Shown here piece after piece: positions 1-53,347 of a DNA stretch of 53,347 bases. The DNA is from Gracilibacillus sp. YIM 98692. GTDB taxonomy: Bacteria; Bacillota; Bacilli; Bacillales; Amphibacillaceae. A model generated the notes under the pieces. That model saw only the letters and a list, made by a program, of their open reading frames with translations, was not told the DNA's origin and searched no databases. Position 1 is the stretch's first letter; every line of letters starts with the position of its first letter. Both the position numbers and the translations under genes were made by a program. The DNA lies in the NCBI RefSeq assembly GCF_010993965.1, contig NZ_WIXM01000028.1:1-53347 (forward strand), given 5' to 3'.

Positions 1-64
1 TACTTAACATACTGGTTGTTTTGTTCAGTTTTCAAAGATCAATTTTTGTTAGCGACAATTATTA

Positions 65-93
65 ATATTATCAAAATCTATCAAAAATGTCAA
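65..93 (-). promoter_or_regulatory. rrn promoter P3 (sigma-A)
   Basis: Minus-strand TTGACA (88-93), 17 nt spacer, TAATAT (65-70). It is the promoter nearest the boxA-like sequence and the presumed 16S gene. Confidence 0.8.
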
Positions 94-149
94 TAACTTT
101 TTTGTTTTGTTTCGCTGTTTTGCTCGCTCCTGTTAAAGCGACAATTTCT

Positions 150-179
150 ATAATATCACACTCACAAACAGAAAGTCAA
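150..179 (-). promoter_or_regulatory. rrn promoter P2 (sigma-A)
   Basis: Minus-strand TTGACT (174-179), 18 nt spacer, TATTAT (150-155). It lies in the right-hand copy of an 86 bp tandem duplication that also contains P3. Confidence 0.7.
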
Positions 180-248
180 TAACTTTTTTGTTTTGTTTGC
201 TAATAAAGTGAAATGTGTTTTGTTTTGTCGTTTTCAGCAACGTTTTAT

Positions 249-277
249 AATATAGCACACAGAAAATAAGGTGTCAA
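249..277 (-). promoter_or_regulatory. rrn promoter P1 (sigma-A)
   Basis: Minus-strand TTGACA (272-277), 17 nt spacer, TATATT (249-254). It is the promoter furthest from the rRNA gene in a tandem set of three. Confidence 0.75.
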
Positions 278-361
278 CATAAATATTGAAGTTTTATAGA
301 TAGAGAAATATACTGTAACAACCTTTCCTCTAAGCTAAATATTATACGCATGTTTTAATGA

Positions 362-398
362 ATATATATAAAGAGCACTTCCGTTTAAGAAATGCTCT
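362..398 (-). terminator. lysS terminator hairpin
   Basis: Arms 372-382 and 389-398 pair just after the lysS stop. The following minus-strand sequence is TTTATATATA, so the T tract is weak. Its position directly after lysS supports it. Confidence 0.55.
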
Positions 399-407
399 TC
401 TTTCTTT

Positions 408-1952
<1,545 letters not shown>

Positions 1953-1958
1953 TTATAT

Positions 1959-1988
1959 CAAAAAACTGCCAGCAACTTACTGGCAGTA
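1959..1988 (-). terminator. Intrinsic terminator after the dusB remnant
   Basis: Perfect arms ACTGCCAG (1965-1972) and CTGGCAGT (1980-1987), followed on the minus strand by six T. It ends the folP-to-dusB transcript before lysS. Confidence 0.85.
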
Positions 1989-2062
1989 ATCAAGTTCATG
2001 AATAGTATAGAAAAGGAAACCATCAATGTCAATGTTAACCTACTCTTAACTTTAGCAATATA

Positions 2063-2340
2063 CTAGGAAACTTCCATTTTTGCTTCTAATTGCTCGATAT
2101 AGTCGAATAATAACTCCTCAAGTTCTACTTTTGTATCAATTTGGTTTATTTGATTACGAACTTTTCCATTTCCTCGCAAACCTTTTAAATACCATGCAGC
2201 ATGCTTCATCATTTCCATAACTGCTACTTTTTCACCCTTTAATTTTAACAGCCTGTCTGCGTGAAGCATGCATACTTTTACTTTCTCTGCAGGGCTTGGT
2301 GTGCTTCTTTTTGAATATTTATATCATCTATATTTCACAT
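2063..2340 (-). pseudogene. dusB: dusB remnant (tRNA-dihydrouridine synthase), internally deleted
   Basis: DusB normally has about 330 residues and reduces uridines in tRNA. Here only its ends survive. The C-terminal ~75 residues (open from 2269) contain the family signature HAAWYLKGLRGN, and the open frame extends upstream through PSPAEKVKVC. An intact ribosome-binding site (GGAGG, 2349-2353) precedes an ATG at 2340. Its next codons read M-stop-NIDDINIQK, which resembles the DusB N-terminus (MFKIGDIQLKN in B. subtilis) but with a stop at codon 2 and in a different frame. About 230 central codons, including the FMN site and catalytic cysteine region, are missing. It sits between yazB and lysS, where B. 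subtilis has dusB. It cannot encode an active enzyme. The C-terminal ORF alone could be translated but has no catalytic part. Confidence 0.85.
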
Positions 2341-2353
2341 AGCGTAAACCTCC

Positions 2354-2569
2354 TTACAAATCTTTTTGTTTAGGTTCTAATTCTTCAAGAGATATACCCA
2401 AGTGTTCTACTATGGCATCTAGCTGCTCTTTCATTGGTGTACGCTCTCCACGCTCTATTTCTCCTAACTGCGTAACAGAGACTCCAAGTTCACGAGCAAA
2501 CGCTACTTGAGTATATCCCTTGAGCTTTCTAAAAGCCTTTATTCTTCTCCCCCATTGGTTTCTTTCCAT
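2354..2569 (-). CDS. yazB: Small XRE-family DNA-binding protein (YazB-like)
   Basis: 71 residues, almost entirely one Cro/C1-type helix-turn-helix. Helices 2 and 3 lie around TQVAFARELGVSVTQLGEIE (residues 20-39). It is a probable DNA-binding regulator of unknown target. It overlaps the 3' end of folK by 31 nt and its stop abuts the ribosome-binding site of the dusB remnant. The same folK-yazB-dusB order occurs in B. subtilis, so the gene is a conserved member of the folate operon. Confidence 0.85.
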   Translation of the reverse strand: MERNQWGRRIKAFRKLKGYTQVAFARELGVSVTQLGEIERGERTPMKEQLDAIVEHLGISLEELEPKQKDL

Positions 2570-3051
2570 TTGACGACCCCTTCTTTTTCTTCTGCAGGTA
2601 GCTTTTCTATAAGAGTAGAGACATCACTCTCTACATGAGATAAATACAATTGACCGTATATTTCTTGTAATGGGATTAAAACAAATGCACGTTTCTGCAT
2701 ATGTGGGTGTGGTAATATTAATCGATCTGTTTCTATATTTTCTTGATTATATAATAAAATGTCAAGGTCTAATGTCCTTGGACCCCATTTTATCTCACGC
2801 CTTCTCCCTTGCCGCCGCTCTACTTCTTGGCAAATATCTAATAATTGTTGAGGAGTTAAATTGGTTTGAATTTCTATAACCATATTTAGAAATCGATTCT
2901 GCTGCGTGTAGCCAACTGGTTCTGTTTCATAGATAGAAGATTGGCGTCCGACATCAATTTCAGCTTTGGTCTCTAATTGCTGTATAGCTTCCATTAAATG
3001 CTGTGAGCGCGGTTCTATATTAGAACCTAACGCTATATAGGCTTTGTTCAT
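2539..3051 (-). CDS. folK: 2-amino-4-hydroxy-6-hydroxymethyldihydropteridine pyrophosphokinase
   Basis: Transfers pyrophosphate from ATP to hydroxymethyl-dihydropterin, the step before dihydropteroate synthase in folate synthesis. It has 170 residues, the usual length. N-terminal ALGSNIEPR and the HPPK signature WGPRTLDLDILLY (about residues 90-102) are present. Its ATG overlaps the folB stop (ATGA type), which implies translational coupling. Family assignment is certain. Confidence 0.96.
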   Translation of the reverse strand: MNKAYIALGSNIEPRSQHLMEAIQQLETKAEIDVGRQSSIYETEPVGYTQQNRFLNMVIEIQTNLTPQQLLDICQEVERRQGRRREIKWGPRTLDLDILLYNQENIETDRLILPHPHMQKRAFVLIPLQEIYGQLYLSHVESDVSTLIEKLPAEEKEGVVKWKETNGGEE

Positions 3052-3416
3052 ATACTACTTCTCTCCCTATATATTTCCACAGCAACTGACCGATAGTGTC
3101 CCGGTATTGGAGGATCAGGTTTATATACCTTTACACGACAAGCTTGTAAAGAAGGAAAATTTTGAAACAATTCCTTTGCGATCTTAGATGCAACTGCTTC
3201 TATTAGCTGTTTGGACGGTCCCTCGACTATGTCCTTTATCACATGATACACTGCTCCATAGTCAATGGAAGCATCCATTTGATCCGTTTCTCCCGCTTCA
3301 CTTAAGTCTAATTCCAAGGTGAGGTCCACATAATAACGTTGCCCTAGTTTTTTCTCTTCTGCGAACAGCCCATGATATCCATAAAAAGCCATTTGCTCCA
3401 AAACAATTTTATCCAT
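3048..3416 (-). CDS. folB: Dihydroneopterin aldolase
   Basis: Cleaves dihydroneopterin to hydroxymethyl-dihydropterin plus glycolaldehyde. The 122 residues begin MDKIVLEQMAFYGYHGLFAEE, containing the conserved GYHG and glutamate region. The fold forms homo-octamers in known members. It starts 1 nt after the folP stop and overlaps folK by 4 nt, so folP-folB-folK are one transcript. Confidence 0.96.
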   Translation of the reverse strand: MDKIVLEQMAFYGYHGLFAEEKKLGQRYYVDLTLELDLSEAGETDQMDASIDYGAVYHVIKDIVEGPSKQLIEAVASKIAKELFQNFPSLQACRVKVYKPDPPIPGHYRSVAVEIYRERSSI

Positions 3417-3417
3417 T

Positions 3418-4245
3418 TTATTGATCTCCCTTTTCCATTAGACAGTCCATCATTTTTGTCATACGATAAGTCATTTCAACATTATGAACCCTTACCACTT
3501 CAACGCCTTTCATGAGACCATAACAAACAGTTGCCCCTGTTCCTTCATCTCTTAGGTCCACAGGCAAATCCAACGTTAATCCAATAAAAGATTTACGGGA
3601 AGTACCAAGTAATATTGGATAACCTAAGCTTTTTATTTTGTCTAATCTTCTCATAACATTTAAATTATCCTCATATGTTTTCGCAAATCCTACCCCCGGA
3701 TCTAAAATGATATGTTCATGTTTTACACCAGCAGCTAATGCAATATCTACGCTTTCTTGCAGATCTTTGATCACATCATCGATTAACGATTGATATTCCT
3801 TATTATCTCTATTGTGCATTAATATAATAGGTGCATCATATTGAGCAGCAACTTTAGCGATTTCGGGTTCTTTTTTAGCTCCCCAAATATCGTTAATAAT
3901 GGACGCTCCTGCTTCTAGTGCTGCTTTAGCAACAGCGGCTTTGGAAGTATCTATTGAAATGGGAACGGATAGATGTTTAGATAATTCTTTTATTACGGGC
4001 TTTATTCTGTCTATTTCCTCAGCTTCTGGTACCGGTTCGTGCCCTGGCCTTGTTGATTCACCACCAACATCTATAATATGTGCGCCTTGCGCTTGCATTT
4101 GTTGAGCTTGTTGAATCGCTTTTTCGATTGTTGTATAGTTTCCTCCATCTGAAAAGGAATCTGGTGTTACATTTAAAATCCCCATCACTAATGTTTGATC
4201 ATGATAATAATAATTCTTCACTTTTGTTTTGAGCCATTGACTCAT
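3418..4245 (-). CDS. folP: Dihydropteroate synthase
   Basis: Joins p-aminobenzoate to the pterin pyrophosphate and is the sulfonamide target (called sul in B. subtilis). It has 275 residues. DHPS signature 1 is MGILNVTPDSFSDGG (about 21-35), signature 2 is DVGGESTRPG (about 60-69), and the C-terminal RVHNVEMT loop is present. In B. subtilis pabB-pabA-pabC precede this gene; here it follows cysK directly, with a terminator and a fresh promoter-like sequence in between. The p-aminobenzoate it needs must come from genes elsewhere or from uptake. Confidence 0.97.
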   Translation of the reverse strand: MSQWLKTKVKNYYYHDQTLVMGILNVTPDSFSDGGNYTTIEKAIQQAQQMQAQGAHIIDVGGESTRPGHEPVPEAEEIDRIKPVIKELSKHLSVPISIDTSKAAVAKAALEAGASIINDIWGAKKEPEIAKVAAQYDAPIILMHNRDNKEYQSLIDDVIKDLQESVDIALAAGVKHEHIILDPGVGFAKTYEDNLNVMRRLDKIKSLGYPILLGTSRKSFIGLTLDLPVDLRDEGTGATVCYGLMKGVEVVRVHNVEMTYRMTKMMDCLMEKGDQ

Positions 4246-4277
4246 TACTGTTCACCCTCTTAAAAAGTTTCTATCTT

Positions 4278-4286
4278 AGTATAGCA
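4278..4286 (-). promoter_or_regulatory. Candidate extended -10 promoter for the folP operon
   Basis: Minus-strand TGCTATACT is an extended -10 (TGN plus TATACT) about 35 nt upstream of the folP start and just after the cysK terminator. No good -35 is visible (TTATAT at 16 nt). Confidence 0.4.
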
Positions 4287-4302
4287 CAGGAGTTGTTTAA
4301 TA

Positions 4303-4342
4303 TAAAAAAGCGATCACCTGATAAGTAGTGATCGCTTTTATG
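4303..4342 (-). terminator. cysK terminator
   Basis: Twelve-base arms AAAAGCGATCAC (4306-4317) and GTGATCGCTTTT (4328-4339), with a T run on the minus strand (4309-4304 region). It separates cysK from the folate operon. Confidence 0.9.
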
Positions 4343-4365
4343 TAACTAGCTTGTGGTGTTTTTTA

Positions 4366-5292
4366 TTATTCTTCGTCGAATTGGTATAATGGAGTTGATA
4401 AATAACGTTCCCCATTACTAGGGATAACTGCAAGTACTTTTTTCCCTTTACCAAGTTTACTCGCTACTTGTTTAGCAGCATAGATAGCGGCACCTGATGA
4501 TACTCCTCCAAGTACACCGTCTTTACGAGCAGCCTCTCTCGCTGTCTCATATGCTTGATCATTAGAAACTGCAATAACTTCGTCGTACACATCTGTATTT
4601 AAAACTTCTGGAACAAAGCCTGCACCAATTCCTTGAATCTTGTGAGGACCTGGCTTTCCTCCTGATAAAATAGCTGAATCAGTCGGCTCTACTGCATAAA
4701 GCTTGATATCTTTAAAGTGATCCTTCAACACTTTACCAGCACCTGTAATCGTTCCACCTGTTCCTATACCTGAAACAAACGCATCTAATTGATCGCCCAT
4801 TTGTTCGACAATCTCTTTACCTGTTGTGCGTGCGTGAACATCAGGGTTTGCTTGGTTATTAAATTGTTGAGGCATGAAATACCCGTTTTCTTCTTGTAGT
4901 TCTGTTGCCTTTTTAATCGCACCTTTCATTCCTTCAGCACCTGGAGTTAAAACTAATTCTGCTCCATACGCACGAAGTAGGTTACGACGTTCCATACTCA
5001 TTGTATCCGGCATTACTAAGATAGCACGATATCCTTTAATAGCTGCAACCAACGCTAAACCAATGCCTGTGTTACCACTAGTTGGTTCAATGATGGTATC
5101 GCCTTCTTTTAATTCCCCTTGTTCTTCCGCTGCTTCAATCATTGCCAATGCAATACGGTCTTTAACAGAGCTTCCAGGATTCATAAATTCAAGTTTTAAG
5201 TAAATTTCTGCACCTTCTGGATCCACTGTACGGTTCAATTTAACAATTGGAGTGTTTCCGATTAATTCTGCGATATTTTGAGCAACTTTCAT
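4366..5292 (-). CDS. cysK: Cysteine synthase A (O-acetylserine sulfhydrylase)
   Basis: PLP enzyme that makes cysteine from O-acetylserine and sulfide. It has 308 residues. The PLP lysine is K44 in SSVKDR. The PLP phosphate and substrate loop PTSGNTG is near residue 69, and [10 protein letters not shown] is near 175. A strong ribosome-binding site (GAGGAGG) precedes the ATG. Upstream on the minus strand lies TATAAT with an imperfect inverted repeat AATACC/GGGATT that might bind a CymR-type repressor; this is inferred only. The 750 bp upstream hold palindromic repeats instead of yacD. CysK also partners CymR and serine acetyltransferase in relatives. Confidence 0.95.
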
Positions 5293-5602
5293 CCTATTTC
5301 CTCCTCAATCCCAAGTATTTTTATTGGTATTATAAACAATTTACACGACATAAGGCTGTATTGTCAACCCATAAGTTGGAAAACGCTTCATTAAATTACT
5401 TTTAAAGTACGCCACATCCCCCTTTAGCTCGGAAATCCCTTTCTTAACCTTATAAGAAAATCAGAGCATAAACCGCACGGTCCTTAATGATTTTTCTAAC
5501 ATGCATAAATTTCGTAGCAGAACCAAACTGCGAAATAGTGAAAATTTGACTTGGTGTAGATTCCTTCCATTCTAATTTGAGATGCGTGCTATCATTCGCT
5601 CC

Positions 5603-5715
5603 GGCAGAATACTACGCTTTCCGTGGGCTCGGCTTCAGCTAACTTGGTAAAGAAAAGCCCTTTACCAAGTGGATCTTCAGCTCTCGCTGTCCCACAGGAG
5701 TCTCCGTATTCTGCC
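5603..5715 (+). repeat. Palindromic element 1 (type I, forward)
   Basis: 113 bp bounded by perfect inverted arms GGCAGAATAC and GTATTCTGCC. Inside are CGCTTTCC, the middle stem GTGGG/CCCAC, the apical hairpin ACTTGGTAAAG/CTTTACCAAGT, and GGAGTCTCC before the right arm. Its interior is nearly identical to element 4, although the outer arms differ. Confidence 0.85.
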
Positions 5716-5802
5716 TTCGCTAATAAAGAAGTTCTACCTTCTGGAAGAATAGATCCATAAGAATTCATTTCTTTATTCAATCAGAACTCCACACAAAGCG
5801 GA

Positions 5803-5909
5803 GGCAAGATACGTAGACTCCTGCGGAAACAACACGTGTCCGAAGACCCCGCAGCGAGGGACGAGCGAGGAGGCTGAGGCCGTGTCCGCGGAAAGCGAAG
5901 TATCTTGCC
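5803..5909 (-). repeat. Palindromic element 2 (type II, reverse)
   Basis: 107 bp bounded by GGCAAGATAC and GTATCTTGCC. On the minus strand it reads CGCTTTCC, middle stem GCGGA/TCCGC, AGCCTCCTCG, GCGGGGTCTTC, then GGAGTCTACG. It faces element 1 across an 87 bp linker. Confidence 0.85.
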
Positions 5910-6017
5910 GAAGCGATTCTTTGCACTCAGCTTCGGAAGTATGGTAGAAAGTCATACTAAATTTATTGCGTAGTGTATGGATTTTGCGCACTATTTTTAT
6001 ACTTTCTGTTATAAAGA

Positions 6018-6048
6018 ACAAAAAGGGATATGTGTTCACATATCCCTT
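6018..6048 (-). terminator. hslO terminator overlapping the stop codon
   Basis: Twelve-base arms AAGGGATATGTG (6023-6034) and CACATATCCCTT (6037-6048). The minus-strand T run is 6022-6018. The upstream arm includes the first two bases of the hslO stop codon. Confidence 0.88.
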
Positions 6049-6919
6049 ATTTTTTCGTTTTTAATTTTTTGAGTTCATCAATGGAAAAAGTGTAAGTTTC
6101 ATTACAAAAATGGCAGGAAGCATGGGCGCCATGGTCTTCTCGAATCATAGCATCAATTTCTTCGTTGCCTAAACCAGAAATAGCTGTTGCCAACCGCTCT
6201 TTAGAACACGGACATGTAAAACCAACAGGCAACTTCTCATGAATCTTCACATTTTCTTCTAATAGAAGATGCAATATCTCTTCAGGTGTTTTACCATCCT
6301 GTACCAGTTGGGAGATAGGCGGAATTTTATTTATGCGTGTTTCAATTTTGCCTATTGTTTCTTCCGAAGCTCCTGGCATCATTTGAATAATAAATCCACC
6401 AGCTGCTAGAATAGAATGATCCGGATTCACCAGCACTCCAGCCCCAACTGCAGATGGTACTTGCTCCGAATTCGCTAAATAATACGTAAAATCCTCACTT
6501 ACTTCACCAGACACAATCGGCACTTGACCGGTAAAATGATTTTTTAGCCCCAAGTCTTTAACTACGCTTAATGTACCGTCTGTCCCTACCGCTCTTTTAA
6601 CATCTAATTTTCCATGTTCATTGGACTCAAAATCTACATGGGGTTGTGTTAAATAACCACGCACTTCACCTTTCGCATTGGCGTCAGCAATGATGGCTCC
6701 AGTAGGGCCATTCCCTTCTATTTTAACCGTTAATTTATCTTCTCCCTTTAGCATAGCACCCATCATAGCCGTTATAGTGATCGTTCTACCCAATGCAGCA
6801 GATGCTGTTGCCCAAGTATCTTGTCTTTGTCGAGCTTCCTCTACCGTATCAGTTGATGTAATCGCATATGCTCGAACATTTCCTTCATAGGCTGTCGCCT
6901 TTAATAAATAATCACTCAC
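6047..6919 (-). CDS. hslO: Redox-regulated chaperone Hsp33
   Basis: Cytoplasmic holdase activated by oxidation, binding unfolding proteins. It has 290 residues from a GTG start at 6919 with ribosome-binding site AAAGGA 9 nt upstream. This gives the family N-terminus (V/M)[12 protein letters not shown] and avoids overlap with coaX; the longer frame from 6955 adds 12 unconserved residues. Redox-zinc cysteines are CPCSKER and CHFCNE in the last 60 residues. It follows coaX by 19 nt and is likely co-transcribed with it. Confidence 0.95.
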
Positions 6920-6938
6920 TTTACACCGTTCCTTTCTC

Positions 6939-7715
6939 TTAAAAATTTTCCTCATTTCGTCTATAAATTTCGTATAACCCTTTTAACGTCAAATATGGAT
7001 CCACTATATCTATAGTCGAAGAATCTTTCGCTATTAATGTTGCTAAACCACCCGTTGCGATTACCTGAGGTGTGTCATTCATCTCTTGTTTAATACGATA
7101 AACTACTTCATCAACTTGCCCTACATAACCATAATATACCCCAGACTGCATCGCGCCTACTGTGGATGCACCTAACACTTGATCAGGCTTTTTTAATTCG
7201 ATCTTCGGTAATTTTGCCGCATTCATATACAAAGCTTCTAAAGAAATATTAATACCTGGGGTGATCACTCCACCCACATATTCTTTCGTTTCATTGATAT
7301 AACAATAAGTAGTTGCTGTACCAAAATCAATGATAATCGCTGGCGCTCTGTATTCTTTTATGACCCCTACAGCATTAACAATCCTGTCCGCTCCTAATTC
7401 TTTCGGGTTCGGATATTTCATTTTTAAGTGAGGATTTACCTTCTCATCCCCAATAACCATTGGTTTACAATGAAAATATTTATCAGCCATACGCTGAAAT
7501 GCAAAAAGAATGGGAGGAACTACAGACGAAATAATCAACCCATCGATGTCTGAAAAATGCAGATCTTCATGGGCCAGCAATGACTTAATAAACATCGCAT
7601 ACTCATCTTCTGTTTTATTTTTATCTGTTTGCATTCTCCACTGGTATTTTAGTTTATCCTCTGCAAAGACCCCTAATACAGTATTTGTATTCCCAACATC
7701 TAATACAAAAATCAT
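6939..7715 (-). CDS. coaX: Type III pantothenate kinase
   Basis: Phosphorylates pantothenate, the first step of CoA synthesis; type III enzymes are not feedback-inhibited by CoA. It has 258 residues from ATG 7715 (an upstream GTG adds three). The ASKHA phosphate motif [12 protein letters not shown] lies at the N-terminus, with GADRIVNAV and DFGTATTY near the middle. The CoaX-HslO pair is conserved in Bacillaceae. A terminator lies between ftsH and coaX, so it probably starts from the promoter at 7759-7788. Confidence 0.95.
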
Positions 7716-7758
7716 TTTATGCACCGCACTTTACTATTTAGAGTTTACTTCATTTCAT

Positions 7759-7788
7759 ATTGTATCGATAGTATGACATATATCGCAA
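7759..7788 (-). promoter_or_regulatory. Candidate sigma-A promoter for coaX-hslO
   Basis: Minus-strand TTGCGA (7783-7788), 18 nt spacer, TACAAT (7759-7764). It lies between the ftsH terminator and coaX. Confidence 0.5.
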
Positions 7789-7805
7789 GTTAATTGTATG
7801 ATGAA

Positions 7806-7847
7806 TGAAAAAGCAGCTTCTCTTCGATTCGAGAAGCTGCTTTTTTT
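7806..7847 (-). terminator. ftsH terminator
   Basis: Arms AAAGCAGCTTCTC (7810-7822) and GAGAAGCTGCTTT (7831-7843), flanked by T runs on either strand. It lies 6 nt after the ftsH stop. Confidence 0.92.
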
Positions 7848-7852
7848 ATTGC

Positions 7853-9811
7853 TTATTCCTTTTTGTCGTCTTCTTCTTTTGGCTTATCTTGATCCTGTGA
7901 CTGGATGTTTACTCGTACATCCTTTTCCGTAGTCTGTTCCCCTTTTTTAGCGGAAGAGCCTGTACCATCTTGCTCGGATACTACCGGATCTGGCAACTCA
8001 CCTTTATCGATAAGGGACTTAATTTGCGCTGCATCCAGCGTTTCTACCTCTAGTAATGTTTTAGCTACTAATTCTAACTTATCTTTATTATCTGTTAAAA
8101 TCTGTTTTGCTCGATCATAGCAGCTCTGAATAAATTCTTGCACTTCTTGGTCTATTTCATATGCAATAGCATCACTATAATTTTGCTCTTGTTGCATATC
8201 TCTACCTAAGAATACTTGTCCACCGCTGCTGCCAAACTGTAATGGACCAATTTTTTCACTCATACCATATTCCATGACCATCTTACGAGCGATGCCTGTA
8301 GCGCGTTGGAAGTCATTATGTGCGCCAGTACTCACTTCACCAAAGATAATCTCTTCTGCTACACGACCACCTAACAAGCCAGTGATTTTATCTAACAATT
8401 CCGGTTTTGTCATAAAGTAACGGTCTTCGCGAGGTAACATAACAGCGTAACCACCTGCTTGCCCACGTGGTACAATCGTTACCTTATGTACCATATCTGC
8501 ATCATCTAGTACCATACCGATAATGGTATGTCCACTCTCGTGATATGCCACAATATTTCTTTCCTTGTCTGATATAACGCGACTTTTCTTAGCAGGTCCA
8601 GCAATGACACGATCGATAGCTTCATCGACATCTTCCATGCCTATTTTTTCTTTATCATGTCTTGCCGCAACTAACGCTGCTTCATTAAGCAAGTTTTCTA
8701 AATCTGCACCTGAGAAACCTGGAGTTCGCATGGCAATTGTTTTTATTTCTACATCGTCTGCTAAAGGCTTATTTCTTGCATGAACTTTCAATACATCTTG
8801 ACGACCTTTTAAATCTGGTCTATCCACTGTAATTTGACGGTCAAAACGACCTGGACGCAACAATGCAGGGTCTAAAATGTCTGGTCGGTTTGTCGCAGCG
8901 ATAATGATAATTCCTTCATTTTCACCGAAACCATCCATTTCGACAAGCAATTGGTTTAAGGTTTGTTCACGTTCATCGTGCCCGCCACCAACACCTGCTC
9001 CACGTTGTCTACCTACAGCATCGATCTCATCTATAAAAATAATACATGGTGCATTTTTCTTTGCATTTTCAAATAAGTCACGTACACGTGACGCACCAAC
9101 ACCAACAAACATTTCCACAAAGTCTGAACCACTTATAGAAAAGAACGGAACACCGGCTTCACCAGCAACTGCTCGTGCAAGCAATGTTTTACCTGTACCA
9201 GGAGGTCCTACTAAAAGCACCCCTTTAGGTATCTTAGCACCGATAGCAGAGAACTTTCTTGGATCTTTCAAGAAGTCGACCACTTCTACTAGCTCTTGCT
9301 TTTCTTCATCAGCACCAGCCACATCTCTAAATCGTACCTTCTTCTTATCTTCACTGTACATTTTCGCCTTACTTTTACCGAAGTTCATGACACGACTGCC
9401 GCCGCCTTGCGCTTGGTTGAGTAAGAAGAAAAATAAGATGAATATAATCACAAATGGAATCATGGTTGTTAAGAATGTAACCCATCCACTTGGTTGTTCT
9501 TCTTCATCGACAGATAATATCCCTTGATCGGAAGCTATTTCCGTCACTTCCTCAACAATCGTTGGATTATCAGGAATATTTGTCACAAAAGCTGGGTTGT
9601 CCCCTGTTGCTAATTCACCAGAAATACGCATTACTCCATTAGAGGGGCGCATCTCCATGTCCTGAATTTCATTATTTTGCAATGCTTGCATAAATTCATT
9701 TACTTTAAATTCTTCAGCCTGGTTATTTTGGCTGCTAAATACTGATATGATCCCTATAACAACAAGGAATATTAAAAAGTACAGGATCACATTACGTATT
9801 ATCCGATTCAT
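7853..9811 (-). CDS. ftsH: ATP-dependent membrane zinc metalloprotease FtsH
   Basis: Membrane AAA+ protease that degrades misassembled membrane proteins and regulators, including sporulation factors in B. subtilis. It has 652 residues. TM1 is at about 6-25, an extracytoplasmic region at 26-110, and TM2 at about 112-132. Walker A is GPPGTGKT (202-209), Walker B is FIDEIDAVG, the second region of homology is [18 protein letters not shown], and the zinc site HESGH is near 426. The acidic Lys/Glu/Asp-rich tail is typical. It follows hpt and is upstream of coaX as in relatives. Confidence 0.97.
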
Positions 9812-9847
9812 TGCCTACCTCCTCCCGAAACGAGAAAACTATAGTAA

Positions 9848-9877
9848 ATAGTACCATATTGAAATAGTTTATTACAA
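9848..9877 (-). promoter_or_regulatory. Candidate sigma-A promoter for ftsH
   Basis: Minus-strand TTGTAA (9872-9877), 18 nt spacer, TACTAT (9848-9853), 37 nt upstream of the ftsH start. It is a moderate match only. Confidence 0.4.
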
Positions 9878-9943
9878 CTAATATAACTATTATTTACGAT
9901 ATGTATGTGAAAAGTCCTGTCATTATTTCTTAATATGACAACT

Positions 9944-10489
9944 TTATTCATCCCCACCGTAAACTTCTGGCTTTAACACACCAATATATGGAAGATTCCG
10001 ATATTTTTCTTGATAATCAAGTCCATAACCAACAACAAATTTATTAGGTACTTTAAATCCGACAACATCTGCTTTTATATCCACTGTTCTACCTTCAGGT
10101 TTATCAAGCAGCGTCACAATTTTAATCGAATTTGCCCCTCTATATTTAAATAAATCGACTAGATAGCTTAGGGTTAATCCACTGTCAATAATATCTTCCA
10201 CAATTAAAATATCTCTTCCTTCTACTTTTGTGTCTAAGTCCTTAACGATTTTTACTTCTCCAGATGAACGCATTTCATTCCCATAACTGGATACGTCCAT
10301 AAAATCCATTTCTAAATGTGTACGAATATTTCGTAAAATATCGGACATAAATGGTAGTGCTCCTTTTAAAACACCAATTGCAAGCGGAAATCTACCTTCA
10401 TATTCATCCGTTAATTGATCACCTAATTCCTTGCATTTTGATTGGATATCTTCTGCAGAAATTAAAATTTCTTTTATTTCGTTATGCAT
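9944..10489 (-). CDS. hpt: Hypoxanthine-guanine phosphoribosyltransferase
   Basis: Purine salvage: converts hypoxanthine or guanine plus PRPP to IMP or GMP. It has 181 residues. The PRPP-binding loop is [14 protein letters not shown] near residue 95, and the base-binding VGYGLDY lies near the C-terminus. It starts 2 nt after the tilS stop, the conserved tilS-hpt-ftsH order. In relatives TilS and HprT form a complex that stimulates ftsH transcription; whether that holds here is unknown. Confidence 0.96.
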
Positions 10490-10491
10490 TC

Positions 10492-11913
10492 CTATGCCTC
10501 CTGGTCCGTTTGTTCTTGATATTCAATACATACGAATTTTTGTGAATGCTTTGGGGTCATTATCTCTGCTTTTCGCAAGCCAATAACCCAAAGAATCGTT
10601 TGATCTTTTGCTACTAGAAGCGGCCAGTGATCTCTTTTATATAAGGGAATTTTCTCATCAATAAATAGATTTTTTATTTTTTTGCTGCCACCTAACCCTT
10701 TTATATTGATTCGGTCCCCAGGTTTTCGGGCTCTAACACTTAGCGGGAATAACTCTGCTCTCTCTAAGGGAACTTGCAAAGAGCTTGAATCCTCACTACA
10801 AGCATTTGTCGTAATCCAAGTTTTAATAAGATCTCCATTTGTCAGTGTTGTGACACCAGGAACTGTTATATGCTTTTCTTCCAATGAAGCATGTACCATA
10901 TTGCTTTCAAAGAAAAAAATAAAGTCATCGTAGTTTTTCATTGCTTTTAATGAACTTGGAAAATCTATTTTGACATTTGCCTTATCTTGATGCAACAATG
11001 CAAAAAAATCTTCTTCATGCTTTATAGACAAACCTTCTGGAACCTTATCATATAGATATCCTAATATTAGATGAAAGGCTCTCCTTTGTAAAGCAATCGG
11101 GTGTTTGACGAAAGAGGATATAGAAAATGTAACAGTCCTATTTACAGAAGAAATGGTGACAAGTCGCTGAATTAATTTTTTTGATTCTTCTACTAAGTAT
11201 TTTTCATCCTCTGTGACACGCTCCGTTAAATGCTGAACATGCCTATGTACACTGGGACTTTTCTCTTTTAATAATGGTAAAATATGATTTCTGTAAAAAT
11301 TCCTTGTGTAATCATCTGATTGATTTGTGGGGTCTTCTCGAAAAGAAATCTCATACATGTGACAATATTCATAAATAGTATCTTTAGCGATACACAAAAA
11401 AGGACGAATGATTTCTCCTTTTGCAAGACATCTTTTCACGGGAATCCCTTTTAATAACGAAGGATTGGTATGTTGGGCTATTCGCATCATGACCGTTTCT
11501 ACTTGGTCATCTCCATGATGAGCTAAGGCCAAATAATCAGCTTGGTAGTCGCTCATTAACCGCTCAAACAGAAGGTAGCGTAGGTTTCGCGCAGCTAATT
11601 GTGTACCTGCCTGTGATTGCCTTTTATATGCTTTTACATCTACCTGCTCACCTACAAATTCTATGTCAAGGGTTTCGCATAGCTCTTTCACGAAGCAAAC
11701 ATCCTGCTCTGATTCCTTTCCCCTTAAGCCGTGATCAATGGTTATTGCAATCAAACGAAGCTGCCAAGATTTACGAATAGAATGCAAATAATGAAGTAAT
11801 AAAGTAGAATCTGCTCCACCAGATACTCCAATAATAACCGTTGCCCCATTATGCAAGAGCCGATGCCTTCTAATAAATGGCATCACATTATCATTTAAAT
11901 CCTCAAAGACCAC
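10492..11913 (-). CDS. tilS: tRNA(Ile)-lysidine synthase
   Basis: Modifies cytidine 34 of the CAU-anticodon tRNA-Ile to lysidine so that it reads AUA. It has 473 residues. The N-terminal ATP-pyrophosphatase P-loop is SGGADST (about 30-36). The central TilS substrate-binding domain and C-terminal barrel extend to about residue 470. The start is a GTG preceded by GGGGTGGTGG. It is co-transcribed with hpt 2 nt downstream. Confidence 0.95.
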
Positions 11914-11977
11914 TAACCACCACCCCGCAAAAGTACCATTTACACTATTTTAACATATTATGAGTTAACTTTAATCA

Positions 11978-12922
11978 TTATGATAAGAATATCGTAACAT
12001 AAAGATAAACGGCACCACTAACAGAAAGTACACTCAGCATTTCTAATAGTGGATAGTAACTCTCCTCATCGCTATTGTTTAAAGTTCTATATGAAGAGCG
12101 CTTCTTGTCTCGTTGTTGATAATAATAAGTTAATAGATACTGCTTTACTTCTATTGCTTCTTTCACATGACCCAGAATTATCCCCTGTAATAATTTTCGA
12201 AATGGAGCAGGCTGTACTGCCTGATTTATTTTTTGCATTAATGTCCGCTTTGGATTATTACCTCTATTAAAGCCATTTGGATAATAGATTCTTAGCACAA
12301 CCATAACAAGTGCAAATAAATCATAACCGGGGTCTGCTTTCCTTTCTCCCATTTTCCAATAAGCTCGATCATAAAATTCTGTATATTCTTTGATAGATCG
12401 TCCTTGCAAAGTCGTTCCACCAACGTCCACCCACCTTAAACGGATGGGATTTCTCGAAACAATTAAATTATCCAGCTTTAAATCACCAAATACATACCCT
12501 TGTTGATGCAAGAGATGTAAGTCTTTTGTAAAGCCAATTAATAAAGAAACAATCCATTCATCACCATTTCTTCTTATAAAACTCTCCAGCCTTTCACCAG
12601 AAATATATTCCATGACATAAAAAGCATACATATAACCATTTGATGCCTGATAGTCATCGACATCGATTAAGGCAGGTCCAAGGTTATCTCCTTGAACCTT
12701 TTGAAACGTTTTTAAGACATTGACTTCACTAGTAATCGATGTGCTTTGTTTACTTACTTTTAGTGCTACCTGCTTTTGTTCACATACACATAAATAAACA
12801 GTCCCTATAGCCCCTCTCCCGAGCTCTCGCACAATTTGATAACTTTTGTGATGCCACTTCCCTGTAATCTTTTGTCCCTTTCTAAGTTGAATATCAGGCT
12901 TCTTCAATGTCTCGGAAATCAT
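11978..12922 (-). CDS. yabT: Hanks-type Ser/Thr kinase, YabT-like, C-terminal membrane anchor
   Basis: 314 residues. The kinase domain shows a glycine loop GRGAIGTVYL (about 35-44), the ATP lysine in VALKVSK (about 53-59), and a catalytic loop YVFGDLKLDN in place of canonical HRDLKxxN. DVGG replaces DFG. It keeps the catalytic Asp, Lys and Asn. A hydrophobic segment at about 293-312 would anchor it to the membrane. In B. subtilis the DNA-binding kinase YabT acts early in sporulation and phosphorylates RecA and AbrB. It overlaps yabS by 29 nt. Identification rests on locus and architecture. Confidence 0.88.
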   Translation of the reverse strand: MISETLKKPDIQLRKGQKITGKWHHKSYQIVRELGRGAIGTVYLCVCEQKQVALKVSKQSTSITSEVNVLKTFQKVQGDNLGPALIDVDDYQASNGYMYAFYVMEYISGERLESFIRRNGDEWIVSLLIGFTKDLHLLHQQGYVFGDLKLDNLIVSRNPIRLRWVDVGGTTLQGRSIKEYTEFYDRAYWKMGERKADPGYDLFALVMVVLRIYYPNGFNRGNNPKRTLMQKINQAVQPAPFRKLLQGIILGHVKEAIEVKQYLLTYYYQQRDKKRSSYRTLNNSDEESYYPLLEMLSVLSVSGAVYLYVTIFLS

Positions 12923-13628
12923 TTCTCATGAATCTCCTTTTTAATGTCTTTTTACCAAATTGATACATAGCTTCCTTTAATGCGGGACCTGTAGGTGTAA
13001 CACCACCACTTGCAAGTTTGGAAAAAATAGAGGTAATAGAGTCGAGCTGTGCTGTCCAATCAACTAATTGTTCTAACGGCTTCTTCTTACCTGGAAATTG
13101 GTAAATGGAGAAGCGATTACGGCCTATTCTTGCATTCATGCTCATGGATAAATCCATTAATGCCTCTTGCACCATTGGCAGCTTATTGCCCATACTAGCA
13201 CTTGTATCAACCAATACTAAAACCTCTATGTCACAAGTTTCCCCTAAGTCATCTACCACCTCCATTACTTCTCCACGTTGTTCCGGAGGTAATTCCTCTA
13301 AAGATTGCTGATCACCTAATATTTGTTTAAGCTCTTTATTAACAACACCTTGTAATGTTTCATTCATCGCCTGCTTTGTAACAGTTTGTACCGTTTGAGA
13401 CAAGGCTTGCTTATAAACTATTTGACTTACTCCTAATCCACAGTTTGCAATATCTTCTACCTCTTGCAGGCCGCTTGGCTGTTCTGTTTGATCATCTTCT
13501 AATATACCAATAACATTTACAGTAATCCCTTGTTCTGCGACCATTGTTGCAACATGGGCGGGGTTTTCTCCTTGATTGGAGCACCCATCGGTGATTAATA
13601 AAATTTGCTTTAACGTACCTGTTTTCAT
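12894..13628 (-). CDS. yabS: von Willebrand factor A-domain protein YabS
   Basis: 244 residues. The N-terminal strand LLITDGCSNQG resembles part of a VWA fold. A metal-ion-binding motif DTSASMGNK occurs at about residues 147-155. No signal peptide is visible. Function is not established; it is always next to yabT and spoIIE in relatives and is presumably a partner of the kinase. The chosen ATG (13628) has ribosome-binding site GGGAGG 10 nt upstream. The longer frame from 13649 would lack one. Confidence 0.85.
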   Translation of the reverse strand: MKTGTLKQILLITDGCSNQGENPAHVATMVAEQGITVNVIGILEDDQTEQPSGLQEVEDIANCGLGVSQIVYKQALSQTVQTVTKQAMNETLQGVVNKELKQILGDQQSLEELPPEQRGEVMEVVDDLGETCDIEVLVLVDTSASMGNKLPMVQEALMDLSMSMNARIGRNRFSIYQFPGKKKPLEQLVDWTAQLDSITSIFSKLASGGVTPTGPALKEAMYQFGKKTLKRRFMRNDFRDIEEA

Positions 13629-13719
13629 CGTGATATTCCTCCCGTTCATTAACTCTCACTATCGTTAACATGATCGCCAATGGACTGGGAGAATATACAT
13701 TTAGTTAAAGACTTTACTT

Positions 13720-16176
13720 TCAACCTGGCACTGCTTGATCAATCGTGTGTGCTGTTTTGATCGGTGCCCACTCTGGTTGGTTTTTTTGTAATTGAGCTAC
13801 TAATACAGTCATATCATCTACTATCTCTCCCGCTTGGGTGCGAATCACTTCTTCTAATAACAAATCAGCCATTTCTTGAGGATTTCTCGTTTCCATGTCT
13901 CTTAATTTTCTCTTTATCCAAAGATCCACATTTTCAATTTCCCTAGGTCCATCGAAAATGCCATCACTCATCATAATAAGGTAATCATCAGCCTTTAACT
14001 GTGCGTTTACTACCTCTACGTCAAATTCTTGAATAATACCAATTGGCAAATTACTTGCTTCAATCTTTTCAATGTTGTGATGACGCATAATAAAACTTGG
14101 TGTCGATCCTATTTTCAAAAATCTCACAGAAGCTTGATGTAAATCTATCATTGCTAAATCTAACGTCGCATAAATTTCTTCATTTGTTCGTAAAGACAAT
14201 ATAGAATTAATCGATTTAATCGCCACTTGTTCATGCATACCTGATTCTAATATTTGTTGTAGAAGCCTTAACGTTTCTGTACTCTCTTCATGGGCTCTGT
14301 CGCCATTCCCCATTCCATCACTAATTGCTAAAGCATATTTTCCTGCACCTAGCTCCATTGACTTATAACAATCCCCTGAAACTAGACCGCCGCCTTTTGC
14401 AGCATGGGCCACACCAGTTTTGACAACATATTTACGAGCTGATCCAAATGTAAAAAAACTATGCCCCTTCGCTAACGGCGATACATCTTCCGTAACTACT
14501 ATAATGGTCTCATCTAATATATCTGACAAAATTGGTGCTATAAGTTTCGCTGCTTCCCCATGATAATGTTGGAACGTTATCACCATTTCAATATCTACAT
14601 TGCCTTTTTCTAAATTATATATATCTAATTTCTCTAACTCGATACCTACATGTTTTAACGCTGCCACAATATCAAGTTCTTGTTGTTCATGGTTCTCCTT
14701 TTCCTTAATAATTTCTCTAGCAAAGTTACCCATCACCTCTGATACACCATTCAGTTGTTCCGCAACAAATTTACGACTTTCTAATACTTGTTTTTTTAAC
14801 TGCTTATTAGCTTGGAAAAATGATAATTCTTGCTGCATCGTATCCATGACTCTTCTTGATTTGATACAATGATTCTCAAATTGACGTTGTGTTGTTTTGT
14901 GCAACTCTTCCTCTTCTTCTAATTGGTTTTTCACTTCTCTCATCAAATCATAGGTTTTATCAAACTGTTGTACCCAACAGACCTCTTTTTTAAAGCAAGT
15001 CTGGCATGTTTTTTCAGCAACATTACTAAGATAATAATCAACTTCCACATCCTGTTCCTGTAATTGATTGGAATCTGTTTGAAAGCTTCGTGATAATGCT
15101 TTGAATACATTGGAAAACCGCTCGACTCGATGTGCGGTTACGTTTCTCACTTTTTGCAGGTATTGCTCCTGTTCTTTGGAATGTTCAACTGTACCCGGAA
15201 TATATCTAGCCACCTTTTTAATGTATTGGTCTGGGGTAATAATTAACAGGACAATAGCAAAAACAGATTCCAACAAGGCAGTTGTTATATATTCCATAGA
15301 ACCACCGTATAAACCTATTAACAATGTACTAATCAACAGCCCGATACTTACAGCAATCTTTTTTCCTTCTTTTAACAAACCTCCCAATAGTCCTGAAAAA
15401 GCTAATAAGCTCATCTGATAAATGTTTGCAATATTGGCTAGACTTAAAATCAATCCTGCTACAACCCCAACTGTTGAACCAATAGCAGCCCCGCCTACAT
15501 AAGCAAGTAATATAACTAAATACCTTGCTAACACTTGCTCTAATTGAGCACCATATACCGTTATACCAATTAAACCTGTTAGAACAGATGCTAGTAAGAT
15601 AATTAGGCATACAATTTCTTCGTTTTTTAACGTTGGTTTATACCTTTTAGGTGATAATAATGGAATGCTTTGCATAAATATTAATAGTAAGACAGCAGCT
15701 AAAACACCTTCTACTACCGCCAGTGCCCACTGAACGTACGTAAGCGGAACAGTCATGGCATAAATACTTAACCGAGGTAAAACAGCTGCGCAAAAACCAA
15801 TCACAGGGAGAATCTTCTCCAACCTTTCGCTTTGATTAAAACATACACAACAAAGCAAAAAGAAAAGCACACTCAAAAAGACATATAATCCATGTTGGAA
15901 ACTATATGTACAAGCTCCAATGATGGAAAATAAAATTAATGGCATTACTTTATCCCTTCGTAAATACCACACAGATGCAACGAAAGCGATCACAAAAGGA
16001 GATAATGTTGACAATATGACGGCTCGTCCTAACAAAAAGCCTAATAAACATAATAGAAAACCTTTTTCGATCATCCAATAGCTCCATTGCATGGATAGCT
16101 TCTTCTTCCAGTTTACATAAAACGGTTGATCGTTGGATATTAACGATTTTGGTTTTTCTTCTGTAAAAGTATTCAT
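13720..16176 (-). CDS. spoIIE: Stage II sporulation protein E, membrane PP2C phosphatase
   Basis: Dephosphorylates SpoIIAA to release sigma-F in the forespore, and localises with FtsZ at the polar septum. It has 818 residues from ATG 16176, chosen for its AGAGGAG site; B. subtilis SpoIIE has 827. About ten membrane segments fill residues 25-320. A central FtsZ-interacting region contains the cysteine pairs CQTCFKKEVCW. The C-terminal PP2C domain has ISDGMGNG and MMSDGIFDG metal sites and VDDMTVLV. It starts divergently from the tRNA-Met promoter region. Confidence 0.96.
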   Translation of the reverse strand: MNTFTEEKPKSLISNDQPFYVNWKKKLSMQWSYWMIEKGFLLCLLGFLLGRAVILSTLSPFVIAFVASVWYLRRDKVMPLILFSIIGACTYSFQHGLYVFLSVLFFLLCCVCFNQSERLEKILPVIGFCAAVLPRLSIYAMTVPLTYVQWALAVVEGVLAAVLLLIFMQSIPLLSPKRYKPTLKNEEIVCLIILLASVLTGLIGITVYGAQLEQVLARYLVILLAYVGGAAIGSTVGVVAGLILSLANIANIYQMSLLAFSGLLGGLLKEGKKIAVSIGLLISTLLIGLYGGSMEYITTALLESVFAIVLLIITPDQYIKKVARYIPGTVEHSKEQEQYLQKVRNVTAHRVERFSNVFKALSRSFQTDSNQLQEQDVEVDYYLSNVAEKTCQTCFKKEVCWVQQFDKTYDLMREVKNQLEEEEELHKTTQRQFENHCIKSRRVMDTMQQELSFFQANKQLKKQVLESRKFVAEQLNGVSEVMGNFAREIIKEKENHEQQELDIVAALKHVGIELEKLDIYNLEKGNVDIEMVITFQHYHGEAAKLIAPILSDILDETIIVVTEDVSPLAKGHSFFTFGSARKYVVKTGVAHAAKGGGLVSGDCYKSMELGAGKYALAISDGMGNGDRAHEESTETLRLLQQILESGMHEQVAIKSINSILSLRTNEEIYATLDLAMIDLHQASVRFLKIGSTPSFIMRHHNIEKIEASNLPIGIIQEFDVEVVNAQLKADDYLIMMSDGIFDGPREIENVDLWIKRKLRDMETRNPQEMADLLLEEVIRTQAGEIVDDMTVLVAQLQKNQPEWAPIKTAHTIDQAVPG

Positions 16177-16203
16177 TATTATCACTCCTCTTGTCCTCAT
16201 TTA

Positions 16204-16232
16204 AGCATATTTTTCCTCCTTTTTTTGTCAAA
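16204..16232 (-). promoter_or_regulatory. spoIIE control region: sigma-A-like hexamers and candidate Spo0A box
   Basis: Minus-strand TTGACA (16226-16231), 16 nt spacer, TATGCT (16204-16209). The -35 is embedded in TTTGTCAAA (plus strand 16224-16232), which matches the Spo0A box TTTGTCRAA. In B. subtilis spoIIE is activated by Spo0A-P at a sigma-A promoter with an abnormal spacer. A second near-match, TTCGACT, lies at 16258-16264. Confidence 0.5.
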
Positions 16233-16374
16233 ACAAGGAACATGCCGTTCCAAAATGTTCGACTTGTTTCTTATCAAAAAGAAGAAACTAAGCTAAAAAC
16301 GACAATTCCCTATGTGTAAACATGTCAATATTGCATGAAATAAGCTATTTTTACAAAAAAACTTTTTTACCCGA

Positions 16375-16403
16375 TTGACAGATAAGTAAAGCTGTTGTAA
16401 TAT
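16375..16403 (+). promoter_or_regulatory. Sigma-A promoter for tRNA-Met
   Basis: TTGACA (16375-16380), 17 nt spacer, TAATAT (16398-16403), 41 nt upstream of the tRNA on the same strand. Confidence 0.85.
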
Positions 16404-16444
16404 ATTTTTTGTCGCCTAAGATTAGGTGATCCTTTTTAATAAAT

Positions 16445-16518
16445 GGCGGTGTAGCTCAGCCGGCTAGAGCGTACGGTTCATACCCGTGAGGTCGTGGGTT
16501 CGATTCCCTCCGCCGCTA
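16445..16518 (+). tRNA. tRNA-Met (elongator, anticodon CAT)
   Basis: 74 nt cloverleaf without encoded CCA. Acceptor GGCGGTG/CGCCGCT has a G-U first pair; D arm is GCTC/GAGC; anticodon stem TACGG/CCGTG encloses TTCATAC; variable loop is AGGTC; T arm GTGGG/CCCTC encloses TTCGATT. The T stem has a U-U opposition at its second pair (positions 50-64). It is on the plus strand, opposite to yabR and spoIIE, with its own promoter and terminator. The body matches the Bacillus elongator Met tRNA rather than initiator or lysidine tRNA-Ile. Confidence 0.93.
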
Positions 16519-16527
16519 TCATGAACG

Positions 16528-16562
16528 AAAAAAGCTACCGATCTGTGATCGGTAGCTTTTTT
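16528..16562 (+). terminator. tRNA-Met terminator (bidirectional)
   Basis: Perfect arms AAAAAAGCTACCGATC (16528-16543) and GATCGGTAGCTTTTTT (16547-16562). It could also end the minus-strand yabR transcript. Confidence 0.92.
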
Positions 16563-16628
16563 CTTTATGTCATAAACCCTTTTTTACAGTCTTCTTAACA
16601 TGAATTTCCTTATATAGACAGCAAGTAT

Positions 16629-17039
16629 TTAGCCTTTTCTCGCCCCTCGTCCTCCACGCTTCGATTCTGTATGCTTACGTAATGTTGCTAAGCGATCTTC
16701 AGAATCTTTTAAGAAGCGATTCATCTTTTGCTCAAAAGATTCGCTTTTCTCGCGGTTATTTTTTGGATTACCTTGACCTTTACGACGGTTTCTTTGAGTA
16801 GGATTATCTTTTGCTTTCTTAATAGATAATCCAATTTTTCCATCGTCTTCCACATTAAGAACTTTTACTGTTACTTCATCTCCAACAGTAAGGTGTTCAT
16901 TAATGTCTTTCACATAATTATCGGCAACCTCACTAATGTGAACGAGACCTGTTTTTCCTCCTGGTAGCTCGATGAAAGCCCCAAAATTAGTGATTCCTGT
17001 TACCTTTCCCTGCAACTTGCTGCCTACTTCGATTGACAT
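16629..17039 (-). CDS. yabR: S1-domain RNA-binding protein YabR
   Basis: 136 residues from ATG 17039 (site AAGGAGGAG). A single S1 RNA-binding fold covers residues 1-75 (GSKLQGKVTGITNFGAFIEL, then GLVHISEV), followed by a basic, disordered tail rich in Arg/Lys/Asn. It is a general-stress/S1-like small protein of unknown specific role. The longer frame upstream adds 26 residues without a ribosome site. It lies 74 nt after divIC and is probably in the same transcript. Confidence 0.9.
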   Translation of the reverse strand: MSIEVGSKLQGKVTGITNFGAFIELPGGKTGLVHISEVADNYVKDINEHLTVGDEVTVKVLNVEDDGKIGLSIKKAKDNPTQRNRRKGQGNPKNNREKSESFEQKMNRFLKDSEDRLATLRKHTESKRGGRGARKG

Positions 17040-17113
17040 AAAAAAATTGCTCCTCCTTAAATTAATAAAAAAATATACTACAATTATATTATAGCCAAGC
17101 AATAAAAACGGTG

Positions 17114-17491
17114 TCAATAAGATGGTTCTTCTTCTGGCAATTTAAATATAATTTCGCCTTTTTCCGTGAAGAAATAGTTAGTCTTTGCAATCTGCAATAA
17201 ATACTCTTCATCATTTAATAATTCTATTTCTTCTGTCAGCTGTTCTTCTTCTTGCTTTAGTGTTGTTAACTGATTGGACAATTCGGTGTATTCTTGTTCC
17301 ATATCCTTTAATTTCGCTCTTTGGTCTAAGTGATAAGTAGTTAACCCTGTCATGGTAATCATCACGACAACAGCAAAAAGAGCTAATCTGCGAACCAACC
17401 TTTTTTTTCGCTTTTGCCGCCTCTTCATTTGCGCCTGATACTGTTCAATATAAGCATCATGAATACGTGAAACATTGTTTTGTTTTACCAT
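17114..17491 (-). CDS. divIC: Cell division protein DivIC (FtsB-like)
   Basis: Bitopic divisome protein that forms a complex with FtsL and DivIB. It has 125 residues from ATG 17491, equal to B. subtilis DivIC. The cytoplasmic basic N-terminus (MKRRQKRKKRLVRR) is followed by one membrane segment at about residues 34-51, then a coiled coil at about 55-95. AGGAGG lies 10 nt upstream. A GTG three codons earlier overlaps the ribosome site and was rejected. Confidence 0.95.
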   Translation of the reverse strand: MVKQNNVSRIHDAYIEQYQAQMKRRQKRKKRLVRRLALFAVVVMITMTGLTTYHLDQRAKLKDMEQEYTELSNQLTTLKQEEEQLTEEIELLNDEEYLLQIAKTNYFFTEKGEIIFKLPEEEPSY

Positions 17492-17520
17492 GGGGTACAC
17501 TACCTCCTTCTAATCCAACC

Positions 17521-18084
17521 TCAGTCTTTTCCTATTATTCTACTACAAAACTGACGAAAATGATGTAAGTATTTTTTCACATTTTTTGGCAATAATTTAT
17601 AAATAAGAGTAAAGAGTAGGTGTATTGGGTAGTATATGAGCTTGCTTATCCACTTTACCATGTAAATAATGAGGAGGAATAATTTTGTAACAACAAAAGT
17701 GATCAATGCGACTATCAGCATAATTGGTTTGATTACCATAAAATAAAAGCACCTAGCTATAATACGATAAATATGTGAGATTATTTTAAATAGCTTGTCC
17801 AACCATCGATCGTATGTTTGTTCTAATAATGCTTTAAACATCGCATAACCACATAAAATAGCTAAGAAAATGTACATTCTGATAATGCCTTCATTAACAA
17901 AATACAGAATGCCATACAAAATACCTGCTTGCAATAACCAAAAAATGATCTCCAACACATATTTACTGATAGATGAGCCTGCCCAAAAGTTCGCTACTCG
18001 GTTATAGGTATGATAAGCTATTCCTACATATACCCCGGCACCAATCATTGTAAACATGGTCAGAAATTGAGTATCAAGCGTCAT
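17521..18084 (-). CDS. yabQ: Spore cortex membrane protein YabQ
   Basis: 187 residues with about five hydrophobic segments, beginning MTLDTQFLTMFTMIGAGVYVG and ending in a basic tail. In B. subtilis YabQ is a mother-cell membrane protein needed for cortex formation. Its ATG overlaps the yabP stop by 4 nt, showing coupled translation. It lies directly before divIC as in other spore-formers. Confidence 0.92.
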   Translation of the reverse strand: MTLDTQFLTMFTMIGAGVYVGIAYHTYNRVANFWAGSSISKYVLEIIFWLLQAGILYGILYFVNEGIIRMYIFLAILCGYAMFKALLEQTYDRWLDKLFKIISHIYRIIARCFYFMVIKPIMLIVALITFVVTKLFLLIIYMVKWISKLIYYPIHLLFTLIYKLLPKNVKKYLHHFRQFCSRIIGKD

Positions 18085-18380
18085 TTGAATAGCTTGCTAA
18101 ATATACCTTTAGCTTTCTCCCCATGCTGTTCATCTAAATAAGAAAGCTCATAAACCTTGCCTTTAATGGAAACATGCCCTGACTCCACATCTAAATTTTT
18201 CATTTGGAGATTATCTCCACGTACGACTAAATAGCCCATAACAGTTTGTAATAAAAACTCTTCACTGTCGAAACTATCCACCTCTTTAACACCATCTATC
18301 TCTAGCAAACGACGATTCATCATCTTTACATGATGTTCCATTTGGGTAGTGCTCATCGGTTTTTTATCATAATAGTTCAT
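18081..18380 (-). CDS. yabP: Sporulation protein YabP
   Basis: 99 residues of the YabP/YqfC family. There is no membrane segment. Conserved features include LLEIDGVKEVDSFDSEEFLL and GYLVVRGDNLQMKNLDVESG. It is required for sporulation with YabQ in B. subtilis and made under sigma-E. It overlaps yabQ by 4 nt and follows rqcP by 65 nt. Confidence 0.93.
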   Translation of the reverse strand: MNYYDKKPMSTTQMEHHVKMMNRRLLEIDGVKEVDSFDSEEFLLQTVMGYLVVRGDNLQMKNLDVESGHVSIKGKVYELSYLDEQHGEKAKGIFSKLFK

Positions 18381-18445
18381 TTTGTTCCCTCCTTTTATCC
18401 ATTATTAATTTATGAATAAAAGGACAAGTTTAGAACTACGAGTTA

Positions 18446-18709
18446 TCACTCTTGATCAATGTATTCTTCATTTTTAATGGTGTACAAATCACTTGCTTCA
18501 TCTTTTTTAACTGTATCTTTCAGTTTACTAATTTTAATAGTTAGAAGTTTTTGACCAAATTGAATCTTCAATTCATCACCTACAGCTATGGTTGTGGCAG
18601 CTTTTGCCACATTATCATTCACTAAAATTCTCCCTTGGTCTGCAATCTCTTTTGCTAAAGTTCTTCGTTTAATCAACCTGGAAACTTTCAAAAATTTGTC
18701 CAACCTCAT
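18446..18709 (-). CDS. rqcP: S4-domain ribosome quality control protein RqcP (YabO)
   Basis: 87 residues. The S4 RNA-binding fold is MRLDKFLKVSRLIKRRTLAK through DQGRILVNDNVAK. RqcP binds the stalled 50S subunit and helps RqcH add alanine tails. The gene follows yabN by 17 nt, the same order as B. subtilis. Confidence 0.93.
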   Translation of the reverse strand: MRLDKFLKVSRLIKRRTLAKEIADQGRILVNDNVAKAATTIAVGDELKIQFGQKLLTIKISKLKDTVKKDEASDLYTIKNEEYIDQE

Positions 18710-18726
18710 ATACGATTTCCTTTCCT

Positions 18727-20187
18727 CTAATCATAAATTTTCTGTTGCTTAGCTTCATTCCAAAATCGATCAAGCTCTGCTAATGAAAATTCTCCCCAAG
18801 ACTTTCCACTTTGTTGCACTTGCTTTTCAACATATGAAAACCGATGCTTAAATTTTTGATTTGTTCTCATCAGTGCTGTTTCTGGATTAATGTTATAATA
18901 TCTTGCTACATTAATGATTGCAAATAAGATATCTCCTAGTTCTTTTTCCATTTCAGCTTCCACATTCTCAGCAATCGCTTCTTTCCATTCCTGTATTTCT
19001 TCCTCTACCTTTTCCCACATGTCTTTAGGGTTATCCCAATCAAAACCTACTTTGGATGCCTTCTTCTGCATCTCTTCAGCTATTAATGAAGCTGACATGC
19101 CTTTTACTATTCCATCTAGTATAGACTTAGGGTCTGTTTTTTTCTCTTCGTTTTTAATCGCTTGCCATTTACGATGCAGCTCTTCTTCATCATTGATTTG
19201 TTCACCTGCAAAAACATGAGGATGTCTTCGAATCATTTTTTCCGTTATATTATATATTACGTCATCGATAGTAAAAAATCCTGCATCCTCACCAATTTGA
19301 CTATGTAGCATGACTTGCAAGAGCACATCTCCTAGTTCTTCCGCTATCGCATCGTCATCTTGCTCATCAATCGCTTCCAGTACCTCGTAAGATTCTTCCA
19401 ATAAATATTTTTTAAGAGATTCATGTGTTTGCTTTTTATCCCAAGGGCAGCCATTAGGTCCACGCAAGATGCGAATCGTTTCTCTTAAGCGGAAAAATTG
19501 ATGATTTAAATGTTCTTTTTTCGCAGGGGGTACATAGATACTTGTTAAATTACTTAAAGACATTTGTTGATCCAGCTCTACTAAAGAAACTGCTTTAATT
19601 TGCTCTTGGTCACTGCCTGCTGCTTCTACAATGTAGACAGTGTATTCTGGCGGTAAATCTTCCATTAAGGTCAGCTTTACTTCTGAAGCCATGATGGCAT
19701 TATACACTTGACAGAATACAATATGGTGACGATACTGTAACTCGTCCCTGTTAAAACTTGTTGCGTCTATAAATTGAAATCCGTCTATTGGATCTATTTT
19801 CAAAGACGCAAATAATGCATCAAGGTAACTGTGACCTCCTTGCACATTGATTTTTACATCAGATTGATCTACTAAAAGTTTAACCGTTTGTTCTGCAACC
19901 ATGGGGTGCCCTGGCACGGCGTACGTTATTTCCTGTTTTTGCTTCGCTAAGTCTATTAATTGTGCCTTAATCTCCTCATAAACCTCTTCAAATTGATCAT
20001 GTTTTTCGTATATTGCATCAAAGGATTGAAATAATACCCCTTCTTCTCTTAGAGTTGCGATAACTGGGTGATCGATCGTTCTGACGTAACAATCATTCTT
20101 CATACTCGTTAAATGTCTGTACAAACCTAGGGGAAGTTGGTTGATATCTCCACCGCCTAATCCTATAACATGTATTACTGGTTGCAC
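18727..20187 (-). CDS. yabN: Tetrapyrrole methylase-fold/MazG pyrophosphohydrolase fusion YabN
   Basis: 486 residues. An N-terminal SAM-dependent methylase-like domain (GLGGGDINQLPLG at the start, VPGHPMVAEQ near 95) is fused to a C-terminal MazG NTP pyrophosphohydrolase (LRGPNGCPWDKKQTHESLK near residue 245, with EELGDVLLQ and EKELGDILFAI metal sites). It is a likely house-cleaning nucleotidase; the role of the methylase part is unknown. The GTG at 20187 is chosen because the earlier GTG lies inside the ribosome site AAAGGTGG. Confidence 0.93.
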   Translation of the reverse strand: MQPVIHVIGLGGGDINQLPLGLYRHLTSMKNDCYVRTIDHPVIATLREEGVLFQSFDAIYEKHDQFEEVYEEIKAQLIDLAKQKQEITYAVPGHPMVAEQTVKLLVDQSDVKINVQGGHSYLDALFASLKIDPIDGFQFIDATSFNRDELQYRHHIVFCQVYNAIMASEVKLTLMEDLPPEYTVYIVEAAGSDQEQIKAVSLVELDQQMSLSNLTSIYVPPAKKEHLNHQFFRLRETIRILRGPNGCPWDKKQTHESLKKYLLEESYEVLEAIDEQDDDAIAEELGDVLLQVMLHSQIGEDAGFFTIDDVIYNITEKMIRRHPHVFAGEQINDEEELHRKWQAIKNEEKKTDPKSILDGIVKGMSASLIAEEMQKKASKVGFDWDNPKDMWEKVEEEIQEWKEAIAENVEAEMEKELGDILFAIINVARYYNINPETALMRTNQKFKHRFSYVEKQVQQSGKSWGEFSLAELDRFWNEAKQQKIYD

Positions 20188-20189
20188 TT

Positions 20190-21761
20190 CTATAACCACC
20201 TTTTTGATTTTTGTAATTTATGAAGAATCGGAATATTCTCTATTTCAGCTTTGGTAAAAGCCTTAAACCAGAAAAGACCTAAGAGATAAAGTGTAAAGCC
20301 TATTAGCACACTAACCATCACAAGAAAGAATAATTCTATTCTTGTTTCCAGTCTTAAAATAGTATTTATATATTTTATGATGATTAAACCAATTGTCATC
20401 ATGATGGTAGAAAGGCTAATCGCTCTCCAAGGAATTTGAAATACTCGCTCACCTTTCATTACTTTTTTCAATTGATAAACATTCAATAGATAAATAATAA
20501 ATATAGCCACAGTGGTAGCCATAGCACTTCCACTAATACCAAGCCAAGGAACAAGAAAAGAGTTTAAAATAAGCTTAACCAACAAACCAATAACTAAAAC
20601 CAGTGCAGTCCACTTTATATAACCAATCCCTTGTAAGATTGAAGCAATGGTTAATACTAACGAGCTAAACAGTAAAGAAATGGATAAAATACGTAAACTG
20701 TTGCTGCCTAAGCTATTTTTAAAGAGCAATTGATTTATTTCTGGGAAAAGAATCACTAGTCCTGCCACTGCCCCTACAGATAGAATAAAACAATACTTAT
20801 TTAAACTCCTTACTTTTTCCAATGTTTCTTGACGATTGGTTTGCCATTGTATTTTTGTTGCTTGCGGGATAAGTGCTAAAGCAAAAGACGAGCCGACAAT
20901 CGTGACTAATTGGAGTAATGGTTGGCCACGATCAAATACTCCTTTCCATTTCATCGCTTCTTTTAATGGCATCCCTTTTGCATGAAGACCTGGTACAATG
21001 GTAAAAGCATCTGCTAGCTGCATAAACAATAACAACATATGATTCATACTAATAATCAAGCCAGGCAAAATCACGGAACGGATCAAAAACCAAACGTCTA
21101 ACTTAACAGGCTGTCTCTCAATAGTTAGTCGCTTTTTCCATTGCACATATAAATATAAAAAAGACATGGTGAATGCGCTAAGACTTGCCGCAACCGCTCC
21201 AACAGCTATATCATGGTGTACAAGCTTTTCGCGGTATATCCAATAAGCGGTCCATATAATAACCGCAGCTCTTATTAGTTGTTCGATCATCTGCGAATGT
21301 GCTGTCACCTGCATTTCCGATTGTGCTTGTAAGGCGCCTCTAAGTATTGCCACAAAGGGAATACAAAGAAAAACGAAAGCGGAGTATCTTATAGGAGTTT
21401 CTAACTTTACATCTCCCATCCATTGAGCAAGCCATGGACTTAAATTAAAAATCAATATAAAAGCTATCGCACAAAATAACATTAAAGTAAAAAACAACTT
21501 CTGATATAAAGCCAAATGATATTGATCTGCTTTTCTCTCTGCCATCACCTTAGACAATGCAGCAGGAAACCCATATAACGCAAACATAAAGGCAATCCCT
21601 AAAATAGGATATATTTGCTGATAAATATAAAATCCAAGATCGCCAGTTAAATTTTGAAGCGGTATACGATAAAAAGCGCTGATAACTTTACTAATTAGAC
21701 CCGCTATAACTAAAGAAAAAGCACCTTTATATATGTATTTCTTCTCTAATGGAGCATTCAT
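20190..21761 (-). CDS. yabM: MurJ/SpoVB-family polysaccharide flippase-like membrane protein YabM
   Basis: 523 residues with about 14 membrane segments, of the MOP/MviN-like superfamily that moves lipid-linked precursors across the membrane. It starts MNAPLEKKYIYKGAFSLVIAG, typical of SpoVB/YabM. Substrate is unproven; lipid II or a spore precursor is likely. The ATG at 21761 has AAGGAAG 5 nt upstream; the GTG five codons earlier lies in that site. It ends 2 nt before yabN. In B. subtilis spoVT immediately precedes it; here ptsG does. Confidence 0.92.
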   Translation of the reverse strand: MNAPLEKKYIYKGAFSLVIAGLISKVISAFYRIPLQNLTGDLGFYIYQQIYPILGIAFMFALYGFPAALSKVMAERKADQYHLALYQKLFFTLMLFCAIAFILIFNLSPWLAQWMGDVKLETPIRYSAFVFLCIPFVAILRGALQAQSEMQVTAHSQMIEQLIRAAVIIWTAYWIYREKLVHHDIAVGAVAASLSAFTMSFLYLYVQWKKRLTIERQPVKLDVWFLIRSVILPGLIISMNHMLLLFMQLADAFTIVPGLHAKGMPLKEAMKWKGVFDRGQPLLQLVTIVGSSFALALIPQATKIQWQTNRQETLEKVRSLNKYCFILSVGAVAGLVILFPEINQLLFKNSLGSNSLRILSISLLFSSLVLTIASILQGIGYIKWTALVLVIGLLVKLILNSFLVPWLGISGSAMATTVAIFIIYLLNVYQLKKVMKGERVFQIPWRAISLSTIMMTIGLIIIKYINTILRLETRIELFFLVMVSVLIGFTLYLLGLFWFKAFTKAEIENIPILHKLQKSKRWL

Positions 21762-21880
21762 AACGTCTTCCTTCACTATATATTTTACTTATCTTATCTA
21801 TTTACGATTATAGCACACACATATCCAGAATTCCCCACGAGCAAAAACAGATATTATTTCCTATATATTTTCTTCCATTG

Positions 21881-21920
21881 AAAGAAAGCCTCTAGCCAGT
21901 GTGGTTGGCTAGAGGCTTTG
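21881..21920 (-). terminator. ptsG terminator
   Basis: Fourteen-base arms AAAGCCTCTAGCCA (21885-21898) and TGGCTAGAGGCTTT (21906-21919), then CTTTC on the minus strand, 10 nt after the ptsG stop. Confidence 0.87.
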
Positions 21921-21928
21921 GTTCGGCA

Positions 21929-23956
21929 TTAAATATCTACTATATCTTTGTCTTCTCGCTGAACATTCCCAGATGCTTTTAAGTTAACAGATTGCCCTTC
22001 TTCTAAGTTGGTAAAAATAACTGGAGTAACGATTGAAGATGCATGTTCCTCAATATAAGAGAGATCAACCTCCATCATTAGCTGACCTTTCTTCACTTCA
22101 TCGCCTTCTTCAACTTTAGCAGTAAAGCCTTCTCCTTTTAAGTTCACCGTATCAATTCCAATATGAATTAAAATTTCGGTACCATTATCCGCTAAAATAC
22201 CTATCGCATGTTTGGTTGGAAAAATGTTAATGATCTTACCATTAACTGGAGATACAATTTTTCCTTCTGATGGTTTAATCGCGAAACCGTCTCCCATCAT
22301 TTTTTGTGAAAATACTTGATCTGGTACTTCTTCTAACGGGATTGCTTCTCCAGCAATCGGGCTTACAAAATCTAAATTCCCTGCTGCTCCTCCTTCACTA
22401 GATCCTTCACTCTCTTCTGAAGTGCTTCCTTCTTCTTTTTGTTTCACAGGGGTTTTTCCATCCATAATATCTTGCATTTGACCTCTGATCGTATCAGAGA
22501 CAGGGCCATAAATTGCTTGAATATTATTTCCTACTTCCATCACACCAGAAGCCCCTAACTGCTTCAAGCGATCTTTGTTGACTTTGTTTTTATCATCTAC
22601 ACTTACACGCAAACGAGTAATACATGCATCTAAATTCGTAATGTTTTCTTTGCCACCCATAGCTGTCAAGATTTCATATGGACGATCGTCTACTTCTCCG
22701 TCATCTTCTCCGCCTTCCGCTTCATCTTCACGACCTGGTGTTGCTAAATTGAATTTCTCAATTGCAAATCGAAATCCGAAGTAATAAATAACAGAGAATA
22801 CTAAACCTACAACGATGACCCAGAACCACTCGGTGCGGTTTGGCATAATACCAAACAAAATATAGTCAATCAAACCACCGGAGAAGGTCATCCCAATTTT
22901 GACATCTAATAGATACATTGTCATAAAGGATAAACCGGCAAAAACCGTATGAATAGCAAATAATAATGGTGCTACGAATAAGAATGAGAATTCCATAGGC
23001 TCCGTAATACCTGTTAAGAAAGAAGTTAAAGCAGCAGAGAACATGATACCACCAACGACTTTTTTCTTTTCAGGCTTCGCTGTATGATAAATCGCTAATG
23101 CAGCTGCTGGTAAACCAAACATCATAAAAGGGAACTTACCTGTCATGAAGTTACCCGCTGTAAAATCAACACCATCTTTTAACTGTTCGAAGAAAATACG
23201 TTGGTCCCCACGAACAATTTCTCCAGCTGCATTCGTATATTGTCCGAATTCAAACCAGAATGGAGAGTAGAAAATATGGTGTAGACCGAACGGAATGAGT
23301 GCTCTCTCAATAACACCAAACACAAATGTTGAGATCGTTCTATTTGTTTCTAACATGAAATGGGACACCGCGTTAAGTCCATCTTGCGCGAACGGCCATA
23401 CTAAATACATGACAATCCCTAAAATCAGAGATGAAAATGCTGTAATGATAGGGACAAATCGCTTTCCTGCAAAGAAACCAAGAAACTGTGGCAATTCTAT
23501 ATTAAAGAATCGATTATACATATATGCAGCTAAAATACCTACGATAATCCCACCAAATACACCTGTACCAAGTGTAGGAACACCTAGTACGTTTTCATAA
23601 GCTGGATCTGACGTCATTTCTGCAGTAATGTCACCAAAAACACTCATCGTGACATTCATAATTAAATAACCGATAATAGCTGCAAGACCTGCAACCCCAT
23701 CACCTTTTGCTAAACCGATTGCAACACCAACCGCAAATAGCAATGGCAAGTTATCAAAAACAATACCACCAGCTTCTGACATAACGGCTAGTATCGTTTG
23801 TACAATTTCATTTCCGAACCATGGGAATTTTTCTACCCATTGGTCTTGGGCAAAGCTAGTACCAAATGCTAACAATATACCTGCAGCAGGTAATAATGCA
23901 ACTGGAAGCATTAATGCTTTACCAACTTTCTGCAAAGTACCAAATACATTAGACAT
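21929..23956 (-). CDS. ptsG: Glucose-type PTS permease EIICBA
   Basis: Takes up and phosphorylates a hexose, most likely glucose, at the membrane. It has 675 residues from ATG 23956 (site GGAGGAGGA). EIIC with about ten membrane segments fills residues 1-400, starting [23 protein letters not shown] has the phospho-cysteine motif ACITRLRVS, and EIIA the active histidine in LIHIGIDTV. Domain order C-B-A matches B. subtilis PtsG. An upstream frame to 24082 crosses the leader terminator and is not coding. Expression is controlled by the antiterminator leader at 24031-24139. Confidence 0.95.
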
Positions 23957-24030
23957 TTTGAAAGTCCTCCTCCATCTATTATGTTTTAGATTAAAAGAAT
24001 CCAACACAATTACTTTTTTCCATAAAAAAT

Positions 24031-24120
24031 AAAAAAAGACATGAGCAAAAGAGTTTTCCGTCTCCATATGGGTATACTTCACCCATTAGATTAACCGAAA
24101 ACAACCTTTTTACTCATGCC
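24031..24120 (-). terminator. ptsG leader terminator controlled by GlcT
   Basis: Arms 24105-24120 (GGCATGAGTAAAAAGG) and 24038-24053 (CTCTTTTGCTCATGTC), with smaller hairpins between them, followed by seven T. It lies upstream of ptsG and its 5' arm overlaps the antiterminator site, the layout of BglG/SacY-type antitermination. Confidence 0.85.
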
Positions 24121-24139
24121 TGATCGAATCAGTAACACG
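24113..24139 (-). promoter_or_regulatory. Ribonucleic antiterminator (RAT) of ptsG
   Basis: Minus-strand RNA reads GTGTTACTGATTCGATCAGG followed by CATGAG. This closely resembles the B. subtilis ptsG RAT recognised by GlcT. It begins immediately after the glcT stop and shares GGCATGAG with the terminator stem, so the two structures exclude one another. Confidence 0.85.
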
Positions 24140-24970
24140 TTACGATGATTGTGTTAAGCGTTGTAAATGAATCGTTAAATATAAGACCTCTGATTCATCC
24201 ACTTGTTTATGTAATTGTTGTTGCATTACTTTAATTAATTTCCACGCAAGATTATAGCATACTGGGTAAGTTGATTTCAATAGTTTTGCTAAACTTGGTT
24301 CTTTTCCTAAAGGTTCGTCTTGATATACTCGCTCTATTGCACGATGTAAGTGCTGGATTAGACGGTTATAATTAATATCATTTCGATTTAATTCAACTTC
24401 CAACTGATCTTCAATCATACTTACGAGTTGAGAAATCAATTTATGGTGTCTATTCATTTCACGTAACGATTTATCTGTCACTGCACTATGGATGTGCAGT
24501 GCTATAAAACCAACCTCTCCCGAGGGTAAATCAACCCCTGCTTTTTCTTTTAAAACCGCTACCACTTCTTGTGCAACATGATATTCTTTTGGATAAAGTG
24601 ATTCTATCTCAAAAAGAAACGGGTTGGAAAATTGTACATTTTGATTCACTCTATTAATAGCAAAAGATAAATGATCGGTTAATGCTACGTGAATATGCTC
24701 ATGCAATGCTTCTCCCATACGCTTTTCTATCAAAATGATCACATCATTTAAAATCTCCATCAAATTTTGATCAACATGTGAGATTAACTGCTTATACTGT
24801 GCCTGCTCCTGTTCGCTCTTTAACAGGAATGTTTTTTCAGCTTGCTCTACCGGTACAACATCCCCTTTTTTCTTAGCAAAGCCAATCCCTTTACCAATCA
24901 AAATGACTTCTTGATAGATGGGATGTGTCGCTATTAACACATTATTATTTAACGCTTTCTTCACGAGCAT
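24140..24970 (-). CDS. glcT: GlcT-type transcription antiterminator
   Basis: RNA-binding regulator of the BglG/SacY family that opens the ptsG leader when glucose is present. The CAT RNA-binding domain (KKALNNNVLIATHPIYQEVILIG region, residues 1-55) is followed by two PTS regulation domains with conserved histidines (for example EHIHVALTDHLSFAI and GFIALHIHSA). The ATG at 24970 (276 residues) fits the family N-terminus; an upstream ATG at 25018 is possible but lies in a likely promoter region (TAGAAT near 25013). The specific partner is inferred from the adjacent ptsG leader. Confidence 0.92.
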   Translation of the reverse strand: MLVKKALNNNVLIATHPIYQEVILIGKGIGFAKKKGDVVPVEQAEKTFLLKSEQEQAQYKQLISHVDQNLMEILNDVIILIEKRMGEALHEHIHVALTDHLSFAINRVNQNVQFSNPFLFEIESLYPKEYHVAQEVVAVLKEKAGVDLPSGEVGFIALHIHSAVTDKSLREMNRHHKLISQLVSMIEDQLEVELNRNDINYNRLIQHLHRAIERVYQDEPLGKEPSLAKLLKSTYPVCYNLAWKLIKVMQQQLHKQVDESEVLYLTIHLQRLTQSS

Positions 24971-25049
24971 TTCCTTTTGCACCTTTTCCACCTCATTTCT
25001 ACTTGCACCTTGATACATTCTACTAGATAAATCACTTTTTGACTAATCA

Positions 25050-25088
25050 AAAAAAACTAGCGTAGAGATTATGTACTCTACACTAGTA
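25050..25088 (-). terminator. spoVT terminator
   Basis: Arms ACTAGCGTAGAG (25056-25067) and CTCTACACTAGT (25076-25087) with one mismatch, followed by eight T on the minus strand. It isolates spoVT from glcT. Confidence 0.9.
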
Positions 25089-25101
25089 ATCATCGCCCTT
25101 G

Positions 25102-25638
25102 TTATTCCATTTGTTTAGCTAAGAAATTAGTAGCCGTATGGAGGACTTTTTCTTCTGCATCTGTAAAGGTTTGATCACCTCGAGACACCAGTACCATACA
25201 GCCAATTGGATCACCGCCTGCTACAATTGGCTGCATCATATAACCCGAGCATTCCTCTTCTTTATTTTCCATTAATTCTACCGTGCTTTCGGATTTTTCG
25301 ACGATCGGCTTACGCCCATCCATTGCTTCATCAATTTGCTTGGAAATATGTTTTCCCATATATTCCTTTTTAGATTCACCAGCTACTGCTATAAATTCAT
25401 CTCTATCACTTATTAAAACGGATAACCCTAATGAATCAAATAAAGCTTCCGCATACTCGGTAGCAAAATCACCTAATTCGCTGATCGGAGAATATTTCTT
25501 CAAAATAACTTCCCCGTCTCGATCAACAAAGATTTCCAAAGGATCTCCTTCACGAATACGTAATGTTCTACGTATTTCTTTTGGTATCACGACCCTTCCT
25601 AAATCATCAATTCGACGTACAATGCCTGTTGCTTTCAT
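25102..25638 (-). CDS. spoVT: Stage V sporulation protein T, AbrB-like forespore regulator
   Basis: Forespore transcription factor that tunes sigma-G genes. It has 178 residues, same as B. subtilis. The N-terminal AbrB swapped-hairpin domain starts MKATGIVRRIDDLGRVVIPK and the C-terminal GAF-like domain begins around residue 60. The ATG at 25638 is used; another three codons upstream lies too close to GTGAGGT. A sigma-G promoter is visible upstream. It follows mfd as in B. subtilis. Confidence 0.96.
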   Translation of the reverse strand: MKATGIVRRIDDLGRVVIPKEIRRTLRIREGDPLEIFVDRDGEVILKKYSPISELGDFATEYAEALFDSLGLSVLISDRDEFIAVAGESKKEYMGKHISKQIDEAMDGRKPIVEKSESTVELMENKEEECSGYMMQPIVAGGDPIGCMVLVSRGDQTFTDAEEKVLHTATNFLAKQME

Positions 25639-25718
25639 GTTAATCATTTACCTCACTTTCTGTTATGGACATTGTTTACAATTATTTCTAAACTACTGAA
25701 ATAATTATGATGTAAGGT

Positions 25719-25749
25719 TAGTATGATGAATTATTATGAAAACTATACT
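25719..25749 (-). promoter_or_regulatory. Sigma-G promoter of spoVT
   Basis: Minus-strand -10 CATACTA (25719-25725) matches the sigma-G consensus exactly. AGTATA (25744-25749) lies 18 nt upstream as the -35. spoVT is sigma-G dependent in B. subtilis. Confidence 0.75.
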
Positions 25750-25778
25750 TATTTCTAAAATAATTTCTAAATTTGGCA

Positions 25779-28700
25779 TTATACGACAGTTGGACGTTGC
25801 ATTTCTGTTAATGTTTGAATAAACTCTTCTAACATTTCATAGCGCTTATGCCACTGTCTCTTATCAAAACGAAACACTACTTTCAATTTCCGTTCTTCCG
25901 TACCAAGCTGAATAATTCTGCCATATTGATTGGCAAACTCAAATAACTTGGCACCGTCTACTTCTTGACTTCTGTTTTCCTCTACCAAAACTTCAATCTT
26001 TTGTTTGCGTTCTGTTATAGATTCAATTTTTTCTTTTTTGGCAACCATTTTTAATTTCGAAACATGGAATAAGTTTTCCACTTGCTCCGGATATTCACCG
26101 AATCGATCGATTAATTCGTCTCGTAAATCATGAATATCTTCTTCTGATATAATAGCTTGGAACCTCTTATACATGTCTATTTTTTGCTTTTCGTCTGGTA
26201 TATACTCATCTGGAATATAGGCATCAATTTGAAGATCTAACTCTACCTCAAATGGCTGAACTTCTTCTAAATCTTTCCCCTGCTGCTTTGCTTCTACTGC
26301 TTCTTTTAACATTTGCGAGTACATATCAAAACCGACAGAGTCTATAAACCCATGTTGTTGAGCTCCTAAAATGTTCCCCGCACCTCTGATGGACAAGTCT
26401 CGCATTGCAATTTTAAAGCCTGAGCCTAATTCAGTGAATTCTTTAATAGCTTGCAGCCTCTTTTCTGATACTTCGGATAATACTTTATCTTGTTGATAGG
26501 TAAAATAAGAATAGGCAACTCGATTAGAGCGTCCTACCCTCCCTCTCAATTGATAGAGCTGACTAAGCCCCATATGATCAGCATTGTACACAATCAATGT
26601 ATTCACATTCGGAATATCAACACCAGTTTCAATGATCGTTGTGCTAACTAAAACATCAGCCTCTCCTTCTAAAAAGGAAAACATCACATTTTCTAATTCT
26701 GACTCGTTCATTTGCCCATGAGCAACTGTCACCCGTGCTTCTTCAACTAATGCTTGTATTTCCTGTGCAATTCGTTCAATTGAATCCACTCTATTATATA
26801 AGAAAAACACTTGCCCTCCCCGAGCTAACTCTCTTTCAATCGCCTCACGAACGAGCGGCCCATTATACTCCATTACATATGTTTGAATCGGAAAACGGTT
26901 TTCTGGCGGTGTCTCTATCACTGAAAGATCTCTGACCCCAAGCATTGACATATGTAATGTACGTGGTATTGGAGTAGCCGTTAATGTTAGTACATCTACA
27001 TTTGTTTTTAATTGTTTTATTTTTTCCTTATGCTTGACACCAAATCGTTGCTCCTCATCCACAATTAATAAGCCTAAGTCTCTATAAACGACATCCTTTG
27101 ATAAAAGACGATGGGTACCAATAACAATATCAACGGTTCCATTTTTCAACCCTTTTAATGTGTCTGTTTGCTGCTTTCTTGTACGAAAACGACTTAATAA
27201 ACCGATATTGATAGGATAATCCTGGAACCTCTCCATAACCGTCTCATAATGTTGTTGAGCTAATATGGTTGTCGGAACTAGTATCGCAACTTGCTTCCCA
27301 TCAGCTATCGCTTTGAAAGCAGCTCGAATAGCAACTTCTGTTTTCCCATACCCTACATCTCCACATAGTAAGCGATCCATTGGACGTTTCTTCTCCATAT
27401 CTTGCTTAATTTCTTCAATACAGCGCAGTTGGTCCTCCGTTTCTTGATAAGGAAAGGCTGCCTCAAAATCTCTTTGCATTTCTGTGTCCTCTGAGAAAGC
27501 ATAGCCTTTTGCCGCTTCCCTTTCCGCATATAATTTCATGAGGTCATCCGCAATATCTTCTACTTTAGATTGAACTTTTCTTTTAACTTTTTTCCATTCG
27601 TTCCCACCAAGTGTGTAAAGCTTAGGCTCCTTCCCTTCAGAGCCCACATATTTTTGCACCAAATCAATTTGTTCGATTGGTACAAATAATTTATCATCAC
27701 CGGAATACTTTAAAAGCATATAGTCCTTATGCAAACCATTTAATGACAGGGTCTCAATCCCAACATAGCGACCAATACCATGGTTTGAGTGTACGACATA
27801 ATCGCCAATTTCCAACTCTTGATAACTTTTAATCCTTTCTGCATTAGACACTTTTTTCTTTCTTTTTGTTCGTGTTGTTTTTTGCTTAAATAGTTCACTT
27901 TCTGTAATAATAGCTAGCTTATGCATTGGCAATTCGAAACCACTACTGATATTTCCTGTTGTAATAGCAGGCTGTGACAATGGAAGATCAGGCAATGAAT
28001 CACTTATTACTGCAGACATTTGATAATCTTCTAAAATAGATTGAACTTTTTCTACTCTTTGTTGATTTGGAGCCATAATCACCACAGAGAAGTCAGCTTT
28101 TTGCCATCTTTCCATTTCATTTTGCAATAAATGCATTTGTCCGTGGAACTGCTGCATGGCACGGCATGAAATATTAACAATATTGGAAGGATTCGTATTT
28201 GGGATATGACGCAGAAACACAGACAAATATAGTCGTGGCTGTGTCATTTTTGCCCACACATCATACCAATCAAAAGATAAATGCATGCTTTTTAAAGCTT
28301 GGTTTCTCTCTAAATGATCTTTTAGCCATTCCGCTTCTTCATCATCTAAGTGAAGCGCAGTTTCTTGTACCCTGCTCATTTCATCAAGTATAATCAATCC
28401 GTCATCTGGTAAATAATCTAACAAACTACTTTGAACATCATAGAAATAAGATATGTATTTCCTCATACCTTGGAAGCGTTCACAATGCTGTAGACGTTCA
28501 ATATCTCCAGATATAGATTCCAATACTTCTTGTTTATCCGCATCTTTCTTTAAACTTTTCAACGTTTGTTGCAATGCTTTCTCCAGGCGCTGTGCTGCTG
28601 CTACTAAATCATGATCATTTAAAAGTTGTTCAGAAGCAGGCAATATACCCACGTGTTCAGCCTTATCCAACGACCTTTGCGTTTCTGGTTCATAAAAGCG

Positions 28701-29312
28701 AATAGAGTCTACTTCATCATCAAATAATTCAATTCTTACTGGCTTTTGTTTGGTTAACGGATAGATATCTAAAATACCACCGCGAAGACTAAATTCACCT
28801 GGATTACTTGTCATATCTTGACGCACATAACCCATTTCTACTAAACATTGCAAAGTGTGATCCATGTCAATGATTTCCGAAACCTTAAAGTGAAGTTGGT
28901 ACTTCTTCCAATACTCTATTGGCGGAAGCATGCGTTTTAATGCAGCGACTGGAGCAATTAAAATACCTTTGTCTGACTCCAGCCAATGTACTAATGCATC
29001 AATTCGTTGGCTTAACAATTCTGGACTAGCAACTGCTAGTTCCGATGCTAACAATTCATTTACAGGGTAGAGATAGACATCAGATTGTTCTGAAAACTCC
29101 AGTAAGTCGTCATATAATTGCTGCGCTTGTGTTAGTTGGTGAGTTAACACTAAAGTCTTCTTCTTTGAAGCATCATGCGCCATTGCTGTTAATACACTCC
29201 GTGCTGACCCAGATAATCCTGATACCAACTGCTCCTTTAAACCTGACTGAATGCCATCTATTATCGAATATATATCGTCTCGATCCTTTAAGTAATGTTT
29301 AATTTCTTGCAT
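25779..29312 (-). CDS. mfd: Transcription-repair coupling factor Mfd
   Basis: Removes RNA polymerase stalled at DNA lesions and recruits UvrA. It has 1177 residues, the usual length. The UvrB-like N-terminal module is followed by the RNA-polymerase interaction domain near residue 500 (ELEIGDYVVHSNHGIGRYVG). Translocase motifs are GDVGYGKTEVA (Walker A), DEEQRFG (Walker B) and QLRGRVGRS (motif VI), then the C-terminal TRCF domain. The RNAP-binding region and helicase motifs are intact. Confidence 0.97.
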   Translation of the reverse strand: MQEIKHYLKDRDDIYSIIDGIQSGLKEQLVSGLSGSARSVLTAMAHDASKKKTLVLTHQLTQAQQLYDDLLEFSEQSDVYLYPVNELLASELAVASPELLSQRIDALVHWLESDKGILIAPVAALKRMLPPIEYWKKYQLHFKVSEIIDMDHTLQCLVEMGYVRQDMTSNPGEFSLRGGILDIYPLTKQKPVRIELFDDEVDSIRFYEPETQRSLDKAEHVGILPASEQLLNDHDLVAAAQRLEKALQQTLKSLKKDADKQEVLESISGDIERLQHCERFQGMRKYISYFYDVQSSLLDYLPDDGLIILDEMSRVQETALHLDDEEAEWLKDHLERNQALKSMHLSFDWYDVWAKMTQPRLYLSVFLRHIPNTNPSNIVNISCRAMQQFHGQMHLLQNEMERWQKADFSVVIMAPNQQRVEKVQSILEDYQMSAVISDSLPDLPLSQPAITTGNISSGFELPMHKLAIITESELFKQKTTRTKRKKKVSNAERIKSYQELEIGDYVVHSNHGIGRYVGIETLSLNGLHKDYMLLKYSGDDKLFVPIEQIDLVQKYVGSEGKEPKLYTLGGNEWKKVKRKVQSKVEDIADDLMKLYAEREAAKGYAFSEDTEMQRDFEAAFPYQETEDQLRCIEEIKQDMEKKRPMDRLLCGDVGYGKTEVAIRAAFKAIADGKQVAILVPTTILAQQHYETVMERFQDYPINIGLLSRFRTRKQQTDTLKGLKNGTVDIVIGTHRLLSKDVVYRDLGLLIVDEEQRFGVKHKEKIKQLKTNVDVLTLTATPIPRTLHMSMLGVRDLSVIETPPENRFPIQTYVMEYNGPLVREAIERELARGGQVFFLYNRVDSIERIAQEIQALVEEARVTVAHGQMNESELENVMFSFLEGEADVLVSTTIIETGVDIPNVNTLIVYNADHMGLSQLYQLRGRVGRSNRVAYSYFTYQQDKVLSEVSEKRLQAIKEFTELGSGFKIAMRDLSIRGAGNILGAQQHGFIDSVGFDMYSQMLKEAVEAKQQGKDLEEVQPFEVELDLQIDAYIPDEYIPDEKQKIDMYKRFQAIISEEDIHDLRDELIDRFGEYPEQVENLFHVSKLKMVAKKEKIESITERKQKIEVLVEENRSQEVDGAKLFEFANQYGRIIQLGTEERKLKVVFRFDKRQWHKRYEMLEEFIQTLTEMQRPTVV

Positions 29313-29402
29313 AGCGCTCCCCCTACATACACTTAACCTAATATATGCTTGTTTTTAGTAAACAATGATCAATATAATTGCTTCTATAACCTTTTATACG
29401 TG

Positions 29403-29438
29403 CAAAAATGCTTTGGCATTAAACCAAAGCGATTTTTA
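29403..29438 (-). terminator. fin terminator
   Basis: Stem formed by AAAAATGCTTTGG (29404-29416) and CCAAAGCGATTTTT (29424-29437) with one mismatch; the minus-strand run ends in ATTTTT. It is 9 nt after the fin stop. Confidence 0.82.
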
Positions 29439-29446
29439 CCTTCATC

Positions 29447-29677
29447 CTATTGAATAAAAAAATCTAACTCATGATACTGCGGGTTGTTATCTAATAAACT
29501 TTGACAATTTTCACAGATAGTGTGAAGCGTTACACTTTGATCTGGTCTGTAATTCATGAGTTTTTCTTTTTCTTCCATGGATAATACATTCCAACCTATT
29601 TTTTCCAGATCAATCATGTTAGGGTTTATTCTGCCCACTTCACAACTACAGTGTTTACACGTATAAATTAAACTCAT
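29447..29677 (-). CDS. fin: Anti-sigma factor Fin (YabK)
   Basis: Antagonises sigma-F to help the switch to sigma-G in the forespore. It has 76 residues from ATG 29677, where GGAGGG lies 7 nt upstream; the earlier ATG overlaps that site. Two CXXC zinc motifs, CKHC near the N-terminus and CENC near residue 55, plus the C-terminal HELDFFIQ fit the family. A consensus sigma-F promoter precedes it. It sits between pth and mfd as in B. subtilis. Confidence 0.93.
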   Translation of the reverse strand: MSLIYTCKHCSCEVGRINPNMIDLEKIGWNVLSMEEKEKLMNYRPDQSVTLHTICENCQSLLDNNPQYHELDFFIQ

Positions 29678-29722
29678 GATAGGACCCTCCATTTAAAGGT
29701 TCTACTTTCCGTCATGTACTTT

Positions 29723-29752
29723 TATTTTTGCCCTATCACTTTGTCACTATAC
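29723..29752 (-). promoter_or_regulatory. Sigma-F promoter of fin
   Basis: Minus-strand GTATA (29748-29752), 15 nt spacer, GGCAAAAATA (29723-29732), matching GYATA and GGNNANANTW. Fin is sigma-F dependent in B. subtilis. Confidence 0.75.
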
Positions 29753-29772
29753 GTGCTTTATTCATTATCATA

Positions 29773-30333
29773 TTATTTATTATAATCGTTCATCACAATG
29801 GAAAAAGGTTTATCCATCCATACTTCCATCGCATCCGCTGCATGTGTTACCGCATCTTGCAGCACCGGTTCTTCCTCTTTGGAAAACTTACCCAACACAT
29901 AATCAATAACGGACATTGGTACATCGGGTCTGCCTATTCCAAAGCGCAAACGATTAAAACGCTTTGTTCCTAAATGATCGATGACCGATCTGACACCATT
30001 ATGACCACCGTGTCCACCAGTTTGTCTTAATCGTACTCTCCCTAGTGGTAAGTCTAGATCATCATAAATCACGACAAGATCTTCAGCATCTATTTGATAA
30101 AAATCCATTAATGGTCGAATAGACTCACCAGACAAATTCATATAAGTTTGCGGTTCTAACAGAATAATTTTGTCCTGCTGCGTATTTTCAACTGTAAATA
30201 GTCCATGAAATTTATTTTTAGACAACTTCCATTGGTTGCGTCTTAAAATCTCCTCCACAACCATAAATCCAACGTTATGTCTCGTGGATTCATATTTTTT
30301 ACCTGGATTACCCAACCCCACTATACACTTCAT
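29773..30333 (-). CDS. pth: Peptidyl-tRNA hydrolase
   Basis: Frees tRNA from peptidyl-tRNA that has dropped off ribosomes; called spoVC in B. subtilis. It has 186 residues. VGLGNPGKKYESTRHNVGFM contains the catalytic histidine (H20) and N10. DDLDLPLGRVRLR and GGHGGHNGVRS follow. It lies after ctc with a terminator between. Confidence 0.97.
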   Translation of the reverse strand: MKCIVGLGNPGKKYESTRHNVGFMVVEEILRRNQWKLSKNKFHGLFTVENTQQDKIILLEPQTYMNLSGESIRPLMDFYQIDAEDLVVIYDDLDLPLGRVRLRQTGGHGGHNGVRSVIDHLGTKRFNRLRFGIGRPDVPMSVIDYVLGKFSKEEEPVLQDAVTHAADAMEVWMDKPFSIVMNDYNK

Positions 30334-30409
30334 ACCTTACTTCTTCCTTTAACCATGTATTATATGAATTTAGTGTAACATAAAATTCGATTATTCTATA
30401 ATTTTATCT

Positions 30410-30450
30410 ACTGAAAGAAGACGCAGCTCTTTTACGCTGCGTCTTCTTTT
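30410..30450 (-). terminator. ctc/rplY terminator
   Basis: Fourteen-base perfect arms AAAGAAGACGCAGC (30414-30427) and GCTGCGTCTTCTTT (30436-30449), 8 nt after the stop. The downstream minus-strand run is short (TTTC). Confidence 0.85.
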
Positions 30451-30457
30451 ATTCTTT

Positions 30458-31087
30458 TTATTCTTCCTCATCATCCGAATCCGACTTTTCATTGGCGACT
30501 TCTGGTTCTTCCTCTGTCGTTTCTTCTTCAGGTGGTTCTTCATCAGGGACTAAGACTGATACAATGGTTGTATTCTCATCTTCTAGTATTTCATAGTTCT
30601 TACCTTCCTTTAAATCTGAGACAAGAATACTATCGCCTACACCTAAGTCCGATACATCTATTGATATTTGCTCTGGAATATCATTTGGTTTTGCTCTAAC
30701 CGCTAACTCATAAAGCGGCTGCTGTACAACGCCACCTTCATTTGCGCCTTTGGCTTCTCCTTCCAGAGAAATCGGAACCTGGACATCCATTTCTTCCTTC
30801 ATGTTTACTACATAAAAGTCAGCGTGGACAAGTTCATCCTTAATAGGGTCTATCTGATAATCGTGAAGCATTACATCAAACGATTCTCCATCCACTTTTA
30901 AAGAGATAATAGCATTTTTCCCTTCATCTCTAACTGTTTTTAATAGTTCCATGCTATTCACCGATACTGTCTTCGGTTCTACGTTGTAACCATAGACTAT
31001 CGCTGGAACATCTCCTGTTGATCTAAGCTCTTTCGTTGTTGAAGTTTGTAGATCATGACGCGCTTTTGCTTGTAATGCTACTGCCAA
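30458..31087 (-). CDS. ctc: 50S ribosomal protein L25, general stress form (Ctc/TL5)
   Basis: Binds 5S rRNA; in B. subtilis it is a general stress protein. It has 210 residues. The N-terminal L25 domain (about 1-92) is followed by the Ctc C-terminal beta domain (about 93-180) and a long acidic tail of Glu/Asp. Translation most likely starts at TTG 31087, which has GGAGG 9 nt upstream; a GTG at 31096 overlaps that site. A sigma-B promoter lies upstream, as for B. subtilis ctc. Confidence 0.94.
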   Translation of the reverse strand: MAVALQAKARHDLQTSTTKELRSTGDVPAIVYGYNVEPKTVSVNSMELLKTVRDEGKNAIISLKVDGESFDVMLHDYQIDPIKDELVHADFYVVNMKEEMDVQVPISLEGEAKGANEGGVVQQPLYELAVRAKPNDIPEQISIDVSDLGVGDSILVSDLKEGKNYEILEDENTTIVSVLVPDEEPPEEETTEEEPEVANEKSDSDDEEE

Positions 31088-31127
31088 TTCGATCACCCTC
31101 CATATTTTTAACCGTTATATGCCTATT

Positions 31128-31154
31128 TTTCCCTTGTTTATAAACAGTTAAACC
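31128..31154 (-). promoter_or_regulatory. Sigma-B promoter of ctc
   Basis: Minus-strand GGTTTAA (31148-31154), 14 nt spacer, GGGAAA (31128-31133), fitting the sigma-B consensus GTTTAA and GGGWAW. The gene is a classic sigma-B target in B. subtilis. Confidence 0.8.
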
Positions 31155-31341
31155 TATTTTTCTAAGAAGTGACCTTTTTCATATAGTTTTATATCCAATA
31201 TCAATTTCAGCGCATCTTAAATCAAAGCTGTTTTCTAAAAGATTGTTGCTTATTAAAAAACATCACTGCACAATAGCTATATACTGCGCATTAACTTTAA
31301 CATGACTTTCTCATTCTTACTTAGGTGAGTGCTAGTACCGC

Positions 31342-31461
31342 GCTGCGGAAAAACACTCGCTTTCCGTGGGGAACGCTTCAGCCTCCTCGGAAGCAAAGGG
31401 CGCTTCCTGCGGGGTCTTCAGACTGTTCCTTTCCCACAGGAGTCTCGCATTTTTCCGCAGC
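31342..31461 (+). repeat. Palindromic element 3 (type II, forward)
   Basis: 120 bp bounded by GCTGCGGAAAAA and TTTTTCCGCAGC. Interior: CGCTTTCC, middle stem GTGGG/CCCAC, AGCCTCCTCG, apical stem GGAAGC/GCTTCC, CTGCGGGGTCTTC, GGAGTCTCG. Its right flank (TTAGGTTGGTGCTCGTTTTG) recurs after element 7. Confidence 0.87.
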
Positions 31462-31549
31462 TTAGGTTGGTGCTCGTTTTGAGTGAGAAAATATCATCAA
31501 ACCTATGGAAAAATGAAATAAATCATAAATCGTACCACTCACTAGCGTA

Positions 31550-31661
31550 GACAACATACGGAGACTCCTGTGGGACAGCGAGAGCTGAAGATCCACTTGG
31601 TAAAGGGTTTTTCTTTACCAAGTTAGCTAAAAACCGCCCACGGAAAGCGAAGTATGTTGTC
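31550..31661 (-). repeat. Palindromic element 4 (type I, reverse)
   Basis: 112 bp bounded by GACAACATAC and GTATGTTGTC. The interior closely matches element 1 (middle stem GTGGG/CCCAC, apical ACTTGGTAAAG/CTTTACCAAGT), although the outer arms are different. It faces element 3 across an 88 bp linker. Confidence 0.87.
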
Positions 31662-31781
31662 GGAGCGTATGATTACAGGCTTCAAAAATGAGGGAGATTT
31701 AAGCACTATATTAATATTTTACTGTGTCGCTGTTTTGTTCAATTGTGTATTAAAATAAAACCATGCAAAGCCAAAAGAGCT

Positions 31782-32732
31782 TTAATCAAACAAAATACTT
31801 ACAGATTGGCGTTCATGGACGCGAATGATTGCCTCGCTAATTAAAGGTGCTACAGACAATTGTGTTACTTTATCAATTTGTTTTTCTTCGCTTAAAGGAA
31901 TACTATTCGTGACCACTAACTCCTTAATTTTAGAGCTTTGAATTCTATCAATAGCTGGACCTGATAGAACAGGGTGTGTACAGCATGCATAAACATCTGT
32001 CGCCCCATTTTCAATTAATGCGTTTGCCCCTAACGTAATCGTACCTGCTGTATCAATTATATCATCAATTAATATGGCTGTTTTCCCTTCAATATTACCG
32101 ACAATATTCATAACCTCAGCAACATTTGGGCGCGGGCGTCTCTTATCAATAATGGCAATCGGTGCCTTTAATCGATCAGCTAATTGACGAGCACGTGTCA
32201 CCCCACCATGGTCAGGTGATACCACTACAATATCTTCCAGTTCTTTTTTGCTCCAATAGCTAGAAAGAATTGGTACACCAACTAGCTGATCTACTGGAAT
32301 ATCAAAAAAGCCTTGAATTTGTGGTGCATGCAAATCTAATGTAATGACACGAGAAGCTCCTGCTGTTTGTAATAAGTCGGCAACAAGCTTAGCTGTAATT
32401 GGTTCGCGAGCTCTTGCCTTTCTATCTTGACGTGCATACCCATAATAAGGCATTACGATATTAATCGATTTAGCAGATGCACGCTTTAACGCATCAATCA
32501 TAATTAGAAGTTCCATAATATGCTGGTTCCCTGGCTCGCAAGTAGATTGAACAACATATACGTCACAGCCTCTAATACTTTCTTCAATATTAATTTGGAT
32601 TTCACCATCACTAAACTTCGTTACCGAGCTTTTACCCAAGTCCACTCCGATATTTGCAGCAATCTCTTCTGCTAGTCTCGGATTCGAATTTAATGTAAAA
32701 ACTTTTAACTTGGAATCCTTATATTCGGACAT
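31782..32732 (-). CDS. prs: Ribose-phosphate pyrophosphokinase
   Basis: Makes PRPP for nucleotide, histidine and tryptophan synthesis. It has 316 residues. [16 protein letters not shown] (near 130), the flexible loop KKRRP-like DKRRPRPN, and the PRPP loop [12 protein letters not shown] (near 218) are all present. It lies 29 nt after glmU and is co-transcribed with it. A weak hairpin lies downstream without a T run. Confidence 0.97.
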
Positions 32733-32761
32733 GATTTTCCCTCCATCATCTTTATAATCCC

Positions 32762-34126
32762 TTACTTATATTTCTTGGCATACCCTTCCTTATTTAATTG
32801 CTTTACTCGGCTAATCGATAACGCATCACCAGGTACATCTTCATGGATGGTCGAACCTGCTGCCACTAATGCACCTTTACCAACCGTTACAGGGGCGATC
32901 AGATTTGCATTGCAGCCAATAAATGCGTCATCTTCAATTTTCGTTAAGTACTTATTTTTCCCATCATAATTCACAGTGATGGTTCCACAACCTATATTAA
33001 CACCACTTCCAATTTCAGCATCACCAATATAGCTTAAATGAGGTACTTTACTTTTATCATCTATTTTTGATTTCTTAATTTCAACAAAATTACCGATTTT
33101 TACATCATTACCTACATTAGCTGAAGGACGTATATGGGCGAACGGACCAACTTGTACCCTTGCTCCAATATAGCTGGAATTAGCAACACTATGTCTAAGT
33201 ACGGTCCCTTCACCAATATGACAATCGTTCACTTCAGCATTCGGGCCAATTTCCGCATCCTTTTCAATGGTAGTATTACCTTGAATGACACAGCCTGGGT
33301 GGATCGTAACATCTTCTGCTATGTTCACATCAGTTCCAATGTACGTCTGATTCGGATCAATAATACTAACACCATTACGCATATGTTGCTCATTAATTCT
33401 TTCTTTCATGTACTGCTCGGCTTTAGACAATGCAACACGATCATTAACCCCAATTGTTTCATGGAAATCATCTGTTTGATAGGCTACCACTTTTTCGCCT
33501 TCTTTTTGAGCGATTTGAATCACATCCGGTAAATAATACTCACCTTGTGCATTATCATTGGAAACGTTTTTTAATGCTTCGAATAGCAATTGGTTATCAA
33601 AGCAATATGTACCTGTATTAATTTCCTGTACCTGTTGTTCTTCAGCTGTAGCATCTTTTTGTTCGACTATCTTTTCGACTTGATTATGATCATCTCGAAT
33701 GATCCTGCCGTACCCTGTTGGATTCTCTGCATGAGCAGTTAAAATAGTCACTTTTGCCTGTTGCTCTTCATGGTAATCTAACACAGCTTGTAGTGTTTCT
33801 TTGGTTAGCAGCGGGGTATCTCCACATACCACAATGGTTGTTCCCTGCTTGTCTTGCAAAAACTTTTCTGCTTGTTGAACAGCATGGCCAGTCCCTAACT
33901 GCTCTTCTTGTACCACAAATTCTGAATCGTTTCCTAATTGATCCTGAACCTTCTCCGCACCAAACCCTACAACGGTTGTAATACTTGATAGCTGTAAAGA
34001 TTTCAATTGGTCTACCACATGATGTACCATTGGTTTTCCTAAAACCGGATGTAGCACTTTATATAATTTAGATTTCATTCTTGTTCCTTTTCCAGCAGCA
34101 AGCACAACTGCATAACGATTAGACAC
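32762..34126 (-). CDS. glmU: Bifunctional GlcNAc-1-P uridyltransferase / GlcN-1-P acetyltransferase
   Basis: Makes UDP-GlcNAc for peptidoglycan and teichoic acid. It has 454 residues. The N-terminal pyrophosphorylase begins with [11 protein letters not shown] (about 10-20), followed by a left-handed beta-helix acetyltransferase of hexapeptide repeats from about residue 250 to the end. A sigma-A promoter is visible at 34215-34243. The order spoVG-glmU-prs-ctc matches B. subtilis. Confidence 0.97.
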
Positions 34127-34214
34127 GTTTAACCCTCCATTTCATCCTTCATAGGATTATCATGTATTTTTTATCAGCACTGTTTCAATTATGTACAATA
34201 CTATCCCAATTATG

Positions 34215-34243
34215 AATATATACGAAACAGAGAGCATTTTCAA
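34215..34243 (-). promoter_or_regulatory. Sigma-A promoter of glmU-prs
   Basis: Minus-strand TTGAAA (34238-34243), 17 nt spacer, TATATT (34215-34220), about 90 nt upstream of the glmU start. Confidence 0.65.
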
Positions 34244-34263
34244 TCATGAAAGGTAAGAACATA

Positions 34264-34290
34264 AGAAAAACCGGGCAAAACCGGCCCGGT
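34264..34290 (-). terminator. Second terminator after spoVG
   Basis: GC-rich arms ACCGGGC (34270-34276) and GCCCGGT (34284-34290), followed by TTTTTC on the minus strand. It lies 226 nt after the spoVG stop, downstream of the repeat fragment. Confidence 0.75.
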
Positions 34291-34385
34291 CTCCTTTATA
34301 ATTTTTCTGACATACATAAACTTTGTGATAGACATTTAATGCGTCCTAAGATGATATAACTCGATCAATGATGAGTGCAAGTCTT

Positions 34386-34434
34386 GCTGCTGAAAAACTC
34401 TCGCTTTCCGTGGGGAACGCTTCAGCCTCCTCGG
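34386..34434 (+). repeat. Palindromic element 6 (type II, left half only)
   Basis: Contains GCTGCTGAAAAAC, CGCTTTCC, GTGGGGAACG and TTCAGCCTCCTCGG, then stops; the matching right half is missing. The left flank (TTTTTCTGACATACATAAAC near 34303) resembles that of the composite copies at 5494 and 39169. Confidence 0.75.
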
Positions 34435-34468
34435 TATTACGAACGAATTTGATGCTTTCTTTCCTATC

Positions 34469-34506
34469 AAAAAAAGTCTAATCCAAAATTTTGGATTAGA
34501 CTTTTT
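34469..34506 (-). terminator. spoVG terminator
   Basis: A perfect 36-base palindrome (34471-34506) with arms AAAAAGTCTAATCCAAAA. It lies 10 nt after the spoVG stop with a T run on the minus strand. Confidence 0.92.
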
Positions 34507-34515
34507 GCACCATTT

Positions 34516-34806
34516 TTATGAAGCACCAGCTTCTTCATATTCAACTTCAGCTTCACCCACACGATGATATTCTTCCAATACAGCATCCTGAATTTTTGCT
34601 CGAGTGTTCGAATTAATCGGATGCGCAATATCTCTAAATTCACCATCGGGAGTACGCTTAGAAGGCATTGCTACAAACATTCCATTATTTCCATCGATCA
34701 CACGAATATCATGAACAACAAATTCCTGATCTAATGTAATAGATGCGATTGCACGCATTCTTCCATCGGTATTCACGCGGCGTAATCTTACGTCAGTTAC
34801 TTCCAT
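34516..34806 (-). CDS. spoVG: Septation/sporulation regulator SpoVG
   Basis: 96-residue RNA/DNA-binding protein that affects septation and sporulation. It begins [20 protein letters not shown], the strict family N-terminus, and contains [20 protein letters not shown]. The ribosome site AAAGGTGGTGATA is strong. A sigma-H promoter precedes it. B. subtilis has yabJ between purR and spoVG; there is no room for it here. Confidence 0.97.
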
Positions 34807-34848
34807 TATGTATCACCACCTTTTCCCTTATATAAGAACTTATTATTT

Positions 34849-34877
34849 AAATTCAACAAATTTTCGAAAATTCCTGC
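34849..34877 (-). promoter_or_regulatory. Sigma-H promoter of spoVG
   Basis: Minus-strand GCAGGAATTT (34868-34877), 11 nt spacer, TTGAATTT (34849-34856), fitting sigma-H RNAGGAWWW and RNGAATWW. The AT-rich sequence upstream resembles the AbrB-bound region of B. subtilis spoVG. Confidence 0.8.
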
Positions 34878-34936
34878 TTAAATACAAAATTTTTTGAATA
34901 TTTATTTTTTTTACGGGAAAAGGGAGGGGATAAGGT

Positions 34937-35749
34937 TTAATAAAAGTAATTCCCTTTCGTTACTTCAATTTGTTTATTATTATCATCAACATTTTTAATT
35001 TGGACTAAAGAAACATAATCGTCAACAACCCGGTCTTCTTCCTCGTCCTCTGCTTCTGCTAATACACCTATTGCTCGAACATTTGCATTAAATTCTTGTA
35101 ATAAACTCTTCATCCCATTAATGGTACCCCCAGCCTTCATAAAATCATCTACAATACAGACGTTTTCCCCTGGCTGCAGGCTGCGCTTAGAGAGCACCAT
35201 TGTTTGAATTTTCTTAGAAGATCCGGAAACATAATTGATACTCATGGTAGACCCCTCCGTCACTTTGGGGTCTCGACGAACTATGACGACAGGTACATTT
35301 AAAAAAGATGCAACTGCATACGCTAACGGAATCCCCTTCGTAGCAACGGTCACAATCGAGTCGATTTCCAAATTCGCAAATTTGGATGCAAACAGGCGTC
35401 CAATATTTCGGACTATGTTTGGATTTCCTAATATATCACTCATGAATAAATACCCTCCGGGGAGGATTCTTGTTGGATCTGCTAAATCGTTGCATAGCTT
35501 CTCAATAAATTGATTACTATGCTCTGAAGACATAGCTGGGATATACTTCACCCCACCAGCTGCTCCTGAGATAGAAGCTAAATAACCAATGCCATCTGCT
35601 TGGAAAATACGGTTCATAATAGCTAAATCCTCACTTATCGAGGATTTGGCAGCCCCATACGTTTCAGAGAAAAAAGGTAATGAGATAAGTTCCATCGGGT
35701 GTTCTATTAAATAATTGGTCATTGCTACTAAACGATCACTTCGTTTCAT
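34937..35749 (-). CDS. purR: Purine operon repressor PurR
   Basis: Represses purine genes and responds to PRPP. It has 270 residues: N-terminal winged helix (about 1-74) and a phosphoribosyltransferase-like domain with the PRPP motif NVCIVDDFMKAGGT near residue 200. The upstream sequence has ACATTCGG, possibly one arm of a PurBox, but no full box was found. Conserved order with ispE upstream. Confidence 0.97.
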   Translation of the reverse strand: MKRSDRLVAMTNYLIEHPMELISLPFFSETYGAAKSSISEDLAIMNRIFQADGIGYLASISGAAGGVKYIPAMSSEHSNQFIEKLCNDLADPTRILPGGYLFMSDILGNPNIVRNIGRLFASKFANLEIDSIVTVATKGIPLAYAVASFLNVPVVIVRRDPKVTEGSTMSINYVSGSSKKIQTMVLSKRSLQPGENVCIVDDFMKAGGTINGMKSLLQEFNANVRAIGVLAEAEDEEEDRVVDDYVSLVQIKNVDDNNKQIEVTKGNYFY

Positions 35750-35803
35750 GACTACACCTCAAAATCCGAATGTTTTGTGGTAAATATAACATTATATACG
35801 TGT

Positions 35804-36673
35804 TTAATCAAGTGTTTGATTAACTCCTAACATCCGGACTACAAATACTTCTTCACAAAATCCTCTTAAGCTGTTGTAAAGCCTCATGGCTCTACTTTCA
35901 TGTTTCACCAAACCAAATACAGTCGGTCCGCTTCCACTCATTAAAACAGCATCCGCACCTGAATCGACCATTTGTTGTTTGATTTGTTGTACCTCTGGAT
36001 TTTTGGGAAGTGTCACGGATTCTAATACATTTTGAAGACGAGCACACATATCTTCATAATCGGAACGGTAAATAGCATCTATCATCGCTTTTGTATTAGG
36101 ATGTTCCATTTCATCTAATTTTAACGACTTATAGACAGATTGTGTAGAAACACCTTGAGAAGGCTTAGCAAGGATTACCCAACACTTAGGAGGTGGAGGT
36201 AATTCTGTTATTTTTTCTCCACGTCCTTTTGCTAATGCCGTTGAATTATATACACAAAAGGAAACGTCTGATCCTATCTCTGAACCCAATTCCGCTAATC
36301 TCTCCACACTCAGCTTTAAATTCCATAATTGATTTAATCCTCGTAACACCGCTGCAGCATCACTACTTCCACCAGCTAATCCTGCTGCGACAGGTATTTG
36401 TTTATCTATTTTGATTTTAACTCCCGCTTTCACCTTATAAGTTTCTTGAAGTAATTTAGCTGCTCTGTAGGCTAAATTCCGCTCATCATTGGGAACAAAA
36501 CGATTTTCTGATTCAATTACTATGGTTTGTTCTTCTAACCAAAACATTTCCACTCGATCAGATAAATCAACGGTTGTCATGACCATTTCTACTTCATGAT
36601 ATTGATCAGGGCGCTTATAAAGAACATCTAAGGATAAGTTGATTTTTGCAGGGGCTTTTTCCAAAATATACAT
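35804..36673 (-). CDS. ispE: 4-diphosphocytidyl-2-C-methyl-D-erythritol kinase
   Basis: ATP-dependent kinase of the MEP isoprenoid pathway. It has 289 residues, GHMP family: [13 protein letters not shown] at the N-terminus, ATP loop [20 protein letters not shown] (near 92-111), and GSGPTVFG near residue 262. It is followed by purR 54 nt downstream. Confidence 0.97.
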
Positions 36674-36739
36674 ATTTATGTCACCTACTTCTATTCCCTC
36701 AATCTAAATAATGCTTTATGTAAAGATACCATAAATGCA

Positions 36740-36773
36740 ATAAAGGAACAAAGCCTAACTAGGCTTTGTTCCT
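36740..36773 (-). terminator. sspF terminator overlapping the coding end
   Basis: Arms AGGAACAAAGCCTA (36744-36757) and TAGGCTTTGTTCCT (36760-36773). The 5' arm in the transcript encodes the last residues and stop of sspF. The tail is TTTATT. Confidence 0.75.
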
Positions 36774-36938
36774 ATTCATGTTCTCTTCTGCGATTTGCAC
36801 AGCTCGTTTTACCATGTTTCCCGCATCTCTTGCAGTTATTCCGCCCCAACCATCATTTTGCACTGTGTCGTAAAAACCTAATTCTTTAGCAAGCTCTTCT
36901 TTAAAACGGTGTGACATTATCCCCCGTCTTCTGCTCAT
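36759..36938 (-). CDS. sspF: Small acid-soluble spore protein, alpha/beta type
   Basis: 59 residues from ATG 36938. [20 protein letters not shown] leads into [15 protein letters not shown] and [16 protein letters not shown], the two conserved SASP blocks. It coats forespore DNA and protects it from UV and hydrolysis. It sits between veg and ispE as in B. subtilis. A clear sigma-G promoter was not found: CATACAC is nearby but with poor spacing and -35. The gene is short enough to be missed by length cut-offs. Confidence 0.93.
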
Positions 36939-37076
36939 CGAAGATTACTTCCCTTCTGTCGCTTTTTTACGACAGTCATAGTGTATGTAACAAGAGGATA
37001 GCTATACGGGAATATAGGAGGGATGTTGTTTCCTTATCAATTAAAATTTACCATAATAAAAAGCAGCAAACATGGT

Positions 37077-37343
37077 TTACTGCTTTCCTAATACAGCCTT
37101 TTCAAGCTCGTCCATAAAATTAAGCTCCACTGTTTCTGTTAAAATATCAGCATAGCTATAGGATACTCGCTCAAAAGCATTTTCGTCCTGATCTAATTCT
37201 ACAATAAAAACAGAAGGATATGTTTCTGCTAATGTGCCATAACGTTCAATCGTTTTTTTTCTGCCACCATTAGCTTTTACCTTCAAACGACGTCCGACAT
37301 AACCTTCTAAACCTTGTTTAATTTCATGCAATGTTTTAGCCAA
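37077..37343 (-). CDS. veg: Veg protein, biofilm/sporulation-associated
   Basis: 88 residues from TTG 37343 with ribosome-binding site AGGTGG. This gives [10 protein letters not shown], matching B. subtilis MAKTLSDIKR; the GTG five codons earlier lies in the ribosome site. Contains [20 protein letters not shown] and [18 protein letters not shown]. Veg stimulates biofilm genes via SinR in B. subtilis. Two strong sigma-A promoters stand upstream. yabG, expected between veg and ksgA, is missing. Confidence 0.94.
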
Positions 37344-37366
37344 TACACTCCACCTCACTAAATATT

Positions 37367-37396
37367 AGTATACCACAAAACAGGGTTGACAGTCAA
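37367..37396 (-). promoter_or_regulatory. veg promoter P2
   Basis: Minus-strand TTGACT (37391-37396), 18 nt spacer, TATACT (37367-37372), just upstream of veg. Confidence 0.7.
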
Positions 37397-37407
37397 TAAA
37401 ATATTCC

Positions 37408-37437
37408 ATTATAACAATATTGTTTAAAAACTGTCAA
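37408..37437 (-). promoter_or_regulatory. veg promoter P1
   Basis: Minus-strand TTGACA (37432-37437), 18 nt spacer, TATAAT (37408-37413): both hexamers are exact sigma-A consensus, in keeping with the very strong veg promoter known in B. subtilis. Confidence 0.85.
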
Positions 37438-37534
37438 TGATTTATTTCTCATTTTTTTCTCCTTAAATAGCCTTTCTATATTATTGAAAAATATGTATGG
37501 GTATACTAATTTTTTTAAAAAAATGGAGATTTTA

Positions 37535-38979
<1,445 letters not shown>

Positions 38980-39168
38980 GGATCCTCCATTCTTAAAAAC
39001 CTAGTACAAACCATTGTACCACCATTTACACCAACAAGGAAATTCGCCTATGATTGCCCGGTATTTGAAAATAAATTTAATTTGTTTTTCACCAAATATT
39101 AAAACTTAATTTTAATTTAAAGAACTATAAAAATGGACGCAAAACTTGCCTATAATCCTTTATCATTA

Positions 39169-39580
39169 TTCTGACATGCATAATTCGTAGTAGAACAAAA
39201 CTGCGCAATAGTCAAAATTTATCTTGCTGTAGCTTCTTCCATTCTAGTTTGAGATGTGTGCTATCATTCGCTCCGTCAAAATACTTCGCTAATAAAGAAG
39301 TTCTACCTTTCAGGAGAATAGGCACATAGGAACTTATTTCTTTTGTGCTCTTTCTTTCTTCCATCAGAACACCACACAAAGCGAGGCAAGATACGTAGAC
39401 TCCAACGGGAACAGCGCGAGCCGCAGACCCCGCAGGAAAGCGACTTTTGCTTTCTGAGGAGGCTAAGGCCGTGCCCGTGGAAAGCGAAGTATCTTGCCGA
39501 AGCGATTCTTTGCACTTAGCTTCGGAAGAGTGGTAGAAAGCCATGCTACAGTTATTGCGTCGTTTATGGATAATGTGCAA
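39169..39580. repeat. Composite intergenic repeat, copy B (412 bp)
   Basis: Homologous to 5494-5990 in flanks, linker and second element. It lacks the first element: CATTCGCTCC continues with a single arm-like GTCAAAATAC and then TTCGCTAATAAAG. Confidence 0.82.
39385..39498 (-). repeat. Palindromic element 5 (type II, reverse)
   Basis: 114 bp bounded by GGCAAGATAC and GTATCTTGCC. On the minus strand: CGCTTTCC, middle stem ACGGG/CCCGT, AGCCTCCTC, apical stem GAAAGC/GCTTTC, CTGCGGGGTCT, GGAGTCTACG. The middle and apical stems differ from those of elements 1-4 but still pair. Confidence 0.87.
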
Positions 39581-39627
39581 TGAGGTTTATTTTTAAAAAG
39601 CAACAATCTTTTACGAAAAAGTTCAAA

Positions 39628-39657
39628 TAAAAAACCTTTACCGTTATTGGTAAAGGC
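39628..39657 (-). terminator. yabE terminator
   Basis: Arms CCTTTACC (39635-39642) and GGTAAAGG (39649-39656), then six T on the minus strand; 12 nt after the yabE stop. Confidence 0.87.
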
Positions 39658-39668
39658 TATTTGGTGGT

Positions 39669-40892
39669 TTATTCTAATATTTTTACTTGAACTTGTTTAC
39701 GTCCGTATCTTTCAGCTTGTTGCTTGGATGGCAAGTGAATATCAATTTTGTTGCCTTTAATAGCTCCACCCGTGTCACGGGCGATTGCATAACCGTATCC
39801 TTCCACCCATACTTTTGTTCCTAGTGGAATTACATTGGGGTCTACAGCAACAACACCATTTGGATTGGCTTTTAAATTATATCCTGTTGCAGTGAAACCT
39901 CTTCCGTCACATGTATCACAATTCCAATTATATGCGGTTGCACTCATATATAAAGTCTTAACAGCATTATCGCTTCCACGTGATACTGGCTCACTGGATT
40001 TTGCCTGGTTGTTGGTGCTAGGGGAAGGTGGTGGTGTTTTCGTTCCTACTGCAACCACTCGCTGCTTACTTTCTTTCTTCACTTCTTCTTTCACTAATTC
40101 TCGTGATACTTCTTCACCATTCTCTAATGTCACTTTATAATGCTTTTCTATCATTCCTTCCTCCCCGCTAGCTACAACTTTTTCTTTTCCCTTTTGCAAC
40201 GAGGAGTCATTTCGTCTGACTACAGCATAGTCGACCTTTTCTTCTACGACGTCTGTTACTACTTCAACTCGTGTTATATCTATTTTCATATTAGATTCAA
40301 GCTCTTTTTCTTGTTCGGGTTCTACTCGATCTAAATCGCTAATTTCTACTTGCTTCTGTTCCAATAATTCCGCTATTGTATCGGCAGTTGTCCATATCTT
40401 TTCCTCTTCTCCTGCATCAACTAGCGTTACTTGAACCGCTTTTTCAATTTGAACATCTAATCCGTTATTGATTGCTTTCTCTCGGTTTACTGATAGGTCA
40501 TCGTATTCTTCCACTTTGATGCCTTGTTCCTCAAGAAAAGCATCTACTGTATCTGCTGTGGAATACACTTTTTCTTTTTCCCCATCTATCGACACTGTTA
40601 CTTGATTAGCAATCGTATGCTCTATTTCCATATCAGCAGTGATAGGGTCATCTAAATTATGTGAAAGGTCATCATGCTTGCTAACATCAATATCTAGTTC
40701 ATCTAAAACATCTTCTACTGTATCTGCATGTGTTTGTACAGACATTACTTCATCCTCTTGAACAACAACTACTTCTGCTTTCGTTATTTCATATGTCATA
40801 AAACTAATAAAACTAATAAAACTAAGTAATGATACCGTATAAAGCAAAGTCTTTTTGTTCAGAAGATGACGAAATGATAATAGACGTTCCAC
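39669..40892 (-). CDS. yabE: Cell-wall protein with DUF348, G5 and 3D domains (YabE)
   Basis: 407 residues from GTG 40892 (site GGGGGAG). A membrane/signal segment covers residues 13-35. Three DUF348 repeats (about 38-205) are followed by a G5 domain (about 210-285), a Ser/Pro-rich linker, and a C-terminal 3D domain (conserved Asp residues in AVDPNVIPLG, ARDTGG and KIDIHLP). The 3D domain has the fold of MltA-type transglycosylases. It is named RpfB-like because it shares DUF348-G5 with resuscitation factors, but it lacks a lysozyme-like Rpf domain. B. subtilis yabE is regulated by SigX/SigM and an antisense RNA. Confidence 0.92.
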   Translation of the reverse strand: MERLLSFRHLLNKKTLLYTVSLLSFISFISFMTYEITKAEVVVVQEDEVMSVQTHADTVEDVLDELDIDVSKHDDLSHNLDDPITADMEIEHTIANQVTVSIDGEKEKVYSTADTVDAFLEEQGIKVEEYDDLSVNREKAINNGLDVQIEKAVQVTLVDAGEEEKIWTTADTIAELLEQKQVEISDLDRVEPEQEKELESNMKIDITRVEVVTDVVEEKVDYAVVRRNDSSLQKGKEKVVASGEEGMIEKHYKVTLENGEEVSRELVKEEVKKESKQRVVAVGTKTPPPSPSTNNQAKSSEPVSRGSDNAVKTLYMSATAYNWNCDTCDGRGFTATGYNLKANPNGVVAVDPNVIPLGTKVWVEGYGYAIARDTGGAIKGNKIDIHLPSKQQAERYGRKQVQVKILE

Positions 40893-40973
40893 GCATGTCT
40901 CCCCCTTCCATGACTTGTCGTTTGATTATATATACTTCAATGAAGCATGTCAAATGACTATTTCCAACAAAGA

Positions 40974-41016
40974 AAAGGAGTCAGCCCCTGTTAAATCAAG
41001 GGTGACTCCCTTTTTG
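40974..41016 (-). terminator. tatD terminator
   Basis: Stem with GGAGTCAGCCC (from 40977) and GGGTGACTCC (41000-41009), a bulged G, and TTTTC on the minus strand. It lies about 100 nt after the tatD stop and upstream of yabE. Confidence 0.75.
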
Positions 41017-41115
41017 CTGACATATGTTTCAAATACATTACAATATGGTAACACTAATAGCTCCATTGAAATGTTTTTGCGGTTATCGGACATATTACAA
41101 CAAGTATTTAACCCT

Positions 41116-41886
41116 CTATACATCAATACTAAAAAATCGACGGGCATTTTCTGTTGTCATACGACATATGGTGTCAAAATCTTCCCCACGTAATTCTGCT
41201 ATTTTTTCTGCAACAAGTTTTACGTATGCAGGTTCATTTCTTTTACCTCGATTAGGATGTGGAGCTAAAAACGGGCAATCTGTCTCAATTAAAAGACGAT
41301 CCTCTGGTACATAGGCTGCTACTTCTTTCGGTAATTTGGCATTTTTAAAAGTTACTGGACCACCTAACGAAATATAAAAGTTCATATCCAAGCACGCGTC
41401 GATATATTTAACAGAGTCATTGTAGCAATGCATAATGCCGCCAACCTCACTGGCCCTTTCCTCTTGCAGGATCTGAATAATATCCTCTGTCGCTTCTCGA
41501 TTATGAATAATAATAGGTAAATCCACTTGCTTTGCTAACTGTATTTGCTTTCTAAATACATCTTTTTGAACATCCTTCGGTGATTTATCCCAGTGATAAT
41601 CTAATCCCATTTCACCTAATGCTACTACCTTTGGGTGTGAGGATAACTCTTTTAACCAGTCTAACTCTTTCTCTGTCATATCAATCGCATCAACTGGATG
41701 CCAGCCAACTGCCGCATAAATATGAGAATGCTTTTCTGCCATTTCGATCGCCTTTGGTATCGTTTCATGATCAAAGCCTACAATAACCATTTGCCCAACA
41801 CCAGCTTCTTTGGCTCTTTCCAATACTTCTTCCCGATCTTCATCAAAATGCTCGACATTTAAATGTACGTGTGTATCAAATAACAT
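41116..41886 (-). CDS. tatD: TatD-family deoxyribonuclease
   Basis: Metal-dependent hydrolase with 3'-5' exonuclease activity in known members (YabD). It has 256 residues from ATG 41886, with GGAGG 7 nt upstream. DTHVHLN at the N-terminus, GEMGLDYHW near 92, IIHNREA near 127, HCYND near 152 and ETDCPFLAP near 202 supply the metal ligands. The longer frame upstream lacks a ribosome site and crosses the hairpin after metG. Confidence 0.95.
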   Translation of the reverse strand: MLFDTHVHLNVEHFDEDREEVLERAKEAGVGQMVIVGFDHETIPKAIEMAEKHSHIYAAVGWHPVDAIDMTEKELDWLKELSSHPKVVALGEMGLDYHWDKSPKDVQKDVFRKQIQLAKQVDLPIIIHNREATEDIIQILQEERASEVGGIMHCYNDSVKYIDACLDMNFYISLGGPVTFKNAKLPKEVAAYVPEDRLLIETDCPFLAPHPNRGKRNEPAYVKLVAEKIAELRGEDFDTICRMTTENARRFFSIDV

Positions 41887-41911
41887 ATTATTTCCTCCTA
41901 GATAACAAACG

Positions 41912-41942
41912 GAAACGCTTATCGACAATTGATAAGCGTTTC
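41912..41942 (-). terminator. 12 bp hairpin between metG and tatD without T tract
   Basis: Perfect arms GAAACGCTTATC (41912-41923) and GATAAGCGTTTC (41931-41942) with a 7 nt loop. It lies 12 nt after the metG stop and about 15 nt before the tatD ribosome site. The following minus-strand bases are CGTTTGTT, so termination may be partial, or the stem may act as an RNA-stability element. Confidence 0.5.
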
Positions 41943-41953
41943 TATGCCATGAT

Positions 41954-43942
<1,989 letters not shown>

Positions 43943-44114
43943 CTAAAATTAAACAGTCTGTTTTTATTGTAGCGATTTTTCGTTTACTTTTCCATTATTA
44001 TTACATAATCTCCTATCGAATAGGTTTTTATAAGTAGATTTTTAACAGGATTAGTTAAAATTTTCCCACTTATTCTAATTATTTTAAAAATCTTGAAAAA
44101 AAGATACTATAAGT

Positions 44115-44143
44115 TTGACATTAATGGCAACTAATGGTACTAT
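44115..44143 (+). promoter_or_regulatory. Sigma-A promoter of abrB
   Basis: TTGACA (44115-44120), 17 nt spacer, TACTAT (44138-44143), about 48 nt before the abrB start codon. Confidence 0.82.
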
Positions 44144-44154
44144 TACGCTATAGA

Positions 44155-44171
44155 TGTCGAAAAATGACGGA
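44155..44171 (+). promoter_or_regulatory. Tandem Spo0A boxes at abrB
   Basis: TGTCGAA (44155-44161) is an exact 0A box, followed by TGACGGA (44165-44171), a partial match. The 10 bp spacing places them on one DNA face just downstream of the start site, as in B. subtilis abrB, which Spo0A-P represses. Confidence 0.8.
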
Positions 44172-44190
44172 AAAAGGGGAGAAATAATTA

Positions 44191-44466
44191 ATGAAATCAA
44201 CGGGAATTGTACGTAAAGTGGACGAATTAGGTCGTGTAGTTATACCAATCGAACTTCGCCGTACACTTGGCATTAATGAAAAGGACGCACTTGAAATTTA
44301 TGTAGATGATGAGCGCATTATCCTGCAAAAATACAAGCCGAACATGACTTGTCAAATTACTGGCGATATTTCGGATGATAACATTGCACTAGCAGATGGG
44401 AAACTAGTTCTAAGTCCTGAAGGGGCTAAAGCACTTGTAGATGAAATTCAAAATAAATTGGACTAA
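44191..44466 (+). CDS. abrB: Transition-state regulator AbrB
   Basis: Represses post-exponential and sporulation genes during growth, including spoVG in B. subtilis. It has 91 residues. The DNA-binding swapped-hairpin domain is MKSTGIVRKVDELGRVVIPI (residues 1-20) through about 50, and the C-terminal oligomerisation domain follows. The site is GGGGAG. It is the only protein gene on the plus strand here, in the same position and orientation relative to metG as in B. subtilis. Confidence 0.96.
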   Translation: MKSTGIVRKVDELGRVVIPIELRRTLGINEKDALEIYVDDERIILQKYKPNMTCQITGDISDDNIALADGKLVLSPEGAKALVDEIQNKLD

Positions 44467-44524
44467 TTTTTTTTCATTTTACTTCGAGATTTGTCGAATT
44501 TTAGACCTTAATTATACTTATCGT

Positions 44525-45394
44525 TTATTTATCTATGTGAAAAGCTTGATAAACTTCCCTTTTCGGTATATCTCTAGTTTTCGATACTATTTTAATCGCA
44601 TCCTTGCTGGAAGAGCCTTCTTCTTCCATTACTTTTTCGACATGGTCTGATAATGAAAGGGAATCCCACCAATTTCCCTCTTCCTTTACCGACACACCGT
44701 CCAATATAATACAACACTCCCCTTTCACCTTGTTTTGTTCTGTCCATTCTTTTAATTCAGATAACGTCCCTCTTCCCCATTCTTCATAACGCTTAGTTAA
44801 TTCACGTGCGATACAAGCTTTTCGATCACCAAAATATTGGTATAAATCTTCAATGGTCTCTTGTAAGCGATGAGGTGATTCATATAACAGAACGGTTGCC
44901 TGGACTTTTTCTATATCTTTCAATGCGCTTTGTCGAATTTTCTTTTTCCGAGGCAAAAAGCCATAAAAGTAAAATTGGTCTGTCGATAAACCAGAACCAA
45001 CTAAAGCACATAATGCAGCATTCGCCCCTGGTAACACCACAACAGGCAGTTCTTCTTTTGCAACGGCTTGTACAATAGCTTGTCCAGGATCAGATATCCC
45101 TGGCATACCTGCATCACTAACAACAGCTATTGATTGGCCTTCTCGCAGTATATCAAGCATTTGATCTTGCCTCGCTGCTTTATTATGTTCATGATAGCTT
45201 ATCATTTTCCTTTTGATCTTAAAATGCTGTAAAAGTCTCCCTGTATTTCGGGTATCTTCTGCTGCTATTAAGTCCGCTTCTTTTAAAACTTGTAATGCTC
45301 TTATCGTTATATCGTCTAAGTTACCTATTGGTGTAGGTACAATATATAAAGTGCCTGTTTTCATTTCATGCTGATAGCTATTTTGTATCTTCAT
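44525..45394 (-). CDS. rsmI: 16S rRNA 2'-O-methyltransferase RsmI
   Basis: Methylates the 2'-OH of C1402 in 16S rRNA, near the P site. It has 289 residues of the tetrapyrrole-methylase fold: GTLYIVPTPIGNLDDITIRA near 14-33, ISYHEHN near 65, and VSDAGMPGISDPG near 93. Its start overlaps yazA by 17 nt. The 3' end converges on abrB across a 58 bp gap with no clear terminator. Confidence 0.95.
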   Translation of the reverse strand: MKIQNSYQHEMKTGTLYIVPTPIGNLDDITIRALQVLKEADLIAAEDTRNTGRLLQHFKIKRKMISYHEHNKAARQDQMLDILREGQSIAVVSDAGMPGISDPGQAIVQAVAKEELPVVVLPGANAALCALVGSGLSTDQFYFYGFLPRKKKIRQSALKDIEKVQATVLLYESPHRLQETIEDLYQYFGDRKACIARELTKRYEEWGRGTLSELKEWTEQNKVKGECCIILDGVSVKEEGNWWDSLSLSDHVEKVMEEEGSSSKDAIKIVSKTRDIPKREVYQAFHIDK

Positions 45395-45671
45395 CTATTA
45401 CATACCTTTCTTTTCTATTCTCTTTAATGAAAGAAAGCTTTTGTTCTTTAGTTAACTTTTTAATTTTAGCCTCAAGACTTAAAGCTTCTGATTTTGAGGA
45501 ACATGCTGTTTGGTATACTAATTTAAAAGGAGCCCTTCCTCGCATATACTTCGCCCCTTTGCCTTTTCGATGCAGGGCTAAACGGTGGTTTATATTTGTG
45601 GTATATCCAGTATATAAGGTGTGATCTTTGCACTCTAACATATATACATAGTGCTGATTATTTTCTTCCAT
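45378..45671 (-). CDS. yazA: GIY-YIG nuclease-domain protein YazA
   Basis: 97 residues, a single GIY-YIG fold: YVYMLECKDHTLYTGYTTN with the catalytic Arg in NHRLALH and Glu in LSLEAKIKKL. It belongs to the YhbQ/UPF0213 group of unproven cellular role, possibly acting on DNA. It overlaps yabB by 14 nt and rsmI by 17 nt, forming a tight three-gene unit. Confidence 0.93.
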   Translation of the reverse strand: MEENNQHYVYMLECKDHTLYTGYTTNINHRLALHRKGKGAKYMRGRAPFKLVYQTACSSKSEALSLEAKIKKLTKEQKLSFIKENRKERYVIDEDTK

Positions 45672-46401
45672 ATAATATCCCTTCTAATTCAGGAGTATAT
45701 TCTCCCTCATCTGTAAAAGCATACAACGGAGGAAGCATCTTTACATCAGACTTACCATCCCGTATCCCTTCTATTAATAACATATTTGCTTCTCTATCTT
45801 TCTTTGGATACACAAAACGTATTCGTTTCGGTTCTATTTTATAGGTGCGAAACAATGTCACAATATCGATAAATCGTGAAGGTCTATGCACCATTGCCAC
45901 CTTCCCACCAGACTTTGCTAACTTACTGCAAGTTTCCACTACCTCTTCAAGCGTACAAAAGACTTCATGTCTTGCAATCGTTAAATAATCATTGTGATTG
46001 TGGTGTTTTTTGCTACTTGTTGGAAAATAAGGTGGATTAACAGTCACTAAATCAAATTTATCATTGCCAAATAAAGCAGGCATATCTTTTAGGTCACCAT
46101 GAATCATCTTTATTTGGTCGGTTAACTGATTCATTTGAATGCTACGATTGGCCATATCAAACAATCGATCTTGAATTTCAACACCTGTAATGGGGACTTG
46201 TGATTGTTGTGATAGCAATAAGGGAATGACACCGTTTCCTGAGCATAAATCAATAATTTTCCCTCGTTTTATCGGTACATTCGCGAAATGGGCTAATAAT
46301 ACAGCATCTAATGAAAATGCAAATACGCTAGGACTTTGGATAATTTGCATGGATTGATCTGCTAGCAAATCATCTATTCTCTCATCTTCTTTCAATTCCA
46401 T
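45658..46401 (-). CDS. yabB: tRNA1(Val) A37 N6-methyltransferase-like protein YabB
   Basis: 247 residues from ATG 46401, with AAGGAG 7 nt upstream. SAM-binding motif IDLCSGNGVIPLLL near 48 and catalytic NPPYF near 121 mark an adenine N6-methyltransferase of the TrmN6 type. Function by homology only. It is the first gene of the yabB-yazA-rsmI unit, after the yabA terminator and a repeat remnant. Confidence 0.92.
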   Translation of the reverse strand: MELKEDERIDDLLADQSMQIIQSPSVFAFSLDAVLLAHFANVPIKRGKIIDLCSGNGVIPLLLSQQSQVPITGVEIQDRLFDMANRSIQMNQLTDQIKMIHGDLKDMPALFGNDKFDLVTVNPPYFPTSSKKHHNHNDYLTIARHEVFCTLEEVVETCSKLAKSGGKVAMVHRPSRFIDIVTLFRTYKIEPKRIRFVYPKKDREANMLLIEGIRDGKSDVKMLPPLYAFTDEGEYTPELEGILYGRK

Positions 46402-46482
46402 AAGATAAACTCCTTCAAAAAATGAACATCTATATACCATATATTATTTAAAAAGGCTTGATAAAGAAAAACAAACCTAAAC

Positions 46483-46529
46483 CGCGGAAAAATGACAGCA
46501 AAGACCCTACAGTAGTGTTTTTCCACAGC
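46483..46529 (-). repeat. Palindromic element 8 (degenerate, internally deleted)
   Basis: 47 bp. GCGGAAAAATG at the left and GTGTTTTTCCACAGC at the right match the ends of element 3 in reverse orientation, with only AAGACCCTACAG of the interior left. It lies between yabA and yabB. Confidence 0.6.
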
Positions 46530-46628
46530 AGAGATATAGACAGCATTATTTCCAGAACAGTATCTTAGCATCTTCACAATTTCCTTACAAGTGTTTCTTA
46601 CATAATGGTTCAACTGTTAAGTGATTTG

Positions 46629-46664
46629 TAAAAAAAGACTGACACGGATTGAATGCGTCAGTCA
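46629..46664 (-). terminator. yabA terminator
   Basis: Arms GACTGACAC (46637-46645) and GCGTCAGTC (46655-46663) with one mismatch, then a run of T on the minus strand; 33 nt after the yabA stop. Confidence 0.88.
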
Positions 46665-46696
46665 TCAGAAAGTTCTTTTTCCTTTTAATATCGGGA

Positions 46697-47050
46697 CTAT
46701 TTCGTTTTATTTAGGAATAATAAACAAAATAAACAATCCCCTTCTTGTCGTGGGCTGCCAAAGTGAACATTACAAATATGAAATCCCTCTTCATACAACC
46801 TTGCTAAATTATCATAGCCTTCACCAATGGATACATCACTATCTTCTGATTCCCCTTCATTTTGTTGTGAAGGCTGATCGTCTAAGCGTTGTCTTAAATG
46901 GTGATTCTCCATTTCTAAACGGTGATTTTCCTCTATTATATCACTCAACTGTTTTTTTAAATCTCCTAATTGTTGATAAAGCTGGCCTATTTGTTCTTCC
47001 ATATATGATACTTGTTCAAATAAATCCTTTTTCTTCACGTGATCATCCAC
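46697..47050 (-). CDS. yabA: Replication initiation control protein YabA
   Basis: Limits replication by binding DnaA and the DnaN clamp. It has 117 residues. An N-terminal coiled coil (about 5-60) rich in leucine and glutamine is followed by an acidic linker and a C-terminal zinc site with HICN, VHFG and CLFC. It begins 4 nt after the ricT stop. Confidence 0.95.
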
Positions 47051-47054
47051 CCCA

Positions 47055-47882
47055 TTAATCAGCGGCCTGGGTATTGATAACTCCTTCTTCCATTAGTTCA
47101 TCTAACGTATATTCAATCACTCTTTCCTTTTCAGGAATTTCAACTTGAATAAGTCGCTCTAATATATTTAAGCCAACAACTTTCCCTTGACCATAGCCTG
47201 TTTTTATTTCTTCCCCTAAATCTGGAAGTTCACGCTTTGCTGTTTCATAATCATCATTTTCATATTTTAAGCAGCACATTAGGCGACCACATAATCCAGA
47301 AATTTTAGAAGGATTTAACGAAAGATTTTGATCTTTTGCCATTTTAATTGATACTGGCTCAAAGTCACCTAGAAAGGTAGAACAACAAAGCATTCTACCG
47401 CATGGGCCAATCCCGCCTAATAATTTTGCTTCGTCCCTTACACCTATTTGACGTAGCTCAATTCGTGTTTTAAACACAGAAGCAAGATCTTTTACTAAAT
47501 TACGAAAGTCTACACGACCGTCTGCCGTAAAGTAAAAAATGACTTTATTTCGATCAAATGTATATTCTACATCCACTAAATTCATGTCCAATTTGTGTTC
47601 TTTTATTTTTACTTGACAAGTTTGATAGGCTTCATCAGCAATTTCTTTATTTTCTACGACAATTAGTTTATCTTTTTCATTGGCCACACGAATTACTTTT
47701 TTCAATGGCAGCACAACATCTTCTTCGTCCACTTGCTTTTTCGCCACGACAACTTTTCCGAATTCAATCCCTCTAACGGTTTCGACGATAACATACTCAT
47801 CTTTCTCTATATCTAAGTTATCAGGATCAAAATAATATATTTTACCCGCTTTCTTAAAACGGACACCTATAACTTCAATCAC
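47055..47882 (-). CDS. ricT: PSP1-domain protein RicT (YaaT)
   Basis: Part of the RicA-RicF-RicT complex that directs RNase Y and promotes phosphorelay/sporulation in B. subtilis. It has 275 residues from GTG 47882 (site AGAGGTG). The PSP1 domain spans about 60-145 and the cysteine-rich GPCGRMLCC and [11 protein letters not shown] carry the Fe-S ligands. The ATG two codons earlier is too near the ribosome site. It starts 6 nt after the holB stop. Confidence 0.94.
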
Positions 47883-47888
47883 TAGCAT

Positions 47889-48875
47889 TCACCTCTGCAT
47901 TTGAAGTGTTAATTGTTCCATTACTAATTGCGGATGTACATTTTGTTCAAGCTTTCGCTTCGCCTCCATGGTAGCCTGTAAATAGGTTGTCACATCAGAC
48001 AATGACCAATACATACAAGCCTCTTCCATTTTATTTATATGTTGGATAAACACAATGGAAGCAGTATCATCTAAATGCTTATGAACAAGGTCTCGGAGCC
48101 ATATTAAAAGTAGGTCCAATCCCTCGTGAAGCTGTTCTCTATCCTGAAAATGAGACATCCATTGTGTATGCACAAATAATGGCACTTCTTCTTGATTATT
48201 TTGGAGCATTTCAATTAATTGTACCACTATTTTTCGCGCCTGTGCAAACCAAGTATCTTTACTTTTTTCGATTGCTGCTTGTATATTTTGGGTAATCGTG
48301 GACATTAGTCTAGCATTGGCTTCTGTTAATCCTTCTTCTATTAAACGTTGCTCTAAAATTTTTGGATTTAATGGTTGTAGTGACATAACTTGGCACCTAG
48401 ATCTTATTGTATTTAATATTGCTTGACTATTTTCTGTTAGAAGGATTGCAGTCGTATCTTGATTAGGATCCTCTAAAAATTTCAACAATCGATTAGATGC
48501 ATTAGCTGTCATTTTATCGGCATCACGGATGATGTACATCTTCTTATTGGATTCTAACCCTGTATACGTAAATTCTTTTTGTAAATGTAAGATTTGTTCT
48601 TTCTTTATACTAGCCCCATCTGGTTGCACGATATGTAAATCTGGATGATTGCCACTTTCGATACGACGACAGTCGCTGCACTGTTCACAAGGCTCATAGT
48701 TTTGTTTTTTTCGACAAAAAATACTTTTTGCAAATAGAAGTGCTAACATATTTTTGCCTGTCCCCTTATCTCCTTGAAAAAGGTAGGCGTGTGACACCCG
48801 ATTTTTTACGATACTATTTATCACCATTTTACTAATAATGGGTTGACTCTCCAGCATATCCTTCCATGAACCCAT
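47889..48875 (-). CDS. holB: DNA polymerase III delta-prime subunit
   Basis: Clamp-loader subunit. It has 328 residues. P-loop GDKGTGKN near 35; zinc module CRKKQNYEPCEQCSDC near 54-69; SRC motif SRCQVMSL near 160. The nucleotide loop is intact, unlike some delta-prime subunits. It begins after the terminator that follows yaaR. Confidence 0.94.
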   Translation of the reverse strand: MGSWKDMLESQPIISKMVINSIVKNRVSHAYLFQGDKGTGKNMLALLFAKSIFCRKKQNYEPCEQCSDCRRIESGNHPDLHIVQPDGASIKKEQILHLQKEFTYTGLESNKKMYIIRDADKMTANASNRLLKFLEDPNQDTTAILLTENSQAILNTIRSRCQVMSLQPLNPKILEQRLIEEGLTEANARLMSTITQNIQAAIEKSKDTWFAQARKIVVQLIEMLQNNQEEVPLFVHTQWMSHFQDREQLHEGLDLLLIWLRDLVHKHLDDTASIVFIQHINKMEEACMYWSLSDVTTYLQATMEAKRKLEQNVHPQLVMEQLTLQMQR

Positions 48876-48907
48876 GATCTCACCGCCAATTCCTTTCCTT
48901 ATCGATA

Positions 48908-48955
48908 CTCAAAAAGAGGATTGATTAGCAATGGTTCTAATCCACCCTCTTTTTC
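48908..48955 (-). terminator. yaaR terminator
   Basis: Stem AAAAAGAGG/CCTCTTTTT extended by GATTAG/CTAATC after a 3 nt internal loop (48911-48954), with a short T stretch. It lies 13 nt after yaaR and breaks the tmk-yaaR-holB cluster. Confidence 0.82.
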
Positions 48956-48967
48956 TAGTCAAGATGT

Positions 48968-49417
48968 TTACGTATATAAATTAACTAAAAGTCCTTTTAT
49001 TTCTCCAATCAATTCTAACACTTCTACCGCATTTTTTTCTTGATCCAATACAGTATCCGCTAATTCATTTAATTTATTATCAATCTCCTCTACAATCGTT
49101 AGTGGACGGCTATCACCGCCTAAATTAAAACTATGAGACTTTTTTAACCGCATCCCAAATTCTACCGCTTCTTTCACAAAACGCCTTACCAGTCTCTTAT
49201 ATGCAGCCAAATCTCTAAAAGACCGAAAACGAATGACTTTTTCTCCTTGAGCTGTTAATTCTGCCATTAGTTTTTGGAGTTCATTTTGTTGCAGCTTAGT
49301 AGCTTGTGCTCTTACCATAGAATCAAAATGTGGAGCAGATGCTCTCGTATTAGAGTTTTGTTTATTTAGTGCATCTAATTGTGTGCGCATCTCTTGGCTA
49401 ATTTTCACTATCTTCAA
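48968..49417 (-). CDS. yaaR: YaaR-family protein
   Basis: 149 residues (DUF327), predicted all-helical and cytoplasmic. Contains FRDLAAYKRLVRRFVKEAVE near 70. Function is unknown; the neighbours darA and holB are constant in Firmicutes. Confidence 0.9.
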   Translation of the reverse strand: MKIVKISQEMRTQLDALNKQNSNTRASAPHFDSMVRAQATKLQQNELQKLMAELTAQGEKVIRFRSFRDLAAYKRLVRRFVKEAVEFGMRLKKSHSFNLGGDSRPLTIVEEIDNKLNELADTVLDQEKNAVEVLELIGEIKGLLVNLYT

Positions 49418-49437
49418 ACCTTTCCCATATAGAACTA

Positions 49438-50422
<985 letters not shown>

Positions 50423-50497
50423 TTAGCATCTCCTCTTTCTATAAATGAAACTTATATTTTCCCTATAAAGGATGATAGTAGTCTTAGGTTTTCCATT

Positions 50498-50515
50498 AAC
50501 ATCACGATGTTAATA
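50498..50515. other. Short inverted repeat after yaaO
   Basis: TTAACAT/ATGTTAA around a 4 nt loop, 8 nt past the yaaO stop. There is no T run, so terminator function is doubtful. Confidence 0.35.
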
Positions 50516-50522
50516 TAAGCAC

Positions 50523-51959
50523 TTACTTCTTTTGATCAGAAAATACAAATAATCCTTCCATTCTATTATTTGGCTGAAACTTTACTCCATGTTCATATAA
50601 TGAAAATACTTGAGCTAAATGTTGCTTGGTTATTTTTTCTCCTTTAGCTATAAGTGGAATACCTGGTGGGTAAGGGATAATCGACTCTGCTGCTATATAC
50701 CCAACAGTTCCTTCCCATTCCATCCATTTTCTATCAAGCTTTTTCATTTCATCATAGGATAAAGCTAAAGTAGTGATTTCTTCCAAAAATGTTACCTTGT
50801 GTCTCTTTATTTTAGCATGATTTGCTGCATTATTTAATTGTCCTTTCACTTTTTCTATAACATGTATAAGCTTGTTTATCTTGACTGTAGGCTCTAGCCC
50901 TACTACAAATAATATATGCCAATCTGTTACAAGCTCTGGAAATATCCCTTCTGATTCTAATAATGACGCAATATCCTTGGTATCAACACAATCATTGACT
51001 TTAATCGTACATTTTAATGGATCATCTAGGTGATACTGTTTTTCTAACTGCCAGTAATCATTACTCGACATAGCCTTTCTTACTTGTTTCAGGTAATTGC
51101 CAAGGGTTCCCCACTGTTTTTGAGTGTAATTGGCTAAATAACATCGAGCTAAGTCAAGGCTAGCCATCACTGGATATGAGGGACTACTTGACTGTAAAAC
51201 TTGCAAATAATGTTGAATCAGATCTTTATCTACTCGCTCTGTCTGAACATGTAGGTACGCCCCCATAGTTAAGGCAGGTGTCATTTTATGTGCTGACTGT
51301 ACTACTATATCGGCACCTTGTGATACAGCTGATGATGCCTTGATAAATGACAGGGACAAATGACAACCATGCGCTTCATCTACTAGTACTGGAATATGAT
51401 TATCATGTGCAATATCAATCATTGACTTTATATCATACGTTTTCCCATAATAATCGGGATATGTTAATATTAACGCTTTCGCTTCAGGATATTCTTGGCA
51501 GGCTTTTTGTACAACAGATAACGATGGTTGAGTATAACGCTCCAATTCCATATCAAGTTCAGGGGCTATAAAAACTGGCTTTGCCCCTGCCAGTTCTATA
51601 CCATGTAGAATTGACTTATGACAATTTCGCTGTACAATTACAACATCGTTCGGTTGACAACATGCTAAAATCATAGTTAGGTTGCCTGCTGTACTTCCAT
51701 TTACTAAAAAGTAGGTGCGATCTGCATGAAACCAATTGGAAGCTAATTCCTGCGCTTGTTCGATAATACCTTCTGCTGCATGTAAATCGTCTAAATCCGT
51801 TAACTCTGTCAAATCTATTTTAAAGATATTACTGAAATATTCATATCCTTTTCTCGTATATATTTGGCCGTTCTTATGACCAGGAACATGAAAGGAAACA
51901 TTCTGTTTTCGCGCAAATTGATCAAGTTGATCGAATAATGGTGTATCTAAATGGTTCAT
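50523..51959 (-). CDS. yaaO: Orn/Lys/Arg decarboxylase-family PLP enzyme YaaO
   Basis: 478 residues from ATG 51959. PLP-dependent fold-type I decarboxylase: the PLP lysine lies in SAHKMTPALTMGA, and HVPGHKNG near the N-terminus and DEAHGCHLS are conserved. It likely decarboxylates a basic amino acid, but the substrate is not determined; B. subtilis YaaO is related to arginine decarboxylase SpeA. In B. subtilis xpaC and yaaN lie between it and csfB; here they are missing. Confidence 0.9.
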   Translation of the reverse strand: MNHLDTPLFDQLDQFARKQNVSFHVPGHKNGQIYTRKGYEYFSNIFKIDLTELTDLDDLHAAEGIIEQAQELASNWFHADRTYFLVNGSTAGNLTMILACCQPNDVVIVQRNCHKSILHGIELAGAKPVFIAPELDMELERYTQPSLSVVQKACQEYPEAKALILTYPDYYGKTYDIKSMIDIAHDNHIPVLVDEAHGCHLSLSFIKASSAVSQGADIVVQSAHKMTPALTMGAYLHVQTERVDKDLIQHYLQVLQSSSPSYPVMASLDLARCYLANYTQKQWGTLGNYLKQVRKAMSSNDYWQLEKQYHLDDPLKCTIKVNDCVDTKDIASLLESEGIFPELVTDWHILFVVGLEPTVKINKLIHVIEKVKGQLNNAANHAKIKRHKVTFLEEITTLALSYDEMKKLDRKWMEWEGTVGYIAAESIIPYPPGIPLIAKGEKITKQHLAQVFSLYEHGVKFQPNNRMEGLFVFSDQKK

Positions 51960-52117
51960 ATACTTTCTTTCCCTTTCTCTCAACTAATAATTCTTCTTTA
52001 TATCATAGAATTTTGCCTATTCTATTAGAAAAAATTAGCTTATCACCAAGTCCTTATGGCGAAAGCCTTAGTTTTTCTTATACTATATTCCGACAAATTT
52101 CATGCTTTCCTTTAGTA

Positions 52118-52150
52118 TAAAAAAATCAACCATCCCTAGATGGCTGATTC
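52118..52150 (-). terminator. gin terminator
   Basis: Arms AATCAACCATC (52124-52134) and GATGGCTGATT (52139-52149) with one mismatch, followed by TTTTT on the minus strand. Confidence 0.85.
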
Positions 52151-52152
52151 TA

Positions 52153-52344
52153 TTATAAAGTATAGCTTGATTGATTAATAGCTCTCAATTTTTTGACAAA
52201 CATTTGGTAGTTAGATTCACCTGGTTTTGTATTTACTATTTCTTTTTCACATTCACTACAGATAAAAAAATGATATAAAAAAATGCCGTCTTCTTTCTCT
52301 TTTTCACAGATACCACAATGTTTTTGTATTACCTTTTCACTCAT
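52153..52344 (-). CDS. csfB: Sigma-factor inhibitor Gin (CsfB)
   Basis: 63 residues from ATG 52344, with GGAGGTGG upstream; an earlier ATG five codons ahead overlaps that site. Two CXXC pairs (CGICEKEKEDGIFLY and ICSECEKEI) form a zinc ribbon. In B. subtilis it is an anti-sigma-G factor that prevents premature sigma-G activity. A sigma-G-like promoter is found upstream. Confidence 0.93.
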   Translation of the reverse strand: MSEKVIQKHCGICEKEKEDGIFLYHFFICSECEKEIVNTKPGESNYQMFVKKLRAINQSSYTL

Positions 52345-52363
52345 TTTTTCCACCTCCATTCAT

Positions 52364-52393
52364 TATCATGCCCAATCTATGAAAATATATTCC
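52364..52393 (-). promoter_or_regulatory. Candidate sigma-G/F-type promoter of csfB
   Basis: Minus-strand GGAATA (52388-52393), 17 nt spacer, CATGATA (52364-52370), matching CATNNTA of sigma-G. The overlapping GGGCATGAT is one mismatch from the sigma-F -10. csfB is transcribed by both in B. subtilis. Confidence 0.55.
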
Positions 52394-52438
52394 TGATTTC
52401 TATGATTTTTATCTTAAACTAAAAAGTCTTTTTATGTC

Positions 52439-52454
52439 TTTTTCACGTGAAACA
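52439..52454. promoter_or_regulatory. parS site (ParB/Spo0J binding)
   Basis: TTTTTCACGTGAAACA differs at one position (2) from the B. subtilis parS form TGTTTCACGTGAAACA. It is intergenic and origin-proximal, as expected for parS in Firmicutes. ParB would nucleate here and load SMC. Confidence 0.8.
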
Positions 52455-52717
52455 TTATATTTTATGTTGAAAAATAGAAGATTATGTCTCATATTTCTAT
52501 CAAACTAGATTAGCTTTTTCAAGAATTCATTAGTTTGGTAATTTTTAATCATCATAAGATTAAAGCATCCGTTTGACCATTTCGTTTTGGGAATCCTATT
52601 ACAACATTAAATACAAACAAATAAACGGTCGTATAGTATAATAAATAATGTGCGTTAAGTAGCTCACCGAAACATTTGAATTAGAAACATAAAAATTATT
52701 AATAGTGTTAAATCCCC

Positions 52718-52902
52718 GCTGTGTAAAAACACTCGCTTTCACCCAAGGGCACAAGTGCGATATCTACTCAAGCTCCTTTTTCTCGCTTTCGCAGTGTCTT
52801 CTATGCCGAGGGCAGCACTCCAGCCTTCTCGCTCACCAAAACCGTTCAGTACGGGGATCTTCGGAAGCTAATCTTTCCCAGAAGTCTCGCATTTTTCCGC
52901 AA
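52718..52902 (+). repeat. Palindromic element 7 (enlarged, divergent)
   Basis: 185 bp. GCTGTGTAAAAACACTCGC at the left and GTCTCGCATTTTTCCGC at the right match the ends of element 3, but the arms pair imperfectly and the interior carries about 65 extra bp including GCTTTCGCAGTG and GAGGGCAGCACTCC. The flank TTAGTGTGGTGCTCGTTTTG also matches element 3. Confidence 0.75.
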
Positions 52903-52993
52903 ATTAGTGTGGTGCTCGTTTTGATTAAGAAATCGTAAATCTTACTACTTATTTTATGGATATATAAACAAATTTTATACTTTCTTCACTTGT

Positions 52994-53043
52994 AAAAAAA
53001 AGCTGACTCAAATTCGCTAATTGCGATCATTTGAGTCAGCTTT
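52994..53043 (-). terminator. rRNA operon terminator
   Basis: Arms AAAGCTGACTCAAA and TTTGAGTCAGCTTT (52999-53043), followed by a run of about eight T on the minus strand, 11 nt after the 5S gene. Confidence 0.93.
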
Positions 53044-53053
53044 ACTTTGTATT

Positions 53054-53170
53054 GCCTGGCAACGTCCTACTCTTGCGGGGGCAAAGCCCCAACTACCATG
53101 GGCGCTGGAGAGCTTAACTGCTGTGTTCGGCATGGGAACAGGTGTGACCTCTCCGCTATCGTTACCAGGC
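53054..53170 (-). rRNA. rrf: 5S ribosomal RNA
   Basis: 117 nt. On the minus strand it begins GCCTGGTAACGATAGCGGAG and ends AGGACGTTGCCAGGC; these ends pair. The universal segment CCGAACACAGCAGTTAAGCTC is present in the usual place. It follows the 23S gene by about 145 nt. RNase M5 (38419-38979) would process it. Confidence 0.97.
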
Positions 53171-53315
53171 CTGCAGGATGCAGGTCGATCGATGTTGCCA
53201 CATAGATGTGACGCTCTTAGTCGATCATCCTTTTCATTTTAAAAAGGATATACCCTAAAAACTAGATAAGAAAAATAGAGATCAAAACCGAACGGTTTTA
53301 AGCGTTCATCATGAT
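53171..53315 (-). other. 23S-5S spacer
   Basis: Spacer of about 145 bp without a tRNA. It contains inverted repeats such as CGGTTTTGATC/GAACGGTTTTAAG that probably belong to the processing stems around the 23S 3' end. Confidence 0.6.
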
Positions 53316-53347
53316 AGTTAAGTCCTCGATCGATTAGTATTCGTCAG
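53316..53347 (-). rRNA. rrl: 23S ribosomal RNA, 3' end (partial)
   Basis: The minus strand reads CTGACGAATACTAATCGATC then GAGGACTTAAC, the standard 3' end of Bacillaceae 23S rRNA. The gene continues beyond the right edge. The exact 3' end is estimated. Confidence 0.8.

Follow-up and report, generated by a model that had tools for sequence, protein, structure and literature searches.

REPINs are extragenic, non-coding hairpins arranged in inverted pairs, and their REP components carry a GTAG or CGTC tag. REPs are described as 20-40 bp in length (PMC3733652). Other stem-loop families are described as BOX, RUP and SPRITE of pneumococcus (MITE-like repeats of 125, 110 and 30 copies, respectively, with SPRITE near gene 3' ends; PMC3049150) and Bhal-1 of B. 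halodurans, an intergenic family of 74 bp and 36(32) copies (PMC2267715). The DNA analyzed here, a 53,347-nucleotide contig of Gracilibacillus sp. YIM 98692 (the window), carries a hairpin family for which literature searches, sequence words included, found no name or description. Its units are short, non-coding, multicopy and dispersed, as MITEs are. They share extragenic, non-coding inverted hairpin pairs with REPIN/REP-BIME elements, but the hairpins are ~110-135 bp rather than 20-40 bp (more where a module has been inserted; most matches to the R1 model are ~125 bp), they are held in a bounded unit of ~0.55 kb, and a cognate Y1 transposase is absent from some element-rich genomes. Compared by description, BOX, RUP and SPRITE are likewise MITE-like stem-loop repeats but have a different host, and the hairpins here are paired and inverted. 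Bhal-1, again compared by description alone, is similar as an intergenic stem-loop family in a related genus.

All eight places listed as palindromic elements in the first-pass annotation exist in the window, but it did not notice the inverted pairs or the larger unit with its ends, nor the placement beside terminators and the mobility. The palindromes are typically halves of inverted pairs, 48-144 bp apart: those at 5603 and 5803 form one unit, those at 31342 and 31550 form another, and that at 39385 belongs to a unit without its first hairpin. Unit A (5450-6018, no strand assigned) lies in the cysK-prsA gap and consists of a terminator-like-hairpin end, a forward hairpin, a linker, a reverse hairpin and the other end; its coverage in BLAST by other loci of the same genome goes up at ~5450 and down at ~6018. 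Hairpin 1 (5594-5722, + strand, R1 119.3 bits) has the outer arm GGCAGAATAC and hairpin 2 (5796-5918, - strand, R1 124.6 bits) the arm GGCAAGATAC, each perfect over 10 bp. The outer end CAGAAAGTATAAAAATAGTGCGC (5986-6008, - strand), as read from the sequence, comes right after the upstream gene's intrinsic terminator (6020-6046; hairpin of -12.7 kcal/mol). Unit B (31224-31783, no strand assigned) fills the prs-ctc gap, with ends read as AAAGCTGTTTTCTAAAAG... and ...CAAAAGAGCTTT, and is flanked by AATC (31220-31223 and 31784-31787), a possible 4-bp target duplication. Its hairpins are at 31338-31463 (+ strand, arm GCTGCGGAAAAA, R1 122.5 bits) and 31543-31670 (- strand, arm GACAACATAC, R1 105.6 bits). 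Unit C (39155-39624, no strand assigned), in the rnmV-yabE gap, retains a lone arm of the missing first hairpin (GTCAAAATAC, 39275-39284) and one hairpin (39379-39507, - strand, arm GGCAAGATAC, R1 125.5 bits), and its right end abuts the yabE terminator (hairpin of -13.2 kcal/mol).

The remaining members are incomplete. A 5' fragment of a GCTGCGG-type hairpin (34358-34434, + strand, extent from BLAST) is 96% identical to 31342-31390 over 49 nt. The stretch at 46471-46529 (- strand) is, from its sequence, a probable remnant of two outer arms with the interior deleted; its one inverted match, to 31448-31471, is 88% over 24 nt, and positions 46400-46700 had no match in BLAST against 78 loci of the family. 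A degenerate single hairpin (52704-52932, + strand) near the 5S rRNA gene (53054-53169) contains a ~65-bp apical module, and this internal module of 52718-52902 is also found in six other copies in the genome. One end family in the window, AAAGCTsTTTTC, resembles an imperfect TIR.

The five intact copies fold stably on either strand, at about -44 to -57 kcal/mol. Their outer arms are indeed perfectly complementary, over 10 bp at 5603-5715, 5803-5909, 31550-31661 and 39385-39498 and over 12 bp at 31342-31461, while those at 52718-52902 and in the two fragments (34386-34434 and 46483-46529) are not. The differing arm sequences between copies are real, but the arm families can be aligned with one another and are therefore taken as homologous, not independent. 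The boxes CGCTTTCC and GGAGTCT, previously described as fixed and unpaired, are partly paired, TTCC with GGAG (T.G, T-A and two C-G), with a bulged A above this pairing. The placement of all copies between genes needs one qualification: the 39385 copy lies under a 122-aa ORF (39212-39580), which we take to be spurious. That no copy carries a transposase agrees with the hairpin spans of 54 units, none of which is overlapped by an ORF of more than 150 aa.

These 54 units come from 0.8 Mb, a part of the genomes concerned, and no gene between the hairpins and no autonomous partner was found among them. A typical unit is ~0.5-0.6 kb, gene-free, with two inverted hairpins around a short linker. All 37 two-hairpin units are oriented alike, outward-outward, and the other 17 are single-hairpin units. 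There are at least two kinds of conserved outer end, and one end of many units is a terminator-like hairpin (consensus -17 kcal/mol plus a T-run). In two congeners, G015 and G010, the units have a 21-bp inverted repeat in a subterminal position, and their outer ends differ; the perfect 21-bp repeat in G015 was rejected as a true TIR, with conserved sequence extending beyond it. A 7-bp direct repeat around hairpin 1 (CTwCGCT), considered as a target duplication from five units lacking that hairpin, is probably better explained by deletion between short repeats. Among 47 copies with ATAC-type outer arms, 39 pair without mismatch over 10 nt; nine arm sequences occur, and an identical core is found with different arms. 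For GCTG-type arms, compared across 15 nt, just one copy of 30 is free of mismatches, and most have 1-3. Because a given arm sequence is found repeatedly in a subfamily and also turns up with different cores, we rejected the possibility that arms are taken from the target at each insertion.

The R1 model has at least 150 matches in the Gracilibacillus genome, a lower bound as all 150 scored out of 1107 candidates matched. Of 61 relatives' genomes, its own among them, 54 have matches. It also matches 26 of 50 named genomes, all of which we take to be of Bacillaceae, Planococcaceae or Staphylococcus type, and 3 of 299 genomes phylum-wide (own included). G015 has 64 hairpins in 400 kb, and within one family the genera differ in match count, from 0 up to at least 56. 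The prs-ctc gap, 685 bp long with unit B, measures 62-160 bp in 14 of the 16 congeners, and the rnmV-yabE gap, 689 bp long with unit C, spans 84-196 bp in 10 of a set of 15 genomes that includes the window's own. For cysK-prsA, the spacing in Radiobacillus is ~90 bp from its annotation, which was used here with the congener row left out, as the prsA query matched a different place in relatives. At the rnmV site, G010 runs from the terminator T-run straight into the rnmV-upstream sequence and G015 has an extra block exactly there; at this single clean junction, no target duplication is evident. We infer that the units are mobile from such orthologous sites, filled or empty among congeners, which are differences between species and not movement itself.

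The units are intergenic, close to the 3' ends of genes and to intrinsic terminators. Their gene contexts are 35 tandem, 16 convergent and 2 divergent out of 53, compared to 465 tandem, 90 convergent and 92 divergent for all neighbouring ORF pairs. The outer end was recognizable for only 42 of 80 subterminal repeats (22 B and 20 A). A T-run lies outside 20 of the 22 recognized B-ends in G015 vs 386 of 2000 random positions, and a hairpin precedes the T-run at 12 of 22 vs 19 of 2000, although the control positions include coding sequence and the enrichment is thus overstated. Copies on plasmids were considered and discarded: the sole plasmid match of unit B, Radiobacillus NZ_CP088021, is by gene content a chromosomal origin-region fragment, and a G015 unit had no match to plasmids. 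Unit B had no blastn match to phages.

Based on these results, the family is likely to be a non-autonomous mobile DNA of paired hairpins in the Bacillales. Five observations back this reading directly: multicopy dispersal, the fixed orientation of pairing, orthologous sites that are filled or empty, the intergenic location at 3' ends and terminators, and the two-sided Watson-Crick covariation described below.

The alternative that survives best, which we consider possible but doubtful, is that the DDE transposase of IS1182-type insertion sequences (IS1272 and its kin), to which the hairpin would belong, moves the units in trans as MITEs. A single family hairpin is found just past the left-end terminator in four of seven IS1182-type elements (Kurthia, IS1272 of prophage phiPV83, S. 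nepalensis and S. equorum), and the S. nepalensis gene beside the hairpin matches the first half of the NCBIfam IS1182 profile at 168 bits, below the cut-off of 270. IS1272 is moreover reported to target stem-loops in Staphylococcus, replacing the target inverted repeats without target duplication (PMC5678879). The family thus resembles IS1272/IS1182 in the tie to stem-loops and in the copies that carry its hairpin; the IS differs in encoding a transposase and in having related copies without the hairpin. The hairpin is absent from the other three elements (Terribacillus, Cytobacillus and Mesobacillus) and is therefore not required by the IS, which makes IS1182 a less probable native home. Furthermore, there is one hairpin at one IS end as opposed to two per unit, the unit ends look by eye unlike the IS ends (GAGxCTGGGACA...), and 2.75 Mb of sequence, overlaps included and covering part of each genome, yielded no further gene of this kind when searched by tblastn with the S. 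nepalensis piece (E 1e-5).

The same IS end links the family to the only Rfam family found to contain the hairpin. The S. aureus small RNA tsr24 (RF02577), for which no paper on the RNA was found among the matches listed, includes a divergent member just past the IS1272 left-end terminator. Model positions 123-210 of tsr24 align with the hairpin, boxes included, and R1 and tsr24 coincide at one place in S. nepalensis and in the phiPV83 IS1272. However, tsr24 is catalogued as an sRNA and also spans ~120 nt of adjoining IS sequence. Against a gathering score of 50 bits, S. nepalensis (85.1) and phiPV83 (213.1) are above and the window (29.9) is below.

The tsr24 entry and the stable folds on either strand would support a structured RNA (an sRNA or cis-regulator) under RNA-level selection. 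The compensatory change reported earlier for the outer arm, middle stem and apical hairpin was borne out, with counts far above those of shuffled alignments. Across 22 rows from the window's own genome, in a free MAFFT alignment with the structure read from folds of those very sequences, 19 of 34 pairs have changed on both sides, with 101 double-change cells vs 31 +/- 5 when shuffled; 'further pair types' show no excess (33 vs 33.5). For 89 distinct rows from many genomes, in an alignment made by fitting to the model, a procedure biased toward the structure, the corresponding values are 30 of 34 pairs and 589 vs 146 +/- 10 cells. If selection acted at the RNA level on one strand, one of the two mismatch types, G.T or A.C, would be expected in strong excess, and tRNA acceptor and T stems, scored identically, gave 54 G.T and 1 A.C. 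In the variable stems of the family there were 31 G.T and 52 A.C cells (as distinct classes, 20 of each); A.C exceeds G.T by cells (p 0.03; 41 vs 30 without one clade), but several aligned copies are close kin and the counts are not independent events. As there is no G.T excess, the structure looks to be kept as DNA, and of the folded RNA or DNA hairpin first proposed the DNA form is the one we favour. We think that the hairpin structure is kept at the DNA level, with Watson-Crick change on both sides. This test lowers the RNA reading, as do the polymorphic sites, the three filled window gaps beside unrelated genes and the sub-threshold tsr24 score of the window copies, and we regard it as improbable.

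Similarly improbable are host-selected sites (terminators, insulators or chromosome-organizing sites) spread by recombination rather than as parasites. The location near gene 3' ends and the terminator-like hairpin at one end of many units fit such sites, but the match counts vary widely between genera of one family and the compared sites are not conserved among congeners. Least probable is a REPIN-like origin by a Y1 (RAYT/IS200-type) transposase, rejected for now: the extragenic inverted pairs with a short spacer and no long ORF are as in REPINs and a Y1_Tnp match of some kind occurs in 12 of 17 genomes from the genus, but the hairpins exceed REPs several-fold in length and no match to PF01797 was found in five of the 17 (own, G010, G014, G003 and G002), of which the own genome and the single-contig G010 and G002 are element-rich, contradicting Y1 as a current mobilizer there. 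Group IIC introns insert after terminators. Retro-mobility of that kind was rejected, with no RVT_1 match in G010, G014, G012, G016, G009 or G005.

Returning to non-autonomous mobile DNA, units would insert beside terminator hairpins, and a trans-acting enzyme or host process may recognize the folded DNA hairpin and conserved boxes, not the arm sequence. Template switching between arms at replication, described as a route to compensatory change (PMC8794818), could copy a change across, so that arms diversify yet stay paired. More tentatively, and with the odds against it, the family may represent a class of mobile DNA that spans the Bacillales and whose defining trait is a long DNA-hairpin fold and not its sequence, moving as inverted pairs beside terminators via an enzyme other than a Y1 transposase or reverse transcriptase. 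Its arms would evolve by template switching on both sides in one step, and staphylococcal tsr24 would be a copy within IS1272 that has been domesticated or is hitchhiking.

In several genera of the Bacillaceae and Planococcaceae, these hairpins number dozens to hundreds per genome, yet no name for the family turned up in the literature searches, and it poses the problem of what moves a hairpin-paired element in genomes that lack a Y1 transposase or reverse transcriptase. Strong covariation is normally taken as evidence of RNA, while the comparison of A.C and G.T mismatches says otherwise here, and with hundreds of natural replicates the family lends itself to distinguishing covariation at the RNA level from that at the DNA level.

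The first-pass annotation described five intact palindromic elements in the window, and these were confirmed: their outer arms pair perfectly over 10, 10, 12, 10 and 10 bp. No perfect outer arm is present in the enlarged copy or in either fragment. The compensatory change that the annotation proposed is well borne out, with double-change cells far above shuffled expectation in two alignments. In 22 rows from the same genome (one of which joins two different copies at its end), 93.8% of cells were paired in the folded structure, double-change cells numbered 101 (31 ± 5 when shuffled), both sides had changed in 19 of 34 pairs and pairing was lost when the partner was shifted by 1-3 columns; the count of further pair types showed no excess over shuffles (33 vs 33.5). 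A wider alignment (91 matches in the window and at 60 further loci, giving 89 distinct rows) was built with our hairpin search model and is therefore biased towards the modelled structure. Here, 92.9% of cells were paired, double-change cells numbered 589 (146 ± 10 when shuffled), 30 of 34 pairs were altered on both sides and all five measures exceeded every one of 500 shuffles. The conserved boxes, CGCTTTCC on the 5' side and GGAGTCT on the 3' side, had been described as unpaired, but this is only partly correct: their inner bases are paired, beside a bulged A, and a T.G pair within this box pairing is almost invariant.

If pairing were selected in RNA from either strand, then one of the mismatches G.T and A.C should far outnumber the other. 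Across five stem groups in 87 rows (four having been dropped as duplicates and strand echoes, and two further stems with one mostly T.G pair each having been excluded), there were 1937 Watson-Crick, 31 G.T, 52 A.C and 75 other cells, with 20 distinct mismatch classes each for G.T and A.C. The A.C excess in raw cells has a nominal p of 0.03, the copies being related to each other, and without a clade sharing one A.C the counts were 30 G.T and 41 A.C. By contrast, 44 tRNAs scored in the same way gave 467 Watson-Crick, 54 G.T, 1 A.C and 6 other cells. Based on this comparison, we read the pairing of the hairpins as preserved at the level of DNA. Of 47 copies with ATAC-type outer arms, 39 are perfect across 10 nt, yet nine arm sequences are represented; GCTG-type arms (15 nt compared) are perfect in one of 30, most having 1-3 mismatches. 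One core may carry two or three different arms. Template switching, in which one arm is copied onto the other, is a cause of such change according to two publications (PMC8794818, PMC7202029).

The hairpins belong to larger units of roughly 0.47-0.57 kb, as delimited by BLAST coverage in the window, which rises at approximately 5450, 31215 and 39155 and falls at approximately 6018, 31770 and 39635 for units A, B and C, respectively. In 0.8 Mb of the same genome and the congener G015, 54 units were found (following removal of 2 and 5 matches as opposite-strand echoes of stronger ones), of which 17 have a single hairpin; in all 37 two-hairpin units the CGCTTTCC sides face outward, with 48-144 bp between hairpins. 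Inverted pairs are also present in Oceanobacillus, Planococcus and Neobacillus (L262, L264, L268). Five units (the 39-kb unit of the window, L012, L019, L022 and L069) lack the first hairpin with an identical junction and one arm kept (window 5603-5715 compared with 39265-39297), consistent either with loss of the hairpin by deletion between CTwCGCT repeats or with a subfamily in which it was never present. Some hairpins, such as the window copy at 52.7 kb, hold an extra module of approximately 60 bp in their apical part. Two alternative modules occur in the same genome (window 52704-52932; L015, L018, L029, L038, L030, L049), a similar insert is found in G015 copies from the prs-ctc and rnmV-yabE gaps, and many G015 matches are approximately 189 bp. 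A 21-bp subterminal repeat (≤ 3 mismatches) occurs 471 times in G015 and 265 times in G010, another congener (reversed pattern: 0 and 1), and was not found in the window's own genome at this threshold.

In line with the first-pass annotation, which saw no transposase in any copy, the hairpin span of all 54 units is free of ORFs longer than 150 aa. With ORFs picked by length rather than by a gene finder (flanks ≥ 90 aa, background ≥ 100 aa), the 53 units with two neighbours comprise 35 in tandem, 16 in convergent and 2 in divergent contexts; the background, from every adjacent ORF pair of those stretches, is 465, 90 and 92. Units A and C of the window come right after intrinsic terminators of the upstream genes, and unit B begins at the prs stop codon. 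Unit B parts prs from ctc (window 31097-31781); downstream of it the ctc motif GTTTAA...GGGAAA, which we take to be a sigma-B-like promoter, is intact, and it is present in most congeners. An outer end was recognisable for 42 of the 80 subterminal repeats in 0.5 Mb of G015. Outside the B-end, a T-run lies within 30 nt in 20 of 22 cases and is preceded by a stable hairpin in 12 of 22, compared with 386 and 19 of 2000 random positions, coding sequence included. At the A-end, 8 of 20 cases show an external T-run, none with a preceding stable hairpin, but the A-end consensus itself resembles a terminator hairpin (-17 kcal/mol) and has its own T-run.

In 14 of 16 congeners, prs and ctc lie 62-160 bp apart; the gap measures 274 bp in one, 685 bp in the window and 785 bp in G015, where a different subfamily occupies it. 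The rnmV-yabE gap is 689 bp in the window, 1015 bp in G015 and 95 bp in G010; in G010 the terminator T-run runs directly into the rnmV upstream sequence, and the extra block of G015 lies exactly between the two. In Radiobacillus, the three gaps that hold units in the window measure 80-100 bp (flanking genes named after the record's annotation). These site differences between species suggest that the unit moves, or has moved. The long rnmV-yabE gaps of two other congeners, G012 and G006, are filled by other sequence. The G015 block also contains a second, unrelated repeat (L349), GGCTCCAGCGCC...GGGCGCTTGCGCCTTTG, which starts right behind the yabE terminator with AAGAAAGTATA, a start common to the units; this second repeat is also present in the G012 gap (L333-L334) and may use the same insertion route. 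NZ_CP088021.1 (L256, L257), a 66.6-kb record labelled as a Radiobacillus kanasensis plasmid, has the chromosomal origin region, with lysS, ftsH, prs, metG and other genes syntenic with the window, and two IS110 transposases; it probably reflects an error of assembly or labelling, or a circle excised from the chromosome.

The window's own genome has at least 150 model matches, a lower bound because 150 of 1107 candidates were scored and every one of them matched. With up to 56 candidates scored per genome, at least 54 of 61 genomes of relatives matched; within the family the figure is at least 35 of 37, this genome counted, and elsewhere in the order at least 19 of 24. With up to 69 scored per genome, at least 26 of 50 named genomes (a subset of 80) matched. 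Counts were high in Halobacillus and Gracilibacillus (at least 69 each), Neobacillus (18-59 across five genomes), Planococcus (51 and 42) and Oceanobacillus (32 and 34); a single weak match came from each of Lysinibacillus and Cytobacillus, and there was none in Bacillus haynesii, B. taeanensis, Shouchella, Brevibacillus, two Paenibacillus or the lactobacilli, streptococcus and clostridia covered. Phylum-wide, at least 3 of 299 genomes, including this one, matched at E ≤ 1e-6 (11 candidates scored per genome).

No gene lies between the hairpins of the units examined. Among 17 genus genomes, a Y1 transposase had no match in five, including the window's own and two element-rich genomes in a single contig, G010 and G002, and some match in the other 12; reverse transcriptase had no match in six. 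No Rfam family reached its gathering score in the window elements; by E-value, the S. aureus sRNA tsr24 matched the window (29.9 bits, E 9.4e-5), its alignment to an own-genome copy spanning hairpin and boxes (32.6 bits). tsr24 scored 85.1 in S. nepalensis, adjoining an IS1182-type transposase gene, and 213.1 in prophage phiPV83, where the annotated element is IS1272-like; both coincide with a match of our model. The hairpin lies directly past the terminator hairpin at the IS left end in four of seven IS1182-type elements (S. nepalensis, phiPV83, S. equorum and Kurthia) and is absent from three that retain the terminator (Terribacillus, Cytobacillus and Mesobacillus). It either inserted beside the IS terminator as beside other terminators, or is an old IS part lost by some. 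IS1272 is reported to replace stem-loops without target duplication (PMC5678879), which keeps IS1182 a possible candidate for the mobiliser; however, the IS ends are unlike unit ends by eye, and the IS has one hairpin only. In all seven elements (L281, L384, L385, L387, L388, L389, L390) the left end and the transposase gene are separated by a strong hairpin, which in most cases has a T-run and is perhaps a guard against outside transcription.

Non-autonomous interspersed palindromes are already known, and in kind this element is ordinary. As far as our literature and database searches go, the family and its architecture are new; what is unusual is how clean its DNA-level covariation is.
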